A stretch of DNA of 64,000 nt, taken from NCBI GenBank assembly GCA_949282265.1, contig CASDOZ010000015.1, forward strand, positions 1-64,000, in the 5' to 3' direction. This stretch comes from an uncultured Bacteroidales bacterium. Lineage in GTDB: Bacteria; Bacteroidota; Bacteroidia; Bacteroidales; Paludibacteraceae. Each line of letters opens with the position of its first letter. Positions within the stretch are counted from its first letter, which is position 1. The notes under the pieces were generated by a model. The model worked only from the letters and a program-made list of their open reading frames with translations. It did not search any database and was not told the DNA's origin. Below are positions 1 through 64,000 of the stretch, piece by piece. The translations under genes and the position numbers were made by a program.

Positions 1-202
1 CCTCAAGGCTCTTATAGCTGGAGAAAAGGCTATTAGCTCGACTGAAGTGATGCATCGCTATCAAATCTCTTCAACGACCTCAATATCCCGCTCAAAGGCC
101 ACACTTGTCAAGAATGACATATTAGATAACAATGCTGGCAAATTCTCGTTTCAGGACCCGATTTATGCCTATTGGTTGAAGACTGAATATTTTGAAAAAT
201 GA
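1..202 (+). CDS. AAA+ ATPase, C-terminal end (partial)
   Basis: The frame beginning at base 2 stays open to a TGA at 200-202 and encodes about 66 residues. It ends in an F-x-DP-x-(Y)-x-YWLK motif (FQDPIYAYWLK), typical of the C-terminal winged-helix part of the archaeal-type/STAND-like AAA ATPases common in Bacteroidales. The Walker motifs would lie upstream of the window, so function cannot be read. The family assignment rests on this short tail and is moderate. Confidence 0.5.
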   Translation, partial: LKALIAGEKAISSTEVMHRYQISSTTSISRSKATLVKNDILDNNAGKFSFQDPIYAYWLKTEYFEK

Positions 203-457
203 CGGGAATGCCGACTTTTGTTTCAAGGTTATTTCACAAATTATTTACCGTGATTTTGATATTCAAGAAATTACACTTACTTTTATCTTTTCAGAAAGGA
301 AAGTCGTACTATTTTATAGTTGTATTTAGTAGAAATATATGGAAACACGCATAAACTACGATATGGAACAAAATAACACAAAACCCCGTTACACTCCTGA
401 AAAAAGTTGTATAATTTCATTATTGCATTTAACAGCAGAAACACATAGAAACATTCA
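203..457. other. Intergenic leader before the receptor
   Basis: AT-rich spacer between the ATPase tail and the receptor start. It contains the duplicated start of the macro-domain-like gene at 361-403. No clear -33/-7 promoter pair was recognised, and no RNA gene was seen. Confidence 0.5.
361..403 (+). repeat. Copy A of macro-domain gene 5' end (43 bp)
   Basis: These 43 bases match the start of the macro-domain-like gene at 30016-29974 (minus strand) with four mismatches, two of them synonymous. The match begins two bases before the ATG and stops abruptly after codon 13. In the present arrangement the copies are inverted. If the 30-kb inversion is undone they become direct repeats flanking the complete receptor gene. 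Confidence 0.85.
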
Positions 458-461
458 ATGA
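363..461 (+). pseudogene. Truncated macro-domain leader ORF, 32 codons
   Basis: An ATG at 363 opens a 32-codon frame. Its first 13 residues (MEQNNTKPRYTPE) match the start of the intact macro-domain-like protein encoded at 30014-29613 (MKQNYTKPRYTPE), and the rest is unrelated. The TGA at 459-461 overlaps the receptor ATG at 458 in an ATGA arrangement. The fragment could therefore act as a coupled leader peptide for the receptor. Coupling is inferred; the homology and overlap are seen directly. Confidence 0.65.
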
Positions 462-1297
462 AAAGATTTATTCTGTTTTTCTTCCTATCTATAGTTGGCA
501 TAACAGGTTTTGCCCAATATCAATTAAGCGGAATTGTTACTGATTCTATCGGTTCTCCTATTGATGCTGCCGTTGTTGTATTAATGGATTCGGAAAGTGG
601 AACTGCAATTCAACAAGGCATAACTTCTACCGAAGGCAAATATTGTATGAATACCTCTGGTGATATACAAATCTATATATGTTGTTTAGGGTATAAACAA
701 TTTGTGAGTGAACCTTTTAGATTAGACAAAGATACAATTATACCAGCCATCCAACTATCTTCCGATAATTTCCTTTTAGATGATATTGTGGTTGTCGGTG
801 AAAAACAATCTCCCCACATAAAAATTGAAAAAGGGAAAATGATTTTTATTCCCAAAAACAGTAGTATTATAGCAGGAAGTACGGCACTTGAAGTTTTGAA
901 AAAGACGCCTGGAGTTTTTGTTGATGGCGAAAATAATATAAGCATTGGTGGTAAAAATAGCGTATTGGTTGTAATTAACGGGAAACAAACTTATATGCAG
1001 AAAGATGAGCTAGTTTCACTTTTAAAAACAACTCCGTCGTCTTCAATATCATCTGTTGAAGTTATACATAACCCTTCAGCACAATATGATGCGGAAGGAT
1101 CAGGGGGGATTATTAATATTAATATGGATAAAAGAAAAACTGATGGCTTTTTTTTCTCTCTGAATAATGGAGTCTCATATTGGGATAATTTACGTGAGAA
1201 TACAGAACTATCTTTCAGTTATGCAAAAAATAAGTTCAGCTTGTCAGGTAACTATAATCACGCTTTTGGTCATTATAATTTATATTATGTAAAATAG
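458..1297 (+). pseudogene. TonB-dependent receptor, N-terminal third (split by inversion)
   Basis: Encodes 279 residues: a signal peptide at about 1-19 (MKRFILFFFLSIVGITGFAQ), a carboxypeptidase-regulatory-like domain at about 22-100, and a TonB plug domain at about 120-225 with LEVLKKTPGV and a GSGGIINI motif, as in outer-membrane beta-barrel family receptors. Such proteins run to about 800 residues, but this frame stops just after the first barrel strands (HYNLYYVK). The missing barrel is at 30035-31613 on the opposite strand and joins in frame across the 15-bp repeat at 1273-1287. As it stands the product lacks a barrel and cannot form a receptor. The natural protein would import a ligand with TonB energy; the ligand is unknown. 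The gene is AT-richer than the housekeeping genes to its right. Confidence 0.9.
1273..1287 (+). repeat. Left inversion site, 15-bp inverted repeat
   Basis: TTATAATTTATATTA lies inside the receptor N-terminal fragment, and its perfect reverse complement is at 31599-31613. Joining the left flank through this site to the reverse complement of the right flank restores the reading frame (HYNLYY then GMHRIQ). Confidence 0.85.
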
Positions 1298-1335
1298 AAA
1301 ATCTGGAATTGTAACATACCTCTACTCATTGGAAT

Positions 1336-1746
1336 TTATGAAATCACGGTGGCTACTATTTTACGCCTGCCGCCATGATTGCGGAATTCGCACAAATAAA
1401 TTCCTTGCCAGATGCCCAAGTTCAGTTGTCTGTTTCTAATCGGAATATTCAGCGATGTGCCGACCAATGTGGATTTTGCATGTGCCGGCATATCATCATC
1501 ACCTTCGTATGAATGTTCGTAATAAGGCTCGCGTTCTTTCACCAAATGGTCGAAAACCGCGTTCATATCAGTCTGCACACTTGGATCCGCATTCTCATTG
1601 ATGCTCAAAGCCGCGCTTGTATGTTTTATGAACAAATTCAAGAGGCCAGTTTCCGGCAAATCCGGTAAATGGCTGATAATCTCTTGTGTAACAAGATGAA
1701 ATCCGCGCCTATATGGCCGCAATTCAAATTCTGTTTGTCGTATCAT
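1336..1746 (-). CDS. yjbQ: YjbQ/UPF0047 family protein
   Basis: About 136 residues from the ATG at 1746. An in-frame start 36 bases further up lies inside the promoter, so the internal ATG was preferred. The protein matches the YjbQ/UPF0047 family: IKHTSAAL, NENADPSV, then H-rich segments and a GIWQGIYLCEFR ending. Family members have been reported to hydrolyse thiamine phosphate in some bacteria, but the physiological role is unsettled. Its 3' end faces the truncated receptor. Before the inferred inversion it would have been convergent with the SDR gene at 31695 and shared the terminator at 31625-31671. Confidence 0.85.
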   Translation of the reverse strand: MIRQTEFELRPYRRGFHLVTQEIISHLPDLPETGLLNLFIKHTSAALSINENADPSVQTDMNAVFDHLVKEREPYYEHSYEGDDDMPAHAKSTLVGTSLNIPIRNRQLNLGIWQGIYLCEFRNHGGRRKIVATVIS

Positions 1747-1750
1747 GCCG

Positions 1751-1782
1751 CAAAAATAGAAAATATATGCCCATTTGCACAA
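1751..1782 (-). promoter_or_regulatory. Bacteroidales promoter for yjbQ
   Basis: On the minus strand, TTG (1782-1780) and TATTTTTG (1758-1751) are 21 bases apart, fitting the TTG / TAnnTTTG consensus. The -7 element is five bases from the chosen ATG, so the leader would be almost absent. Confidence 0.5.
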
Positions 1783-1930
1783 ATAAAATCATTTATTGCC
1801 TGATTTTCAGCACTATTCTCCCCCACTCCGTATTTTTATATATCTTAACTAATTGTGTGTCAGAGCTATTGTTCAATTGTCTGAGCAGAACAAAAAACTT
1901 CATCCAACGCAAAATACTTAGAAATAGTGA

Positions 1931-1961
1931 TTGCCCAAGCAACGATTAATGTGTACTTTTG
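1931..1961 (+). promoter_or_regulatory. Bacteroidales promoter for feoAB
   Basis: TTG at 1931-1933 and TACTTTTG at 1954-1961, 20 bases apart, about 30 bases before the feoAB ATG. This placement supports the start at 1991 rather than the upstream in-frame ATG at 1931, which coincides with the -33 element. No Fur-like palindrome was recognised. Confidence 0.65.
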
Positions 1962-1990
1962 CAACACTAAAAAACAGTATTTTCGTACCC

Positions 1991-4699
1991 ATGAAATTGT
2001 CTGAACTGAAAACCGGCGAAAAAGCCTTGATAGTCAAACTGTCCGGATATGGCGGATTCCGTAAACGTATAGTGGAAATGGGCTTTGTGAAGGGCAAAAT
2101 CGTGGAAGCCGTAAATGTGGCTCCACTGCGTGATCCTATTGAATATTACGTTATGGGCTATCGCGTATCATTGCGCCGCAGCGAGGCGGATAATATCGAG
2201 GTAATTTCCATGCAGGAAGCTGAGACCATAGCCAAGCAACAACGCCTGCAAAACGATTATCATGGAACAATAACCGAAGATGACATCCGCCAAGTGGCGT
2301 TAGACCGACGTAAAGCCATTAAAATAGCCTTTGTAGGAAACCCGAATTGCGGTAAGACAAGTTTGTTCAATGCCGTGACCGGCGAACACGAACGTGTCGG
2401 CAATTACAGTGGCGTAACCGTCGATGCCGTACGAGGCAAATTCGATTACAAAGGTTATCATTTGCAAGTGGTTGATTTGCCGGGCACATATTCATTGTCG
2501 GCATATAGCCCGGAAGAAGCATACGTCCGGAAACATATCATAGAAGAACAACCGGATGTCGTTGTCAATGTGGTAGATGCATCTAATTTGGAGCGGAATC
2601 TCTTTTTGACTACGCAGTTGCTGGACATGAATGTGCGCATGGTGATTGCATTGAATATGTATGACGAATTGCAGGAACGTGGCGACAAGTTGGACTACCA
2701 CATGCTGGCACGTTTGCTGGGTGTTCCAATCCAGCCGACTGTAACACCTAAACATCAGGGAATTAACGAGCTGTTCGACATGGTATTGCGCATATATGAA
2801 GGCAGCGACATATTGGACAAGGAAGGGCGGCTGATTTCTACGGTTGAAAATGATGAGCTTCTGGACAAACTGCATCACGATATCAATTTGTCACACAAAC
2901 ACAACGATGATGAAAGTAATTCCGATAACGGACAGACAAATGAATTATATACCATTGTCCGTCATATCCACATCAATTATGGGCCAGAATTGGAAAGTGC
3001 CATTAAGGAAATAAAGGCGGCTATCGAGAAAAATGCACAGGCCCGCATAGAATATACGCCGCGCTACCAAGCCTTGAAGTTCCTGGAGAAAGACCGCGAA
3101 ATGGAGCCGCTGTTCAAGAGCTATGACAATTATAATGAACTATGCGACATACGCGAAAAATCGACCGCACGTATCGAAAAGGAATTGCATGACACGCCGG
3201 AAAATGCCATTATGGAGGCCAAATACGGCTTCATTTCCGGTGCGTTGAAGGAAACATTGCAGCAGGCCAAACCGAAAAAAGGAAAAACACGGACAGACAA
3301 AATAGACAATGTCGTTACCAGCCGCATTTGGGGCTATCCGATTTTTCTTCTGGCCTTGTTGCTTATGTTCGAAGCTACTTTTATGCTCGGGCAATATCCT
3401 ATGGACTGGATAGAAAGCCTTGTTGGTTGGATAGGAGTGCAACTCGGGAACATATTGCCGGAAGGAATGTTAAAAGACTTGCTGGTTGATGGCATTATCG
3501 GCGGTGTCGGCGGCGTACTTGTCTTTCTGCCTAACATTCTGATACTGTATTTCTGTATCGCCCTGCTTGAAGCTACCGGCTACATGGCTCGCGCAGCTTT
3601 TATCATGGATAAATTGATGCATAAAATCGGACTGCACGGGCGTTCGTTCATTCCGCTGATTATGGGATTCGGCTGTAACGTTCCCGCCATCATGGCTACG
3701 CGTACCATCGAAAACAGGAATAACCGCATGGTAACTATCCTGATTTCACCTCTGATTTCGTGCAGCGCACGTTTGCCCATTTACCTGTTATTGGCCGGTA
3801 CATTTTTCCCGAACCATGCAGGATTTGTATTGTTTGCCATTTACATGACCGGCATATTGCTTGCTGCCTTGATGGCTGTGATTTTCAAACGTTTCCTGTT
3901 TTTTAAGGAGGAGACCCCGTTTGTGATGGAGCTACCACCCTATCGTGCCCCTGGCATTCTGTCCTTGTTACGCTACACATGGGATAAAGGTGCGCAATAT
4001 CTGAAAAAAATAGGGACAACCATTTTGCTCGGTTCTATTATCATTTGGGCATTAAGTTATTTCCCACGCTATGAAAACCCAGACCCAACGAAACCGCTGA
4101 CAGCGGAAATGGTTGCTGAACAGCAGGCAAATTCATATTTGGGACGCATCGGAAAAGCTATTTCCCCCATAATGGAACCGTTGGGCTTCGAGTGGAAAAC
4201 GAGCGTGGCTGTTTTATCTGGAATTGCAGCCAAGGAAGTGGTGGTCAGTACATTGGGAGTCCTGTTCAACGAAGGGGATGATTCCGAAAGCGGACTTGGA
4301 CAGCGATTGGCTACTGAAATCCGGGCGGATGGGACACCGCTTTTTTCTCCTGCGGTTGCATTGAGCCTCATGCTGTTTGTGTTGATATATATCCCGTGTA
4401 TCGGGACAATAGCGACGATAAAGCATGAAACAGGTAGTTGGTGGTGGGCCGTTTTTGTCAGTATCTATACGATTTTGCTTGCATGGATAGTCTCATTTAT
4501 CGTGTATCAGAGCATTGTGCATAATATATGGCAAAGTGCCGTTGTCGGGCTGATTATATTTATTGCCTTGTGGGCGATACTGGCACGCTTGCGTAAAGCC
4601 TTACAGGCTAAAAGCCGTTGCCAAGGTTGTGCCGGTTGCCATGCCGGGACTACCAATCGAGATGCCCAACTCAAAGACAATTGTAATGACAAGAAATGA
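1991..4699 (+). CDS. feoB: FeoA-FeoB fusion ferrous iron transporter
   Basis: 902 residues. A FeoA-like SH3 domain occupies about 1-75 (MKLSELKTGEKALI, MGYRVSLRR). It is followed by the FeoB G domain with G1 GNPNCGKTS (about 115), G3 DLPGTYSL (about 161) and G4 NMYD (about 221), a helical linker, and from about residue 446 a membrane domain with the Gate motifs (GFGCNVPA, CSARLPIY). The protein imports Fe2+ across the inner membrane, coupled to GTP binding. The FeoA-FeoB fusion is common in Bacteroidales. The C-terminus carries a CxxCxxC stretch (CQGCAGC) that could bind metal or sense redox state, as in the cysteine-rich tails or FeoC-like partners of other systems. The gene is monocistronic, with its own promoter and terminator. 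Confidence 0.95.
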   Translation: MKLSELKTGEKALIVKLSGYGGFRKRIVEMGFVKGKIVEAVNVAPLRDPIEYYVMGYRVSLRRSEADNIEVISMQEAETIAKQQRLQNDYHGTITEDDIRQVALDRRKAIKIAFVGNPNCGKTSLFNAVTGEHERVGNYSGVTVDAVRGKFDYKGYHLQVVDLPGTYSLSAYSPEEAYVRKHIIEEQPDVVVNVVDASNLERNLFLTTQLLDMNVRMVIALNMYDELQERGDKLDYHMLARLLGVPIQPTVTPKHQGINELFDMVLRIYEGSDILDKEGRLISTVENDELLDKLHHDINLSHKHNDDESNSDNGQTNELYTIVRHIHINYGPELESAIKEIKAAIEKNAQARIEYTPRYQALKFLEKDREMEPLFKSYDNYNELCDIREKSTARIEKELHDTPENAIMEAKYGFISGALKETLQQAKPKKGKTRTDKIDNVVTSRIWGYPIFLLALLLMFEATFMLGQYPMDWIESLVGWIGVQLGNILPEGMLKDLLVDGIIGGVGGVLVFLPNILILYFCIALLEATGYMARAAFIMDKLMHKIGLHGRSFIPLIMGFGCNVPAIMATRTIENRNNRMVTILISPLISCSARLPIYLLLAGTFFPNHAGFVLFAIYMTGILLAALMAVIFKRFLFFKEETPFVMELPPYRAPGILSLLRYTWDKGAQYLKKIGTTILLGSIIIWALSYFPRYENPDPTKPLTAEMVAEQQANSYLGRIGKAISPIMEPLGFEWKTSVAVLSGIAAKEVVVSTLGVLFNEGDDSESGLGQRLATEIRADGTPLFSPAVALSLMLFVLIYIPCIGTIATIKHETGSWWWAVFVSIYTILLAWIVSFIVYQSIVHNIWQSAVVGLIIFIALWAILARLRKALQAKSRCQGCAGCHAGTTNRDAQLKDNCNDKK

Positions 4700-4718
4700 A
4701 TCCAAAGATAATAATCAA

Positions 4719-4753
4719 GACAAGTCCAGGGCTTTTGCTATCCGGACTTTTTT
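4719..4753 (+). terminator. Terminator of feoAB
   Basis: Stem AAGTCC(A)GG / CCGGACTT with an 11-base loop, followed by a T run, about 20 bases after the feoAB stop. Confidence 0.75.
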
Positions 4754-4770
4754 ATCCCTATGGATATTAT

Positions 4771-4813
4771 AAAAATAAAAGAGGTGTGCCGGAATAATCC
4801 GACGCACCTCTTC
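4771..4813 (-). terminator. Terminator of the wbpD-wbpB-DUF4293 unit
   Basis: Near-perfect 13-bp stem (GAGGTGTGCCGGA with TCCGACGCACCTC) around an ATAA loop. The T-rich tail is on the minus strand, so it serves the gene ending at 4837. It shares the CCGGA-ATAA-TCCG core with hairpins at 19260 and 24236. Confidence 0.8.
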
Positions 4814-4836
4814 AAAACTGATTGTTTCAAAAATAT

Positions 4837-5319
4837 TTATCTTAATCTATCCAACGAGCGTACCAAAGCCTCATCTCTCAAAATTCCTCTGATAGCCAAT
4901 GCACTGAGAATGATACTGATCAAAGGAAATGAACTTGGAATACATAAAAACGATTCATCCGCGTGCAATTTCTGCTTTCCTATCCAGATATAAAAAAACA
5001 GCAAAGCATAGTAGCCTACCATCAGCAGGATATTAAATACATTGAACCGTGCCTGCAATACGCGTTTCCGATACAAAAAAATAGATATAAGCGCTATCAC
5101 CGGAATGACTGCTGTCAATATTGACAGCCCCCATACAGGCATGACAGATGGATTATTCTCCACTGTCTGCATGTTGTCTTGCAAAAAGACTCCCATAAAA
5201 GTCAGGTCATAGACTTCCAATGTAGTTTTGTTGTAAAATCCTCCTATGGGCGTAAAAAACATTACAGCCGATAAAATGACTACTAAAAACAGATAAAGTG
5301 TTTGAACTCGTTGAATCAT
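4837..5319 (-). CDS. DUF4293 membrane protein
   Basis: 160 residues with four predicted membrane helices (about 6-22, 64-82, 92-112, 128-145). The opening MIQRVQTLYLFLVVILS and an extracytoplasmic loop after the first helix are characteristic of the Bacteroidota DUF4293 family. Function is unknown. It lies 21 bases after wbpB and before a strong terminator, so it is probably co-transcribed with the sugar genes. This gene is often found apart from such genes elsewhere, so a functional link is not claimed. Confidence 0.85.
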   Translation of the reverse strand: MIQRVQTLYLFLVVILSAVMFFTPIGGFYNKTTLEVYDLTFMGVFLQDNMQTVENNPSVMPVWGLSILTAVIPVIALISIFLYRKRVLQARFNVFNILLMVGYYALLFFYIWIGKQKLHADESFLCIPSSFPLISIILSALAIRGILRDEALVRSLDRLR

Positions 5320-5340
5320 ATTCGATATTTTCTGGAAAGA

Positions 5341-6369
5341 TTATTGTTTGGCTTTTTTCCACTGTTTATCCCGTACCTGGTAAATACGTTCAATAATATC
5401 CACCACTTTCAAGCCTTCTAACAGATTTGTCGTAATAGAGCCTTTGTCTGTCAACTTCTCAACCACGTTTTGTATGACATAATGGTGGTTCTGGGCCGAA
5501 CCTTTATACAAGCCGTAATCATTAGGCGGATTGGACGGCGCAAGCGTAGGCATCTCATAGTCTTTGACATGGCAATACGCCACTTCGTTCATGTATTGTC
5601 CAGCTACTTTGATAGTACCGCGTTCGCCTATCACGGTCAGTGAACTTTCCAAATTGGTGTCCCATACGGACGTGGAATAATTCAGGCAACCCATGCCGCC
5701 GTTTATGAAGTCAAATGTTACGACACCGCTGTCTTCAAAATCAGTTAGGTTCTGATGGTTGAAATCGGCAAAATTGCCGCAAATGTTGGTAATGTCCCCG
5801 AAGAGCCAATACATGATGTCAATAAAATGTGAGAACTGCGTGAACAGCGTTCCGCCATCCAATTTCGCATCTCCGTGCCAGTTTCCTTTCTTGTAATAGC
5901 GGTCATCGCGGTTCCAGTAACAATCAAGTTTAACCATATATATGTCCCCGAGAATCCGGTTGGTCATTACTTCTTTCAGCCATACGGAAGGTGGTGAATA
6001 GCGGTTTTGCATTACGCAGAACACATGGCGCGAAACTTCCAATGATTTGAAAAGGATGCGTTCAGCATCAGCTTTGGTCAGAGCAGCGGGTTTTTCCAGC
6101 ACGACATGTTTCTTGGCTTCCAAGGCTTTGATGGCATAGTCAGCATGAAATCCGTTTGGCGTACAGATATTTACAACATCAATATCCAAACCTGCATTTA
6201 ACAACTCATCGATGCTGGAAAAATAAGGAACTTCTATATTTTCACAGCCGGTCTGTTCCTTGGGAAGGACATCGCACACGGCGACTAATTCTGAATCAGG
6301 ATTCCTCCTTATCATTTCAGCGTGGCGTTTCCCGATATGTCCCTGCCCTATTACAGCAAATTTAATCAT
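5341..6369 (-). CDS. wbpB: Gfo/Idh/MocA oxidoreductase, WbpB/WlbA-like
   Basis: 342 residues. The N-terminal Rossmann fold has GQGHIG at 8-13 and the family EKP motif (LEKPAAL, about 92). The C-terminal domain carries HFIDIMYWLFG. It resembles WbpB/WlbA enzymes, which oxidise UDP-GlcNAc-derived uronate (UDP-GlcNAcA) at C3 with NAD+. The gene downstream of which it sits encodes the matching WbpD/WlbB acetyltransferase, five bases away, which supports a role in making UDP-2,3-diacetamido-2,3-dideoxyuronic acid for LPS O-antigen or capsule. The aminotransferase (WbpE) and UDP-GlcNAc dehydrogenase (WbpA) needed for the pathway are not in the window. Confidence 0.8.
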   Translation of the reverse strand: MIKFAVIGQGHIGKRHAEMIRRNPDSELVAVCDVLPKEQTGCENIEVPYFSSIDELLNAGLDIDVVNICTPNGFHADYAIKALEAKKHVVLEKPAALTKADAERILFKSLEVSRHVFCVMQNRYSPPSVWLKEVMTNRILGDIYMVKLDCYWNRDDRYYKKGNWHGDAKLDGGTLFTQFSHFIDIMYWLFGDITNICGNFADFNHQNLTDFEDSGVVTFDFINGGMGCLNYSTSVWDTNLESSLTVIGERGTIKVAGQYMNEVAYCHVKDYEMPTLAPSNPPNDYGLYKGSAQNHHYVIQNVVEKLTDKGSITTNLLEGLKVVDIIERIYQVRDKQWKKAKQ

Positions 6370-6374
6370 ATCAT

Positions 6375-6944
6375 TTATATTTTGGTTACATTTCCGTTAG
6401 TTAATTTATATCTTGTTTTCGTGGCTGGACATACAGCTATCCCATCTGCATCAAAATACAGCTTTTCGCCATATTCACTTACCCAGCCGATTTGATGCGC
6501 CGGATTACCAGCCATTAAAGCATAAGGTTTTACATCCTTAGTTACTACGGAACCAGCTCCGATCAATGCGTAACAGCCGATTTCATGGCCACAGACAATG
6601 GTCGAATTGGCTCCGATACTGGCACCCTTACGTATTATAGTCTGTTTGTATTCATGCTTGCGTGAAACATGGCTCCGAGGATTCAACACATTTGTAAATA
6701 CCATGGAAGGCCCTAAAAACACATCATCCTCGCAAATGACGCCTGTATATACAGACACATTATTCTGGATTTTTACGTTACGACCAAGCACTACATCCGG
6801 CGAAATAACAACATTTTGTCCGATATTGCAGTCTTCGCCGATTGTACAACCGCCCATTATATGCGAAAAATGCCATATTTTCGTTCCTGCGCCAATCTGG
6901 CAACCATCATCCACGTATGAAGATTCATGTTTGTAATAGTCCAT
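6375..6944 (-). CDS. wbpD: Sugar N-acetyltransferase, WbpD/WlbB-like
   Basis: 189 residues forming a left-handed beta-helix of hexapeptide repeats (IGAGTKIWHFSHI, IGEDCNIGQNVVI, IGANSTIVCG, IGAGSVVTKDV, MAGNPAHQIG). This repeat order and the WHFSH histidine are typical of WbpD/WlbB, which acetylates the 3-amino group of UDP-2-acetamido-3-amino-2,3-dideoxyglucuronate using acetyl-CoA in the cytoplasm. The C-terminal extension (CPATKTRYKL) is as in those enzymes. It is the first gene of a three-gene minus-strand unit with wbpB and DUF4293. Confidence 0.85.
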   Translation of the reverse strand: MDYYKHESSYVDDGCQIGAGTKIWHFSHIMGGCTIGEDCNIGQNVVISPDVVLGRNVKIQNNVSVYTGVICEDDVFLGPSMVFTNVLNPRSHVSRKHEYKQTIIRKGASIGANSTIVCGHEIGCYALIGAGSVVTKDVKPYALMAGNPAHQIGWVSEYGEKLYFDADGIAVCPATKTRYKLTNGNVTKI

Positions 6945-6967
6945 AACGTAATTTTTAAAATATCTGG

Positions 6968-6975
6968 CAAAGATA
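6968..6975 (-). promoter_or_regulatory. -7 element for wbpD
   Basis: TATCTTTG on the minus strand, 24 bases before the wbpD ATG. A -33 TTG lies closer than usual, so only the -7 element is called. Confidence 0.5.
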
Positions 6976-7052
6976 CGAATTTTAGTTGGTTCAACATATT
7001 AAAACATATTATAACCGGCTTTTTTATACTAAAAACATTGTCTTTATGGCAT

Positions 7053-8384
7053 TTACATACCGGTATAATTGTGTGGCGTTATGGCGTGAAGCTCTTTTTT
7101 TACTGCCTCAGATACGTCCAATTTGTCAATGAAATCAGATATGGATTGTTCTGTAATAGCTTGGTTTGTACGTGTCAAGGCCTTCAAGGCTTCATAAGGC
7201 GAAGGATAAGATTCCCTGCGCAATATGGTTTGGATTCCTTCGGCAACAACAGCCCAGCAATTGTCCAAATCCTTGTATAATGCTTCTTCGTTGAGTAGAA
7301 GTTTTCCGATACCTTTGTGCAGGCTCTGTGTTGCAATCATCGTGTGGGCGAAAGGTACACCGACGTTCCGCAATACGGTACTGTCGGTCAAATCGCGTTG
7401 CAGGCGCGAATTGGGCAGCTTGGCTGCTAAATGTTCCAACATGGCATTGGCCACGCCCAAGTTGCCTTCCGCATTCTCAAAATCAATTGGATTGACTTTG
7501 TGCGGCATGGCCGACGAACCCACTTCACCAGCCTTGATTTTTTGTTTGAAGTATTCCATGGAAACATACAGCCAAATGTCCCTGCTGAAATCGAGCAACA
7601 CGGTATTGATGCGTTTCATGGCATCGAATTGCGCCGCCAAATAATCATAATTGGAAATCTGCGTGGTCCACGGTTCGCGTTGCAAGCCGAGCTTGTCGGC
7701 TACGAAAGCGTTGCCGAATGAAATCCAGTCAATTTCAGGATAAGCCACATGGTGCGCGTTGAAATTGCCGGTTGCCCCGCCGAATTTGGCTGTACAAGGT
7801 ACAGCCAGCAATGTGGACAATTGTTCCTTCAATCTGTTTACGAACACCATGATTTCCTTGCCCAAACGTGTCGGTGATGCGGGTTGCCCGTGCGTTTTTG
7901 CCAACATCGGAATATCTTTCCAAGCATCCGCCTTTTGTTGCAGTTCCGCTATGAGCGACAACATTTCGGGCAAATATACATCCTGTATGGCTTCCTTGAT
8001 TGACAACGGGACAGCCGTGTTGTTAATGTCTTGCGATGTCAGTCCGAAATGGATAAATTCCTTGAAAGCCTGTAAATCCAATGTATCAAATTTTTCTTTC
8101 AGGAAATATTCGACAGCTTTCACATCATGGTTGGTTATCTGCTCTATATCCTTGATACGTTGGGCATCGGCTTCCGTAAAGTCTTGATAGATGGTACGTA
8201 ATGCAGGATATATTTCCGGTTTTACGACGGCAAGTTGTGGCAACGGCAATTCGCACAAAGCGATAAAATACTCAATTTCCACACGCACGCGGTAACGGAT
8301 AAGCGCATATTCCGAAAAATAAGCCGCATATTTCTGGGTTTTAGACTGGTAACGCCCGTCTATCGGCGAAATGGCTGTCAACAT
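7053..8384 (-). CDS. purB: Adenylosuccinate lyase
   Basis: 443 residues of the fumarase/aspartase superfamily. The signature SSAMPHKVNPIDFENAEGN and the active-site region TSQDINNTA and HGQPASPT are present, and the length fits the E. coli-type PurB. It cleaves SAICAR to AICAR plus fumarate and adenylosuccinate to AMP plus fumarate in purine synthesis. It is the last gene of the minus-strand run, 12 bases after rseP, so it may be read from the pyrG promoter or an internal one. Confidence 0.95.
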   Translation of the reverse strand: MLTAISPIDGRYQSKTQKYAAYFSEYALIRYRVRVEIEYFIALCELPLPQLAVVKPEIYPALRTIYQDFTEADAQRIKDIEQITNHDVKAVEYFLKEKFDTLDLQAFKEFIHFGLTSQDINNTAVPLSIKEAIQDVYLPEMLSLIAELQQKADAWKDIPMLAKTHGQPASPTRLGKEIMVFVNRLKEQLSTLLAVPCTAKFGGATGNFNAHHVAYPEIDWISFGNAFVADKLGLQREPWTTQISNYDYLAAQFDAMKRINTVLLDFSRDIWLYVSMEYFKQKIKAGEVGSSAMPHKVNPIDFENAEGNLGVANAMLEHLAAKLPNSRLQRDLTDSTVLRNVGVPFAHTMIATQSLHKGIGKLLLNEEALYKDLDNCWAVVAEGIQTILRRESYPSPYEALKALTRTNQAITEQSISDFIDKLDVSEAVKKELHAITPHNYTGM

Positions 8385-8396
8385 ATTTTACAAAAG

Positions 8397-9890
8397 TTAG
8401 AAGAATGCTTTGATAATATCGTTCAGATTGGCGTATATGACCAATGCGAAAAGCAGTGCAAAACCTATGGTTGTCGTACGTTCCATAAATTTGTCGCTTG
8501 GCTTTTTGCCGGTAATCATTTCGTAAATCAGAAATACGACGTGTCCGCCATCCAATGCCGGAATGGGCAATATGTTCATAAACGCGAGGATAATGGACAG
8601 GAACGCTGTCATTGTCCAGAAAATTTGCCAATCCCAGATTTGCGGGAACAATTTGCCGATGGTTCCGAAACCGCCCAATTGCTTGCTTCCTTCTTTGGTG
8701 AAAACGAGTTTGAATTGTTTTACGTAACTTGCCAATGTTTCCCAACCCATGGAAATTCCGGCAGGAATCGCTTCAAAAAATCCGTATTCCTGCTTTTGAG
8801 TTTGCAAATAAAGCCACGGTGAATTGCAATAAACACCCATTTTTCCATCAGCTCCGATAAAGAGCCGCGCCTGCATAGCTTCACCGGCACGATAGAAATC
8901 AACTGTAACGCTATCGTTAGCATGCTTGAGCATCTCTGCTTGCGCATCTTGGAATGCCGGTGTGGCAACTCCGTTAATGGCTGTAATGCTATCACCGGCC
9001 ATCATCAAGGCTTTGGCCGCCGGCATATCGGCAACAACTTCCTGAATGACATAAGGGAAGCGATATTCAAACAAGTCGGTTTCATTGCTGGCCAGAACGA
9101 TTTGGTCAAAATCGTCCGGTAAAAGCACATTAAGCGTATCCGTGCCACGCAGGACAGTGACATCCCTGCCACCATCGACCAATATGGCTTCCAGCACATC
9201 GGATTTGGTCTCCATGGAAACACCATCAACCTGCAAGATGCGGTCGCCGTTTTCAAAACCATATTGGAGCATTACTTCTGAATAATTCAGGCCGTAAACA
9301 GCATTTTGTAACGGCAAATATTCCTTTCCCCAAGTGTATAGGACACATCCATAAATGAGCAAGGCCGCTATGAAATTGACCAATACGCCGCCAATAATAA
9401 TCGGCAAGCGTTTCCACGTCGGTTGGGCGCGGTATTCCCATGGTTTGGGTTCGCTTTGCAAAGCATCGGCGCCGGTTGTCTCGTCCACCATGCCGGCAAT
9501 GCGGCAATAGCCGCCGAGCGGCAGCCAGCCTATTCCCCACTCTGTCTTTTCGGGATATTTGCGCCAGTCGTCATCCGGCAGCGCGGCAATTTCTTCCTCG
9601 GTCATCGGAATATAAACCTGCCGTCCTTTTTCATCCAGCACAGCTTCACCAGCTGCATTGAGTTGCGGTTTGATGGGATCCGGGACATTGCGGGCGAACC
9701 AGCGCACCTGCCATTTGCCGTTTATTTTTTTCATGCGGACAATGGAACGGGTCGGATTGAAGAACATGTAGAATTTTTCCACACGCACCTTGAACAGGCG
9801 CGCAAACAGGAAATGCCCCAATTCATGAATGACGATTAAGAACGAAAAGCTGACAATAAGTTGTAATGCTCTTACAAGAAATGTTTCCAT
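8397..9890 (-). CDS. rseP: RIP site-2 metalloprotease RseP
   Basis: About 497 residues from ATG 9890; an ATG 15 bases upstream is in frame and possible. The zinc-binding HELGH motif is in the first membrane helix (about 23) and the second metal/active-site motif NILPIPALDGGH is near the C-terminus. PDZ-like domains lie between (ADMPAAKALMMAGDSITAING). As in other Bacteroidota RseP proteins, a long insert follows the first helix. It is an inner-membrane intramembrane protease that cleaves anti-sigma factors and signal peptide remnants. The order dxr-rseP matches the common bacterial arrangement. Confidence 0.93.
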   Translation of the reverse strand: METFLVRALQLIVSFSFLIVIHELGHFLFARLFKVRVEKFYMFFNPTRSIVRMKKINGKWQVRWFARNVPDPIKPQLNAAGEAVLDEKGRQVYIPMTEEEIAALPDDDWRKYPEKTEWGIGWLPLGGYCRIAGMVDETTGADALQSEPKPWEYRAQPTWKRLPIIIGGVLVNFIAALLIYGCVLYTWGKEYLPLQNAVYGLNYSEVMLQYGFENGDRILQVDGVSMETKSDVLEAILVDGGRDVTVLRGTDTLNVLLPDDFDQIVLASNETDLFEYRFPYVIQEVVADMPAAKALMMAGDSITAINGVATPAFQDAQAEMLKHANDSVTVDFYRAGEAMQARLFIGADGKMGVYCNSPWLYLQTQKQEYGFFEAIPAGISMGWETLASYVKQFKLVFTKEGSKQLGGFGTIGKLFPQIWDWQIFWTMTAFLSIILAFMNILPIPALDGGHVVFLIYEMITGKKPSDKFMERTTTIGFALLFALVIYANLNDIIKAFF

Positions 9891-9935
9891 AATTTTGAAT
9901 GTCAAGTTTTTAAATAATCATTATGAAGCTATTTT

Positions 9936-11081
9936 TCAAAACAGCGAAGAAGCTATTCCGCGGGCTTCACAATCAGTTTGTACATAATCCTCGTATGTAG
10001 GATTTTGTATAAAAGCGGCTTTCGCCATTACGGTTTCGATAATATCGCTCATTTGCAGGAAACCGATTCTGCCTTGTAAAAAACCGGCCACGACCACTTC
10101 ATTGGCCGCATTTATGATGCATGGCATGTTCCCGCCTTGCTTAATAGCCTGGTATGCAAATGCCAGATTACGGAATTTCTGCAAATCCGGTTTTTCAAAA
10201 GTCAGTTGCCCGCATTGCGTATAATCCCAACGCGGCAAATTCGTTACCATGCGGTCTGGATATGTCAAAGCATACAATATAGGCATACGCATATCGGGCA
10301 TTCCGAGCTGCGCTTTTATGCAACCGTCGGCAAACTGCACCATGCTGTGCACGATACTTTGCGGATGTACCACGACTTCGATGCGTTCCGGTTCGATGCC
10401 GAACAGCCATTTGGCCTCAATGACTTCGAACCCTTTGTTCATCATGCTTGCCGAGTCGATGGTGATTTTTGCACCCATATCCCAGTTCGGATGTTTCAGT
10501 GCCTGGGCGGCATTGACATGCTCCAACTCATCAATAGACTTGTTCCTGAACGGTCCTCCCGAGGCTGTTAATAACAATTTTTCTATCGGGTTGTCGCCTT
10601 CTCCAGACAAGCATTGGAAAATGGCAGAATGCTCAGAATCAACGGGTGATATTTGCGAATGGTATTCTTTTGATAATTTGCATATCAATTCGCCGGCCAC
10701 CACCAATGTTTCTTTGTTTGCCAGGGCAATTTGCTTGCCTGCCTTGATGGCTTCTATTGTAGGTTTCAAACCGGCATAACCGACCATGGATGCCAGCACT
10801 ACATCTATCGGCCCCATAGAGACCATTTGGGCAATTGCATCCGCACCGGCATACACCTTGACCGGAAGGTCTGCCAAGCTGTCCTTCAATTTCGCATAAT
10901 GTTGTTCGTTTGCTATACACACGATTTCCGGCTGGAATTTCCGTGCCTGCTCGGCCAATAATTGCACATTATTGTTGGCTGTCAAAGCATATACTTCAAA
11001 CCTGTCGGGAAATTGCGAAATAATATCCAGTGTTTGAGTGCCGATGGAGCCGGTCGAACCGAGTATAGCTATTCTTTTCAT
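9936..11081 (-). CDS. dxr: 1-deoxy-D-xylulose 5-phosphate reductoisomerase
   Basis: 381 residues. The NADPH-binding GSTGSIGTQTLDII is at the N-terminus, with the metal/substrate region (SPVDSEHSAIFQCL), TASGGPFR and HPNWDMGAKITIDSASMMNKG following. It converts DXP to 2-C-methyl-D-erythritol 4-phosphate, the committed step of the MEP isoprenoid pathway. Its start overlaps the end of the upstream M23 gene by four bases, suggesting translational coupling. Confidence 0.96.
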   Translation of the reverse strand: MKRIAILGSTGSIGTQTLDIISQFPDRFEVYALTANNNVQLLAEQARKFQPEIVCIANEQHYAKLKDSLADLPVKVYAGADAIAQMVSMGPIDVVLASMVGYAGLKPTIEAIKAGKQIALANKETLVVAGELICKLSKEYHSQISPVDSEHSAIFQCLSGEGDNPIEKLLLTASGGPFRNKSIDELEHVNAAQALKHPNWDMGAKITIDSASMMNKGFEVIEAKWLFGIEPERIEVVVHPQSIVHSMVQFADGCIKAQLGMPDMRMPILYALTYPDRMVTNLPRWDYTQCGQLTFEKPDLQKFRNLAFAYQAIKQGGNMPCIINAANEVVVAGFLQGRIGFLQMSDIIETVMAKAAFIQNPTYEDYVQTDCEARGIASSLF

Positions 11082-11932
11082 AATGCGATTACATCTGCCG
11101 GATTAACAGGCGTTCCTTTCCGCCAAAGTTCAAAATAGAATTGCGTGCCGGGCTCATTTGTCGTCGTGTTGCCGACAATGGCAATGGTTTCGCCGGCCCG
11201 TACCCTGTCGCCGACTTTTTTCAGCACCCGTGAATTATTTTTGTAAACGGACAGATATTCGCCTTCATGCTGCACCATAATCACCCACTGGAAGTCCATG
11301 GTCAAAGTGGCATAGACAACCGTGCCATCCAACACGCTCATGACATGCTCGTTGGGCGCAGCCGCAATGGAAATGCCGAACCGCCTGTCTGCTATGGAGA
11401 AATCGGAGGACAAAACGCCTTGGGTCGGCCGGAAAAATACGGACATCTGCGCGTCTTGCTTGTCTCCCAATATGGACAAGTTATATTTTTCCTCGGTTTC
11501 AAAATTCTCACAAAACTCCTGCTCTATCTTCGATTTTTCCAATTGGATATGCGCACGTTGCTGCAAAGCTATCGAGTCAAGAGGTATGACAGAGTCCGTC
11601 TTTAATTCGCCAGAAACAATTCCTTGAAGTACAGAAAGATATTCACTTTGTATGGCTAATTGCCGGGCAAGTGAATCCACTTTCATTGATTCGTCAAGCA
11701 GTTCCGCCCGAATGGATGTATCGCCATAGCCTGGCAAATAATGTTTCAGTGGCGTATAAAGAATGAGTAAAGTTAAAATACCGAATGTTATAAGAATCAG
11801 CAGGCACATCCATACGAAAACCGAAATACGCGACAAGCGGGCATGCCATGCTTCTTCGAGCGTGTTCTCGTTCAGAATAGAAACCCTATATTTGAACCGG
11901 ATCTTATCCCAGAATGTGCTGTGGTTTGCCAT
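11078..11932 (-). CDS. M23-like (LytM) protein with degenerate active site
   Basis: 284 residues: a cytoplasmic N-terminus, one membrane helix at about 38-60 (VWMCLLILITFGILTLLIL), a coiled-coil-prone stretch, then a LytM/M23 fold (about 160-284). The zinc ligands expected in active M23 enzymes are not seen: the HxxxD position reads RRFGIS and the HxH position reads FYFE. It therefore probably does not cut peptidoglycan but may act as a scaffold or amidase activator, as known for EnvC/NlpD-type proteins. It sits between tyrA (five-base gap) and dxr (four-base overlap). Confidence 0.85.
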   Translation of the reverse strand: MANHSTFWDKIRFKYRVSILNENTLEEAWHARLSRISVFVWMCLLILITFGILTLLILYTPLKHYLPGYGDTSIRAELLDESMKVDSLARQLAIQSEYLSVLQGIVSGELKTDSVIPLDSIALQQRAHIQLEKSKIEQEFCENFETEEKYNLSILGDKQDAQMSVFFRPTQGVLSSDFSIADRRFGISIAAAPNEHVMSVLDGTVVYATLTMDFQWVIMVQHEGEYLSVYKNNSRVLKKVGDRVRAGETIAIVGNTTTNEPGTQFYFELWRKGTPVNPADVIAL

Positions 11933-11937
11933 AATTA

Positions 11938-12711
11938 TTATTTTATGTTTTCTCTGACTCCTTTGATAAACTGATGCATCCGTTCCGTGTCATGAGCGTT
12001 GATAATGTCCAACAATTCAGCTAGTTTGGCACGTATATTTTCCACCTGCTGCGGTGTGTACGGATTGAAAAGTATTTCCGAAAGCAGGAAATCGTCTTCC
12101 GACAATAAGCCTTTGGCTATATCCATGTGCCGCTTAAATGTCGTTCCGGGTGCTTCTATCGGTTTCATGACCGAAGCGAAAACCAAAGTCGATGCAAAAG
12201 GTATCGACAGCGAATAAGCAATGGTTTCGTCATGTTCCTGGAACGTGTATTCAAACAGATGCAGATGCAACGAACCGTACAAATCCTTGAAAAAGGCCTT
12301 ACCCATGTGGTCGGATTCCGATATGATAATGGCACTTTGCGTGCTCAAGTTATCCAGCGTTGCAAATGTGGGACCAAACATGGGATGCGTGGAAACATAC
12401 GGCTTGCCGCAATGTTCATAATATTCCTTCAAGCCGGTTTTTACGGATGCAATGTCTGCAAGGATGCATTTTTCCGGCAAGTATGGCATCACTTCGTCGA
12501 ATGCGGACAATGTGTATTTCAACGTGACGGCGTTAATTACCATTTCCGGCTTGAACTCGGCGATTTCCTCGTAACGGGTCATGCGTTGCGTGTTGAAAAC
12601 GAAGCGCAACCGTTTCGGGTCTTTGTCGAACAAAGCCACTTCGTGTTGTAGGCACATGACATCCGTCAGGAACGTACCCATTTTTCCAGCACCTAAAATC
12701 AGTATTTTCAT
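11938..12711 (-). CDS. tyrA: Prephenate dehydrogenase
   Basis: 257 residues with an N-terminal Rossmann motif GAGKMGTF and the STHPMFGPTFA segment of TyrA enzymes, followed by the helical dimerisation domain. It oxidatively decarboxylates prephenate to 4-hydroxyphenylpyruvate for tyrosine synthesis. There is no fused chorismate mutase or ACT domain. The start directly abuts the yidC stop, so the two are co-transcribed. The rest of the aromatic pathway is not in this window. Confidence 0.9.
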   Translation of the reverse strand: MKILILGAGKMGTFLTDVMCLQHEVALFDKDPKRLRFVFNTQRMTRYEEIAEFKPEMVINAVTLKYTLSAFDEVMPYLPEKCILADIASVKTGLKEYYEHCGKPYVSTHPMFGPTFATLDNLSTQSAIIISESDHMGKAFFKDLYGSLHLHLFEYTFQEHDETIAYSLSIPFASTLVFASVMKPIEAPGTTFKRHMDIAKGLLSEDDFLLSEILFNPYTPQQVENIRAKLAELLDIINAHDTERMHQFIKGVRENIK

Positions 12712-14640
12712 TTATCTGCTTCTTTTCTTTGCTTGTTCACGGGCATAAGCCTGTTGTTCACGTTGCATTTTTTCCAGGCGTGCCATGAAACCCGATTTTT
12801 TCGGGTTGCGCTCGTTTTTGGCACGTTTGGCATGAAGTTTCTCCAACAGCTTCTTTTCGTCGATTGTCCAACGGAAAATATAAGTCTGTATGATAGTAAT
12901 CAACAACGAGATGAAATAATAATAGCTCAATCCGGCTGCATAATTGTTGAAAATGAACATGAACATGATCGGCATCAAGTACATCATCCATTTCATGAAC
13001 TGCATCTGTTCGTTTGCGCCGGGCTGCGAGGCCATGTTGATTTTCGAATAGATGATATTCGTCACAGTCATGAGCAGGCAGAACAGGCTTATGTGGTTGC
13101 CGAAATACGGTGTGATAATCGGAATGTACGCATCCCAACTGATAATCGCATCGTATGTGGACAAATCGTTGGCCCACAGAAAACTTTGCTGGCGCAATTC
13201 TATGGAAGTCGGGAAGAACCAGAACATGGCCATCAGAATCGGGAACTGGAACAACAGCGGCAAGCAACCGCTCATCGGGCTTACGCCCACTTTCCGATAC
13301 AGCGCCATCGTGGCCTGCTGGCGTTCCTGCATTTTCTCGGCCGGGATACGCGCATTAATCTCATCAATTTCTGGTTTCAGCACGCGCATTTTGGCTGAGG
13401 AAATGTATGATTTGTAAGTGAACGGGAAAATGACAATCTTGATGACAATGGTCATCAACAGGATAATGATGCCGAAATTCGAGAACCAGCGGCTGAACAG
13501 GTTGAACATGGGAATGACACCGATACGGTTTATCCATGCCACGATTTTCCAGCCTAACGGTATCAGTTCGTTCAACCTTAAACGTTCATCCCTGTCCACT
13601 CCTTTGTCATACGACAGCAAGGTCTTGTAATGGTTTGGCCCCAAATAGAAGCGGAATCCGGTCGGTTGGTTTCCTGTCGGGTCATATTCCACGCTCATGG
13701 ATGATTTGTAACTTTTGATGTAACCGGATTTTTCAGTCATCATCGCGCTTTCTACCACAGTCGAAGTGAATGCATCATCGGCAATAATCACCGAGCTGAA
13801 AAACTGATCCTTGAAAGCAATCCATTTCAACCGGCTGGGAATGTCTTTTTTATCATCCTTTGATTCGCTCAGGTTTTCTATTTCATCATCCATGAATTTG
13901 TACTGCAAAGTCGCGTAACGTTCTTCAAATTTACGTCCTTTTTCCTGCTGGCGGACTTTTGCATTCCATTGCATTTCCAAAAAGTTTGTACCCAAAGGTA
14001 ATACTTGTTCCATTGCGTGGGAACGGACGTCCATCTTGAGCATATAGTCGTTTGCGGGCAAAGTATATACAAAATCCATATATGCTTCGCCACTTGTTTT
14101 CAGTCGCATCGTCAATTGCTGGTTACCTTCGTTGTCGCGGACAATTTGCCCATCTGTCGGAACAAAATACATGTCAGCCGTATTCAGCACGCGGTTGTTG
14201 TTCGTGACAAGCGTAAATCCGAACTGGCTTTCATCGCCATCGAACAGGAAAAGCGGCAGGGAATCATGTGTGCGGTAGTTTTTCAATTCCGCTGAATAAA
14301 TTCGTCCGCCCTTGCTGCTGATTCTGACCCGCAACAAATCATTCTCCAATACGTACAAAGTATCCGTGCCCATAACCGAGCCTGCAAATACTCCATAAAC
14401 ATCCTGCAATTGCTGTCGGGCTGCAGCAGAATCTGCTACAGCCTCTGATTGCTGTTCTGCCAGCATTTTCGCGGTACGGATGGCCTTTTGCTTTTCCAAT
14501 TCAGCCTTGCGTACCCACGCAATCGAATCGTTGTAACGCAGTTGTCTTTCCAACTGTTCTTCCGTCGGACGGTTCATGATACTGAATCCGACAATAATCA
14601 ACACAATGAGAACTAATCCTATAATCGTATTTTTATCCAT
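12712..14640 (-). CDS. yidC: Membrane protein insertase YidC
   Basis: 642 residues. An N-terminal membrane helix (IIGLVLIVLIIVGFSIM) is followed by a large periplasmic beta domain (about 80-360), then the conserved Oxa1/YidC core with five helices starting near 385 (FSNFGIIILLMTIVIKIVIFPFTY) and the QFPILMAMFWFFP segment. The C-terminus is basic (KKRSR). It inserts and folds inner-membrane proteins with or without SecYEG. It lies 30 bases after pyrG. Confidence 0.96.
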   Translation of the reverse strand: MDKNTIIGLVLIVLIIVGFSIMNRPTEEQLERQLRYNDSIAWVRKAELEKQKAIRTAKMLAEQQSEAVADSAAARQQLQDVYGVFAGSVMGTDTLYVLENDLLRVRISSKGGRIYSAELKNYRTHDSLPLFLFDGDESQFGFTLVTNNNRVLNTADMYFVPTDGQIVRDNEGNQQLTMRLKTSGEAYMDFVYTLPANDYMLKMDVRSHAMEQVLPLGTNFLEMQWNAKVRQQEKGRKFEERYATLQYKFMDDEIENLSESKDDKKDIPSRLKWIAFKDQFFSSVIIADDAFTSTVVESAMMTEKSGYIKSYKSSMSVEYDPTGNQPTGFRFYLGPNHYKTLLSYDKGVDRDERLRLNELIPLGWKIVAWINRIGVIPMFNLFSRWFSNFGIIILLMTIVIKIVIFPFTYKSYISSAKMRVLKPEIDEINARIPAEKMQERQQATMALYRKVGVSPMSGCLPLLFQFPILMAMFWFFPTSIELRQQSFLWANDLSTYDAIISWDAYIPIITPYFGNHISLFCLLMTVTNIIYSKINMASQPGANEQMQFMKWMMYLMPIMFMFIFNNYAAGLSYYYFISLLITIIQTYIFRWTIDEKKLLEKLHAKRAKNERNPKKSGFMARLEKMQREQQAYAREQAKKRSR

Positions 14641-14670
14641 TCTGGTTTGTGTATAGTTTATGTTTCGTAC

Positions 14671-16305
<1,635 letters not shown>

Positions 16306-16354
16306 TTATTCAATGCGTTGTATAAAGGCCGTACAGCCGTTTCAAACAAAGTCG

Positions 16355-16385
16355 CAAAGTTACGCGAAATTTTTCAATATGGCAA
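16355..16385 (-). promoter_or_regulatory. Promoter of the pyrG-yidC-tyrA run
   Basis: On the minus strand, TTG (16385-16383) and TAACTTTG (16362-16355) are 20 bases apart, about 55 bases before the pyrG ATG. Confidence 0.6.
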
Positions 16386-16430
16386 CGAAAAACTCCGTAA
16401 AACAAAATTAACACGATTTGCAATTCCCAC

Positions 16431-16461
16431 TTTGCAAATTCAACCTTTTTATATACCTTTG
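16431..16461 (+). promoter_or_regulatory. Promoter of ppdK
   Basis: TTTG at 16431-16434 and TACCTTTG at 16454-16461 with 19 bases between them, about 45 bases before the ppdK ATG. It is divergent from the pyrG promoter. Confidence 0.7.
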
Positions 16462-16506
16462 CAGCCTCGAAAAATCATTAACCAAACACAATAATAACAT
16501 TTTACA

Positions 16507-19236
16507 ATGAACAACAAAAAACGAGTTTACACCTTCGGAAACGGAAAAGCTGAAGGTAAAGCGGACATGAGAAATCTGCTCGGCGGAAAAGGTGCCAACC
16601 TTGCTGAAATGAACTTGATCGGTGTTCCGGTTCCTCCTGGATTCACCATCACTACAGAAGTTTGTAACGAATATTATGAAATTGGGAAAGACAAAGTTGT
16701 TGAGTTGTTGAAAGACGATGTTGAAAAAGCCCTTCAACATGTAGAAACCTTGATGAATTCCAAATTCGGTGACATTACCAATCCTCTGTTGGTTTCAGTT
16801 CGTTCCGGTGCACGCGCATCCATGCCGGGTATGATGGATACAATTCTGAATCTTGGTTTAAATGACACAGTAGTTGAAGGTTTGACAAAGAAAACCGGAA
16901 ATCCGCGTTTCGTATGGGACTCCTACCGTCGTTTTGTGCAAATGTACGGCGACGTGGTTTTAGGAATGAAGCCTGTAAACAAGACTGATATTGACCCGTT
17001 TGAGGCTATTATTGAAGAAGTGAAAGAGGCCAAGGGTGTAAAATTGGATACAGAACTGGAAGTTGCTGATTTGCAGGAATTGGTAAAACGCTTCAAAGCT
17101 GCTGTTAAAAAACAAACTGGCAAGGACTTCCCCGAAGATGCATACGAACAATTGTGGGGCGCCATTTGTGCCGTATTCGACAGCTGGATGAACGAGCGCG
17201 CCATCCTGTACCGCAAAATGGAAGGTATTCCTGCTGAATGGGGTACTGCCGTAAACGTACAAGCCATGGTATTCGGTAATATGGGTGACACTTCTGCTAC
17301 AGGCGTAGCATTCAGCCGCGATGCCGCTACCGGTGAAGACCAGTTTGTCGGCGAATACCTTATCAACGCACAAGGCGAAGATGTGGTTGCCGGAATTCGT
17401 ACACCGCAACAAATCACCAAAATCGGTTCACAACGTTGGGCTAAACTGCAAGGAATTTCCGAAGAAGAACGCATAGCTAAATATCCGTCCATGGAAGAAG
17501 CCATGCCAGAAATCTACAAAGAATTGGATGCCCTGCAAACCAAACTGGAAAACCACTACAAAGACATGCAAGACATGGAATTTACCGTACAGGAAGGCAA
17601 ACTCTGGTTCTTGCAAACCCGTAATGGCAAACGTACCGGTGCTGCTATGGTAAAAATCGCCATGGATATGCTCCACCAAGGCATTTTGACCGAACAGGAA
17701 GCTGTTATGCGCGTTGAACCTAACAAACTTGACGAACTACTCCACCCTGTTTTCGACAAAGAAGCTTTGAAATCAGCTAAAGTCATTGCCAAAGGTTTGG
17801 CTGCTTCTCCAGGTGCTGCCTGCGGTAAAATCGTGTTCAATGCTGATGATGCTGCGTTGTGGCACTCCAAAGGCGAAAAAGTTGTCATGGTACGTATCGA
17901 AACATCACCAGAAGACTTGGCTGGTATGGCTGCTGCCGAAGGTATCCTGACTGCGCGCGGAGGTATGACCTCACACGCTGCCGTTGTAGCTCGCGGTATG
18001 GGTAAATGTTGCGTATCGGGTGCTGGTTCATTGGTAATCGACTACGCTGCCAAAACATTGACTATTGGCAACACTGTGCTGAAAGAAGGCGACTATATTT
18101 CATTAAATGGTTCTACTGGCGATGTTTACATGGGAGCCATTACAACTAAAGACGCCGAATTAGATGAGGATTTCAGTGAATTGATGCGTTTGGCCGACAA
18201 ATACACCCGTCTGGTTGTACGCACCAATGCCGACACACCACATGATGCAACCGTGGCTCGTAAATTCGGTGCCGTAGGTATTGGTCTGTGCCGTACGGAA
18301 CATATGTTCTTCGAAGGCGAGAAAATCCGCGCAATGCGCGAAATGATTCTGGCAGAGAACTTGGAAGGACGTCGTGCAGCTCTCGCCAAGATACTGCCAT
18401 ATCAGAAAGAAGACTTTAAAGGTATCTTCCGTGCCATGGCCGGATGCCCGGTTACTGTGCGCCTGCTTGATCCACCTTTGCACGAATTTGTTCCCCACGA
18501 AGAAAAGGAACAGCGTGAACTGGCCGAAATTATGGGTGTAACGTTTAACTATATCCGTCAGCGTGTAAATGCCCTACATGAAGCCAACCCGATGTTGGGA
18601 CACCGCGGATGCCGTCTGGGGAATACATACCCCTGCATCACGGAAATGCAAACTCGTGCTATCCTAGGTGCTGCATTGGAATTGAAGAAAGAAGGCATTA
18701 CCGTATATCCGGAAATCATGGTTCCGCTGACCGGTATTGTATATGAATTCGCTAACCAAGAAAAAGTAATACGCGAAACTGCCTCCAAGTTGTTTGAAGA
18801 AGAAGGTGACAGCATCGAATACAAGGTTGGTACCATGATTGAGATTCCGCGTGCAGCCCTGACTGCTGACAAGATTGCCACAAAAGCAGAGTTCTTCTCG
18901 TTCGGTACAAATGACTTGACGCAGATGACCTTCGGTTACAGCCGTGACGATATCGCTTCGTTCTTGCCGGCTTATCTGGATATGAAGATTCTGAAAAACG
19001 ACCCGTTCCAGGTACTCGATCAAAATGGCGTAGGCCAATTGGTACAAATGGCTACCGAAAAAGGCCGTAGCGTACGCCCAGACTTGAAATGCGGTATTTG
19101 CGGCGAACATGGAGGCGAACCTTCGTCCGTGGAGTTCTGCCATCGCGTTGGCTTGAACTACGTTTCATGCTCACCGTTCCGCGTGCCTATCGCACGTTTG
19201 GCTGCTGCACAAGCCGCCATCAAAGATGGTAAATAA
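16507..19236 (+). CDS. ppdK: Pyruvate, phosphate dikinase
   Basis: 909 residues. The N-terminal ATP-grasp domain is followed by the swivelling phosphohistidine domain with the catalytic His in GGMTSHAAVVARGMG (about 497), and a C-terminal PEP/pyruvate TIM barrel with the CGICGEHGGEP motif. It interconverts pyruvate, ATP and phosphate with PEP, AMP and pyrophosphate and is central to anaerobic glycolysis/gluconeogenesis in Bacteroidales. Codon choice is strongly uniform, as expected for a highly expressed gene. It is a single-gene unit with a strong promoter and terminator. Confidence 0.97.
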   Translation: MNNKKRVYTFGNGKAEGKADMRNLLGGKGANLAEMNLIGVPVPPGFTITTEVCNEYYEIGKDKVVELLKDDVEKALQHVETLMNSKFGDITNPLLVSVRSGARASMPGMMDTILNLGLNDTVVEGLTKKTGNPRFVWDSYRRFVQMYGDVVLGMKPVNKTDIDPFEAIIEEVKEAKGVKLDTELEVADLQELVKRFKAAVKKQTGKDFPEDAYEQLWGAICAVFDSWMNERAILYRKMEGIPAEWGTAVNVQAMVFGNMGDTSATGVAFSRDAATGEDQFVGEYLINAQGEDVVAGIRTPQQITKIGSQRWAKLQGISEEERIAKYPSMEEAMPEIYKELDALQTKLENHYKDMQDMEFTVQEGKLWFLQTRNGKRTGAAMVKIAMDMLHQGILTEQEAVMRVEPNKLDELLHPVFDKEALKSAKVIAKGLAASPGAACGKIVFNADDAALWHSKGEKVVMVRIETSPEDLAGMAAAEGILTARGGMTSHAAVVARGMGKCCVSGAGSLVIDYAAKTLTIGNTVLKEGDYISLNGSTGDVYMGAITTKDAELDEDFSELMRLADKYTRLVVRTNADTPHDATVARKFGAVGIGLCRTEHMFFEGEKIRAMREMILAENLEGRRAALAKILPYQKEDFKGIFRAMAGCPVTVRLLDPPLHEFVPHEEKEQRELAEIMGVTFNYIRQRVNALHEANPMLGHRGCRLGNTYPCITEMQTRAILGAALELKKEGITVYPEIMVPLTGIVYEFANQEKVIRETASKLFEEEGDSIEYKVGTMIEIPRAALTADKIATKAEFFSFGTNDLTQMTFGYSRDDIASFLPAYLDMKILKNDPFQVLDQNGVGQLVQMATEKGRSVRPDLKCGICGEHGGEPSSVEFCHRVGLNYVSCSPFRVPIARLAAAQAAIKDGK

Positions 19237-19259
19237 GCCTACCTCCTTTTTATAATGGG

Positions 19260-19300
19260 AAAACGCTTGTCGGAATTATCCGGCAGGCGTTTTTTCTTTA
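19260..19300 (+). terminator. Terminator of ppdK
   Basis: AAACGC...TCGGA / TCCG...GCGTTT hairpin with an ATTA loop and a long T run. Confidence 0.8.
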
Positions 19301-19363
19301 TACAAATATATGGAATGACTTCCACAAATATGACTGGATAGTCGGCAAGTTCACTCCCCGTCC

Positions 19364-19930
19364 TCACCCATAACTGGCACGCAGGCGGCTCAGTGTAGGC
19401 AGCGTGATGCCCAAGTAGGATGCAATATAGCCCAAGTTGGCACGCCGGTAAACGTCGGGAAACTGTTTTTTGAACTCCTCATAGCGTTCGCGGGCAGGCA
19501 GGGTAAGCCGTTCTTTATGGCTGCGGTGCAGACGCCTGTATTCGTTCTGATGAATGATGCGTCCCCAATTGCACAACTCCAGGTTTGTTTCGAACAGACG
19601 GACTAAATCACTGAGCAAGATGCTGTATGCTTCCACGTCTTCCAGCGTTTCCACAAACTCCTCGCTTACCTTGCCGTAATACAGTTCGTCCATACTAAAT
19701 ACGATGCCCCCCTCGCAGGAAAACGACGTGGTTATTTCTTCGCCATCAACCAACCAAAATGAGCGCGTCATGCCTTTTTCAATGAAATAGGCATAGCGGC
19801 AGAACATGTTCTCTTTTACCAATTGGTACTTTTTCGGGAAATGGCACAGCGTCAAACAACATTCCAATTCTCGCTCAGTTTGCTCGGAAATCGGGCACAA
19901 ACCTCGCATAGTATCCATGATATTCTTCAT
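19364..19930 (-). CDS. Crp/Fnr family transcriptional regulator
   Basis: 188 residues. It has an N-terminal cyclic-nucleotide-binding-like beta-roll (FIEKGMTRSFWLVDGEEITTSF) and a short C-terminal helix-turn-helix (YIASYLGITLPTLSRLR), matching the Bacteroidota Crp-like regulators that lack a clear cAMP-binding pocket. It is divergent from the EamA-type transporter gene at 20099, suggesting it controls that gene. The ligand is unknown. An ATG 12 bases inside is an alternative start. Confidence 0.85.
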   Translation of the reverse strand: MKNIMDTMRGLCPISEQTERELECCLTLCHFPKKYQLVKENMFCRYAYFIEKGMTRSFWLVDGEEITTSFSCEGGIVFSMDELYYGKVSEEFVETLEDVEAYSILLSDLVRLFETNLELCNWGRIIHQNEYRRLHRSHKERLTLPARERYEEFKKQFPDVYRRANLGYIASYLGITLPTLSRLRASYG

Positions 19931-19959
19931 TTGTTCTTGTCCTGCTTATTTCTTGTGTG

Positions 19960-19967
19960 CAAAGATA
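19960..19967 (-). promoter_or_regulatory. -7 element for the Crp-like gene
   Basis: TATCTTTG on the minus strand, about 30 bases before the ATG. The -33 region is weak. Confidence 0.45.
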
Positions 19968-20041
19968 CGGATAAAAATCGGGAACGCATATCCGCCAGAC
20001 AGTAATACGGTTGCATTTCTTTGTCATTTCATAACGCGACC

Positions 20042-20074
20042 TTGTACCGTCATACCGAAAAATGTTTACTTTTG
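20042..20074 (+). promoter_or_regulatory. Promoter of the EamA-type transporter
   Basis: TTG at 20042-20044 and TACTTTTG at 20067-20074 with a slightly long 22-base spacer, about 25 bases before the ATG. Confidence 0.5.
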
Positions 20075-20098
20075 CAGACTTTTTCTGCATAGTGTTTT

Positions 20099-21047
20099 AT
20101 GAATACGAAAACTAAAGGCTATTTATTAGGCGCCGTGGCGGCTGCCTCTTACGGTATGAACCCTTTGTTTGCCCTGCCACTTTACCGCGCTGGTATGAAC
20201 ACCGACGATGTGTTATTTTTCCGATATCTGCTGGCTATACCGATACTGGGTATAATGGTGTGGTTACGGGGACGCAGTTTCCGCGTGGAAGCAAAGGCAA
20301 TCCCACTGCTTGCCGTCATGGGCTTGTTGGTAGCAATGTCGTCGCTGACGCTTTTCCTAAGTTACCACTATATGGATGCCGGCATTGCTTCCACCCTGCT
20401 GTTTGTGTATCCTATGATGGTAGCTTTGATTATGGTATTTTTTTTTCACGAAAGACTGACGTTGAACACAATTTTTTGCCTCTGCCTGGCTCTGATAGGC
20501 ATTGGATTGCTTTACAAAGGCGAGGACGGTGCGACACTTAATACAACAGGCATGTTGATGGTGCTGATTTCGGCATTGTCGTATGCCATTTACATTGCAG
20601 GTGTGAACCGGCCACCACTGAATAACATACCGACTATTAGCATGACTTTTTACGTACTTGTGGCAGGGCTGTTCCTATTTGTAGCCAAGACCCGTTTTTG
20701 CACATCCTTATCCTTGCCGGAACATTTGTGGGAATGGGGTAATTTGCTGGCACTGGCCGTCCTGCCGACAACAGTGTCATTTCTGTGTACCACACAAGCC
20801 GTGCAATATATCGGAGCTACACCAACTGCTATCTTGGGTGTGCTGGAACCTGTTACAGCCCTGTTTAGGTGTTTTGGTTTTCGATGAGGCGTTTACGGTA
20901 CGTACGGCGGGCGGCGTTGTACTCATCATCCTGGCCGTCGCACTTGTCATTGCTGGAGGAAATTTCACGCACCAACTTGTACGTTTCCGGCACCTTTTTC
21001 CGCGGTTGAAACGCCGAAAAAAGAATTCTCACCGTGAGTGTGTGTAG
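20099..21047 (+). pseudogene. EamA/DMT family transporter, frameshifted
   Basis: An EamA-type drug/metabolite transporter with about nine hydrophobic helices in the first frame (20099-20887) ending in an aberrant ALFRCFGFR. The last helix continues in another frame (GVLVFDEAF, GVVLIILAVALVIAGG) to a stop at 21047. The break is at 20864-20880, next to a short T run (CTGTTTAGG). Loss of two T residues from an original run of five would explain it and restore EPVTALFLGVLVFDEAF, as seen in the family. The ancestor would export or import small metabolites. The final helix is lost, so the product is likely inactive unless slippage rescues it. A sequencing error in a homopolymer is also possible. 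Confidence 0.85.
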
Positions 21048-21091
21048 CGATACACACCCCCCGCGGCTTTTTTTCATCACAATTGCATGTT

Positions 21092-21211
21092 TTATTCCTC
21101 CTTGGAATTGTTTTTTGGTTTGCGCGTCTTGCCTAGTTTTTTCGCTTTCTCCCAAGCGGCCTTGCGGGCTTCATAGGCTTCGTATTGCCGTTCCAGATAA
21201 TTGTCTGCCAT
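21092..21211 (-). CDS. Small conserved basic protein, 39 residues
   Basis: The minus strand encodes a 39-residue protein starting MADNYLERQYEAYEARKAAW and ending in a lysine-rich, probably disordered tail. It resembles the very short proteins in Bacteroidales that begin M-x-DNYLE-(R/K) and are usually unnamed. A TACTTTTG element lies about 38 bases upstream of the ATG (minus strand, about 21249-21242) and an AAGGAGGA sequence near the stop may serve as a ribosome site for something downstream. Function is unknown. Confidence 0.6.
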   Translation of the reverse strand: MADNYLERQYEAYEARKAAWEKAKKLGKTRKPKNNSKEE

Positions 21212-21351
21212 AGTCGTTTTGCTTGTTTCCTTTACGATTGCAAAAGTACGTTTTTCAATCGAAATCCTTCATTGTGGGCCTGTTTTTTTTATTGTTGCCG
21301 CACGTGGCGGCGAACGGGGCTCGTTAGAAATTTTCCGCCCACTTCGCCGTT

Positions 21352-21906
21352 TTAACGGCAATCAGCAGATTTTGTGCAATCTGTTATTGCCTTTTTCCAG
21401 GCGTTCCGCAGGCCGGACGACATCGGCTCCTCGGCCATATCTTCCAACGTCAGGCGCAGCTCGTCCAACAATTCAGGATAAGGACGGCATTGGCCGCAGG
21501 CGAGTTTCATGCACAACACCCTGATGCTTGCAGATTCGCGCGTAGAGCGCATACGCGATAGGCAAAAGTCAAGAAAAACAACGTTCGTACAAACTGCGTG
21601 AGTTTGCCGTAATAATAGGCCAAGCAACAGCCGGCAACGTGTCTGGCTGGAAGTGTGCATGCCCAGTTCCATCAACATATCGCACTTGGAGCGCAACCAT
21701 TCATCGGCGTAACGGCCGCAATGTAAAAGCACCCAGGCGGCATTATCGCCCACCCGTTTATCGTCATCGGCGAGAAGTGCACACACGGTATCCACCAACG
21801 GTGCATTGGCTGGTTGGCATAACAGTTGTGCCAAGGCACGGACTTCATGCCCGCCAAGCGGGATGGAAAGGCGCGAACGCAGGTTATCAGAGGTGTATTC
21901 ACTCAT
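21352..21906 (-). CDS. HEAT-repeat-like protein of unknown function
   Basis: 184 residues from the ATG at 21906. The longer frame upstream is not preferred, because it would run into the divergent promoter region. The sequence is helical with repeated LL-x-D-D, A-W-V-L-L and R-x-L-L-L-x-L-L blocks, consistent with HEAT/ARM-type helices. It has no recognisable active site. It is divergent from the TIGR04076 gene at 22086 and sits in a GC-richer neighbourhood. I do not assign a reaction. Confidence 0.6.
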   Translation of the reverse strand: MSEYTSDNLRSRLSIPLGGHEVRALAQLLCQPANAPLVDTVCALLADDDKRVGDNAAWVLLHCGRYADEWLRSKCDMLMELGMHTSSQTRCRLLLGLLLRQTHAVCTNVVFLDFCLSRMRSTRESASIRVLCMKLACGQCRPYPELLDELRLTLEDMAEEPMSSGLRNAWKKAITDCTKSADCR

Positions 21907-22085
21907 TTGCACAAAAGCCTGCGGGAATTGCGCGACACGCGGTGTGAAACACAGGCGGCACAAAGATAATATTTCCCATGCATAAGATAACGGACAGGCC
22001 AAAACAGAACGGAAAAATGGCGTATAAGGGAACATTTCCGGAAAATTTGCCGTATTTTTGTACGTGAAACACAGACTTGGACTCT

Positions 22086-22397
22086 ATGGAACAAAGACGC
22101 AAAATCCGAATCACCGTCATGCGCATGGCGTGCTACCGCGACCTGATGGAACAGTATGAGAACCCTATCGAGCACGCTTGCGACTTGCACGAGGGGCAGG
22201 TTTTTGTGGCCGACGGTTGGGAAAAGCCGGCCGGCCTGTGTGAAAGTGCGTGGCAGACAATCTCCCCTTTCGTGATGGCGCTGGCGCACGGCGCGACTGA
22301 CCTATACGATGGGTGGATGAAAAACGGCCGATCCGCCATGATTTCGTGCAACGACGGTTTCCGGCCTGTCAGTTTTCTGATTGAAGTAATAGACTAA
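22086..22397 (+). CDS. TIGR04076 family protein
   Basis: 103 residues from ATG 22086. It matches the TIGR04076 family: K-I-R-I-T-V opening, HACDLHEGQVF, a cysteine-tryptophan region (LCESAWQTISPFVMAL) and a final CNDGFRPVSFLIE. The molecular role is unknown. The stop is one base before the ATG of the alcohol dehydrogenase, so the two are tightly coupled. Confidence 0.8.
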   Translation: MEQRRKIRITVMRMACYRDLMEQYENPIEHACDLHEGQVFVADGWEKPAGLCESAWQTISPFVMALAHGATDLYDGWMKNGRSAMISCNDGFRPVSFLIEVID

Positions 22398-22398
22398 A

Positions 22399-23451
22399 AT
22401 GAAAAATATGCTGGCATATACTTACATTGAACGCGGGCGGTTCGCCCTGACAGAAAAAAACGTACCCACACTGAAAGATCCGCGCGACGCCTTGGTGCGG
22501 GTTACGTTGGGAAGCATCTGCACCAGTGATTTGCACATTAAACACGGTAGCGTGCCGAGTGCCATACCCGGCATAACTGTCGGCCACGAAATGGTTGGTA
22601 TCGTTGAGAAGACCGGCGCGGCTGTGCATACTATCAAGCCCGGCGACCGTGTGGCGGTCAATGTGGAAACCTTCTGCGGCGAGTGCTTTTTTTGCCGCCA
22701 TGGATATGTGAACAATTGCACTGACCCCGATGGCGGTTGGGCGTTAGGCTGCCGTATTGACGGCGGGCAGGCCGAGTACGTGCGCGTCCCACACGCTGAC
22801 CAAGGGCTGACACGCATTCCAGATAACGTTACCGATGAACAAGCACTTTTCGTCGGCGACATTCTCGCCACCGGATTTTGGGCGGCGCGCATTTCGGAAA
22901 TCACCCCAAACGACACGGTACTCATTATCGGAGCAGGCCCCACAGGCATCTGCACGTTGTTGTGCGCCATGCTCCGGCAGCCGCGGCGCATCATCGTGTG
23001 TGAAAAATCGAAAGAACGCGCCCGTTTTGTACGTAGCCACTACCCCACTGTGGATGTCGTTTGTCCCGAAGAATGCAAGGCGTTCACGGCGCGGCACAGC
23101 ACGCATGGCGGTGCCGATGTAGTCATCGAGGTTGCCGGTGCTGACGACACGTTCCAATTGGCCTGGCAATGTGCCCGTCCTAACGCTATCGTAACCATCG
23201 TGGCACTCTACGACCGGCCACAACTGCTTCCGTTGCCCGACATGTACGGCAAAAACCTCACGTTCAAAACCGGCGGCGTGGACGGTTGCGACTGCGCCGA
23301 AATACTCAGCCTTATTGCGCAAGGCAAGATAGACACCACACCGCTTATCACGCACCGTTTCCCGCTCCGCGAAATAGAGGAAGCCTACCGCATCTTCGAG
23401 AACCGTTTGAATGGCGTAATCAAGGTAGCTGTAAGCACACAGACGACATAA
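22399..23451 (+). CDS. Zinc-dependent alcohol dehydrogenase family protein
   Basis: 350 residues of the medium-chain dehydrogenase family. It has catalytic-zinc residues in CTSDLHI and GHEMVGIVE, a structural-zinc cysteine cluster (CGECFFCRHGYVNNC), and a Rossmann motif GAGPTG. The substrate is a small alcohol or polyol, not determinable here. It follows the TIGR04076 gene by one base and precedes the acetyltransferase by 20 bases, making a three-gene unit. A start at the fourth codon (ATG 22408) is also possible. Confidence 0.88.
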   Translation: MKNMLAYTYIERGRFALTEKNVPTLKDPRDALVRVTLGSICTSDLHIKHGSVPSAIPGITVGHEMVGIVEKTGAAVHTIKPGDRVAVNVETFCGECFFCRHGYVNNCTDPDGGWALGCRIDGGQAEYVRVPHADQGLTRIPDNVTDEQALFVGDILATGFWAARISEITPNDTVLIIGAGPTGICTLLCAMLRQPRRIIVCEKSKERARFVRSHYPTVDVVCPEECKAFTARHSTHGGADVVIEVAGADDTFQLAWQCARPNAIVTIVALYDRPQLLPLPDMYGKNLTFKTGGVDGCDCAEILSLIAQGKIDTTPLITHRFPLREIEEAYRIFENRLNGVIKVAVSTQTT

Positions 23452-23471
23452 ACCGCACAAGACTGAATATT

Positions 23472-24041
23472 ATGAAGACAGAAAAAGAAAAAATGCTTTC
23501 GGGCGAGCCATACGACTGCGCTGACAAGGAACTGATAACACGTTGGCACCGGGCCAAGCAATTGCAAAAAATGTATGCCGACACTCCTTCGGACGATGCG
23601 CCGCGTTTGGCGGCCATTCTTGACGAGTTACTCGGTTCCCACGGGAAAAACGTGTGGATAGCCGCCCCTTTCTTCGTGGACTACGGGGAGAACATCCACA
23701 TAGGGAACAACGTGGAGATTAACATGAACTGCGTCTTTCTGGACTGCAACGAAATTACCATTGGCGACTTTACCGGCATAGGACCTGGCGTACATATATA
23801 CGCGGCCTGTCACGATACCGACCCTGCGAAACGCTTGCCGGAGCACAGCACGTTCTGGAAATCGATGAGCGCTCCAGTACGCATTGGGCGCAACGTATGG
23901 ATTGGTGGCGGTAGCATTATCCTGCCTGGAGTAACCATCGGCGACGAAACGACTATCGGTGCAGGCAGTGTCGTTACACACGACATCCCGTCCCGTTGCA
24001 TAGCTGCCGGAAACCCCTGCCACGTCATAAAGAAGTTATAA
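23472..24041 (+). CDS. maa: Maltose O-acetyltransferase-like hexapeptide protein
   Basis: 189 residues. The N-terminal Mac domain (EKEKMLSGEPYD) and C-terminal left-handed beta-helix (IHIGNNVEINMNC, IGRNVWIGGGSIILPGV, IGAGSVVTHDIP, AAGNPCHVIKKL) define the sugar O-acetyltransferase (Maa/LacA/NodL) family. It uses acetyl-CoA to acetylate sugars or galactosides in the cytoplasm. It is the last gene of the unit, ahead of a bidirectional terminator at 24236-24276. Confidence 0.88.
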   Translation: MKTEKEKMLSGEPYDCADKELITRWHRAKQLQKMYADTPSDDAPRLAAILDELLGSHGKNVWIAAPFFVDYGENIHIGNNVEINMNCVFLDCNEITIGDFTGIGPGVHIYAACHDTDPAKRLPEHSTFWKSMSAPVRIGRNVWIGGGSIILPGVTIGDETTIGAGSVVTHDIPSRCIAAGNPCHVIKKL

Positions 24042-24235
24042 TTCGGCAAACGATGCTTTCGGAAATAAAAACAAACTGAAAGTAAAAAAGTTGTGCCTAT
24101 TACCTAACTCCGATTATTTGATTCAAATTATGTAAATCGAATAATTGGATTATTTTGGGACGACTTCCCTTACAATAAAAAGAAAAATTACTACAAGATT
24201 TTTCTACCATCAATTTTATACAGATTTCCACGTAT
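24042..24235. other. AT-rich intergenic spacer
   Basis: Between the acetyltransferase stop and the terminator hairpin. No gene, promoter pair or RNA was recognised. Confidence 0.5.
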
Positions 24236-24276
24236 AAAAAGGAATGTGCCGGAATAAAATCCGGCACATTCTTTTA
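24236..24276. terminator. Bidirectional terminator between maa and the GH84 gene
   Basis: Perfect 12-bp stem GAATGTGCCGGA / TCCGGCACATTC with an ATAAAA-like loop and T runs on both sides, placed between two convergent genes. Confidence 0.9.
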
Positions 24277-24304
24277 AACCCTTTTTGAAAGCCAAACACG
24301 GATA

Positions 24305-27300
24305 TCAATGGATGACTTTATAGCTTTTGTTGTCAACCAGCACGATATATACGCCTTTATTTGGAGCTTGGATGGAAAAACTGTCACCGATTCTCCCGTT
24401 AAACAGTTCAATGCCGTTGATGCCGTATATCCTGACAATCTTTCCACCATGTCCGTTTATATGTATCATATCGCCAGAGAAGAATATTTCCGGTTCTTCA
24501 GTCGTTTTACCGATTCCAGTTTCCACAGAACTATCATCCTCAACATACGGAGTTCCCGATGCACTTATTTCATATATGTTAGGTATGTTCTCGTTGTTCC
24601 ATTCTATCCGGAGCGTAGAAATACCCTTAATCGATGCCACATCAATAATCTTGGTCGCATCATCCAGCACACCCATATCGTATGAGTTCCCGTTTGCAAA
24701 GAGGGTCAAGGTTGGAAGGCCGTACGCCTCGTCGTAAGTCGAGTTGTGGTATATTGTAATCTCCTTGATGTTGATATTGTCGATAAATTGGTAGTCGATA
24801 TATCCAGCGGCATCTGCCGTATAATATGTATTTAATGAACGGTCATTTAAAGCAGTCGTGTAAATATAGTTGTTGTCTCTGGCTGCCGCTATGTCCCGGC
24901 CGTTGTAAACCTTGAAGTTTGTCAGTTTCAGCCAACCTCCGCTGGCCTTTACAATCATAAAGCGGACGTAACGTCCTGATTTGTCTCCGGGAATGGCATA
25001 GACATATTGGTTGCCTTTTATTTCGGATGAATTGAACGAATTTATTACTTCCCATGAACTGCCGTTGGACGAAACTTCAAGAACGCAATCGCCGGCAGGC
25101 TGGTCGTTGCTTTCGAAATCGAGTTGCACTTTATATATAATACAATCTTTGCCAAGGTCAATAGAAACCCAGTCGCCGTCCTGCTGGTTGCGGCTGCTCC
25201 AGAAATAGGAAGAAGAATTGTAATTTATAATATTGTTGATACTATAATATTGGTACTGAGGCATATTTGTCGATGCATTTGTCGGCGAGTACAACCCAAT
25301 GATTTTAACCGTTCCTTTCAGCATGGCAACGTTAACCGGCTTGGTTATCTCATCAGATACATTTTTAATCCGGAAATATGCCATCTCGATGTAAGTCGAG
25401 CCATCGGGGACGACTTCTGTCCAGTTCTTGCCGTTCAACGAATACTCCACCCTGAATTCATTAGGAAAGCCGGCACCCAGCGACGAAATGGCCACCTCCT
25501 TTATTTCATTCATAAAAATACCTATGTACTCATTTGGCGCAAGCGATACATCTGTCAGACCTGTAAGAGAAAATTCCGTTTCGTTTGTTGATAACGACAC
25601 ACCCGATGGGATTTCTGACAAATTGTGGATAATTTGCGGGGAGGTTTCTTCATACGGAAATTCTGGTGCATAAGGAGCATATCTGGCCATTATGAAATCC
25701 GTAAACGGCTCCATATATGTATCTGCCGGATTTGCTTCCACATAATGCACAGAAGTCTCTGTACCGCTTCCTTCCAGAACGTATGATTTGAATGCAGGAT
25801 CGCTATGCAACTTGTTGTAATGTTGAATGGCACCGGTATATTCTGTCCAGTTGGCTATTGTTCCTGGTGATTGCAACCACTTCAAAGCACTGCCGATAAT
25901 ATAGCTCATCGAAGCAAGTTTCCCGTTCCATGGACTTATATCTTCATACATAAGCGAATATGCTGTTTTCCTGCTATTTTCCATGGTAGCCACCTCATTA
26001 AAAGCATTATTTAGCTCTTCCATTTTGTCTATCAATGAAGATGTTGTGGGTTCCGGTAAATTGAAATCAGAATAATTATTTCTAAATGCAGAATATAAAG
26101 ATGTTAGTTCACTCGGTTCAATAGTCGATTCCGAGTTTATGCAAAATGTCCTGAACGCATTGCCTAATTCATTGTCATTCCTGAAAAGAAATTTAAACGA
26201 GGCCTCCCAGTTTTCAGAAGCATTGAATTCTGCCGTATTCCAACAATAATCAGCCAGCCCGAACATGAATATCTTTGATGCTTGCCCCTGTTGCATCGGA
26301 TTGGCAACCACACCCCCCAAAGCTGGAATAGGAGCATTCTGCACCGAGAACCTGTAAGTCATATCGTGCATGTATATCCTGTCATCATGGTCATCATTAC
26401 ACGGGTTGTTCCACCACATTAGCGGATTCCGGCCTATTATGTCCTTAAATCTCTGGCAGTCGTTGTTGTTTACATTCGACCATACACCGCTGCCGGTAAA
26501 CAGAATCACGATATCGGGATCGATTGTACTCAACTGCGTAAGTGACGAAGAGCCAACATCCAATGAATACTCCTGCGGAACGAAAAAGAGCGGAGAAACC
26601 CTGTCCTCAGGAGCACTGCCGCTGCCGTTATATTTTGCTTTCAGTTTGGCATACAACTGATCCGGCAAATAAGCTGTCATTTGCGCGCTCGGAGCATAAG
26701 CAATATCATCAATAAAAACGCCGAATCCTCTTACGCCGAGGTCATACATTTTTCCGAACTTCTCCATTATTTCCTCTATTCCCGGATCCATTGCACTCGG
26801 GCTGCTGAAATCTATCGAATTCTGCATGGCGGGATGTATAGCCCATATAAAGTGGACATTGCATTCCATTGCCTTTTCGCTGATACGCCTCATGTCATCT
26901 TGGGTAAGATAACCTTTTTTTCTCTCTTCATCAGTTATGCTTACAGGATAATCCTCTTGCCAAAATCCAGCATGGTACGGATCAGCTTTAGGGCCGTAAA
27001 TGAAAGTGTTGAGTTTGTATTCTTTGAAAAAATCCAACAATGATATGATACTTTCAACGCTATACGGAGTACCGTAATAGCCTTCTACAATACCGCGGTA
27101 CTGGGTATATGCATAATCTTCTATGGTTACTTTTTGCAATTGCGTGCCATTGGCAAGGATTTGCTTCAGCGTAGCCAGTCCGTAAAACGCCGAACCGTCT
27201 TCGTTCCCTATCATTACTATAGCGCCAGCGTCTTTATTGCTGTTTATCTGCAATACATAAGGGTCAAACATGTTGTCCGAGCCAGAAAACACACTCCGCG

Positions 27301-27607
27301 ACAGGTTCGATGCGGTTGCAAAATTGTCAGCCTCCCCATTCGATCCGTTAATGCCGATATACAGATAACTATTGGCCGATGAATAATTTGAATATACTGG
27401 ATTCAATCCGGCGTTTGTCAGAATCTCTTCTGCAAAATTCTTGATTTTGTTGGAGATGCCATCATCCATAACAACATTTACGCTGTTTGTCAGCGAGATG
27501 ATCCCATTGTCCTCAACCATATTCTGTGGAATAGGATATATGGTGTAAGCTTTCATGCTATACACACACAAGACTGGCATCAGGAATAAAAGTAGTGTTT
27601 TTTTCAT
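24305..27607 (-). CDS. Secreted GH84 beta-N-acetylglucosaminidase with F5/8C and sorting tail
   Basis: 1100 residues. Signal peptide (about 1-20), an N-terminal GH20b/GH84-associated domain, then the GH84 catalytic domain with RGIVEGYYGTPYS (about 168) and the paired catalytic aspartates in GVFIDDIAY (about 297). A helical region follows, then an F5/8 type C (discoidin-like) domain at about 780-905, another beta domain, and a C-terminal domain of about 75 residues ending GVYIVLVDNKSYKVIH. The last part resembles type IX secretion sorting tails. It probably removes terminal GlcNAc from host glycans or hyaluronan-like chains at the cell surface. It is transcribed alone from 27758-27788. Confidence 0.9.
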   Translation of the reverse strand: MKKTLLLFLMPVLCVYSMKAYTIYPIPQNMVEDNGIISLTNSVNVVMDDGISNKIKNFAEEILTNAGLNPVYSNYSSANSYLYIGINGSNGEADNFATASNLSRSVFSGSDNMFDPYVLQINSNKDAGAIVMIGNEDGSAFYGLATLKQILANGTQLQKVTIEDYAYTQYRGIVEGYYGTPYSVESIISLLDFFKEYKLNTFIYGPKADPYHAGFWQEDYPVSITDEERKKGYLTQDDMRRISEKAMECNVHFIWAIHPAMQNSIDFSSPSAMDPGIEEIMEKFGKMYDLGVRGFGVFIDDIAYAPSAQMTAYLPDQLYAKLKAKYNGSGSAPEDRVSPLFFVPQEYSLDVGSSSLTQLSTIDPDIVILFTGSGVWSNVNNNDCQRFKDIIGRNPLMWWNNPCNDDHDDRIYMHDMTYRFSVQNAPIPALGGVVANPMQQGQASKIFMFGLADYCWNTAEFNASENWEASFKFLFRNDNELGNAFRTFCINSESTIEPSELTSLYSAFRNNYSDFNLPEPTTSSLIDKMEELNNAFNEVATMENSRKTAYSLMYEDISPWNGKLASMSYIIGSALKWLQSPGTIANWTEYTGAIQHYNKLHSDPAFKSYVLEGSGTETSVHYVEANPADTYMEPFTDFIMARYAPYAPEFPYEETSPQIIHNLSEIPSGVSLSTNETEFSLTGLTDVSLAPNEYIGIFMNEIKEVAISSLGAGFPNEFRVEYSLNGKNWTEVVPDGSTYIEMAYFRIKNVSDEITKPVNVAMLKGTVKIIGLYSPTNASTNMPQYQYYSINNIINYNSSSYFWSSRNQQDGDWVSIDLGKDCIIYKVQLDFESNDQPAGDCVLEVSSNGSSWEVINSFNSSEIKGNQYVYAIPGDKSGRYVRFMIVKASGGWLKLTNFKVYNGRDIAAARDNNYIYTTALNDRSLNTYYTADAAGYIDYQFIDNINIKEITIYHNSTYDEAYGLPTLTLFANGNSYDMGVLDDATKIIDVASIKGISTLRIEWNNENIPNIYEISASGTPYVEDDSSVETGIGKTTEEPEIFFSGDMIHINGHGGKIVRIYGINGIELFNGRIGDSFSIQAPNKGVYIVLVDNKSYKVIH

Positions 27608-27913
27608 GTTTTTGTGTTTTTAGTATTTTATTGAAAATTTGGTAATTATGGAAATCAAATACGCGATTGACTGGGCAAGAAAAAACCTTTCGACATGCCA
27701 CAACAAAAAAGATAATATATGCAAAATACATATATTATAACCTCAATTTTTCGGTAGCAAATATATTATAAAAAAAGGAATTGCACAAATTCGATAATAA
27801 ATGAAGCTGATACTCCGGAAAATATTACAATTTGGGTTGATTGAAGATTTTGGAAAAAGCAAAAAGGAAATTACATCAAAAAAGAAACTGATTCTTTTAT
27901 TTTTTTGTCAAGA
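27608..27913. other. AT-rich intergenic region with the GH84 promoter
   Basis: Between the glycosyltransferase stop and the GH84 start, both on the minus strand. It contains the promoter at 27758-27788 and a long 5' leader of about 140 bases. No structured RNA was recognised. Confidence 0.6.
27758..27788 (-). promoter_or_regulatory. Promoter of the GH84 gene
   Basis: On the minus strand, TTG (27788-27786) and TATATTTG (27765-27758) are 20 bases apart. The start would be about 145 bases before the ATG. Confidence 0.6.
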
Positions 27914-29029
27914 CTACCCTATCAGACTGAAAATATTTTTGCATGTATCCGAAAAGATATTGCTTTGTTGTGCAAGCTGCATTTGCATGCGATATGCACT
28001 GTCTGTGCAAAGCTTGTCAGCTACGGCAACTTGTTGTTGCACATCAACCGTGCTGTACGACATACCGTGATAATGAAAAAAACGTGCATTATCAGTTTCA
28101 CAACCAGGTATCGGTGCAGTATGTACGAGCGGAATATTTTTGGCAGCCGCTTCGGTACTGGAAAGCCCGCCTGGTTTGGTAAACAATACATCGCAAGCAT
28201 CCATCAACATGGAAACCTTGTTGGTAAAACCTATGGTATGTAAATGTCGGCTTTCACTGAAACATTTGTCCAACCGTAGTTTCAATTCATGATTGCTGCC
28301 GCATACAGCAAAAATTTCCACATCTTGCCCATGCTTCGCAATTATTTCCTGTATCAAAAGTTCCGTTTTGCCAAAACCCATGCTTCCCGACATGATAAGA
28401 TACCAACGGCACGACATACTATCCGGCAATGCCATACTGTGTATTAATTCATTGCGGGCTACTGACTTATCATTCCGCGTAAAAAAGACTTTACACACCG
28501 GTATCCCATAGGGGAACAACAATTCCCGCCGCGCACCAACAGCAACACATTCCTCTACAAGGTGCAGATGCGGAATCACAATGCCATCTACTTCCAAATC
28601 TTTCATCAACGGCAAAGCATCATAATCTGTCTGCACAAAAACACATTTTTGCGTAAGCAATCCAGTGCGTCTCAGGGATGTCAAGGCTTCTGCCGGAAAA
28701 ACATGAGTGCAGATAATAGCATCGAAATTACCACTCCGGATATAGTCGTACAGTTTTTTACAATAAATTTTATTGGCTACATACACCGGCGATTTCATTG
28801 TCCGTGAACGTGGTACGCTTTCACCAGCTTTATAAATTATTTTTATCAAATTGCTTTTGGTCGTGAAAATGTACAGGTCGGACATGGTCTGCGAAAAGGC
28901 CGGACTGACAAACGACAACGTATCAGCTATTTCACATTCTATCCCCTTTTCTGCTCCATATTCAGCCAATGCCATCGCTGCTGAATTGTGTCCGCCGCCC
29001 ATATTGCAAGAAAGTATAAGTGTTTTCAT
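27914..29029 (-). CDS. Glycosyltransferase, MGDG synthase/MurG-like fold
   Basis: 371 residues from ATG 29029. The N-terminal SCNMGGGHNSAAMAL is the MGDG-synthase-type glycine-rich motif, and the C-terminal nucleotide-sugar part has TKPGGLSSTEAAA. These match GT28 family diacylglycerol glycosyltransferases (UgtP/MGD1-like), which add hexose to membrane diacylglycerol. The lipid acceptor is inferred from the family. The gene starts divergently from the Nudix gene with about 195 bases between. Confidence 0.85.
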   Translation of the reverse strand: MKTLILSCNMGGGHNSAAMALAEYGAEKGIECEIADTLSFVSPAFSQTMSDLYIFTTKSNLIKIIYKAGESVPRSRTMKSPVYVANKIYCKKLYDYIRSGNFDAIICTHVFPAEALTSLRRTGLLTQKCVFVQTDYDALPLMKDLEVDGIVIPHLHLVEECVAVGARRELLFPYGIPVCKVFFTRNDKSVARNELIHSMALPDSMSCRWYLIMSGSMGFGKTELLIQEIIAKHGQDVEIFAVCGSNHELKLRLDKCFSESRHLHTIGFTNKVSMLMDACDVLFTKPGGLSSTEAAAKNIPLVHTAPIPGCETDNARFFHYHGMSYSTVDVQQQVAVADKLCTDSAYRMQMQLAQQSNIFSDTCKNIFSLIG

Positions 29030-29189
29030 AATATAGGTTTGATTGTGCGGCAAAGCTAATAAATAATTTTATAGAAAAATCAGAAGCCAAGTTTTTTCAT
29101 GGAAAAATAACACCTGACGACATATATAACTAAAATGTGGTAAAAACGGAATTTCCCAGCGTATGTTTCGGGGAAAAACTGAAATAAAT

Positions 29190-29197
29190 TATCTTTG
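29190..29197 (+). promoter_or_regulatory. -7 element for the Nudix gene
   Basis: TATCTTTG about 28 bases before ATG 29225. A weak TTTC -33 lies about 21 bases upstream. Confidence 0.5.
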
Positions 29198-29224
29198 CCG
29201 CCACATAAGAATGATTCAAAAACA

Positions 29225-29620
29225 ATGAAACGAATAGAGGTCGTCGCTGCAATCATCGGACATGCCGGAAAAATTTTTGTTACCCAACGCGGTTATGGTG
29301 AATTTAAAGACTATTGGGAATTTCCCGGCGGGAAAATGGAATCCGGCGAAAGCCGCGAAGAAGCCTTGAAACGTGAGCTTCGTGAAGAATTGGACACGGA
29401 AATCAGCATAGATGCTTTCCTTACTACGGTCGAATATGATTATCCGTCTTTCCACATAACCCTGCATTTCTATTTCTGCTCCATCCTTTCAGGTTATCCG
29501 GTGCTGAAAGAACACGAAAACGCCGCGTGGCTTAGTCCGCAGGAATTGGATTCTGTGCGTTGGCTGCCCGCCGATACGGAAGTGATAAAAATGTTGCAGG
29601 AAAAGGGAAAAACTACCTGA
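29225..29620 (+). CDS. mutT: Nudix hydrolase, MutT-like
   Basis: 131 residues from ATG 29225. The Nudix box spans GGKMESGESREEALKREL and continues REELD, with all catalytic glutamates present. The EFPGG and WLSPQELDSVRWLPAD context resembles MutT 8-oxo-dGTP diphosphatases, which clean oxidised nucleotides from the pool. Its last eight bases overlap, tail to tail, the 3' end of the macro-domain-like gene on the other strand. Confidence 0.88.
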   Translation: MKRIEVVAAIIGHAGKIFVTQRGYGEFKDYWEFPGGKMESGESREEALKRELREELDTEISIDAFLTTVEYDYPSFHITLHFYFCSILSGYPVLKEHENAAWLSPQELDSVRWLPADTEVIKMLQEKGKTT

Positions 29621-30014
29621 TAATCTTGTCGAAACTCTCCGGCAAGACAATGTTATCCAGCATAATAGCATCCTTGAACAGCGGCGCAATCTCTTCATCC
29701 CTGAATCCGGCAATACCGCAACCGATTCGGGTAACTAAGAAAATGTATTCCTTGTGCTCCCGCGCATAATCAATAAACTGGTCCACATACGGTTTAATGG
29801 TTTCTACCCCGCCCTGCATGGTTGGAATGGCATACGTTCTGCCTTGCAAGCCAATCCCTTGCCCCCATATCGCACCAAAATGCTTATACGCGGCACGGGC
29901 TGCCCCACCACCATGAAAACCGTCCAGGTTACTGCCAAAAACAAATATCTCATTGGGTTGCAAACAGGTGATATTTTCAGGAGTGTAGCGGGGCTTTGTG
30001 TAATTTTGTTTCAT
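29613..30014 (-). CDS. Macro-domain-like protein (A1S_2505-type)
   Basis: 133 residues. NEIFVFGSNLDGFHGGGAA and the later RIGCGIAGF resemble the ligand-binding loops of macro domains that bind ADP-ribose, and the protein fits the family annotated as A1S_2505 phage-type non-structural proteins. The catalytic role is unknown. It lies 20 bases downstream of the receptor C-terminal part, so it is probably the last gene of the receptor transcript. The first 43 bases are duplicated at 361-403. Confidence 0.7.
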   Translation of the reverse strand: MKQNYTKPRYTPENITCLQPNEIFVFGSNLDGFHGGGAARAAYKHFGAIWGQGIGLQGRTYAIPTMQGGVETIKPYVDQFIDYAREHKEYIFLVTRIGCGIAGFRDEEIAPLFKDAIMLDNIVLPESFDKIIR

Positions 30015-30016
30015 AT
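29974..30016 (-). repeat. Copy B of macro-domain gene 5' end (43 bp)
   Basis: Start of the intact macro-domain-like gene. It matches 361-403 on the plus strand with four mismatches. Confidence 0.85.
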
Positions 30017-30034
30017 TATGGATGGAAAATTGAT

Positions 30035-31613
30035 TTAAAGTCTGTCCAATTCTTCAAATTTACTATTATGTTTATTGCTTTTATTATAACCAAATCTATA
30101 TGCTATGTTCAGTTTAACCTGCCTTGATTCACCTTTACCCCAATTCCACAATTGGAATCCATAAAATGAACTGGAGTTATCCCATCTATTAGTCCAAAAA
30201 ACATCACTCATAGCAAGATTAACAATCCATTTTTTATCAGCAAAACTTTTACTAAAGCCGATATCCACAAATCCTGAAGGTTCAATATATTCATTCGAGG
30301 CTCCAAGACGTTTAGTAGTGTAAGAGCCATTTAGCTCCATTTGGATTTGCCAAGGCAAACGAATAGTATTTTGTATTGAGAATATACCCGCAAATCCATC
30401 AAGATTAAACCTTCGATTTTGGTCAAATGCTATATCATTTTTTACATAATAACCTATTAAGTTTAAATTCATTTCCCACCATTTCGCCAAATTTATTCCT
30501 TGATAGAGTGTGATGGATGCCCGTTGTTGTTTACCAATATTTCTTGGCGTCATTATAACCTTATTTACAGAAAGAGTATCGGTAATCTGTGCCTTATAAT
30601 CTTTCATATATGAGTAAGATGCTGTAATTGCAGTACGCTTGTATGAATACGTTAAATCAGCCTGATAAGTTTTCTGCGGAATTAAAAAAGGGTTTCCCTT
30701 CCAATAAGACAACTCATCAAGTAAATATTCAAATGGATTTAAATCTTGGTATGCAGGGCGATCAATTCTACTGGCATAGCTTAATGTTATTGCGTGATTA
30801 TCATTTATCTTGTAATTTAGATTAAAAGTAGGGAATAAGTTAAAATAATTTCTTTTATTAGTTTCATCACCATCCCCATCTATTGTTTTTAAAATTCCAT
30901 CAGAAAATGTATATTCACCACGTAATCCTGCTTCCATGCTCACATTGTTGCCTAATGAATGAGTATACAAGATATAAGCAGCCAAAATTCGTTCTTTATA
31001 TCTAAAATTATTTGATTGTGATTTGTCTATTATTTCCTGATCATTTGCTACATTATAAAATTGATATCTGTTATCAGCATTAACTGACGAAAACTTCAGT
31101 CCTGATTTTAATTCGCCATTCCATAATGGGTGTATTTGATCATATGATAATGCATATATATTGATATCTCTCTTGTTAACAGACTTATAAAGATTATCTT
31201 GTAATATGGTCCCATCAGGTGATGTATACTTGTTGGGTTGCCAATTACCGGAACCACCATCAAACCAAGCATAGTTAAAATCAATGGTATAACTTACCCC
31301 TTCTTTAGGAGTTGATATATAATAAAGATTTCCGCCATATCTATTCCCTTTTTGTTTATAATAATTATTACTTGCATAGAGGATTTGTTCTAATTGATTT
31401 GTACCAGCATCCCTGATTTCTGTTGTTGTATTAGTTTGACCAGGACCAAATAATGTATTCACATCAATCCGTCCACCAACCAAGTGCTTACTATCAAATG
31501 CATATTCTATGTTAATATTTCCAGATATTGTTTTACGCTTATCAGTATCTTGTGTAGGACTATAATAATCTTTACCTCCTTGTATACGATGCATACCGTA
31601 ATATAAATTATAA
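30035..31613 (-). pseudogene. TonB-dependent receptor, C-terminal barrel part (split by inversion)
   Basis: A frame of over 520 residues encoding only outer-membrane beta-barrel strands with alternating aromatic residues (NINIEYAFDSKHLVGG, RIDRPAYQDLNPFEYLLD, KLNIAYRFGY). It has no signal peptide or plug. The first in-frame ATG is at 31594, but the homologous reading continues up to the 15-bp repeat at 31613. There it joins, in frame, the N-terminal part at 458-1287. Without its N-terminus it has no promoter or export signal and should be silent in this orientation. The family typically imports a ligand with TonB energy. Confidence 0.9.
31599..31613 (-). repeat. Right inversion site, 15-bp inverted repeat
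   Basis: Perfect reverse complement of 1273-1287. The plus-strand flank to the right (from 31614) is the intergenic terminator region before the SDR gene. Confidence 0.85.
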
Positions 31614-31624
31614 GAAAACTATGA

Positions 31625-31671
31625 CAGAAAAATCCATCAGAAATATTCAAATTCCCGATGGATTTTTTTGT
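31625..31671. terminator. Bidirectional terminator at the inversion edge
   Basis: Stem AAAATCCATC / GATGGATTTT with T runs on both strands. It ends the SDR gene on the minus strand and, before the inferred inversion, would also have ended yjbQ. Confidence 0.75.
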
Positions 31672-31694
31672 ACGATGAACGTTTGGTTTCAAGT

Positions 31695-32510
31695 TTACAA
31701 ATATACGTTCCGGACAAGCCATAAAACAAAATTGTTCGGAAACAATCTTACTGCCAGAGCGAACAATTTGTAATTGATACGAGGAACAACAACTATTGGC
31801 ATGTGTCTGGATTTCAATTGCCGCATTATACTTGTTGCTATTTTTTGAGGACACATTCCATTCAATTCATCACGTTCCATTTTTCCAACGGCATGATGCA
31901 TTTGTCGGCTATATACGGAAGCCGTTTTTTGGGAGAATTCCGCATAGCGGCGCGTAGCGGTGAAATTTGTCTTTGTATCACCAGGCAAAACACAACAACA
32001 TTGTACGCCGAATGGCATAAGTTCCAACGCAAGTGCTTTGGTATAACTGATAACAGCTGCTTTTACGGCCGAATAAAATCCTTGAAAAGGTATGGGGATG
32101 ATTCCTGCAACTGATGAAATAGTAATGATACGGCCATGGCCTTGTTTCCTAAGTATGGGTAGACAAGCGTTGATGGTTTTTACCATACCCCAAAAACAGG
32201 TTTCGAACTGATACTGTGCTTCTTCAACGGTCGTTTCCTCAATTGCGCCCGCAATGCCGTTTCCTGCACTGCAAATAAGTATGTCCAATTGGCTATGCGC
32301 TGATATAATGTGATTTATAACGTCATGTATGTCCGAAGTATTGTTTACATCCATGCGCATTGAGATGATTTGTCCTCCGCTGGAATGGGTTTGTGTTTTC
32401 TCTGTGATATTGCGGGATACTGCATAAACGCACATTCCTGCTTGCATTAATGTTTCTGCCGTGGCTAAACCGATGCCGGAGCTACCACCAGTAACAAGTG
32501 CGATTTTCAT
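31695..32510 (-). CDS. Short-chain dehydrogenase/reductase
   Basis: 271 residues of the classical SDR type: cofactor motif TGGSSGIG at 7-14, NAG-like CSAGNG, catalytic Ser in ISSVAG and Tyr-x-x-x-Lys in YSAVK. The C-terminal hydrophobic helix (YKLFALAVRLFPNNFVLWL) suggests membrane association, as in lipid-modifying SDRs such as 3-ketodihydrosphingosine reductases. That substrate is only a possibility. It follows aspS after a strong terminator. Confidence 0.85.
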   Translation of the reverse strand: MKIALVTGGSSGIGLATAETLMQAGMCVYAVSRNITEKTQTHSSGGQIISMRMDVNNTSDIHDVINHIISAHSQLDILICSAGNGIAGAIEETTVEEAQYQFETCFWGMVKTINACLPILRKQGHGRIITISSVAGIIPIPFQGFYSAVKAAVISYTKALALELMPFGVQCCCVLPGDTKTNFTATRRYAEFSQKTASVYSRQMHHAVGKMERDELNGMCPQKIATSIMRQLKSRHMPIVVVPRINYKLFALAVRLFPNNFVLWLVRNVYL

Positions 32511-32552
32511 ACGTCCAGGTTTTAGTTACAGATTGTCATCTATTCAAAAAAG

Positions 32553-32586
32553 AAAAACGTTGGAGGACATGCTCCAACGTTTTTTT
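32553..32586. terminator. Terminator of aspS
   Basis: Perfect stem AAAAACGTTGGAG / CTCCAACGTTTTT with a six-base loop and T-rich tails on both strands, between aspS and the SDR gene. Confidence 0.85.
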
Positions 32587-32595
32587 GAATTGCCT

Positions 32596-34347
32596 TTATT
32601 GTTGGACTATTTGTAAGGCAAGTTCGTCCAATTGCGCTTGATCCAGCGTTCCCGGTGCATCCAACATTACATCGCGCCCTGCGTTGTTCTTGGGGAAAGC
32701 GATACAATCGCGGATACTGTCCAAGCCGGCAAAAATGGAAACTAACCGATCCAAGCCGTATGCCAATCCGCCATGAGGAGGTGCACCGTATTTGAAAGCG
32801 TTCATCAAAAAGCCGAAACGCTCTTCCGCTTTTTCAGGAGTGAATCCCAGCAATTCAAACATTTTGTGCTGCAACTTGCTGTCATGGATACGAATGGAAC
32901 CTCCGCCTACCTCTACCCCATTGATTACCATGTCGTATGCGTTGGCACGCACGGCTCCCGGATCTGTATCAAGCAATGGAACGTCTTCCGGTTTTGGCGA
33001 TGTAAACGGGTGATGCATAGCGTAATATCTTTGATCTTCCTCACTCCATTCAAATAACGGGAAATCCACAACCCACAGGCAAGCATATTGATTTTTATCA
33101 CGTAATCCAAGTTGGTTGCCCATTTCCAGACGCAACTCGCACAGTTGTTTGCGTACTTTATTAGCATTATCTCCGCTCAGGATTAAAATCAGATCGCCTG
33201 CTTCCGCATTGAAAGCTGCTTTCATTTTTTGCAGAACCTCCTGGCTGTAAAACTTATCGACACTGGATTTTACGTTACCATCTGCTTCCACACGCGCATA
33301 AACCAGCCCCTTTGCGCCGATTTGCGGACGTTTCACAAGCTCTGTCAAACCATCAAGCTGTTTGCGTGTATAGCCCGCAGCACCTTTTGCACAAATTCCG
33401 CCAATGTATCCCGCGGAATCAAACACCCCGAAACCATAGCCTTTCAGAATATCCATCAATTCAACAAAGCGCATGTCAAAGCGGATATCGGGTTTGTCCG
33501 AGCCATAATACTTCATGGCATCATGCCATGTCATACGTGGAAAATCTGGCAAATCGATACCTTTTATGTACTTGAACAAGTGTTTGCTCATGCCTTCAAA
33601 AATCTGTATGATATCCTCTTGTTCCACAAAAGACATTTCGCAGTCAATTTGCGTAAACTCCGGCTGGCGGTCCGTTCGCAAGTCCTCATCGCGGAAACAC
33701 TTGACAATCTGGAAGTAACGGTCAAAACCGGAAACCATCAGCAACTGTTTCAGCGTTTGCGGGGACTGCGGCAATGCGTAAAACTGCCCTGGGTTCATAC
33801 GGCTCGGAACGACAAAATCGCGCGCGCCCTCCGGCGTGGAATTTACCAAAACAGGAGTTTCCACTTCCAGAAATCCATGCGCATCCAGATAACGGCGCAC
33901 TTCAAAGGCCATTTTATGACGCAGTTCCAGATTGGCCCGCACGGCATTGCGGCGCAAGTCCAGATAACGGTATTTCATGCGCAAGTCATCACCCCCGTCT
34001 GTATTGTCCTCAATTGTAAAGGGCGGCGTAACGGCTTCGTTCAGAATGGTCAATGACGAAACAAGTATTTCAATCTCGCCGGTCGGCAGGTGTGTATTTT
34101 TATTGCTGCGCTCAGCTACTGTACCGGTAATTTGAATGACATATTCGCGTCCGAGCTTGTTGGCTTTTTCGCATAAGTCGGCATCTATTTCCTGATTAAA
34201 AACCAGTTGGGTGATTCCATACCGGTCGCGTAAATCAACAAAAGTCATTCCACCCATTTTGCGCGAGCGTTGTACCCACCCCGCCAATGTCACAGTTTCG
34301 TTAGCGTTGGCAAGACGTAATTCTCCGCATGTTTTTGTCCTGTACAT
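32596..34347 (-). CDS. aspS: Aspartyl-tRNA synthetase
   Basis: 583 residues. It has an N-terminal OB-fold anticodon-binding domain ([15 protein letters not shown]), class II motif 2 ([18 protein letters not shown]), a bacterial GAD insertion, and motif 3 ([12 protein letters not shown]). It charges tRNA-Asp with aspartate. The length and insertion are those of the bacterial-type enzyme. It lies between its own terminator and that of fabD, so it is probably transcribed singly. Confidence 0.96.
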
Positions 34348-34357
34348 AGTCGTTTAT

Positions 34358-34404
34358 TGAAAAATTCCTCCGAAATCTTTATTAGGGGAAGATTCCGGAG
34401 GCAT
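34358..34404 (-). terminator. Terminator of fabD
   Basis: Stem CCTCCGAAATCTT (34367-34379) with AAGATTCCGGAGG (34389-34401) and a T run on the minus strand, between the fabD stop and aspS. Confidence 0.75.
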
Positions 34405-34438
34405 TGGAAAATATGTTGAATTTGTTTGGATCCGGATT

Positions 34439-35311
34439 TTAACCAACAGTCACGTTTTTATCTACTTTCCGTATCAAGCCTTTTAATACATCGCCTGGTC
34501 CTAATTCGATAAATTCGGTTGCACCATCAGCAATCATGTTTTTGACGGTTTGCGTCCAGCGAACCGGAGCCGTAAGCTGTGCTACCAGATTCATTTTGAT
34601 AGCTTCTGGATCTGTTTGCGGGTATGCGTTGACATTCTGGTATATTGGGCATTTGGGCGTGCTGAACTTGGTTTCCATAATGGCTGCCTGGAGTTCATCA
34701 GCGGCAGGTTGCATCAATGGAGAATGGAAGGCGCCGCCTACGCTTAGTTTCAACGCGCGTTTTGCTCCTTTGGCTGTCAATTGGGCGCATGCTTCATCTA
34801 TGCCATCAATGGAGCCGGAAATCACAATTTGTCCCGGGCAGTTGAAGTTGGCCGCAACTACGATTTTATCGGTAATGTTGTCGCATACTTCATCAACAAC
34901 TTCATCCGGTAAGCCAATAATGGCAGCCATAGTTGATGGTTCTTTTTCACAGGCTTTTTGCATGGCCATTGCACGCTTGCTAACCAAGACCAATCCATCT
35001 TCAAAGGTCAAGGCACCACATGCAACCAATGCGCTGAATTCGCCCAACGAATGTCCGGCAACCATTTCCGGTTGGAATTCATCCCCCAATACTACGGAAG
35101 AAATAACAGAATGCAAGAATATTGCAGGCTGGGTAACCTTGGTCTGCCGCAAATCTTCCGGTGTACCGTTAAACATTAAATCTGTAATACGGAAACCAAG
35201 AATTTCATTTGCTTTCTCAAACATTTCTTTGGCTACGGGCGAGTTATCGTATAAATCTTTGCCCATACCCACGAATTGGGCACCCTGGCCGGGAAATACA
35301 TAAGCTCTCAT
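34439..35311 (-). CDS. fabD: Malonyl-CoA:ACP transacylase
   Basis: 290 residues. FPGQGAQFVGMG at the N-terminus, the nucleophile serine in GHSLGE (about 91), and the later GAFHSPLM with catalytic His. It transfers malonyl groups to acyl carrier protein for fatty acid synthesis. It stands alone here, apart from other fab genes, with its own promoter at 35365-35396. Confidence 0.95.
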   Translation of the reverse strand: MRAYVFPGQGAQFVGMGKDLYDNSPVAKEMFEKANEILGFRITDLMFNGTPEDLRQTKVTQPAIFLHSVISSVVLGDEFQPEMVAGHSLGEFSALVACGALTFEDGLVLVSKRAMAMQKACEKEPSTMAAIIGLPDEVVDEVCDNITDKIVVAANFNCPGQIVISGSIDGIDEACAQLTAKGAKRALKLSVGGAFHSPLMQPAADELQAAIMETKFSTPKCPIYQNVNAYPQTDPEAIKMNLVAQLTAPVRWTQTVKNMIADGATEFIELGPGDVLKGLIRKVDKNVTVG

Positions 35312-35364
35312 ATTTTAATTAATTAGATACTTTAATAACTAAAACAAATGCATTAAATAGACGG

Positions 35365-35396
35365 CAAAGGTACTAAATAAGTTAGAATTTTTGAAA
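35365..35396 (-). promoter_or_regulatory. Promoter of fabD
   Basis: On the minus strand, TTTC (35396-35393) and TACCTTTG (35372-35365), 20 bases apart, about 55 bases before the ATG. Confidence 0.55.
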
Positions 35397-35575
35397 TTTG
35401 ACATAAGATTTTTCGCAAATACTTTTGAAAAGCATAATATTAAGGAGTTTAGATTTATTGGTAACTAAGACATAGTTATATTACGTAGCATAACTACTTA
35501 TAAAAAAAACAAAAGCTTGTGCGATTTTTTCCAAAGAAAAATATTTAATATCGTCATCAAGCCGAATATTATCTG

Positions 35576-35583
35576 TAAATTTG
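35576..35583 (+). promoter_or_regulatory. -7 element of pepT
   Basis: TAAATTTG about 40 bases before the pepT ATG. No clear -33 was found. Confidence 0.4.
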
Positions 35584-35622
35584 CCGCATTAATCTTTCAA
35601 TAATCTTACTCATTTAAATTAT

Positions 35623-36864
35623 ATGAACATCACCGACCGCTTTTTAAAATATGTCAGTTTCTTGACAACATCAGATGAAAACACTGGTATGAACCCGAGC
35701 ACTCCAGGTCAAATGATTTTTGCGCAATATCTTGCCAAAGAACTAAAATCCATTGGTTTGACGGAAATAGAACTGGACAAGAACGGTTATTTAATGGCCA
35801 CCTTGCCTGCAAATACCAAAGAGGACATTCCAGTTATCGGATTTATTGCTCACATGGATACAAGCCCCGATGCAAGCGGGAAGCATGTTGCTCCGCACAT
35901 TGTCGAGAATTACCAGGGGAACGATATTTTATTGAACGAAGAAGATGCCATTGTGCTGGAAACGGAAAAGTATCCGGAAATCTTGCAATATGTCGGGCAG
36001 GATATTATTGTTACGAATGGCAAAACATTGCTTGGTGCGGATGACAAAGCTGGTATTGCTGAAATTGTCAGTGCCATGGAATATTTGATATCCCATCCGG
36101 AAATCAAGCATGGTAAAATTCGTGTCGGCTTCACGCCGGATGAGGAAATCGGGCAAGGCGCCGACCATTTTGATGTGCAAAAATTCGGTGCGGCATGGGC
36201 ATATACCATGGATGGCGGTGAAATCGGCGAACTGGAATTCGAGAATTTCAATGCGGCGAGTGCTAAAATCACTTTCAAAGGGCTGAATGTCCATCCCGGC
36301 TATGCCAAACATAAAATGCGCAATTCCATGCGCATTGCATACCAGTTTGCCAACATGTTGCCCCGCCATGAGACCCCTGAACATACCGAAGGCTATGAAG
36401 GATTCTATCATATGACTTCTATGCAAGGCTCTGTGGAAGAAACTGTTTTGACGTATATCATACGTGACCACGACCATGCACGTTTTGAAAGCCGCAAAAA
36501 AGAAATGCAACATTTAGCGAATAAAATCAATGCCGAATTTGGAACGGGCACGGCCATTCTGGAACTAAAAGACCAATATTACAACATGCGGGAAAAGATA
36601 GAGCCGGTCATGTATGTAGTCGAACTTGCCAAAATGGGCATGGAACAGATTGGCGTCAGTCCGAAAGTTAAGCCGATAAGAGGTGGTACGGATGGTGCAA
36701 GGCTTTCGTTTGAAGGCCTCCCCTGCCCCAACATCTTCGCTGGCGGGCATAATTTCCACGGACGATTTGAATACTTACCAATCCAGAGTATGCAAAAAGC
36801 CATGAAAGTAATTGTTGCCATGGTGTCCTTGCTGGCCGAAAAACACAAAGATTTGTGCAACTGA
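35623..36864 (+). CDS. pepT: Peptidase T
   Basis: 413 residues of the M20 metallopeptidase family. Zinc ligands appear in IAHMDTSPD and [13 protein letters not shown], with the catalytic glutamate in [11 protein letters not shown], and the C-terminal metal histidine in [10 protein letters not shown]. It removes N-terminal residues from tripeptides in the cytoplasm. It precedes gcvT by 23 bases, so both are probably on one transcript. Confidence 0.95.
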
Positions 36865-36887
36865 TTATGTCATAAAAAAATAGTATC

Positions 36888-37958
36888 ATGAAAACAACTC
36901 CTTTTACGGATATTCATATCGCACTTGGTGCTAAAATGCACGAATTTGCTGGTTATAACATGCCGATAGAATATAACGGTATCAGCCATGAACACATAGT
37001 TGTCCGCACGGGCGTCGGAGTATTCGACGTTTCCCACATGGGCGAGTTCTGGGTGAAAGGCGAACACGCGCTGGATTTCCTGCAAAAAATCACCACTAAC
37101 GATGTCAGCAAGTTGGATGCAGGCAAGGCACAATATACCTGCTTTCCCAACGGCAAGGGCGGCATAGTGGACGATTTGTTGATATACAAGTATTCCACCA
37201 CCAAGTACATGCTGGTAGTCAATGCTTCCAACATAGAAAAGGACTGGCAATGGTGCGTATCGCACAATACCGAAGGCGTAACGTTGGAAAACGCCTCCGA
37301 CCGCATGGCACAATTGGCCGTGCAAGGCCCTAAGGCAACGGATTTGTTGCAAGAACTGACCTCCATTGACTTGAAAAGCATTCCCTATTACGCTTTTCGG
37401 GAGTGGAGTTTTGCCGGTGTGCAGCCGGTCATTATCTCCAATACAGGATATACCGGCGCCGGCGGTTTTGAGTTATATTTCGCGCCGGAACATGGCAGGC
37501 AGATTTGGGATGCCTTGTTCGCGGTAGGGGCAAAGTACGGTTTGGAGCCTATTGGTTTGGGAGCGCGCGACAGTCTCAGGTTGGAAAAAGGATTTTGCCT
37601 GTATGGAAATGACATAGACGATACGACCTCGCCGATTGAAGCAGGTTTGGGCTGGATAACCAAATTTGTGGACGGTAAGGATTTCATAGACCGTGAACGT
37701 TTGTGGCAGCAAAAAACGGAGGGTGTAACACGTAAATTGGTGCGTTTTGAATTGCAGGAACGCGGCATCCCGCGCCATGGATATGAAATCGCCGATGGCA
37801 ACGGCAATATTATCGGGCATGTTACTTCCGGCATCATGCTGCCAAGCACAAAAATTGGTATAGGAATGGGCTATGTTCGTGTTGAACATGCGAAACCGAA
37901 CAATACCATATATATAAAAATCAGGGAAAAATCGATTCCAGCCAAGGTTGTAAAATAA
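36888..37958 (+). CDS. gcvT: Glycine cleavage system T protein
   Basis: 356 residues. It has the folate-binding N-terminal domain ([18 protein letters not shown]) and the tetrahydrofolate-contacting [11 protein letters not shown], followed by the small C-terminal domain ([20 protein letters not shown]). It transfers the methylene group from the aminomethyl-lipoyl H protein to tetrahydrofolate. The other glycine cleavage genes (gcvP, gcvH) are not in this window. There is no glycine riboswitch in the 23 bases after pepT. Confidence 0.95.
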
Positions 37959-37990
37959 GAGGAATGGCCTAATAATCGGAAAATAATCGC

Positions 37991-37998
37991 TAATTTTG
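37991..37998 (+). promoter_or_regulatory. -7 element of the porin gene
   Basis: TAATTTTG 16 bases before the porin ATG. The -33 part falls in the gcvT-porin spacer and is not clear. Confidence 0.45.
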
Positions 37999-38013
37999 CG
38001 GAAAATTTAATAT

Positions 38014-39039
38014 ATGGCAAAACGAGTCTTGTTCTTTTTGTGTTGCATTTTGTCGGGGGCATTTGTTCTTCCGGCGTTTGCGGCATTGAAAGACACGGCA
38101 GCTGTCGATTACCGTCCGAAAATACAAGGAACAATTCGCGCAAAATACGAATACAACACATCTGATGATTTACATCGTTTCCAGGTACGTAATGCACGGC
38201 TGAATGTGAACGGGAACATTTGCCGTTTTATCTCGTACAAGGCAGAAGTTGATTTGTCCGACGAAGGGGTCATGAAAATGTTGGATGCTTTTATTCGTTA
38301 CACACCGCTTGAAAATTGGGATATAACCATTGGACAACAAAAAGTCCCGTTCAGTACTGAAAATTTGCGTTCGCCGCATTTATATTACTTTGCCAACCGC
38401 TCTTTCATTGCCAAGCAAATGAGCCATGATGTTCGTGACGTAGGTTTAATGATGCGCTATTCATATACAAAGAAATTCCCGTTTTCCATTTCAGCTGGTT
38501 TATACAACGGTTCTGGTTTATACGAACAAAAAGAATGGCAAAACAATTTCAACATAGCGGCACGGGTGGTTTTCAATCCAATGGATGATTTCGAGTTTTC
38601 GTTAAGCATGAATTCGGTGAAACCAGATGCAATCAGAATGAACCTGTTCGATGCAAGCCTCAACTGGACATTGGACCAGTTCCATGCTGAAGCGGAATAT
38701 GTCTATAAAACATACGAAAAAAAAGCATTTAAGGACACGCAGGCGGCTATGGTTTTTGCTTGTTACCATATCCCCACCCCGAAATGGAAAGCTTTGAAAA
38801 AGATTTCACCGGTTCTACGTTATGACTTTATGACCGATAACCATAAAACTTCCATGGATGCTGCCGGCAATTGCCTTGTAGATGATTATGGAAGGCAACG
38901 CATAACGGGCGGATTCATTTTTTCATTGGGTACGCCATTTTTGAGCGATATACGATTGAATTACGAGCAGTATTTTTATAATAACGTCATAGAAAACCAC
39001 GATAACAAATTGGTGGTAGAGTGTGTTGTCAGATTTTAG
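38014..39039 (+). CDS. OprO/OprP-type porin family protein
   Basis: 341 residues. A signal peptide (about 1-23, ending AFA) is followed by a beta-barrel with VRNARLNVNGNI, YKAEVDLSDEGVMKMLDAFI and IGQQKVPFSTENLRS, the hallmark pattern of the phosphate-selective porin O/P family. It likely forms an outer-membrane channel. Phosphate selectivity is not shown by the sequence. The hisD ATG lies two bases after the stop. Confidence 0.88.
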   Translation: MAKRVLFFLCCILSGAFVLPAFAALKDTAAVDYRPKIQGTIRAKYEYNTSDDLHRFQVRNARLNVNGNICRFISYKAEVDLSDEGVMKMLDAFIRYTPLENWDITIGQQKVPFSTENLRSPHLYYFANRSFIAKQMSHDVRDVGLMMRYSYTKKFPFSISAGLYNGSGLYEQKEWQNNFNIAARVVFNPMDDFEFSLSMNSVKPDAIRMNLFDASLNWTLDQFHAEAEYVYKTYEKKAFKDTQAAMVFACYHIPTPKWKALKKISPVLRYDFMTDNHKTSMDAAGNCLVDDYGRQRITGGFIFSLGTPFLSDIRLNYEQYFYNNVIENHDNKLVVECVVRF

Positions 39040-39041
39040 TT

Positions 39042-40337
39042 ATGGAAATAGTAAAGTATCCTGAGAGAGCGGAATGGAAACGCTTGATAACCCGTCCGGA
39101 ACGGGATTATACTGAATTGCACGGCATAGTTGGCAAGGTTCTGGACGACGTAAAGGCACATGGCGATGAGGCCGTAAGACGATATACGGAACAGTTCGAC
39201 CATGTAAAAATAGGACATTTTGAGGTTACTCCGGAAGAATTTGCCGAAGCGGAACAAACTGTCGATTTGCCATTGAAACAGGCCATCGAGATGGCGCGTC
39301 GCAACATCTGGAAGTTCCATTCGGAACAGTTGCATGAACTGGAACATATTCAGACATCGCCTGAGGTGGAATGTTGGCAAAAATATGTCGGTATAGAAAA
39401 AGTCGGCTTGTATGTGCCGGGAGGCACAGCACCGCTGTTCTCCACTGTGCTGATGCTGGGAATCCCTGCGCAGATAGCCGAATGTCGCGAAATTGTGCTC
39501 TGCACGCCGCCGTGCCAGGATGGGAAAGTCCACCCTGCCGTATTGTATGCGGCAAAAGTTGCCGGCGTGCATCGTGTGTTCAAAATCGGAGGTGTACAAG
39601 CCATAGGGGCAATGGCATACGGGACGGAAACAGTGCCGAAAGTGTATAAGATTTTCGGGCCCGGCAACCAGTTTGTTACAGCGGCCAAACAATTGGTGTC
39701 GCTTAAAGATACAGCCATTGACATGCCGGCCGGCCCTTCGGAAGTTGAGATTCTGGCCGACGAGACGGCCGTTCCTGCCTTTGTTGCAGCTGATATGTTG
39801 TCACAGGCAGAACATGGTGTTGACAGCCAAGCTGTCTTGATTACCATATCTGAAGAGTTGATAGAGCCAGTAAAAGAACAGATTGAGCTTCAATTGGCGC
39901 AATTGCCGCGCAAAAATATTGCTGAAAAGGCTTTGGAGAGCAGCAAAATCATTTTGATGCACAATATTGAAGAAGCAGTCGAGCTGACCAATGAATACGC
40001 ACCGGAACATTTGATTATTTCCACCCGTTATTATTGGGGTGTCGCCGATGCGATTACCAATGCCGGCTCTGTCTTTCTTGGGAATTACACGCCTGAAAGC
40101 GCTGGCGACTACGCTTCCGGAACTAACCATACTTTGCCGACAAATGGTTATGCAAAAGCCTACAACGGTGTGAATATTGACAGTTTCTTGCGCAAAATCA
40201 CATTCCAGCACATCACCCGGAACGGATTGCTTAATTTGGGAAATGCCATTGAAATCATGGCGGAACACGAAGGCTTGACTGCACACAAGAACGCGGTGGA
40301 AATTCGTTTGGATGCCGAAAAGGAAGAAATTCTATGA
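39042..40337 (+). CDS. hisD: Histidinol dehydrogenase
   Basis: 431 residues from ATG 39042. GLYVPGGTAPLFSTVLM, GPGNQFVTAAK, DMPAGPSEV, and the zinc/catalytic region AEHGVDSQAV and EHLIIST are those of HisD. It oxidises histidinol to histidine with two NAD+. It is separated from other his genes here: its neighbours are a porin and a metallophosphoesterase. The stop overlaps the downstream ATG by four bases (ATGA), so the metallophosphoesterase is coupled to it. Confidence 0.95.
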   Translation: MEIVKYPERAEWKRLITRPERDYTELHGIVGKVLDDVKAHGDEAVRRYTEQFDHVKIGHFEVTPEEFAEAEQTVDLPLKQAIEMARRNIWKFHSEQLHELEHIQTSPEVECWQKYVGIEKVGLYVPGGTAPLFSTVLMLGIPAQIAECREIVLCTPPCQDGKVHPAVLYAAKVAGVHRVFKIGGVQAIGAMAYGTETVPKVYKIFGPGNQFVTAAKQLVSLKDTAIDMPAGPSEVEILADETAVPAFVAADMLSQAEHGVDSQAVLITISEELIEPVKEQIELQLAQLPRKNIAEKALESSKIILMHNIEEAVELTNEYAPEHLIISTRYYWGVADAITNAGSVFLGNYTPESAGDYASGTNHTLPTNGYAKAYNGVNIDSFLRKITFQHITRNGLLNLGNAIEIMAEHEGLTAHKNAVEIRLDAEKEEIL

Positions 40338-41524
40338 GAATGCATTTGATACCTTTGGCCCTGTTGTTGTTCGTAATTGCGGTTACAGACAGTTGGTTGT
40401 ATTACCGTTGGCGCAAAAAAGTGGAAAAGACGTGGTTGCGGGCCATGTATTGGTTGCCAACATTGTTATTTGTCGCATTTTTGGCGTATATCACTTTGTG
40501 TGCAGACCGCTTTGCCACTTACAAATTGGCGGCACAGGTCATTTGGGGATTCTGGTTGCTGTTTCTCATATACGTGCCGAAAATGTTGTATGCCATTTTC
40601 GATTCTGTCAGCATATTGTTCCACACATTGTTCAACATCCGCCCGAAAATAATCAGCCGCATAGGTTCTGTCTTGGCTGTTTGTACGGTAATTATGCTTG
40701 TTTGTGGCGCGCTATCGGGACGCAAACGTGTTCACGTAAAGCAAGTTGCCATTCAGGTTGCAGGTTTGCCGACTGCTTTTGACGGATTCACCATTGCACA
40801 ATTCTCCGATGCCCATATAGGCAATTGGAACAATCATACCAAAACCATAGAAAAAATGGTCAGGCTCATAAATGAGCAGCAACCTGATATGATTGTTTTT
40901 TCTGGAGACATGGTGAACAATTTTTCCGATGAACTGACGGGGTACGACACTATTTTCAATAAACTCTATGCGCCATACGGTAAATATGCCGTGCTTGGAA
41001 ACCATGATTATGGTGATTATACCCGTTGGGAAAGCAAGGAGTTGCGTGACCAAAATTTGCAGCAGACCAAACAAGGGATTCGTAATTTAGGATTCGATTT
41101 ATTATTGAACGAGCATCGGACTGTGGCCATAGACAGCCAAAAAATAGATATTGTCGGGGTGGAAAACTGGGGTGTGCCGCCATTCAAGCAATACGGTGAT
41201 TTGGATGCTGCACTTCAGAACACAGCAGATTCCGTACCCAAAATCTTGATTTCGCACGACAGCTCGCATTGGCGTGCTGAAGTCATCGGCAATGAAAGTA
41301 TTTTCCTTACTTTGTCAGGGCATACACATGCCGCCCAAATAGGCATTATTACAAAACATATCCATTGGTCGCCATCTAAATGGATATATCCGGAATGGGA
41401 AGGTTTATACAAAGAAGACAATCAATATTTATATGTCAATCGTGGTTTGGGCTATGTTGGTGTTCCCTTACGTATCGGCGTTCCGCCTGAAATAACATTA
41501 ATTACACTCGAGCACCAAAAATAG
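40334..41524 (+). CDS. Membrane-anchored metallophosphoesterase
   Basis: 396 residues. Three or four N-terminal membrane helices (about 5-20, 38-58, 70-90, 113-130) precede a calcineurin-like phosphoesterase domain with FSDAHIGNW, FSGDMVNN, LGNHDYG, ISHDSSHW and SGHTHAAQ, giving the full set of dimetal ligands. It resembles YkuE/YaeI-type enzymes facing the periplasm. The substrate, possibly a phospholipid or nucleotide, is unknown. It overlaps hisD by four bases and runs 23 bases into the 3' end of yggS, which is convergent. Confidence 0.88.
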   Translation: MRMHLIPLALLLFVIAVTDSWLYYRWRKKVEKTWLRAMYWLPTLLFVAFLAYITLCADRFATYKLAAQVIWGFWLLFLIYVPKMLYAIFDSVSILFHTLFNIRPKIISRIGSVLAVCTVIMLVCGALSGRKRVHVKQVAIQVAGLPTAFDGFTIAQFSDAHIGNWNNHTKTIEKMVRLINEQQPDMIVFSGDMVNNFSDELTGYDTIFNKLYAPYGKYAVLGNHDYGDYTRWESKELRDQNLQQTKQGIRNLGFDLLLNEHRTVAIDSQKIDIVGVENWGVPPFKQYGDLDAALQNTADSVPKILISHDSSHWRAEVIGNESIFLTLSGHTHAAQIGIITKHIHWSPSKWIYPEWEGLYKEDNQYLYVNRGLGYVGVPLRIGVPPEITLITLEHQK

Positions 41525-42164
41525 AACTGCCTATGCGTACCATGGTACTCCCGTGCCCAATGGCTATCTGGTAGTCCTCGCTCATGCCCATGGACAATTC
41601 CTTGAACATGCTATCAGTCGGGAAATAGTGTTGTTTCAAGCTGTCAAAAGTGTCTTTGAGCAACGTAAATTCTTGTGCTATCTGGTTTTGGTCGTCTGTG
41701 AAGGTAGCCATGCCCATCAAACCGCAAATCCGCACGTGCCGTAACGATTTCCAGTCATCCTGTTGCAACATCTCGTCCAATTCTTCTGCTGAAAATCCGA
41801 ATTTGGTTTCTTCGCGGGCAATGTGCATTTGCAGCAGGCAATTTACGACACGGTCGGCTTTCGTTGCGGCCGCATCGATGGCACTCAGAAGTTTGAATGA
41901 ATCCACTCCGTGTATGAGTTCCACAAATGGCACGATATATTTGATTTTGTTGGTCTGCAAGTGCCCGATAAAATGCCAGCGTATGTCTTTCGGCAAATCG
42001 GCATATTTGTCGCACAACTCTTGCACCCTACTCTCCCCGAAAATGCGCTCACCTGAACGATAGGCTTCCATAATGTCATCTTTGGAGTGGAATTTAGACA
42101 CGCACACCAATGTGACATGTCCCGGAATATGTGCCCGTATGTTATGCAGATTTTCAACAATCAT
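41502..42164 (-). CDS. yggS: PLP homeostasis protein, YggS family
   Basis: 220 residues. The PLP-binding lysine is in CVSKFHS (about 24) and the family signature FGESRVQEL and WHFIGHLQTNK are present. The alanine-racemase-like barrel ends with GMSEDYQIAIGHGSTMVRIGSSIFG. It carries PLP and controls its availability; no enzymatic reaction is known. It follows the DUF4494 gene by 11 bases, an arrangement that looks like a two-gene unit. Confidence 0.93.
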   Translation of the reverse strand: MIVENLHNIRAHIPGHVTLVCVSKFHSKDDIMEAYRSGERIFGESRVQELCDKYADLPKDIRWHFIGHLQTNKIKYIVPFVELIHGVDSFKLLSAIDAAATKADRVVNCLLQMHIAREETKFGFSAEELDEMLQQDDWKSLRHVRICGLMGMATFTDDQNQIAQEFTLLKDTFDSLKQHYFPTDSMFKELSMGMSEDYQIAIGHGSTMVRIGSSIFGARV

Positions 42165-42175
42165 AATGATAGGAA

Positions 42176-42637
42176 TTATTCGGTGGCTGGTACCGGCGTT
42201 TTCTCCACAGAGACAGCTTGATAAGGGAATACATCCAACAACGCCGTTTCGTTCAGGGCAACGATTTCATAATCGACCAATGAATGGCTCATGCCTTCGG
42301 TCAAGCCGGAAAGCGCGTCTTTTATATCTTTTGCTTGCACATACATGAAATTTGCAGTGCGTTTTTCCACACCTTTCTCTTCATCAATAGTAACATACAT
42401 CACCTTGGCTTTGTACCATTTGTCTCCATTCGGATTTGGAAACATTTCTGTGATTTTCACTTTGCGAATGTTGGCTACTTCAAACTCGCCGGTAATGAAC
42501 GGTTTTATTTCCTCAATGATCCGTGCTTCCGCTTCAGTGAAACTCAAGGCATCCACCAGGTACGCTTCAGTGACTTTGGCTATATTTCCTTCTTCAAGGG
42601 TTTTCTCGTATTTTATTTTACATTCGAACCAATTCAT
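42176..42637 (-). CDS. DUF4494 domain protein
   Basis: 153 residues from ATG 42637. MNWFECKIKYEKTLEEG, ALSFTEAEARI, FEVANIRK and GDKWYKAKVMY match the Bacteroidota DUF4494 family. Function is unknown; it has no signal peptide or membrane helix. It is upstream of yggS and probably co-transcribed. Confidence 0.88.
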   Translation of the reverse strand: MNWFECKIKYEKTLEEGNIAKVTEAYLVDALSFTEAEARIIEEIKPFITGEFEVANIRKVKITEMFPNPNGDKWYKAKVMYVTIDEEKGVEKRTANFMYVQAKDIKDALSGLTEGMSHSLVDYEIVALNETALLDVFPYQAVSVEKTPVPATE

Positions 42638-42683
42638 AATTAAATGATTACTATTTATCAAGGATTTATTGTTTTAACTCGGA

Positions 42684-42691
42684 CAAAGATA
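42684..42691 (-). promoter_or_regulatory. -7 element of the DUF4494-yggS unit
   Basis: TATCTTTG on the minus strand, about 45 bases before the ATG. Confidence 0.5.
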
Positions 42692-42713
42692 CTATTTTTT
42701 GCGGAAAAAAATC

Positions 42714-42721
42714 TACCTTTG
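42714..42721 (+). promoter_or_regulatory. -7 element of the thioesterase gene
   Basis: TACCTTTG, 26 bases before ATG 42747. It is only 22 bases from the divergent DUF4494 element, so the two polymerase sites overlap. Confidence 0.5.
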
Positions 42722-42746
42722 CAATAGTTTTTTAGAGTATATTTTT

Positions 42747-43172
42747 ATGGAAGAATTGGTTTTTAAACATAGCATTCCTGTGCAATTGCGTTTTAATGAT
42801 GTCGATGGTTTGGGGCATGTCAATAATTCGGTATATTTCAATTTTTACGATTTGGGTAAAACGGGTTATTTTGATGCCGTTTATGGACACCAAGTACCAC
42901 AGGAAAAAATTGATATTGTCATTGCTCATGCAGAAGTTGACTTCATTGAACCTGTTTTTCTAAAAGATGAAATCCTCGTGCAGACGACCGTAACCGCTAT
43001 CGGTAACAAGAGCCTCACCATGGTACAACGGATTATATGCGCTAAAACCCAGCGGATCAAATGCCTGTGCAAGACTATCATGGTCGGCTTTGATTTTAAA
43101 ACGAACACATCTAAAATGATATCTAGTGCTTGGCGTGATGCCATTAGCAAATATGAAGGGCGTAACTATTAA
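42747..43172 (+). CDS. Acyl-CoA thioesterase (4HBT hot-dog fold)
   Basis: 141 residues from ATG 42747. The hot-dog fold active-site signature RFNDVDGLGHVNNSVYFNF is clear, with aspartate and histidine placed as in 4-hydroxybenzoyl-CoA thioesterases (YbgC/FadM-like). It hydrolyses a CoA or ACP thioester in the cytoplasm. The acyl substrate is not determinable. Confidence 0.9.
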   Translation: MEELVFKHSIPVQLRFNDVDGLGHVNNSVYFNFYDLGKTGYFDAVYGHQVPQEKIDIVIAHAEVDFIEPVFLKDEILVQTTVTAIGNKSLTMVQRIICAKTQRIKCLCKTIMVGFDFKTNTSKMISSAWRDAISKYEGRNY

Positions 43173-43185
43173 ACAACCCCAAAAA

Positions 43186-43233
43186 ACTATGCCATAATTT
43201 ATATAAAATATATTTGCAAAATTATGGCATAGT
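43186..43233 (-). terminator. Terminator of the GH43 gene, perfect 15-bp inverted repeat
   Basis: ACTATGCCATAATTT at 43186-43200 pairs perfectly with 43219-43233, with an 18-base loop. The T run (six bases) is on the minus strand, so it ends GH43 transcription. Confidence 0.7.
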
Positions 43234-43311
43234 CAACTACTCTACTGGATAATTCTAATATAGGATGAGCGTGTTTAGCTAAACAAAAATTATTCTTTTA
43301 ATAACTACTTA

Positions 43312-44268
43312 TTAGTTTTTGGAGGTAGTTCCATTTCTTGTTTGTATAACTTTCCTTATTGTGCCGTCTGGATTATAATACAAACGATCAACACATATTG
43401 ACCTTCTGAAAGTATGGTAGCTATGTTCATCCCAACCAAACTTTTTTACTTCATTAGGATGTTTTAGGTAATAAAGTGCTGAATTATGGTAAAAAATATA
43501 CCATTTCCCCTTATATTCAACAATGGAATGATGATTTGTGCCGCTATTGACTTTATCTAATATGATACCTTTATATTCGAATGGGCCTAAAGGATTGTCC
43601 GACATTGCATATTTAATTTCACCACTTTTTGAAGAATATGACAAATAGTATTGACCATTGTATTTATGCATCCAGACTGCTTCAAAAAAATCATCAGTTC
43701 CTTCCAACAGATATACATTTCCATCATATGAAACCATATCATCATTCAACTTTATTGCATTTACAACGAGTTGTCCCATATATAAATAAGCTTGGCCATC
43801 GTCATCTATGAACACTGCCGGATCTATAAAATCACGATCACAAACTACACCATCCGTATCAATTGTTATTAATGGTTTTCCAATAGGATCTTTGAATTTT
43901 CCATATGGAGAATTGCTTACAGCTACCCCTATTTTGCTTTTTTCTACTGGATAATAAAAATAATACAAACCATTATGCTCTATGCAATCCGGTGCCCATG
44001 CCTCTTTATCGGCCCACGATATGTCATCTATCGAAAAGATTTTTCCATGATCAGCCCATTTATCCATGTTTACAGTTGAGAACACATGCCAATCCCTCAT
44101 GCTGAAACATGTAGCAGTATCCTCATCGTGGGATGGATACACATACAAAGTATCGTTAAAAACCCTTGCAGATGGATCCGCTGTATATAGATGGGTGATA
44201 AAAGGATTTCGAGCTTTCAGGTTACAAATAAGTAACATAGAAGCACAAATTATTATGATTTGTTTCAT
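43312..44268 (-). CDS. Glycoside hydrolase family 43
   Basis: 318 residues. A signal peptide (about 1-19) is followed by a five-bladed propeller. The catalytic base is in DPSARVFND, the pKa modulator in RDFIDPAVFIDDDG, and the probable acid in DFFEAVWMHKYNG. It cleaves arabino- or xylo-linked sugars outside the cytoplasm; the exact substrate is open. It lies with GH3, hybrid-sensor, GH2 and esterase genes, typical of a plant-glycan utilisation locus. The region is distinctly AT-richer than flanking housekeeping genes. Confidence 0.88.
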   Translation of the reverse strand: MKQIIIICASMLLICNLKARNPFITHLYTADPSARVFNDTLYVYPSHDEDTATCFSMRDWHVFSTVNMDKWADHGKIFSIDDISWADKEAWAPDCIEHNGLYYFYYPVEKSKIGVAVSNSPYGKFKDPIGKPLITIDTDGVVCDRDFIDPAVFIDDDGQAYLYMGQLVVNAIKLNDDMVSYDGNVYLLEGTDDFFEAVWMHKYNGQYYLSYSSKSGEIKYAMSDNPLGPFEYKGIILDKVNSGTNHHSIVEYKGKWYIFYHNSALYYLKHPNEVKKFGWDEHSYHTFRRSICVDRLYYNPDGTIRKVIQTRNGTTSKN

Positions 44269-44314
44269 ATAGATTTTTTCGTAGAACTATATCATTTTTT
44301 TCCGATATATGATG

Positions 44315-45060
44315 TCATTTTAATGTTATTTCTGTTTTATACTTGATGTCGGCTGAAGAAGCCCCTATGTAAACTGTAAACTTCCCTGTTTCGTATGTCC
44401 AGGTATGTTTGATATCGTCAAAGAACGACAAGTCTGCTACGCTTATTTTAAAGTCAACATTTTTTTCTTCACCAGGTTGTAGTTCTATTTTTTTGAAAGC
44501 CTTCAGTTCTTTTAATGGCCTCTGGAATGTAGATTTCTTATCTCCAATATACAACTGGACAACTTCCTTTCCTTGCTGGTTACCTGTATTTTTGATGGGT
44601 ACACTTATCCGTATTGAATCATTCTGATTCAATACTGTTGAAGAAAATTCAGGTTTGCCATATTCAAATGTTGTATAACTTAATCCATGTCCAAACGGGA
44701 ACAATGGTTCAATTTCGTTTTTTTCCAACCAACGATAGCCAACAAATATATCTTCTTTATAATAGACATCTTTATCACCCGGATAAGTATTCAATGCATG
44801 TGCACCATAGTCATTGAGTCTTTTTGCAAAACTGAATGGCAATTTTCCAGATGGATTGACTTTTCCAAACAAAATGTCCGCGATTGCGTTACCAGCTTCT
44901 GAACCACCATACCAGGCTTGTATGATAGATTCCACATCATTGACCCATGGCATAGCTACTGCATTCCCAGAAATCAATACAACTACGATATTATCATTTA
45001 CTTTTGACAATGCTGTTAATAACTCATTTTGGCCATAAGGAAGTTCTAAACCATATCGTA
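44315..45060 (-). pseudogene. GH3 beta-glucosidase/xylosidase, C-terminal remnant
   Basis: About 230 to 245 residues of the GH3 C-terminal part. It has LPYGQNELL, SGNAVAMPWVN, QAWYGGSEAGNAIADILFG, then the fibronectin III-like domain (SYTTFEYGKPEF, GKEVVQLYIGD, PGEEKNVDF). The N-terminal catalytic barrel with the nucleophile aspartate, 500 to 600 residues in intact family members, is missing. The homology ends near 45045-45060, exactly where the hybrid sensor homology begins on the other strand. No ATG with a signal peptide exists here, so it is a dead fragment. Confidence 0.9.
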
Positions 45061-45080
45061 CTAATAAAGGAATTTATGTT

Positions 45081-48000
45081 TTGGATCTGAACATCATGAA
45101 GACGTACAAGCTATTTATGGAAAGCGATCGTATCGGAGAGGTTCGTTCCATTCTTGTAAATTCAGACGGCTATATATGGTTTTCTGGTGCTGAATACATT
45201 TACAAATATCATCTTGCTTCTGGCACATATTCAACATACCAAACAGCACGTAGTACTAAATATAAGCAAGATGAAATTGCGGTCAAAATAGAAAAAGACA
45301 TTTATGGACAAATTTGGTTTGGCGCTCCGAGTGGTATATATAAATATCAGATGGACAAAGATACGATTCTATTGTCATATCCCTTAGAAGGCAATACTAA
45401 TTTCCAAGTTGACCCTCCTTATATTTGGATTGCTTCATGGACAAACGGCTTGATAAGGTATAATATCGAAACAAAAGAATCAATTTCATACCATTGTACC
45501 GGCAAGCAATCAAATGAACTATCATGTAATACTCTCACAAATATTTATATTGACAAAAAACGAACTATCTGGATTGGAACTGGTGGTAAAGGAATAGACA
45601 TTATACAGCAACAACCCAAAATATTTTCCAAATATGTGCCGAACAACGTCAACGGCATGTCATCCGCACAAATCAGAGATGTGTACATTGATAGCAAACA
45701 AAATATATGGATTGGCACATATTTGGGATTGAACAAATATAATCCAGAAACCGAGACCTTTACCCCCATATATTCTGCTCATAATATTGACAACACAAAT
45801 CCTATAAAAGATATTGTAATTACAATATGTGAAGATAATGATGGGAAACTATGGGTTGGAACTTTAGGAGGTTTGCAAATTCTAAATAAAAACACCAATA
45901 GCTTAGAATCTTTTAGTACATTACCCAAAGACGATATTCTCAGAAACAATCAGATATGGGCTTTGTACAAAGATAGTAAAGGGTGGATATGGATTGGGAC
46001 ACGTTCAGGTGTTTTTCATTTAGACCCAGAAACAAAAGAATACCATACCTATTTTTTTGGACCAGATATTTCTCCATCGACCCCTAACGAGAACAGCAGT
46101 ACATGTTTTTTGGAGTATGATAATAACATATGGATCGGAACTAAAAACGGAGTAGTGAGAATCAATTCCGATAAAACCATCTCTATGTTCAGGACAAGTC
46201 AATATAATTTGAGTTCATTCAATATCAACAATATTTTCAAAGATAAAAAAGATAATATCTGGTTGTGTACCAATAAAGGGTTAGCTAAATATATTTCAGA
46301 TGAAGAAGGTTTTGAGATGCTATTAGCATCCAGTGATTATAATAATGCCGACTTCATTCAAATGCAACAAGATGGAGACGGATTATTATGGATTGTAACA
46401 ACCAAACAATTGATTGTTTATGATCCTGAACAAGGTAGTGCACCAAATGTTTCATATATCTACCAGACAAAAGATCAGACAACTATGCCATGTGGTTTTA
46501 TTATTACTGAAGAGCAAAAAGCATATATTGGTTCTCCAAATGGATTGATCTTTTTTAATATCAATGAACTGAAAAATGATAATAATCTATCTGTCATTCA
46601 TTTATCAAAATTTTTACTGTTTAATACTGAACAAATACCATTATCTCCAGACTCTCCTCTAAAAGAACATATTGATTATACACAACAAATAGACTTGACA
46701 TACCGGCAGAATTCATTTTCTTTTGAATATACTGCAATAAATTTATCGCATTCCTACCCTTTCCAATATTCTTATCAATTAGAGGGTTATGATAAAGACT
46801 GGATAAATGCCGGAAGTAATACAATTGCGAATTACACACAAATTCCACCAGGAAAATACAAGTTCAAAGTACGTTTGTCAGGGTCGTTGTTATCTAGCAA
46901 TCCGGATATTAAAGAAGTTGCTATCCATATTCATCCACCTATATATGCTACATGGTGGGCATTCGCTTGTTATGGAATCGCATTTATCCTCTTAATGTAT
47001 GCTTTCCGCAAATATTCCATTATAGACATAAAAGAAAAAAATGAGTTGCAAATAAACCGATTGAAAAAGGAAAATGCAGAAGCTCTATACAACATGAAGG
47101 TTAAGTTCTTTATGAACACATCACATGAGTTCCGGACACCGTTAACACTAATCAGCGGCCCATTACAGCGACTGCTTGGAGAAGAACATGACAGTGAAAA
47201 ATTAAAAATGCTCTTGTTGATCCAAAAGAACACTAACAAATTATTGGAATTGGTCAATCAACTGTTAGAATTCAGAAAAACAGAAACTGGAACAAGAAAA
47301 CTCAAAGTAAAAGAAAATGACATCATATACCATACATCAGAAATTATAGCTTCGTTTGAAGAACTTGCAGAACGTCAAGCCATTCAGCTTGAAATGAAAA
47401 CCATGTTTGAACATCTAAACGTATGGTTTGATTCTGATATGTATGAACGTATATTGTTTAACTTGTTATCAAATAGTTTCAAACACACACCCGCTGGTGG
47501 GCGAATTTCCATCTATATAACCCTCACGGAAAAAGAAGTAGAAACGACTAATAAAACTTTCGATTTGCTATACAGGTTTTCAAACAAACAAAAGTCGTAC
47601 GTAAAAATTGTAGTGGAAGATACAGGAGCAGGAATTCCACAAAAAGACCTGGAACATATTTTTGACAGATTTTACCAAATACAGGACAACAGCCCTGGAA
47701 CTGGCATCGGTTTGTCCTTGGCAAAAAATCTGGTCGAATTACATCATGGCAGTATTGAAGTCGAAAGCGTAGAAAATGTCATAACACGTTTTGCTGTCTT
47801 TTTGCCAATGGGCAATGAACATTTTAAGGCAGAAGACCTAGCTAAAACGGATCAAACAACGGATAGCGACGAAACATATACAGTCCAGTTAAAACCGGTA
47901 AATTACAATACAATAATAAGCCACGTTTATGATGAACCTGATGAAAACAATTTGCTACAAAATATGCGTAAGGAATCTAACAAGCCTACCGTGCTGATTG

Positions 48001-48755
48001 TAGAAGATAATCCGGACATTATCGTATGGTTACGTTCAACATTACAAGAACAATATATCATCTATGCAGCCAATAATGGAAAAACAGGACTTCAAAAGAC
48101 ATTAAAACTTATACCTGACATAATACTCTGTGACATAAACATGCCTGTTATGAACGGGATACAACTTACACAAGAATTGAAAAAGAACCAATTGACTGCG
48201 CATATACCGATTATTATGCTTACCGCCTTGAATTCCAATGAATATATGTTGGAAGGATTAAATTATGGAGCGGATGATTACATAACCAAACCCTTTGATG
48301 TCAATATATTGAATTTAAAAATAAGAAATCTGTTAACAACGCTTCAGCATTCAAACGAGAAAAATGCGTCCGAGATAATTTTTAATGAATTTGCACCTAA
48401 AAATATTGAGTCTGATGATGAATTCATGGAAAAACTGAACCGTTTTTTGAAAGCCAACATAGCTAACGCCGAGATTGATGTAGATGAAATTGTGCAACAA
48501 TTAGCTATTAGTCGTTCTAATTTATATAGAAAGTTAAAAGCAATTACCGGAATGTCTATTAAACGATATGTATTGACATATCGTATGTCATGTGCCCAAA
48601 AGTTATTGCAGAATCCTAATATCAGGATATCTGAAGTTATGAATAGTGTCGGGATTACCAACAGAGCGTATTTTATTAAAATTTTCAAGGAATTATATGA
48701 AATAACACCATCTGAATATCAAGAACGATTCACAAAAGGAGATATCAAAGTATAA
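45081..48755 (+). CDS. Hybrid two-component sensor (HTCS), 5'-truncated
   Basis: 1224 residues from TTG 45081 (ATG 45096 is the first ATG); the frame is open back to 45039. At least nine Reg_prop propeller repeats are visible (IWIGTGGKG, IWIGTYLGL, LWVGTLGGL, IWIGTRSGV, IWIGTKNGV). A Y_Y_Y domain and a membrane helix at about 623-645 follow, then HisKA (SHEFRTPL, about 680), HATPase (NLLSNSFKHTP, VEDTGAGIP, GTGIGLSLAK), a receiver (VEDN, phosphoacceptor in LCDINMP, about 1016) and a C-terminal AraC helix-turn-helix. Complete proteins start with a signal peptide and about 140 more residues, both missing here. Without export the sensor cannot see periplasmic sugars. It would have controlled the adjacent hydrolase genes. 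Confidence 0.9.
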   Translation: MDLNIMKTYKLFMESDRIGEVRSILVNSDGYIWFSGAEYIYKYHLASGTYSTYQTARSTKYKQDEIAVKIEKDIYGQIWFGAPSGIYKYQMDKDTILLSYPLEGNTNFQVDPPYIWIASWTNGLIRYNIETKESISYHCTGKQSNELSCNTLTNIYIDKKRTIWIGTGGKGIDIIQQQPKIFSKYVPNNVNGMSSAQIRDVYIDSKQNIWIGTYLGLNKYNPETETFTPIYSAHNIDNTNPIKDIVITICEDNDGKLWVGTLGGLQILNKNTNSLESFSTLPKDDILRNNQIWALYKDSKGWIWIGTRSGVFHLDPETKEYHTYFFGPDISPSTPNENSSTCFLEYDNNIWIGTKNGVVRINSDKTISMFRTSQYNLSSFNINNIFKDKKDNIWLCTNKGLAKYISDEEGFEMLLASSDYNNADFIQMQQDGDGLLWIVTTKQLIVYDPEQGSAPNVSYIYQTKDQTTMPCGFIITEEQKAYIGSPNGLIFFNINELKNDNNLSVIHLSKFLLFNTEQIPLSPDSPLKEHIDYTQQIDLTYRQNSFSFEYTAINLSHSYPFQYSYQLEGYDKDWINAGSNTIANYTQIPPGKYKFKVRLSGSLLSSNPDIKEVAIHIHPPIYATWWAFACYGIAFILLMYAFRKYSIIDIKEKNELQINRLKKENAEALYNMKVKFFMNTSHEFRTPLTLISGPLQRLLGEEHDSEKLKMLLLIQKNTNKLLELVNQLLEFRKTETGTRKLKVKENDIIYHTSEIIASFEELAERQAIQLEMKTMFEHLNVWFDSDMYERILFNLLSNSFKHTPAGGRISIYITLTEKEVETTNKTFDLLYRFSNKQKSYVKIVVEDTGAGIPQKDLEHIFDRFYQIQDNSPGTGIGLSLAKNLVELHHGSIEVESVENVITRFAVFLPMGNEHFKAEDLAKTDQTTDSDETYTVQLKPVNYNTIISHVYDEPDENNLLQNMRKESNKPTVLIVEDNPDIIVWLRSTLQEQYIIYAANNGKTGLQKTLKLIPDIILCDINMPVMNGIQLTQELKKNQLTAHIPIIMLTALNSNEYMLEGLNYGADDYITKPFDVNILNLKIRNLLTTLQHSNEKNASEIIFNEFAPKNIESDDEFMEKLNRFLKANIANAEIDVDEIVQQLAISRSNLYRKLKAITGMSIKRYVLTYRMSCAQKLLQNPNIRISEVMNSVGITNRAYFIKIFKELYEITPSEYQERFTKGDIKV

Positions 48756-48802
48756 AATTCATGTAATAATAAATACAAATTTACTAAGTAAAATTATTTC
48801 CC

Positions 48803-50903
48803 ATGAAGAAACAAATATTATTTATAATAGGTATTATATTGCCATTATTTGTTGGAGCCAGTGAAGTTGGCCGACAAGTGATAAATCTCAATGACAATTG
48901 GAAATTTTTCTGTCCAGATACAAGTAATATTCCAAAATCAATAAACTTTGATGACAGTGCATGGGAAACAATAAATATACCTCACACTTGGAATAATAAA
49001 GATGCTCAAGATGGTGGCGACAATTATTTGCGTTCCGTGGGTTGGTATCGCAAACATTTGCATTGGTCAGATGCATACGAAGGCAAGCGTGTGTATCTTG
49101 AATGTCTCGGTGCTTGTTTAATGGCGGTATGTTTTGTTAACGAAGACACCGTTGGAATCCATAAAGGAGGATACACTGCGTTCCGTTTTGACATTACTTC
49201 AAAGTTAAAAAAAGGAGACAATCTTATTGCCATAAAAGTAGACAATCGTAAGAATCAGGATATTATACCATTAGGCGGTGATTTTTCTGTCATGGGAGGA
49301 ATATATCGTAATATTTCCCTTGTTGTGGCCGATCCTGTACATATCGATCTTTCAGACTATGCATCATCTGGTTTATATCTTACTACAAGGCATGTGAGCG
49401 AGAGGAAAGCTGACCTGGAAATCCGTGCAAAAATTGTCAATGATTCATTTGAACCTAAAACTGTGTCATTATGTGGGATATTGAAGCACCCTAACTCATT
49501 TCAGGCCATAGCTGAAATACCGAATCCATTATTTGACCCGAACACAATGTATTCAACAAAGCATAAACTATTGAAATCTGTAAGAAAAACTGTGACCATC
49601 CCAGCTAATTCATCGGTTGAATTCAAGGAAACAATTACCATAAGCAATCCTCATCTCTGGAATGGGAAAGCAGATCCATATCGTTACCTTGTAGAGCTTA
49701 TCGTTTCTGCCAATGGTAAGATTATTGACTCTATATCACAACACGTGGGATTTCGTTACTACGAAGTGACTAAAGATGGTTTTTTCCTAAACGGAAAGTT
49801 ATATCCATTGCGTGGTGTAAACCGTCATCAAGATTGGTATAACATGGGTTATGCCATTACACAAAATGAACATAACATTGATTTCGGAATAATATATGAT
49901 GTAGGTGCAAATGCAATACGTTTTGCGCATTATCCGCATGATCCGTACATATACGATTTATGTGACCGCTATGGACTGATAGCTTGGGCAGAAATACCTG
50001 TTGTAGGCGGTTTAGGAACATCTGCAGAATTAAAAGAAGGTGTCAAGATTCAGTTACGTGAACTAATTCGTCAGCAATATAATCGTCCATCTATTTGTTT
50101 TTGGAGTTTGCAGAATGAGGTTCGTGAACAGGAAACTGCTCAAATGAAAGTTTTGATGAAAGATTTAAACAATTTAGCCCATATTGAGGATCCCACACGC
50201 TTGACTGTTCAAGCAAGTAATCATGCAGTGGGCTTCGGATGTTTTTGCTTGGAATTGGTACCCAGGTTGGTATATAGAAGATCCCAGTTTTGCTTCTAAA
50301 TTGGACAGTTTTAAGGATGAAGAACGTCCAACTGCCATGTCGGAATATGGTGCAGGTGCTAGTATTTATCATCATGAAATAAATCCTGCAAGACCAGTAA
50401 CCAACCGAGGGAAATTTCACCCTGAAGAATATCAAAATTTTGTGCATGAACACGCATTGATGGACATCTCTACCCGTGATTTTGTATGGGGAACATTTGT
50501 GTGGAACATGTTCGATTTTGCATCCGACGGCCGCAAAGAGGGGGACCAAGATGGTATAAATGACAAGGGATTGGTTACATACGACCGCAAAGTAAAAAAA
50601 GACAGTTACTTCATATACAAAGCCAATTGGAGTCATGAACCTGTGCTTTATATTACAAGCCGGCGTTATGATGAACGTAAAGAAAAAGTAACTCCCGTTG
50701 TCGTTTACTCCAACTGTGATTCTGTAGAACTTTTTGTAAACGACATTTCACAAGGTAGGAAAAAATATAAAGATGTCCAATGTGGTATTTATAAATGGAA
50801 CGATGTTGAACTACCAGCTAAAGTGAATAAGGTAAAAGTAGTCGGACTAAAAAACAAGCAAAAATATACTGACGAAGTCATATGGAACATAAAGATTCTC
50901 TAA
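48803..50903 (+). pseudogene. GH2 beta-galactosidase-like, frameshifted
   Basis: A signal peptide and GH2 sugar-binding and immunoglobulin-like domains lead to the catalytic barrel. The acid/base glutamate lies in WSLQNEV in the first frame (48803-50299). The nucleophile lies in SEYGAG in the second frame (50223-50903), which continues to the natural end. The frames cross at about 50225-50240 with a shift equivalent to one extra or two missing bases; the text switches from QASNHAVG to ASDVFAWNWYPGW. No product can carry both catalytic residues, so it is inactive unless the shift is an error. It would have acted on beta-galactosides or related links. Confidence 0.9.
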
Positions 50904-51041
50904 TTGTTTTTGAGTCTGAAAACCAATAAACAGGTAAACTTAAAACGCAACCGTACAACAAACAACTATTTATTAATAATAGGTCTGTCCTTCTCCTCAG
51001 TTCATGATTTATGAAGAAAGAATTTAACTATTTAACTCATT
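50904..51041. other. Intergenic spacer GH2 / tsaB
   Basis: Convergent spacer of 138 bases. No clear hairpin terminator was recognised. Confidence 0.4.
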
Positions 51042-51728
51042 TTACAGCACTTTTCTTTTAGGTACAGTTGCTTGGAACTCTTTCAGGTAAAATGGGTCGA
51101 AATAGGCAACACTCTCAAATTGTCCTGCAGCATAACGCTGTTCGGCCAACATTATCATGTTAGCGGCTTCCGGATAGATATTATCCAGAAAATGTACATT
51201 CGGATGAGTTAGGACAGTGCGGCATTTTTCCGCTCCATTACCGAAAAACCAAACCGAATGATTTCCCAAAATATCTGTATATGAATCCGATGTAACAATA
51301 ACAGGTACGACTTCGCTTACACGTTTTAACTGCATGTCATAACAGGCACTGTAAACTTCCATCCGTCGGGCATCGATCATCGGACACAGCAAAGCATCCG
51401 CTTCTGTTATTTTTTTGCGAGCGGCAACAGCTATTACTTGCAACGTGTCTATGGCAATAAGTGGAATTTCCCAACCGAAACATAAACCTTTGGCAGTAGC
51501 CGTACCTATCCGCAGGCCAGTATATGAACCAGGTCCTTGACTCAAGGCCACTGCATCCGGACGTTTTCCCTGCATTTTCAGAAAATCTAAAACTTCTTGT
51601 ATGAAAACACTCAATAATTTGGCATGGTTCAGACCTTCCGTATTGATTTTTTGTATTAGGCACACACCATTTTCGCTAACAGCGACCGAACAAACACTTG
51701 TTGATGTTTCTATATGGAGTAATATCAT
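51042..51728 (-). CDS. tsaB: tRNA threonylcarbamoyladenosine protein TsaB
   Basis: 228 residues of the ASKHA fold. It opens ILLHIETSTSVCSVAV and has SQGPGSYTGLRIG and the ARRMEVYSACY region, as in TsaB. It is an inactive scaffold partner of TsaD and TsaE in making t6A37 on ANN-reading tRNAs. It is a housekeeping gene standing inside the decayed glycan locus, which suggests the locus was assembled around it. Confidence 0.93.
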   Translation of the reverse strand: MILLHIETSTSVCSVAVSENGVCLIQKINTEGLNHAKLLSVFIQEVLDFLKMQGKRPDAVALSQGPGSYTGLRIGTATAKGLCFGWEIPLIAIDTLQVIAVAARKKITEADALLCPMIDARRMEVYSACYDMQLKRVSEVVPVIVTSDSYTDILGNHSVWFFGNGAEKCRTVLTHPNVHFLDNIYPEAANMIMLAEQRYAAGQFESVAYFDPFYLKEFQATVPKRKVL

Positions 51729-52009
51729 ATTATAGACATTTTTTCAGTTGCAAATGTACGTCTTTTATTTGATTATAAGAAATGGAGACTAAGGTTATAT
51801 TTTGAGACCTATATTCATTTCTTATTTTTATACTAAGATTTTATGATCTGAATTTGTTTGCTGATATCATGAAATTTCAATAATATTGCGTACTAACAGA
51901 ATACAGAATATCACCAATTCAAAACAATATTAATCAAATGTAAATCAAAACAATACAATCCAAAACACATATATTCTTTATCAATGCCAATTAAATTATC
52001 ATACCAATA
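51729..52009. other. Intergenic region tsaB / esterase
   Basis: An AT-rich spacer of 281 bases with the tsaB promoter at its left end. No convincing promoter was found for the esterase gene. Confidence 0.5.
51751..51782 (-). promoter_or_regulatory. Promoter of tsaB
   Basis: On the minus strand, TTTC (51782-51779) and TACATTTG (51758-51751), 20 bases apart, about 23 bases before the ATG. Confidence 0.55.
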
Positions 52010-53410
52010 ATGGAAAAAACGAAACAACTAGTTTTAAGTTGTATCTGCGCCATATCAAGCATAAATGCAACTTCACAAATCCAACTTCCGGCCATTTTTT
52101 CTGACGGAATGGTCCTGCAACAAAACAGTCAAGTCGATATATGGGGTTGGGGAAATCCATCCGAAGAATTGAAATTGGTTGCTGAATGGCAACCGAAAGA
52201 CACCATTCGTGTAATAGTGGACAACCAAGGACGTTGGAATACCAAAATGCCAACACAAGGCGCAGGAGGGCCGTACAATGTGGAAATCATTGGAATCTGG
52301 GAATCCCGCAGAATCTCGGATGTGATGCTGGGCGAGGTTTGGTTATGCAGCGGCCAGTCGAACATGGAGTGGTCAGCTGACATGGGTATAAAAAACGGGG
52401 AACAGGAAGTAGCAAACGCAGCCTGCCCTTCAATACACATATTCCATGTTCCGAAACAAGGCTCGAATTATCCGCAAGAAGATTGCCAGGCAAAATGGGA
52501 AGAGGCAACACCCCAAAGTATGCGCAGGACAAGTGCGACTGCCTATTTTTTTGCACGATACCTGACTGAACAATTAAATGTGCCCGTCGGTATTCTTGTG
52601 TCAGCTTGGGGCGGAACGCCGGCAGAAGTGTGGACACCAGCGGAAATTATAAACAAAGATACCATGTTGGCTGGGAATTATTTAACGGCATCTCCGTGGT
52701 GGCCGGTTACACCAGGCGTTTTGTATAACAGAATGATTCATCCACTTATTCCTTATAGAATAGCCGGTTGTATATGGTATCAGGGAGAAAGCAACCGGGA
52801 AAATCCTGCACATTACGCACGGTTAGTCGCAAAAATGGTTAACTCGTGGCGGGAAAATTTTGGCTGGAACTTTCCTTTCTATTACGTACAAATAGCACCA
52901 CATACATATCAGTCGGGAAACAATGGGCCGGCTTTGATTCGGGAACAGCAACAAATCATGCTCGACAGCGTAGAAAATGCGGCAATGATTAATGTCTCTG
53001 ATTTGGTCGACAATATACAAGACATTCATCCACGTAACAAAAGGGCTATCGGTGAACGCTTGGCATATTTGGCTATGGATAAAGTTTACGGACATTTTAC
53101 CCAGCCTTATGAAAGTCCGCGCATGATAGCTACCAGATTGGAAAACCGAAATATAATCATCGAATTTGATGGTAATTTTGAAAAACTTGCTTCCACGACC
53201 AAATCTATTACGGGCGTAATAATCACAGATATAAACGGAGAACAATTTGCGGCAAATGCGTACATTAAAGGCAAGCAACTGATAATTCCGGTTAAGAAAC
53301 ACAAAGCACCATTTCAGGTATTCTATTGTTTTGACGATGCCACAATCGGAAGCCTGCGTACGGAAGCAGGGTTGCCCGTTTTGCCATTCAGAACCAGCAA
53401 AATTGAATAA
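52010..53410 (+). CDS. Sialate O-acetylesterase family protein
   Basis: 466 residues. A signal peptide (about 1-22) is followed by a carbohydrate-binding-like jelly-roll part and an SGNH-type esterase domain with GQSNMEWS (about 112), WYQGESN (about 255) and DIHPRNK (about 338), which together hold the Ser-Asp/His residues. It removes O-acetyl groups from sialic acid or from plant or host polysaccharides. In this neighbourhood it would deacetylate the polysaccharide attacked by the GH genes. Unlike the others, it is intact. Confidence 0.9.
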   Translation: MEKTKQLVLSCICAISSINATSQIQLPAIFSDGMVLQQNSQVDIWGWGNPSEELKLVAEWQPKDTIRVIVDNQGRWNTKMPTQGAGGPYNVEIIGIWESRRISDVMLGEVWLCSGQSNMEWSADMGIKNGEQEVANAACPSIHIFHVPKQGSNYPQEDCQAKWEEATPQSMRRTSATAYFFARYLTEQLNVPVGILVSAWGGTPAEVWTPAEIINKDTMLAGNYLTASPWWPVTPGVLYNRMIHPLIPYRIAGCIWYQGESNRENPAHYARLVAKMVNSWRENFGWNFPFYYVQIAPHTYQSGNNGPALIREQQQIMLDSVENAAMINVSDLVDNIQDIHPRNKRAIGERLAYLAMDKVYGHFTQPYESPRMIATRLENRNIIIEFDGNFEKLASTTKSITGVIITDINGEQFAANAYIKGKQLIIPVKKHKAPFQVFYCFDDATIGSLRTEAGLPVLPFRTSKIE

Positions 53411-53500
53411 AAACCATTTGTAGGAACGATACGACATAAAAAAACGGAGCATGAACAACTTCGATTTTTCTGCATATATATCATTTACGAAAATTAATCT

Positions 53501-53508
53501 GTATTTTT
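53501..53508 (+). promoter_or_regulatory. -7 element of the sirtuin gene
   Basis: TATTTTTG, 22 bases before ATG 53531. The ATG-like start of the longer frame at 53507 would fall inside it, so 53531 is chosen. Confidence 0.5.
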
Positions 53509-53530
53509 GGACGCATTAATTTTTGGAGAC

Positions 53531-54223
53531 ATGAAAAAACTTGTTGTTTTTACAGGGGCAGGCGTTTCTGCCGATAGCGGAATAGCCACATTCCGCGACA
53601 GCGACGGCCTTTGGGCGAACTATCGGATAGAGGAAGTCTGCACACCCGAAGCATTGTTGCAAAACCGTGCCAAGGTGATAGAGTTTTACAATATCCGCCG
53701 GAAAGAGTTGCTGGAAAAAAAACCGAACGCGGCGCATTATGCCATCGCGGATTTGGAAAAGTATTTCGATGTACAGGTCATTACTCAGAATATCGATGAT
53801 TTGCACGAACGTGCAGGCAGCACGCACATAACACATTTGCACGGGGAATTGCGGAAATTGCGGAGCAGTTACGATGAACTGGCCACTGTTCCAATTGAAG
53901 GTTGGGAACAAAAACTTGATGCAAAGCATCCCGATGGAAGCCTGTTGCGGCCATTCGTGGTGTTTTTCGGCGAATCCGTGCCCATGTTTGAAACGGCCAT
54001 CAAGATTGCGGAAACGGCAGAAATTTTTCTGGTAGTAGGAACGTCGCTGAATGTTTATCCTGCTGCCTCCCTACTCCACTATGTTTCCAGGAACGTGCCG
54101 GTCTATGTGGTCGATCCTGGAAATCTGAACTTGTCCGGCATATCCAATCCATTGGAGCACATACAGAAACGGGCTGCAATCGGCGTACCCGAATTGTGCA
54201 ACAGATTGATACAAAACAGCTGA
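53531..54223 (+). CDS. cobB: NAD-dependent protein deacylase (sirtuin)
   Basis: 230 residues. NAD-binding GAGVSADSGIATFRD, the TQNIDDLH motif, the catalytic HLHGEL (about 107), FGESVP and GTSLNVYP are all present. It removes acyl groups from lysines using NAD+. The four zinc-binding cysteines found in most sirtuins are absent, replaced by a segment with none (RKLRSSYDELATV). Similar forms without cysteines occur in Bacteroidota. It is transcribed alone and ends four bases before the radical SAM gene on the other strand. Confidence 0.92.
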   Translation: MKKLVVFTGAGVSADSGIATFRDSDGLWANYRIEEVCTPEALLQNRAKVIEFYNIRRKELLEKKPNAAHYAIADLEKYFDVQVITQNIDDLHERAGSTHITHLHGELRKLRSSYDELATVPIEGWEQKLDAKHPDGSLLRPFVVFFGESVPMFETAIKIAETAEIFLVVGTSLNVYPAASLLHYVSRNVPVYVVDPGNLNLSGISNPLEHIQKRAAIGVPELCNRLIQNS

Positions 54224-54227
54224 TTCT

Positions 54228-55082
54228 TCACTCCAATCCGCGCTCCCGCATACGTTTTCGGAGTTTGTCGGCAAATTCATAATTTTTCAATCCCCAGTCG
54301 GGCGCAATCAGCAATTCCGGCGGGGATTGGGAAATATACCGTTCTATTTGGATATCCGGCCGGAGTTTCTCTCTGAAATCAAGTACCAGATCAATATATT
54401 CATCGACGGAATAAAGCCGGAACCACTTCGGATGCGCCTGATATTGTTCCGCCATTTTCGTGCCACGCACCAACTGCAGTTGATGCAGTTTCAGCACATG
54501 CACCGGCAGTTCGGAAATGCGTTCCGCATGTGCCAGAATCATTTCCCTGTTTTCCTGCGGCAATCCTAAAATCAGATGTGCGCCTACCGTTATACCGTGT
54601 TCCGCCGTGTCCCGAATCGCCTTTTGGGCGCAGGCAAAATCATGTCCCCGGTTAATCAGCCGCAAGGTGGCATCGCACGTACTTTCCACGCCATATTCCA
54701 CCGTAATGGCATAATTTTCGGCCAAACCACCTAAATAATCAAGCAATTCATCTGAAACGCAGTCGGGGCGCGTACCGATGGCCAAACCGATTACGTCTGG
54801 AAATGCAAGCGCTTCCTCATACAAGGACTTTAAACGCTCCAACGGCGCGTATGTATTCGTATAGGACTGAAAATAAGCAATATATTTTTGGTCAGGATAT
54901 TTTTTCCGGAAAAAACCGATTCCTTCTTCAATCTGTTGCGTGACAGTCTTGGCCGGCTGGCAATATCCGGGTACAAAAGTCTGGTTGTTGCAATAGGTGC
55001 AACCGCCTGTCCCCACCCTGCCATCACGGTTTGGACAAGTAAATCCGGCATGAATCGATATTTTCTGTATCCGTTGTTTCAT
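54228..55082 (-). CDS. TIGR01212 (YhcC-type) radical SAM protein
   Basis: 284 residues from ATG 55082. A TTG in frame 15 bases earlier is possible, but the T run of the rho terminator precedes it. The radical SAM cluster ligands are in CPNRDGRVGTGGCTYC, followed by the GVESTCDATL and HLILGLPQE motifs. Members of the YhcC/TIGR01212 family usually have about 15 more N-terminal residues before the QKISI stretch; here they seem to be lost. The substrate is unknown. It may be read through from rho. Confidence 0.85.
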   Translation of the reverse strand: MKQRIQKISIHAGFTCPNRDGRVGTGGCTYCNNQTFVPGYCQPAKTVTQQIEEGIGFFRKKYPDQKYIAYFQSYTNTYAPLERLKSLYEEALAFPDVIGLAIGTRPDCVSDELLDYLGGLAENYAITVEYGVESTCDATLRLINRGHDFACAQKAIRDTAEHGITVGAHLILGLPQENREMILAHAERISELPVHVLKLHQLQLVRGTKMAEQYQAHPKWFRLYSVDEYIDLVLDFREKLRPDIQIERYISQSPPELLIAPDWGLKNYEFADKLRKRMRERGLE

Positions 55083-55088
55083 AAAAAC

Positions 55089-55136
55089 AAAAGCCAATGT
55101 ACGTTGCCTAATTCATGGCCTTTGCACATTGGCTTT
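55089..55136 (-). terminator. Terminator of rho
   Basis: Perfect 11-bp stem AAAGCCAATGT (55090-55100) with ACATTGGCTTT (55126-55136). The T run on the minus strand leads straight into the radical SAM start. Confidence 0.75.
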
Positions 55137-55155
55137 ATCCTTTTGTTTTCCGTCG

Positions 55156-56877
55156 TTATGAATTCATCGACAACAAAAATTCCTCATTGTTTTCCGTGCG
55201 TTCCATGCGGTCTTTTAAAAATTCCATGGCTTCCAGGGAATTCATGTCGGCCAAATGACGGCGCAAAATCCACATGCGGTTCAGCGTATCCTGGTCAAGC
55301 AGCAAATCGTCACGGCGCGTGCTGGAGGCCATTATATCCACGGCAGGGAAAATACGCTTGTTCGACAAACGGCGGTCAAGCTGCAATTCCATGTTTCCCG
55401 TTCCCTTGAATTCTTCAAAAATAACCTCGTCCATTTTGGAGCCCGTATCAATCAAAGCGGTTGCGATGATGGTCAGGCTGCCGCCGTTCTCGATGTTGCG
55501 TGCCGCACCGAAAAAGCGTTTAGGTTTGTGTAACGCATTGGCATCCACACCGCCGGAAAGCACCTTGCCGGAAGCCGGTGCAACCGTGTTGTAGGCGCGT
55601 GCCAGACGCGTAATGGAGTCAAGCAGGATAACCACATCATGCCCGCATTCAACCAGGCGTTTGGCTTTTTCGTGGACGATGCCGGCTACTTTCACATGTT
55701 TCTCTGCCGGTTCGTCGAAAGTGGAGGAAATGACCTCAGCCTTTACGCTGCGAGCCATGTCCGTAACTTCTTCCGGACGCTCGTCAATCAGCAGCACAAT
55801 CATGAACACCTCCGGGTGGTTGGCCGCAATGGCGTTGGCAATCTCTTTCAGCAGCACTGTTTTACCGGTTTTCGGTTGTGCCACAATCAAGCCGCGCTGC
55901 CCTTTGCCGATAGGCGAAAACAAATCGATGATACGGCACGAAAGCGGGTCGTTTTTGCCAGTTGTCAGCGTGAATTTCTCGTTCGGGAAAAGCGGCGTCA
56001 GATGCTCGAATGCCACGCGGTCGCGCACGAACTCGGGCGAACGCCCGTTAATTTTGTTCACCTTGATTAGCGGGAAATACTTTTCGCCATCCTTGGGCGG
56101 CCGGATATCACCTGTAACCGTGTCGCCGGTTTTCAGGCCGAACAATTTCACTTGCGACTGTGAAACATAAATATCATCGGGAGACGAGAAATAGTTGTAG
56201 TCAGAAGAGCGCAGGAATCCATAACCTTCTGAAATGACTTCCAAAGTTCCTGTTCCTTGCAAGAAGCCTTCAAAATCGTATGGTTTTTCCTTTCTTTCTC
56301 CGTTTTTTTGAGGCGCTGGCTGCATCGGCTGTTCTGCTTGCGGTTGGTTCGGTTGGTTATCTGCGGCAGCCTTTTCTACTAATACTGCCTGTTCTTTCTC
56401 AACCGGTTGCGGTTGTTCTGCGGCTATTTCCGGTTGTTTCGGTTCCATTTTATTTTCTGCGGTTTTAGCAGCCGTTTTCTTTTTCTTGGAAGATGTTTTT
56501 TTAGTCGATTGCTGCTCTGGCACAGAGGCTTCTAACTTCTGTTCTGTCGTTTTGGCCTGTGTTTCCGGCTTGGTTTGTACGGGTGCCGGGGATTCGTGCT
56601 CTTCTTTTTTCCCTTTTTGTTCCTGCACAACATTCTCAACAACTACGGGCTCGGCTTTTTTCGCCTGGATACGGGTCCGTTTCTTTGGAGCGGTCTGCGC
56701 TTCCGAAGCTGCCATTTTGCGCTGCGAATTGTCTATGGCCTGTTGGTCAAGAATGGCATATATCAATGCCTCTTTTTTTATTGAACTTGCTACTTTAAGC
56801 CCAAGTCCCTTGGCTATCTCTGTCAGTTCAGGGAGTGTTTTTGCATTCAACTGCAAAATTGTGAAATTATTACTCAT
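55156..56877 (-). CDS. rho: Transcription termination factor Rho
   Basis: 573 residues from ATG 56877. The N-terminal Rho_N helix domain occupies about 1-45. A long lysine, glutamate, glutamine and proline-rich insert follows (about 50-200), then the cold-shock RNA-binding domain (about 205-275) and the RecA-type ATPase with [11 protein letters not shown] (about 330), [15 protein letters not shown], and the Q/R loops. It is an RNA-dependent helicase that ends transcription. The insert is characteristic of Bacteroidota and is predicted to be disordered. The gene has a leader of about 125 bases and its own terminator. Confidence 0.95.
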
Positions 56878-57008
56878 AAATTTATTTTGGTAAAAACACG
56901 ACAACCAGAAAACCGGCTGAGCCGGAAGTTTGCGTGCTGTTTTAAAAATGTATCGTCAGAATTTATTAAAAACAGGTTTGTTTTTAATGTGCGTTTCAGA
57001 AAACGGTG

Positions 57009-57039
57009 CAAAAGTACTACTTTTTTTTATTCCTGCAAA
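57009..57039 (-). promoter_or_regulatory. Promoter of rho
   Basis: On the minus strand, TTTG (57039-57036) and TACTTTTG (57016-57009), 19 bases apart, leaving a leader of about 125 bases. The leader holds two small hairpins (AAAAACA / TGTTTTT and CCGGC / GCCGG), so feedback control at the leader is possible but unproven. Confidence 0.65.
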
Positions 57040-57123
57040 ATATCTTTCAACTTCCGTCTTATCCGACAAAAAACACATTAAAAACGCAAAATCCCATGGA
57101 TTATTGCTTCTGTTCTTTCTGCC

Positions 57124-58380
57124 TCAACTGACACGTATTTTCTGGAATGTATTGACTAATTCTTTTTGGTAGGGAGCTTCCACGCGGATATAGTTTTCCG
57201 TAAAGCCGTGCATGACGGAGCCAGTTTTCTTGCTCTCCCACAACACAGTAGCCTCGTAGCCTTTATGTGCTGCATAAAACTGTTCCGTCTTACGTGCCGA
57301 CAAGGCATGTAACACATCGCTGCGCCGTTTTTTCTCCTGCGGCGGAACCGTATATGGAATTTTCAGCATCTCCGTGTTCGGGCGTTCGGAATAGGTGAAC
57401 ACATGCAGTTGCGATATGTCCAGACTTTCTATGAAACGGCAGGCATCGGCAAAAAAATCTTCCGTTTCGCCGCGGACACCGACAATCACATCCACGCCAA
57501 TAAAGGCGTGCGGCATAACCGCCTTAATTTTAGCCACCTTGGCTGCGAAAACCTCGCGTGTGTAACGCCGTTTCATCAGTTGCAACACGTCATTGCTGCC
57601 GCTTTGCAGCGGGATATGGAAATGCGGCGCAAAATGTGCCGATGAGGCTACATAATCAATAATCTCATCTGTCAGCAAGTTCGGCTCTATGCTGGAAATA
57701 CGGTAGCGGACATCGGCCTGGATGGCATCAAGTGCCTTGACAAGGTCGAAAAAAGACTCGCCGGTCGTCTTGCCGAAATCGCCTATATTCACGCCGGACA
57801 GGACAATTTCCTTTGCACCGCCCGCAATGGCGTTTTCCGCTTCGGCCACCAGCGATGCGATGGTGCCGTTCCGGCTTTTGCCGCGAGCCAACGGAACCGT
57901 GCAATAAGTGCAGAAATAATCGCAGCCGTCCTGCACTTTCAGGAAAAAGCGCGTGCGGTCGTCCTTGGAACAAGCACCATGGAACTCATCACTCTGGCGA
58001 ATGGGGCTGCAATGCACTTGTGCGACTTCGTTCTGCCCGTATTTTTCCAGAAAAGCCGGAATATCGAACTTTTCGTTCATGCCCAGCACCAGATCCACGC
58101 CATCGATGGCGGCCACTTCATCCGGTTTCAACTGGGCATAACAACCGGTTACAATCAGGACTGCATGCGGATGCTCGCGGCGTATCTTATGAATGGCCTG
58201 GCGGTCCTTGCGGTCGGCAGTTTCGGTTACGGAACACGTATTCACAATGCAAACGCCGGCTTCCTCACCCGCCTTTGCCTTGCGGAAACCCATTTGTTGC
58301 AACTGCTTCCCCACCGATGATGTTTCGGCAAAATTCAGTTTGCAGCCCAAGGTATGGAAAACGTAGGTCTTGTTCAGCAT
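57124..58380 (-). CDS. mtaB: tRNA methylthiotransferase MtaB
   Basis: 418 residues. Three N-terminal cysteines (TLGCKLN, NTCSVTE, GCYAQ) bind one iron-sulfur cluster, the radical SAM motif CDYFCTYC binds the second, and a TRAM domain closes the protein. It adds a methylthio group to t6A37 to make ms2t6A. It is functionally linked to tsaB in the same window (t6A formation) but not adjacent. It is 9 bases upstream of amn (amn stop at 58390) only in reverse order, i.e. amn is transcribed first. Confidence 0.94.
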   Translation of the reverse strand: MLNKTYVFHTLGCKLNFAETSSVGKQLQQMGFRKAKAGEEAGVCIVNTCSVTETADRKDRQAIHKIRREHPHAVLIVTGCYAQLKPDEVAAIDGVDLVLGMNEKFDIPAFLEKYGQNEVAQVHCSPIRQSDEFHGACSKDDRTRFFLKVQDGCDYFCTYCTVPLARGKSRNGTIASLVAEAENAIAGGAKEIVLSGVNIGDFGKTTGESFFDLVKALDAIQADVRYRISSIEPNLLTDEIIDYVASSAHFAPHFHIPLQSGSNDVLQLMKRRYTREVFAAKVAKIKAVMPHAFIGVDVIVGVRGETEDFFADACRFIESLDISQLHVFTYSERPNTEMLKIPYTVPPQEKKRRSDVLHALSARKTEQFYAAHKGYEATVLWESKKTGSVMHGFTENYIRVEAPYQKELVNTFQKIRVS

Positions 58381-58389
58381 ATTTCCGGT

Positions 58390-59163
58390 TTATTCAAAAC
58401 GCAAATGCTTAATGGTCTTGCTGTTGTGTTGCAACGATGTCAGGGACTTGATGCCGATTTTCAGATGTTCTTCCACATAATTGGCCGTTACGTGCCTGTC
58501 GCTCTCCGAGGTCTTAATGCCATCGGGCTGCAGCGGCATGTCCGAAACCAGTAGCAACGCACCTGTGGGTATGCTGTTGTGGAATCCGACGGAAAAGAGC
58601 GTCGCGGTTTCCATATCCACAGCCAGGGCGCGCGTGCTGCGCAGATAGTTGCAGAACGCCTCATCATGTTCCCACACACGGCGGTTGGTTGTGTAAACGG
58701 TACCGGTCCAGTAGTCGTGCCCGAAGTCACGGATATTGGACGAAACGGCACGCTGCAGATTGAACGCCGGCAAAGCCGGAATCTCCGGCGGGAAATAGTC
58801 GTTGGATGTTCCCTCGCCACGTATGGCCGCGCTCGGCAGGATGTAATCGCCCACATGGTTTTTGTCGCGCAGGCCGCCGCATTTGCCCAGGAACAGAGCT
58901 GCTTTGGGATGTATGGCCGACAATATATCCATGATAATGGCGGCATTCGGGCTACCCATGCCGAAATTGATAATCGTGATGCCCTTGGCCGACGCATTGA
59001 TCATATTGCCGTCGCGCCCTAAAACAGGCACGTCAAACCATTCGGCAAACATTTCCACATAATTATTAAAATTGGTCAGCAAAATATAATCGTCAAACTG
59101 GTCCAACGGACGTTTGGTGTAACGCGGCAACCAATTTTCCACAATTTCCTCTTTTGTTTTCAT
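58390..59163 (-). CDS. amn: AMP nucleosidase
   Basis: 257 residues from ATG 59163. It matches the phosphorylase-like family with FGMGSPNAAIIMDIL, GKCGGLRDKNHVGDYI and AVDMETATLFSVG, the short form found in Bacteroidota rather than the long E. coli protein. It splits AMP into adenine and ribose 5-phosphate. It may share a transcript with mtaB downstream. The HsdR_N-type gene starts divergently 107 bases away. Confidence 0.88.
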   Translation of the reverse strand: MKTKEEIVENWLPRYTKRPLDQFDDYILLTNFNNYVEMFAEWFDVPVLGRDGNMINASAKGITIINFGMGSPNAAIIMDILSAIHPKAALFLGKCGGLRDKNHVGDYILPSAAIRGEGTSNDYFPPEIPALPAFNLQRAVSSNIRDFGHDYWTGTVYTTNRRVWEHDEAFCNYLRSTRALAVDMETATLFSVGFHNSIPTGALLLVSDMPLQPDGIKTSESDRHVTANYVEEHLKIGIKSLTSLQHNSKTIKHLRFE

Positions 59164-59237
59164 AGCTGTCAATATTATAAAGTAAACGGTAGTCGGAAAG
59201 ACGAACAAATATATTCCAGACTTCGGAAAAATCTGCC

Positions 59238-59245
59238 TATCTTTG
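59238..59245 (+). promoter_or_regulatory. -7 element of the HsdR_N-like gene
   Basis: TATCTTTG 25 bases before the ATG at 59271. Confidence 0.5.
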
Positions 59246-59270
59246 CCAAACGGAATACAAAAGTACAAAA

Positions 59271-59750
59271 ATGTTTCAACTCAACCTACCCTCTTTCGAT
59301 TTTAAGCTGAAAAAATCAGATAAAAAATACCTGATTTACGATGAGTGGCGCAAAAAATTCGTTGCGCTGACACCCGAAGAATGGGTCAGGCAGCATTTTT
59401 TGCATTTTTTGGTCAATAACCTGCATTTTCCGGCCGGACTGCTGGCCGTGGAGCAAGTTTTGGACGTGAACGGTATGCAAAAACGTTGCGATGCCATAGC
59501 CTACACGCCTACGGCCGAACCGCTGGCCATTATTGAGTTGAAAGCGCCGCATGTTGAATTGTCGCAGGAAGTTTTTGACCAAGTGGCCATCTACAACAGC
59601 CGCCTGCAAGTGGATTGCTTTTTCATCAGCAACGGACTGGAACATTACGCTTGCCACACCGACCACGGTTCGACAAGTTACCAGTTTTACAGGCAGTTGC
59701 CTGAATATGAAACGTTACTGAACGGGAAAAATAATCGGGAACAAGAATAG
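59271..59750 (+). CDS. HsdR N-terminal-like nuclease domain protein
   Basis: 159 residues, a stand-alone form of the type I restriction enzyme R N-terminal domain. KRCDAIAYTP and AIIELKAPH form the D...E-x-K pattern of PD-(D/E)XK nucleases. No helicase or specificity subunit is attached. It is found singly in many Bacteroidota genomes. The role is unknown: orphan nuclease, DNA-repair part or defence. It has its own promoter and lies just left of the McrBC-like locus, but the spacer of about 270 bases argues against one operon. Confidence 0.75.
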   Translation: MFQLNLPSFDFKLKKSDKKYLIYDEWRKKFVALTPEEWVRQHFLHFLVNNLHFPAGLLAVEQVLDVNGMQKRCDAIAYTPTAEPLAIIELKAPHVELSQEVFDQVAIYNSRLQVDCFFISNGLEHYACHTDHGSTSYQFYRQLPEYETLLNGKNNREQE

Positions 59751-60022
59751 TCCTTCCTAAAAAGCGGACTACCGGCAACGCCATCCACTGCATCAACAAA
59801 GAAAGTAATCTAAAGCCTGTCTTTATGAACAGTTGTCCGCATAAATGAGAAAAATATGTATCGTTAAAAGCCACTTGGAATTAGCAATCGGGGTGGCGAA
59901 AAGGATGAGCAACCGGATAAATTATATAAAAAACAGCCTATTCGGCTATTATGCATAAATTATGTTACTTGCTTGTTTCCACATTTATGTTTATTTTTGC
60001 ACACAGATGTAGAAAGTTTTCT
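59751..60022. other. Intergenic region before the restriction locus
   Basis: No protein gene was recognised. It contains a small AGCC / GGCT hairpin around 59932-59947 and, at its end, the regulator promoter. A boundary of the AT-rich restriction locus probably lies here. Confidence 0.5.
59969..59999 (+). promoter_or_regulatory. Promoter of the McrBC-like locus
   Basis: TTG at 59969-59971 and TATTTTTG at 59992-59999 with a 20-base spacer, 23 bases before the regulator ATG. It is the only promoter pair found for the three genes. Confidence 0.6.
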
Positions 60023-60232
60023 ATGGAAAAGAAGGTATATAAAAATAGGATTAGGGTTGTCTTGGCTGAGAAAATGATTACAAACACTTATTTGGCAGAA
60101 CAACTTGGGGTATCAAAAATGACCATAAGCCGGTGGTGTACCAACACCACACAACCGAGTGCCCCGCAATTGATTGAAATTTCAAGGGTGCTACAATGTG
60201 ATTTGAAAGATTTGTATGAACCGTATGAATAG
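60023..60232 (+). CDS. Small XRE helix-turn-helix regulator
   Basis: 69 residues from ATG 60023. It contains a complete XRE/Cro-type helix-turn-helix (YLAEQLGVSKMTISRWCTN, about 25-43) and little else (ISRVLQCDLKDLYEPY). Regulators of this size often act as controller proteins of restriction systems or repress their own operon. It ends 11 bases before the McrB-like gene, so it is co-transcribed and likely controls the locus. Confidence 0.88.
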   Translation: MEKKVYKNRIRVVLAEKMITNTYLAEQLGVSKMTISRWCTNTTQPSAPQLIEISRVLQCDLKDLYEPYE

Positions 60233-60243
60233 GATAATTTGTT

Positions 60244-61728
60244 ATGATATATAATAGCTTAAAAATAGGAGATTTATCGGAAAATGGTCAAGTAGAAATT
60301 TTTGATCAGGATAGGTTGTGCTATAAAGTAATCTCACGTAGTAAAGGAGCTTATGGTATTAGAACGATTTCTAAAAAATTATTGGATGAATTTTACGAAT
60401 TATATATAGAAAGACCTGACATAACAGCAAATGAAGCACGTGAATTATTATGCGGCCAATCAGATATTGATAAGTTTGAATATGGTTATGCTTCTACACT
60501 TTGGCAAATGGCTAAAATGTTAGATGCAAACAGAAAAAACATCCAATCAAATTCATCGCATGATGAACCGAGTTCTGATAAATCCATTGCTCATCAAATA
60601 ATCTTTTACGGAGCACCTGGAACTGGAAAGTCTCATAAAATCAAGGAGCAATTAGACGGAGTATCAAAAGAAAATATTTTCAGGACGACATTCCATCCGG
60701 ACAGTGATTATTCCACCTTTGTTGGGGCATATAAGCCGACAATGGAAAAAGAAAGTGAGATTTTATATGGGAAAGATGAGTTGATCAGTAAATTAACTGA
60801 GTTAAAGGAGCAAGGTGTCACTTATTCTCCACAAAAATTTGGAGCTAAATATTGGTATTCATTAAAACAACTTACTTTGGCTGATAAAAGAGATATTTTA
60901 TTGGCTTGTGGCATGTCCGATAATTATACTGTAGAATTTGATAAAGGGATTGCGGTTGGTGAAGAATTTCTGAAAGAGACAAAAAAGTCTAGAATTGTAT
61001 ACAATTTCATTCCTCAGACATTTCTTAACGCTTATATGCAAGCATACAGGAAACCTAATGAAAAGGTTTATCTTATTATCGAGGAAATCAACAGAGGAAA
61101 CTGTGCCCAGATATTTGGTGATTTGTTTCAATTGCTTGATAGAGATGAGAATGGGGTTTCTGAATACACTATTAAAGCAGATGCCGACTTGAAAGCTCTT
61201 TTGGAAGATGAAATGGGCAAAGATAGTGCTGCCATAAAAGATGGGGAACTTTGTTTGCCGGCAAATCTTTATATCTATGCAACCATGAATACCTCCGACC
61301 AATCGTTATTCCCGATTGACAGCGCATTCAAGAGACGTTGGGACTGGGAATATGAACCAATAAAATATAAAAACACGGATTGGCTGATTGATATTGATGG
61401 GTTGAAATATAACTGGACCGATTTCCAAAAAGAAGTCAATACACGTATTTTGAAAGACACCGGTTCTGAAGACAAGATGCTGGGCGATTATTTTGTCAAT
61501 CCACCGGCAAAGGTCATATCCTATGACTTGTTTAGAAACAAAATATTGTTCTATCTGTGGAATGATGTATGCAAAGACGGCGATGCCGACATATTCCCCA
61601 CAGATGAGGATTTCTCTTTCTCTAAATTGCATGATGAAGATAGCAAGCGACTCGTTGTCTCAATGATGGACAAACTGAATTTGAAGCCTATTAACGAGAA
61701 TAGTGCGGAAGATAAATGGGACGAATAA
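60244..61728 (+). CDS. McrB-like AAA+ ATPase/GTPase of a restriction system
   Basis: 494 residues. An N-terminal domain of about 100 residues (KIGDLSENGQVEIFD, ANEARELLCGQSDIDKFEYG) has no family that I recognise and probably reads DNA. The AAA+ module follows with Walker A GAPGTGKS (about 123), Walker B VYLIIEEINRGN (about 277), the McrB-type sensor MNTSDQS (family MNTAD) and the arginine-finger-like FKRRW. In McrBC and LlaJI systems this subunit translocates DNA in a GTP- or ATP-dependent way and drives the nuclease partner. It lies 27 bases upstream of the nuclease gene and is markedly AT-rich. Confidence 0.85.
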   Translation: MIYNSLKIGDLSENGQVEIFDQDRLCYKVISRSKGAYGIRTISKKLLDEFYELYIERPDITANEARELLCGQSDIDKFEYGYASTLWQMAKMLDANRKNIQSNSSHDEPSSDKSIAHQIIFYGAPGTGKSHKIKEQLDGVSKENIFRTTFHPDSDYSTFVGAYKPTMEKESEILYGKDELISKLTELKEQGVTYSPQKFGAKYWYSLKQLTLADKRDILLACGMSDNYTVEFDKGIAVGEEFLKETKKSRIVYNFIPQTFLNAYMQAYRKPNEKVYLIIEEINRGNCAQIFGDLFQLLDRDENGVSEYTIKADADLKALLEDEMGKDSAAIKDGELCLPANLYIYATMNTSDQSLFPIDSAFKRRWDWEYEPIKYKNTDWLIDIDGLKYNWTDFQKEVNTRILKDTGSEDKMLGDYFVNPPAKVISYDLFRNKILFYLWNDVCKDGDADIFPTDEDFSFSKLHDEDSKRLVVSMMDKLNLKPINENSAEDKWDE

Positions 61729-61755
61729 GAGGATTAATATTCAAAAATTTCTATT

Positions 61756-63999
61756 ATGCTGCTGTTCATCGAAGGCTACCCTTATAATCTGCATGAAACG
61801 GTCAAGGATGGATTGACCGTCAGAGAGGTACTCAAGGATGTAGTGTCCGTTCCTGAAAAAGAATACAGATACGCCTTTGAGTATGTAGGGTATTGTTATA
61901 GCAAGGCGGCAAAAGATGTCATTTTCTTTCTGCCCAAAGTGGTGCTGACCGGTGAGCAGAACGAAGAAAACGGTGATGATACGATATTCGGCGCATCACC
62001 GCAAGAAATCATTGACTTTGAATCGGACAAAATAAAGTCCAAGTTCACAGAAGAAGGGTGCAAGGAATACAAGGAGTTTCTTTCCACGCTTTCGATATGG
62101 GTTTACAGGACTATCAGCGTGTATAAACAGACGCACAATGACAATATACTTGAAAGCAAGGAATACCAAACAGAAAGCCGAGGCCGGAAACAGAAGCATA
62201 ACACTTTACTTGATGTGATTATAGCCCTTCGTGACTTCAATCGTGACAATCAGGACTATTTTACATTTATCGCTAAAAACGTGCATTCCGGTTACAACAA
62301 AATCAACTGGAACAAGACCATCGCAGCATCGCATGCCTTTATACAAAACGACACTCCTGTCTATATCGAACCTGTCAACAGAAAGAAACTGGTCAATTTT
62401 GACGAAGAACTGCTTGTCATCTACTTTTCGATATTGAACTACATACGTGAGGCACATGGCTTTTCTTTTGAAATCAATATCCATTATCAGCTGATAAGTC
62501 CCGACAAACTGAGACGGTCGTACATCAAAAAGAACTTAGGATGCAAACGTCTGAAACAAATCAAGTACAAATATTTCTCCGACAAGGCTCTGCGAATATG
62601 GGATTTATGCTATGCGTTTTTTGACAGAGAGTATAAGATAGCGATGAACAGACAGTCGGAAGACTTTTTGCTTGCCAAAGACTTCGATCATATTTTCGAA
62701 GTGATGATTGATACCCTTATCAGCGGCAACGACAAACAGAACTTGCCAAAAGAACTTACCGAACAGAAAGACGGGAAACTTGTCGACCACATGTTCATCG
62801 GGCAAGGGCTTATTGAGCAATCTGACTTGCGGTCGGAACTGACTTACTATATCGGGGACAGCAAATATTACAAGCGTTCCAAGAATGACCGGACGCAGCT
62901 TGGCGACAAGTCCATTTACAAGCAATACACATACGCCAAAAACGTCATCCAGTGGAATATGAATCTTTTTCTTGACGGTGACGGCAACGGAGAGCAACCG
63001 CAACTGAGGGATGCACTGACAGAAGGATATAATCCGATACCCAATTTCTTCATTAGCGCAAGAATTCCCGACAAGCAAAGTGGAGGTTCAAAATTCCTTT
63101 CTTTTGATGACAGGGAACTGAAAACGCAAGGAGGAGGTGTCCAACTGAACCGCCAGTTTGAAAATCGTCTGTTTGACCGTGATACACTTTTGCTATGCCA
63201 TTATGACGTGAACTTCCTGTACATTGTTTCGTTATATGGCCGAAACAATAAAAGTGCGCAAAACACATGGCGAGAATATGTCCGCAAGGAATTCAGAAGC
63301 AGGATTCAAGGCACTTTGAACCAATTATATACATTCAGAACTATCCAGCCACGTGAGGGAATGGATTGCCATCAGTTTATCCAGGATAATTTTCAACGCC
63401 TGAACGGAAAACTGTATCGTCCGAAGACAGACAGCAACTATCTGATTCTAGCATTGATGAAAGACGAAGAAGCCGACATGTGGAAAACTCTTCGTGTCAA
63501 ACCCGAAGTAATCAGAAATGAAGTGGAGAAGAATAACGAATTGTTGGACAGTCTGCAAACCCATTTCTATGTCAGCAATCCTTTCATGCTCGATGCGGAA
63601 CTTCATGTAGAAGTTGCCGAAAATGTAGGCACGTTGAATAAATTACCAAAACCGGAAACTAAGGATATTCTGACAGGCTTAGTGCGAAAAACAGATACGG
63701 ATTATGCGGACTTTTACAACCATACCGCAAAAAACTATACAATGGAAAGAGTACCAACCTCTATCAATGTGATGGATATCAAGTATTTCCTACCGATGGT
63801 CGGCGGAGATATTGACGGTTATTATAAGGTTGAAAAAGTATATTTTGGCTCAAAAGACAGCAAGCCATGCTTAAAATTGAATCTGTCTTCATTTATTTCA
63901 TTGGGTGATGCAAGGGTTCTCATATATCGCATTAAAATGCAGCCGGGAGAGTTGATTTCCAATGATATAATGGTAAAATTATACAAACAAAAAATTTAA
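61756..63999 (+). CDS. LlaJI/McrC-like restriction endonuclease subunit
   Basis: 747 residues, complete one base before the window edge. The N-terminal part (FIEGYPYNL, YVGYCYSKAAKDVIFFLPKVVL) resembles the LlaJI-family restriction endonuclease subunit that binds the ATPase. A PD-(D/E)XK-type centre is visible at DHMFIGQG then YYIGDSKYYKRS (about 350-372), where the DSK triad fits D-x-K. The rest (about 450-747) is not assigned. Cleavage would need the McrB-like partner. The substrate may be modified DNA or a specific site protected by a methyltransferase outside this window. Confidence 0.8.
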   Translation: MLLFIEGYPYNLHETVKDGLTVREVLKDVVSVPEKEYRYAFEYVGYCYSKAAKDVIFFLPKVVLTGEQNEENGDDTIFGASPQEIIDFESDKIKSKFTEEGCKEYKEFLSTLSIWVYRTISVYKQTHNDNILESKEYQTESRGRKQKHNTLLDVIIALRDFNRDNQDYFTFIAKNVHSGYNKINWNKTIAASHAFIQNDTPVYIEPVNRKKLVNFDEELLVIYFSILNYIREAHGFSFEINIHYQLISPDKLRRSYIKKNLGCKRLKQIKYKYFSDKALRIWDLCYAFFDREYKIAMNRQSEDFLLAKDFDHIFEVMIDTLISGNDKQNLPKELTEQKDGKLVDHMFIGQGLIEQSDLRSELTYYIGDSKYYKRSKNDRTQLGDKSIYKQYTYAKNVIQWNMNLFLDGDGNGEQPQLRDALTEGYNPIPNFFISARIPDKQSGGSKFLSFDDRELKTQGGGVQLNRQFENRLFDRDTLLLCHYDVNFLYIVSLYGRNNKSAQNTWREYVRKEFRSRIQGTLNQLYTFRTIQPREGMDCHQFIQDNFQRLNGKLYRPKTDSNYLILALMKDEEADMWKTLRVKPEVIRNEVEKNNELLDSLQTHFYVSNPFMLDAELHVEVAENVGTLNKLPKPETKDILTGLVRKTDTDYADFYNHTAKNYTMERVPTSINVMDIKYFLPMVGGDIDGYYKVEKVYFGSKDSKPCLKLNLSSFISLGDARVLIYRIKMQPGELISNDIMVKLYKQKI

Positions 64000-64000
64000 C

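What the first reader, a model, noticed from the sequence alone, without database searches (positions are those of the whole stretch)
1273..31613. A 30-kb inversion splits a TonB-dependent receptor at a 15-bp inverted repeat
Seen directly: the N-terminal part of an outer-membrane receptor ends at 1287 on the plus strand, the rest starts at 31613 on the minus strand, and both ends share the perfect sequence TTATAATTTATATTA. Joining them restores one frame (HYNLYY followed by GMHRIQ). At the other end the inversion explains why yjbQ now points into the receptor instead of into the terminator next to the SDR gene. The 15-bp match is shorter than the k-mers usually used by assemblers, so an assembly join there is less likely than a true event. 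Whether this is a one-off microhomology event or reversible phase switching of a surface receptor cannot be told from one orientation.
Basis: partly seen in the sequence, partly recalled or inferred. Interest (0 to 1): 0.85.

Follow-up and report, generated by a model that had tools for sequence, protein, structure and literature searches.

The report
Inversion at the chromosome's dif site
A 30-kb stretch of this bacterium's chromosome was flipped, probably because the enzymes that separate linked chromosomes at the dif site recombined that site with a look-alike inside a surface receptor gene, cutting the receptor in two.

Summary
TTATAATTTATATTA occurs at 1273-1287 (+) and 31599-31613 (-) and nowhere else in the 2.47-Mb assembly. 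The receptor halves are contiguous in 12 of 13 related loci. The one same-genus genome held, G001, carries the block in the opposite orientation to its left flank, so the window's order is derived.

The repeat is the core of dif, the chromosome dimer resolution site. The 18-mer ACATAATATAAATTATAA (at most 1 mismatch) is in 26 of 61 genomes, once in 22 of them; reversed-pattern control 1 of 61. Its flanks give a dif-shaped 28-bp consensus, TTGTCTTATAA-TTTATA-TTATGTTAAAT. Re-pairing the half-sites of the two junctions gives a near-consensus dif between yjbQ and the SDR gene (44.3 bits) and a poor receptor look-alike sharing the central 15 bp (0.4 bits). XerC-like, XerD-like and FtsK-gamma proteins are encoded.

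Best reading: XerCD recombined dif with an inverted look-alike. Pooled GC skew changes sign at the site in 4 of 7 relatives, but not in this window. In G001 all three cores lie within 77 bp of contig tips, hinting that dif is a rearrangement hotspot. Reversibility is unproven.

The parts
458..1297 (+). N-terminal part of the split TonB-dependent receptor (plug half), ends YNLYYVK-stop
1268..1295 (+). Junction 1, hybrid dif: 1268-1278 receptor-derived left arm GGTCATTATAA, 1279-1284 spacer TTTATA, 1285-1295 XerD-type arm TTATGTAAAAT from the yjbQ side; 24.6 bits
1288..31598 (.). Inverted segment (30,311 bp between the two 15-mers), derived orientation relative to G001
1336..1746 (-). yjbQ-type gene (UPF0047), formerly beside dif
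30035..31612 (-). C-terminal part of the receptor (beta-barrel half)
31591..31618 (-). Junction 2: on the minus strand XerC-type arm TTTTCTTATAA from the SDR side (31608-31618), spacer TTTATA (31602-31607), receptor-derived arm TTACGGTATGC (31591-31601); 20.1 bits
31628..31667 (.). 11-bp perfect inverted repeat with 18-nt loop and T-run beside the SDR gene (possible terminator)
   Evidence: read by eye; not reported by the scan
31695..32510 (-). Short-chain dehydrogenase (SDR) gene that flanked the original dif

Best explanation
The 15-bp inverted repeat is the centre of dif, the 28-bp site at which XerC and XerD resolve chromosome dimers. Before the inversion dif lay between yjbQ and the SDR gene. 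The TonB receptor gene about 30 kb away held a sequence with the same 6-bp spacer and the same inner arm bases in inverted orientation. XerCD brought the two together and exchanged strands in the spacer. This flipped the 30 kb, cut the receptor after YNLYY, and left a hybrid dif with a native XerD arm and a receptor-derived XerC arm. Shown here: the inversion relative to the sister species, the dif-like identity of the site, and the reciprocal half-site pattern. Inferred: that XerCD catalysed it, and that it was an off-target event rather than a regulated switch.
For: The 18-mer core, at most 1 mismatch, is in 26 of 61 genomes (1 copy in 22, 2 in 3, 3 in G001; reversed control 1 of 61). Flanks of the 27 sites in the 24 other genomes give an 11-6-11 layout; the consensus of 21 of the 27 has the XerD arm TTATGTTAAAT, the same as in the E. 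coli dif printed in PMC3025954. Re-paired half-sites: yjbQ/SDR site 44.3 bits (training range 26.6-45.9), receptor site 0.4, junctions 24.6 and 20.1, next best window position 5.0. The two sites are inverted to each other, as an inversion requires. The receptor core is the nearest second match to the 18-mer in G000 (2 mismatches; the 10 other places have 3, which is chance level by the control). Xer-type recombinases and FtsK_gamma are present. G001 has the same core beside its SDR gene. Pooled GC skew changes from + to - across the site in 4 of 7 relatives.
Against: The receptor look-alike is poor outside the central 15 bp: 7 other window positions (one site counted on both strands) score as high over 28 bp, and XerCD normally binds both arms. 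Skew does not change sign across the re-paired site in the window (+0.031 / +0.010) nor across its G001 counterpart (-0.013 / -0.041); in 3 of 7 relatives it does not change nearby either, and in G023 the change lies some 60 kb off. Both Xer candidates fall below the NCBIfam XerD and XerC equivalog cut-offs, the first narrowly. In G001 the arm beside the SDR gene departs from consensus and its C26 site scores only 17.9. The assembly is 89% complete, so another dif could be missing. No reads, no assay.
Confidence: 0.74

Rival explanations
1. A break in the terminus region near dif was repaired through the 15-bp match by microhomology or template switching, without Xer catalysis.
For: The receptor site matches dif only over the central 15 bp (0.4 bits over 28 bp). 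PMC5638614, seen only as a search listing with the start of its abstract, reports DNA loss and breaks around dif in E. coli lacking RecBCD.
Against: The shared bases are centred on the 6-bp spacer, where Xer exchanges strands; a random breakpoint would fall in the 28-bp dif with a chance of roughly 2 in 100,000 (my arithmetic: two breakpoints, 2.47 Mb).
Confidence: 0.12
2. A selected, reversible phase switch of the receptor that uses these repeats.
For: Both junctions keep the 15-bp core, so reversal is possible in principle; Bacteroidales often vary surface genes by inversion (listings and abstract starts). G001 cores at contig tips hint at coexisting joins.
Against: Only one arrangement in the assembly; no tyrosine recombinase gene on the contig; block of housekeeping genes; the 12 receptor relatives do not have the 15-mer at this place or elsewhere in their loci.
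Confidence: 0.07
3. Assembly artefact: the two joins do not exist in the cell.
For: The contig starts 1272 bases left of junction 1, and window 2-400 is 96% identical to G001 against a median of 81.5% for 400-column chunks of the remaining matches (highest of 91 chunks 90.7%).
Against: A 15-bp match is shorter than usual assembly k-mers; the two joins are reciprocal and together account for both a whole receptor frame and a near-consensus dif.
Confidence: 0.04

Closest known systems
XerCD/dif chromosome dimer resolution
   Same: Site layout, XerD arm, Xer-type recombinases, FtsK-gamma
   Different: dif normally recombines with dif on a sister chromosome; here the partner is a look-alike in a coding gene of the same chromosome
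Xer-dependent integration at dif-like sites (microvirus proviruses of Bacteroidetes, PMC3091885, passages read)
   Same: Host Xer enzymes are proposed to join dif-like sequences that share a short core (13-bp att reported there)
   Different: Integration of a mobile genome, not inversion of resident DNA
XerC-driven inversion of the mba locus in Ureaplasma parvum (PMC3599477, passages read)
   Same: A Xer-family recombinase inverts DNA at short inverted repeats of a surface-protein locus
   Different: Dedicated repeats separate from dif and a small phase-variable locus; here one of the two sites is dif and the block is 30 kb
dif-module shuffling in Acinetobacter plasmids (PMC13141974, search listing and abstract start only)
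   Same: Rearrangement built around dif-type sites
   Different: Plasmid modules with many such sites
Invertons and shufflons of gut Bacteroidales (search listings)
   Same: An inversion that affects an outer-membrane protein gene
   Different: No recombinase gene seen on the contig, no alternative receptor module, and the repeat is dif

Membership tests
dif site (original yjbQ/SDR site) | 28 bp, 11-6-11, conserved TTATG-type XerD arm | tested here: met
   Re-paired site TTTTCTTATAA-TTTATA-TTATGTAAAAT, 44.3 bits
dif site (original yjbQ/SDR site) | One copy per chromosome, conserved among relatives | tested here: met
   26 of 61 genomes at 1 mismatch or less, 22 with one copy, 3 with two, G001 with three; 35 without at this stringency
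dif site (original yjbQ/SDR site) | Lies near the replication terminus / GC-skew switch | tested here: inconclusive
   Pooled skew changes sign in 4 of 7 relatives (at the site in G024 and G027; approximate in G023 and G025); G002 only at 100-300 kb; none in G054, G030; none in the window or G001
dif site (original yjbQ/SDR site) | XerC, XerD and FtsK with gamma domain encoded | tested here: met
   Best NCBIfam matches XerD (328.2 bits, cut-off 329.6) and XerC (293.9, cut-off 335.15), both under the equivalog cut-offs; FtsK_gamma 94.7 bits, over cut-off
dif site (original yjbQ/SDR site) | Recombined by XerCD | not testable with these tools
   No assay
dif site (receptor look-alike) | Both arms match the dif consensus | tested here: not met
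   0.4 bits over 28 bp although the central 15 bp are identical
Phase-variable inverton / shufflon | Dedicated recombinase gene nearby | tested here: not met
   4 tyrosine recombinase matches in G000, none on C15; none among the main block ORFs scanned; serine recombinases not searched genome-wide
Phase-variable inverton / shufflon | Both orientations in one population | not testable with these tools
   Only one arrangement in the assembly; no reads

The most novel reading that the evidence does not exclude
In this genus dif is a standing inversion hotspot: XerCD repeatedly joins dif to look-alike sites in or beside surface genes (the TonB receptor here; in G001 a site between a histidine-kinase operon and a SusC/SusD locus), so that the machinery of chromosome separation produces reversible variation of surface genes near the terminus.
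Probability: 0.12. Interest if true: 0.85.

Novelty: new variant of a known kind. Interest (0 to 1): 0.56.

Why it matters
XerCD is usually thought of as acting on dif and its close copies. A natural inversion with one end in dif and the other in a coding gene would show that a look-alike near the terminus is a liability: it can flip tens of kilobases, break a gene and leave a hybrid dif. It gives a testable route for terminus-centred rearrangement and a working dif consensus for Bacteroidales. I saw no report of such a dif-by-gene inversion in the rows listed by the searches; those lists were partial (for example 15 of 58 papers, 12 of 34, 15 of 31, these last unrelated), and the library lacks most subscription papers.

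Tried and rejected
Considered and set aside: a recombinase-driven shufflon (no recombinase seen on the contig, no second receptor module seen); an insertion sequence at the junctions (none by reading; not searched for); a mobile element at the G001 site (the genes scanned beside it look chromosomal: histidine kinase, LytTR regulator, cytidylyltransferase, YicC and Lon on C26, MFS, SusC-type and SusD on C20; one small protein had no match).

Led nowhere: an E. coli-like dif pattern with 3 mismatches gave as many matches as its control. GC skew of the window showed no switch. Searching G000 for the G001 DNA beside C20 and C26 gave only short matches of 31-120 bp, so that locus could not be compared. 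The phrase search on Xer inversion gave unrelated papers in the 15 of 31 listed. Terminator scans found none. The upstream DNA of homologues of the small C26 gene (4 genomes besides G001) was printed and not analysed further; in the same script the printed translation of the left flank was out of frame, so the reading of that gene start given under Noticed in passing is by eye. Not possible: other strains of this species, raw reads.

Dropped rows: 6 of 27 sites were left out of the scoring matrix because their right arm departs from TTATGTNAAAT (G052, G017a, G028b, G034, G004, G030b). The G000 and G001 sites were not used for training. My notebook says 9 'other' window positions score at least as high as the receptor site; the 9 include the two junctions, so 7 is right.
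Full report
OBSERVATION. The 15-mer TTATAATTTATATTA is at 1273-1287 (+) and 31599-31613 (-). The window holds no third copy even with one mismatch (0.05 expected), and the 2.47-Mb assembly (28 contigs, 89% complete) only these two exact ones. The window is the start of contig C15 (66,173 bases), so the contig begins 1272 bases left of the first repeat. The left ORF, 458-1297, carries a TonB plug; the right part, read leftwards from 31612 to 30035, is an OMP_b-brl_3 barrel. A search with the barrel gave 13 loci. In 12 of them, all titled as Bacteroidales-type organisms (Phocaeicola, Parabacteroides, Mediterranea and others), the plug part lies directly upstream in the same frame and the two matches share 15 nt. 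The thirteenth is a distant homologue at 27% identity.

DIRECTION. The one same-genus genome among the 60 relatives, G001, matches window 1336-30016 as one collinear series on contig C23, in the opposite orientation relative to window 2-400, while window 31697-43171 matches contig C28. The window's order is therefore derived. G001 has no receptor there: the left flank runs straight into the A1S_2505-like gene. Among the other 60 genomes the barrel finds only distant homologues (at most 35% identity), against 61-85% in the 12 loci of other genera. This suggests horizontal gain (inference).

WHAT THE REPEAT IS. G001 contig C28 begins with the longer 18-mer ACATAATATAAATTATAA, beside its SDR gene. 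With at most one mismatch this 18-mer is in 26 of 61 genomes: once in 22, twice in 3, three times in G001. The pattern read backwards hits 1 of 61. In the 27 sites of the 24 genomes other than G000 and G001 conservation runs beyond the 18 bases, in an 11-6-11 layout. The consensus of 21 of the 27 (6 dropped for aberrant right arms) is TTGTCTTATAA-TTTATA-TTATGTTAAAT. Its right arm equals that of the confirmed E. coli dif printed in Kono et al. 2011 (PMC3025954, passages read). That paper also tabulates dif predictions for 19 of 19 Bacteroidetes; I did not see those sequences.

Position gives mixed support. Pooled GC skew goes from + to - across the site in 4 of 7 relatives: sharply in G024 (all five 20-kb blocks + before, all five - after) and in G027 (only 7.4 kb held on one side), less exactly in G025 and G023. 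G002 changes only between stretches 100-300 kb away on either side. G054 and G030 do not change within the stretches held. The window and G001 show no sign change. Sequence, copy number and conservation make dif the best identification; position alone would not.

HOW THE JUNCTIONS READ. Junction 1 (1268-1295, +) is GGTCATTATAA-TTTATA-TTATGTAAAAT: the left arm is receptor, the right arm a XerD-type arm from the yjbQ side. Junction 2 (31591-31618, -) is TTTTCTTATAA-TTTATA-TTACGGTATGC: a XerC-type arm from the SDR side, then receptor. Pairing the two dif-type arms gives 44.3 bits (training sites 26.6-45.9). Pairing the two receptor arms gives 0.4. The junctions themselves give 24.6 and 20.1, and the best other window position 5.0; 7 other window positions reach the receptor's 0.4. 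This is the pattern expected from strand exchange in the 6-bp spacer between dif and an inverted look-alike that is good only in its centre. In the whole genome the receptor core is the nearest second match to the 18-mer (2 mismatches); 10 more places have 3, which is no more than the reversed control gives. In the 12 relatives the aligned receptor bases differ from TTTATA in the spacer, so the look-alike belongs to this allele. Some of its present spacer bases could also have come from dif during the exchange; this cannot be told.

MACHINERY. PF00589 finds 4 tyrosine recombinases in G000, none on this contig. One is closest to XerD (328.2 bits, cut-off 329.6), one to XerC (293.9, cut-off 335.15), two are longer and more distant. 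FtsK_gamma is present in G000, G001 and G024. Among the main ORFs of the inverted block scanned are feoB and members of the families of adenylosuccinate lyase, M50 peptidase, DXP reductoisomerase, YidC, CTP synthase, pyruvate phosphate dikinase, NAGidase and a NUDIX protein; two short overlapping ORFs had no match and no recombinase turned up. This is not a switch cassette.

WIDER THAN ONE EVENT? In G001 the three exact copies of the core all lie at contig tips: C20 and C28 begin with it and C26 has it at 60-77. C20 and C26 share an exact 77-bp end that starts at the core. Several other tip pairs also share exactly 77 bases, which suggests an assembly k of 77. A 20-bp shared sequence (C20 and C28) should not break such an assembly, so different joins at dif may coexist in that sample. 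A random place lies within 77 bp of one of 60 tips with a chance of about 0.002 (my arithmetic, 2.6 Mb). Against this: no contig shows the alternative joins, the missing pieces may be short contigs that are not held, and the G001 arms are themselves poor (C26 site 17.9 bits; the arm beside SDR departs from the consensus). Suggestive only.

MECHANISM AND CONSEQUENCES. Most likely XerCD, acting near the terminus, recombined dif with the look-alike 30 kb away; because the sites are inverted the product is an inversion. PMC5357621 (passages read) states that the outcome of site-specific recombination depends on site orientation. The plug half now ends in VK-stop and the barrel half has lost its N-terminus. 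The only recognisable dif in this 89% complete assembly is a hybrid inside the broken receptor. Reversal is possible in principle, as both junctions keep the core. Rivals: repair of a break near dif through the 15-bp match (0.12), a selected switch (0.07), artefact (0.04).

LITERATURE. Passages read: PMC3025954, PMC3091885, PMC5357621, PMC3599477, PMC2483231, PMC7062461. All others were seen only as search listings with the start of an abstract.

VERDICT. A real inversion with one end in the site that is best identified as dif and the other in a receptor gene: ordinary enzymes, unusual partner. New variant of a known kind; interest 0.56.

Noticed in passing
L092 1-77, L094 1-77, L090 1-20 (G001 contigs C20, C26, C28): All three exact copies of the dif core in G001 lie within 77 bp of contig tips, and C20 and C26 share a 77-bp end: possible coexisting joins at dif in that genome.
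   Followed up: partly
window 2-400: This stretch is 96% identical to G001 although 400-column chunks of the other matches have a median of 81.5% (highest of 91: 90.7%), as if exchanged recently.
   Followed up: partly
window 363-400 and 29976-30014: The 5' coding end of the A1S_2505-like gene is present on both sides of the former receptor place, which looks like a scar of the receptor's arrival (read by eye).
   Followed up: no
L195/L213 (G017), L202/L214 (G028), L209/L215 (G030): Three relatives hold a second dif-core match, in each case one of the pair with aberrant arms; these could be further look-alikes or element attachment sites.
   Followed up: no
L133 74-427 (G001 C26): A small protein gene ahead of a histidine kinase takes its ATG from within the dif core; relatives in 4 other genomes.
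   Followed up: partly
L089 9564-9640 and L165 924-1000 (G001 C23 and C19 ends): Both contigs end in the same 77 bases, early in a gene that begins about 130 bp after yjbQ, so extra DNA lies between yjbQ and dif in G001.
   Followed up: no
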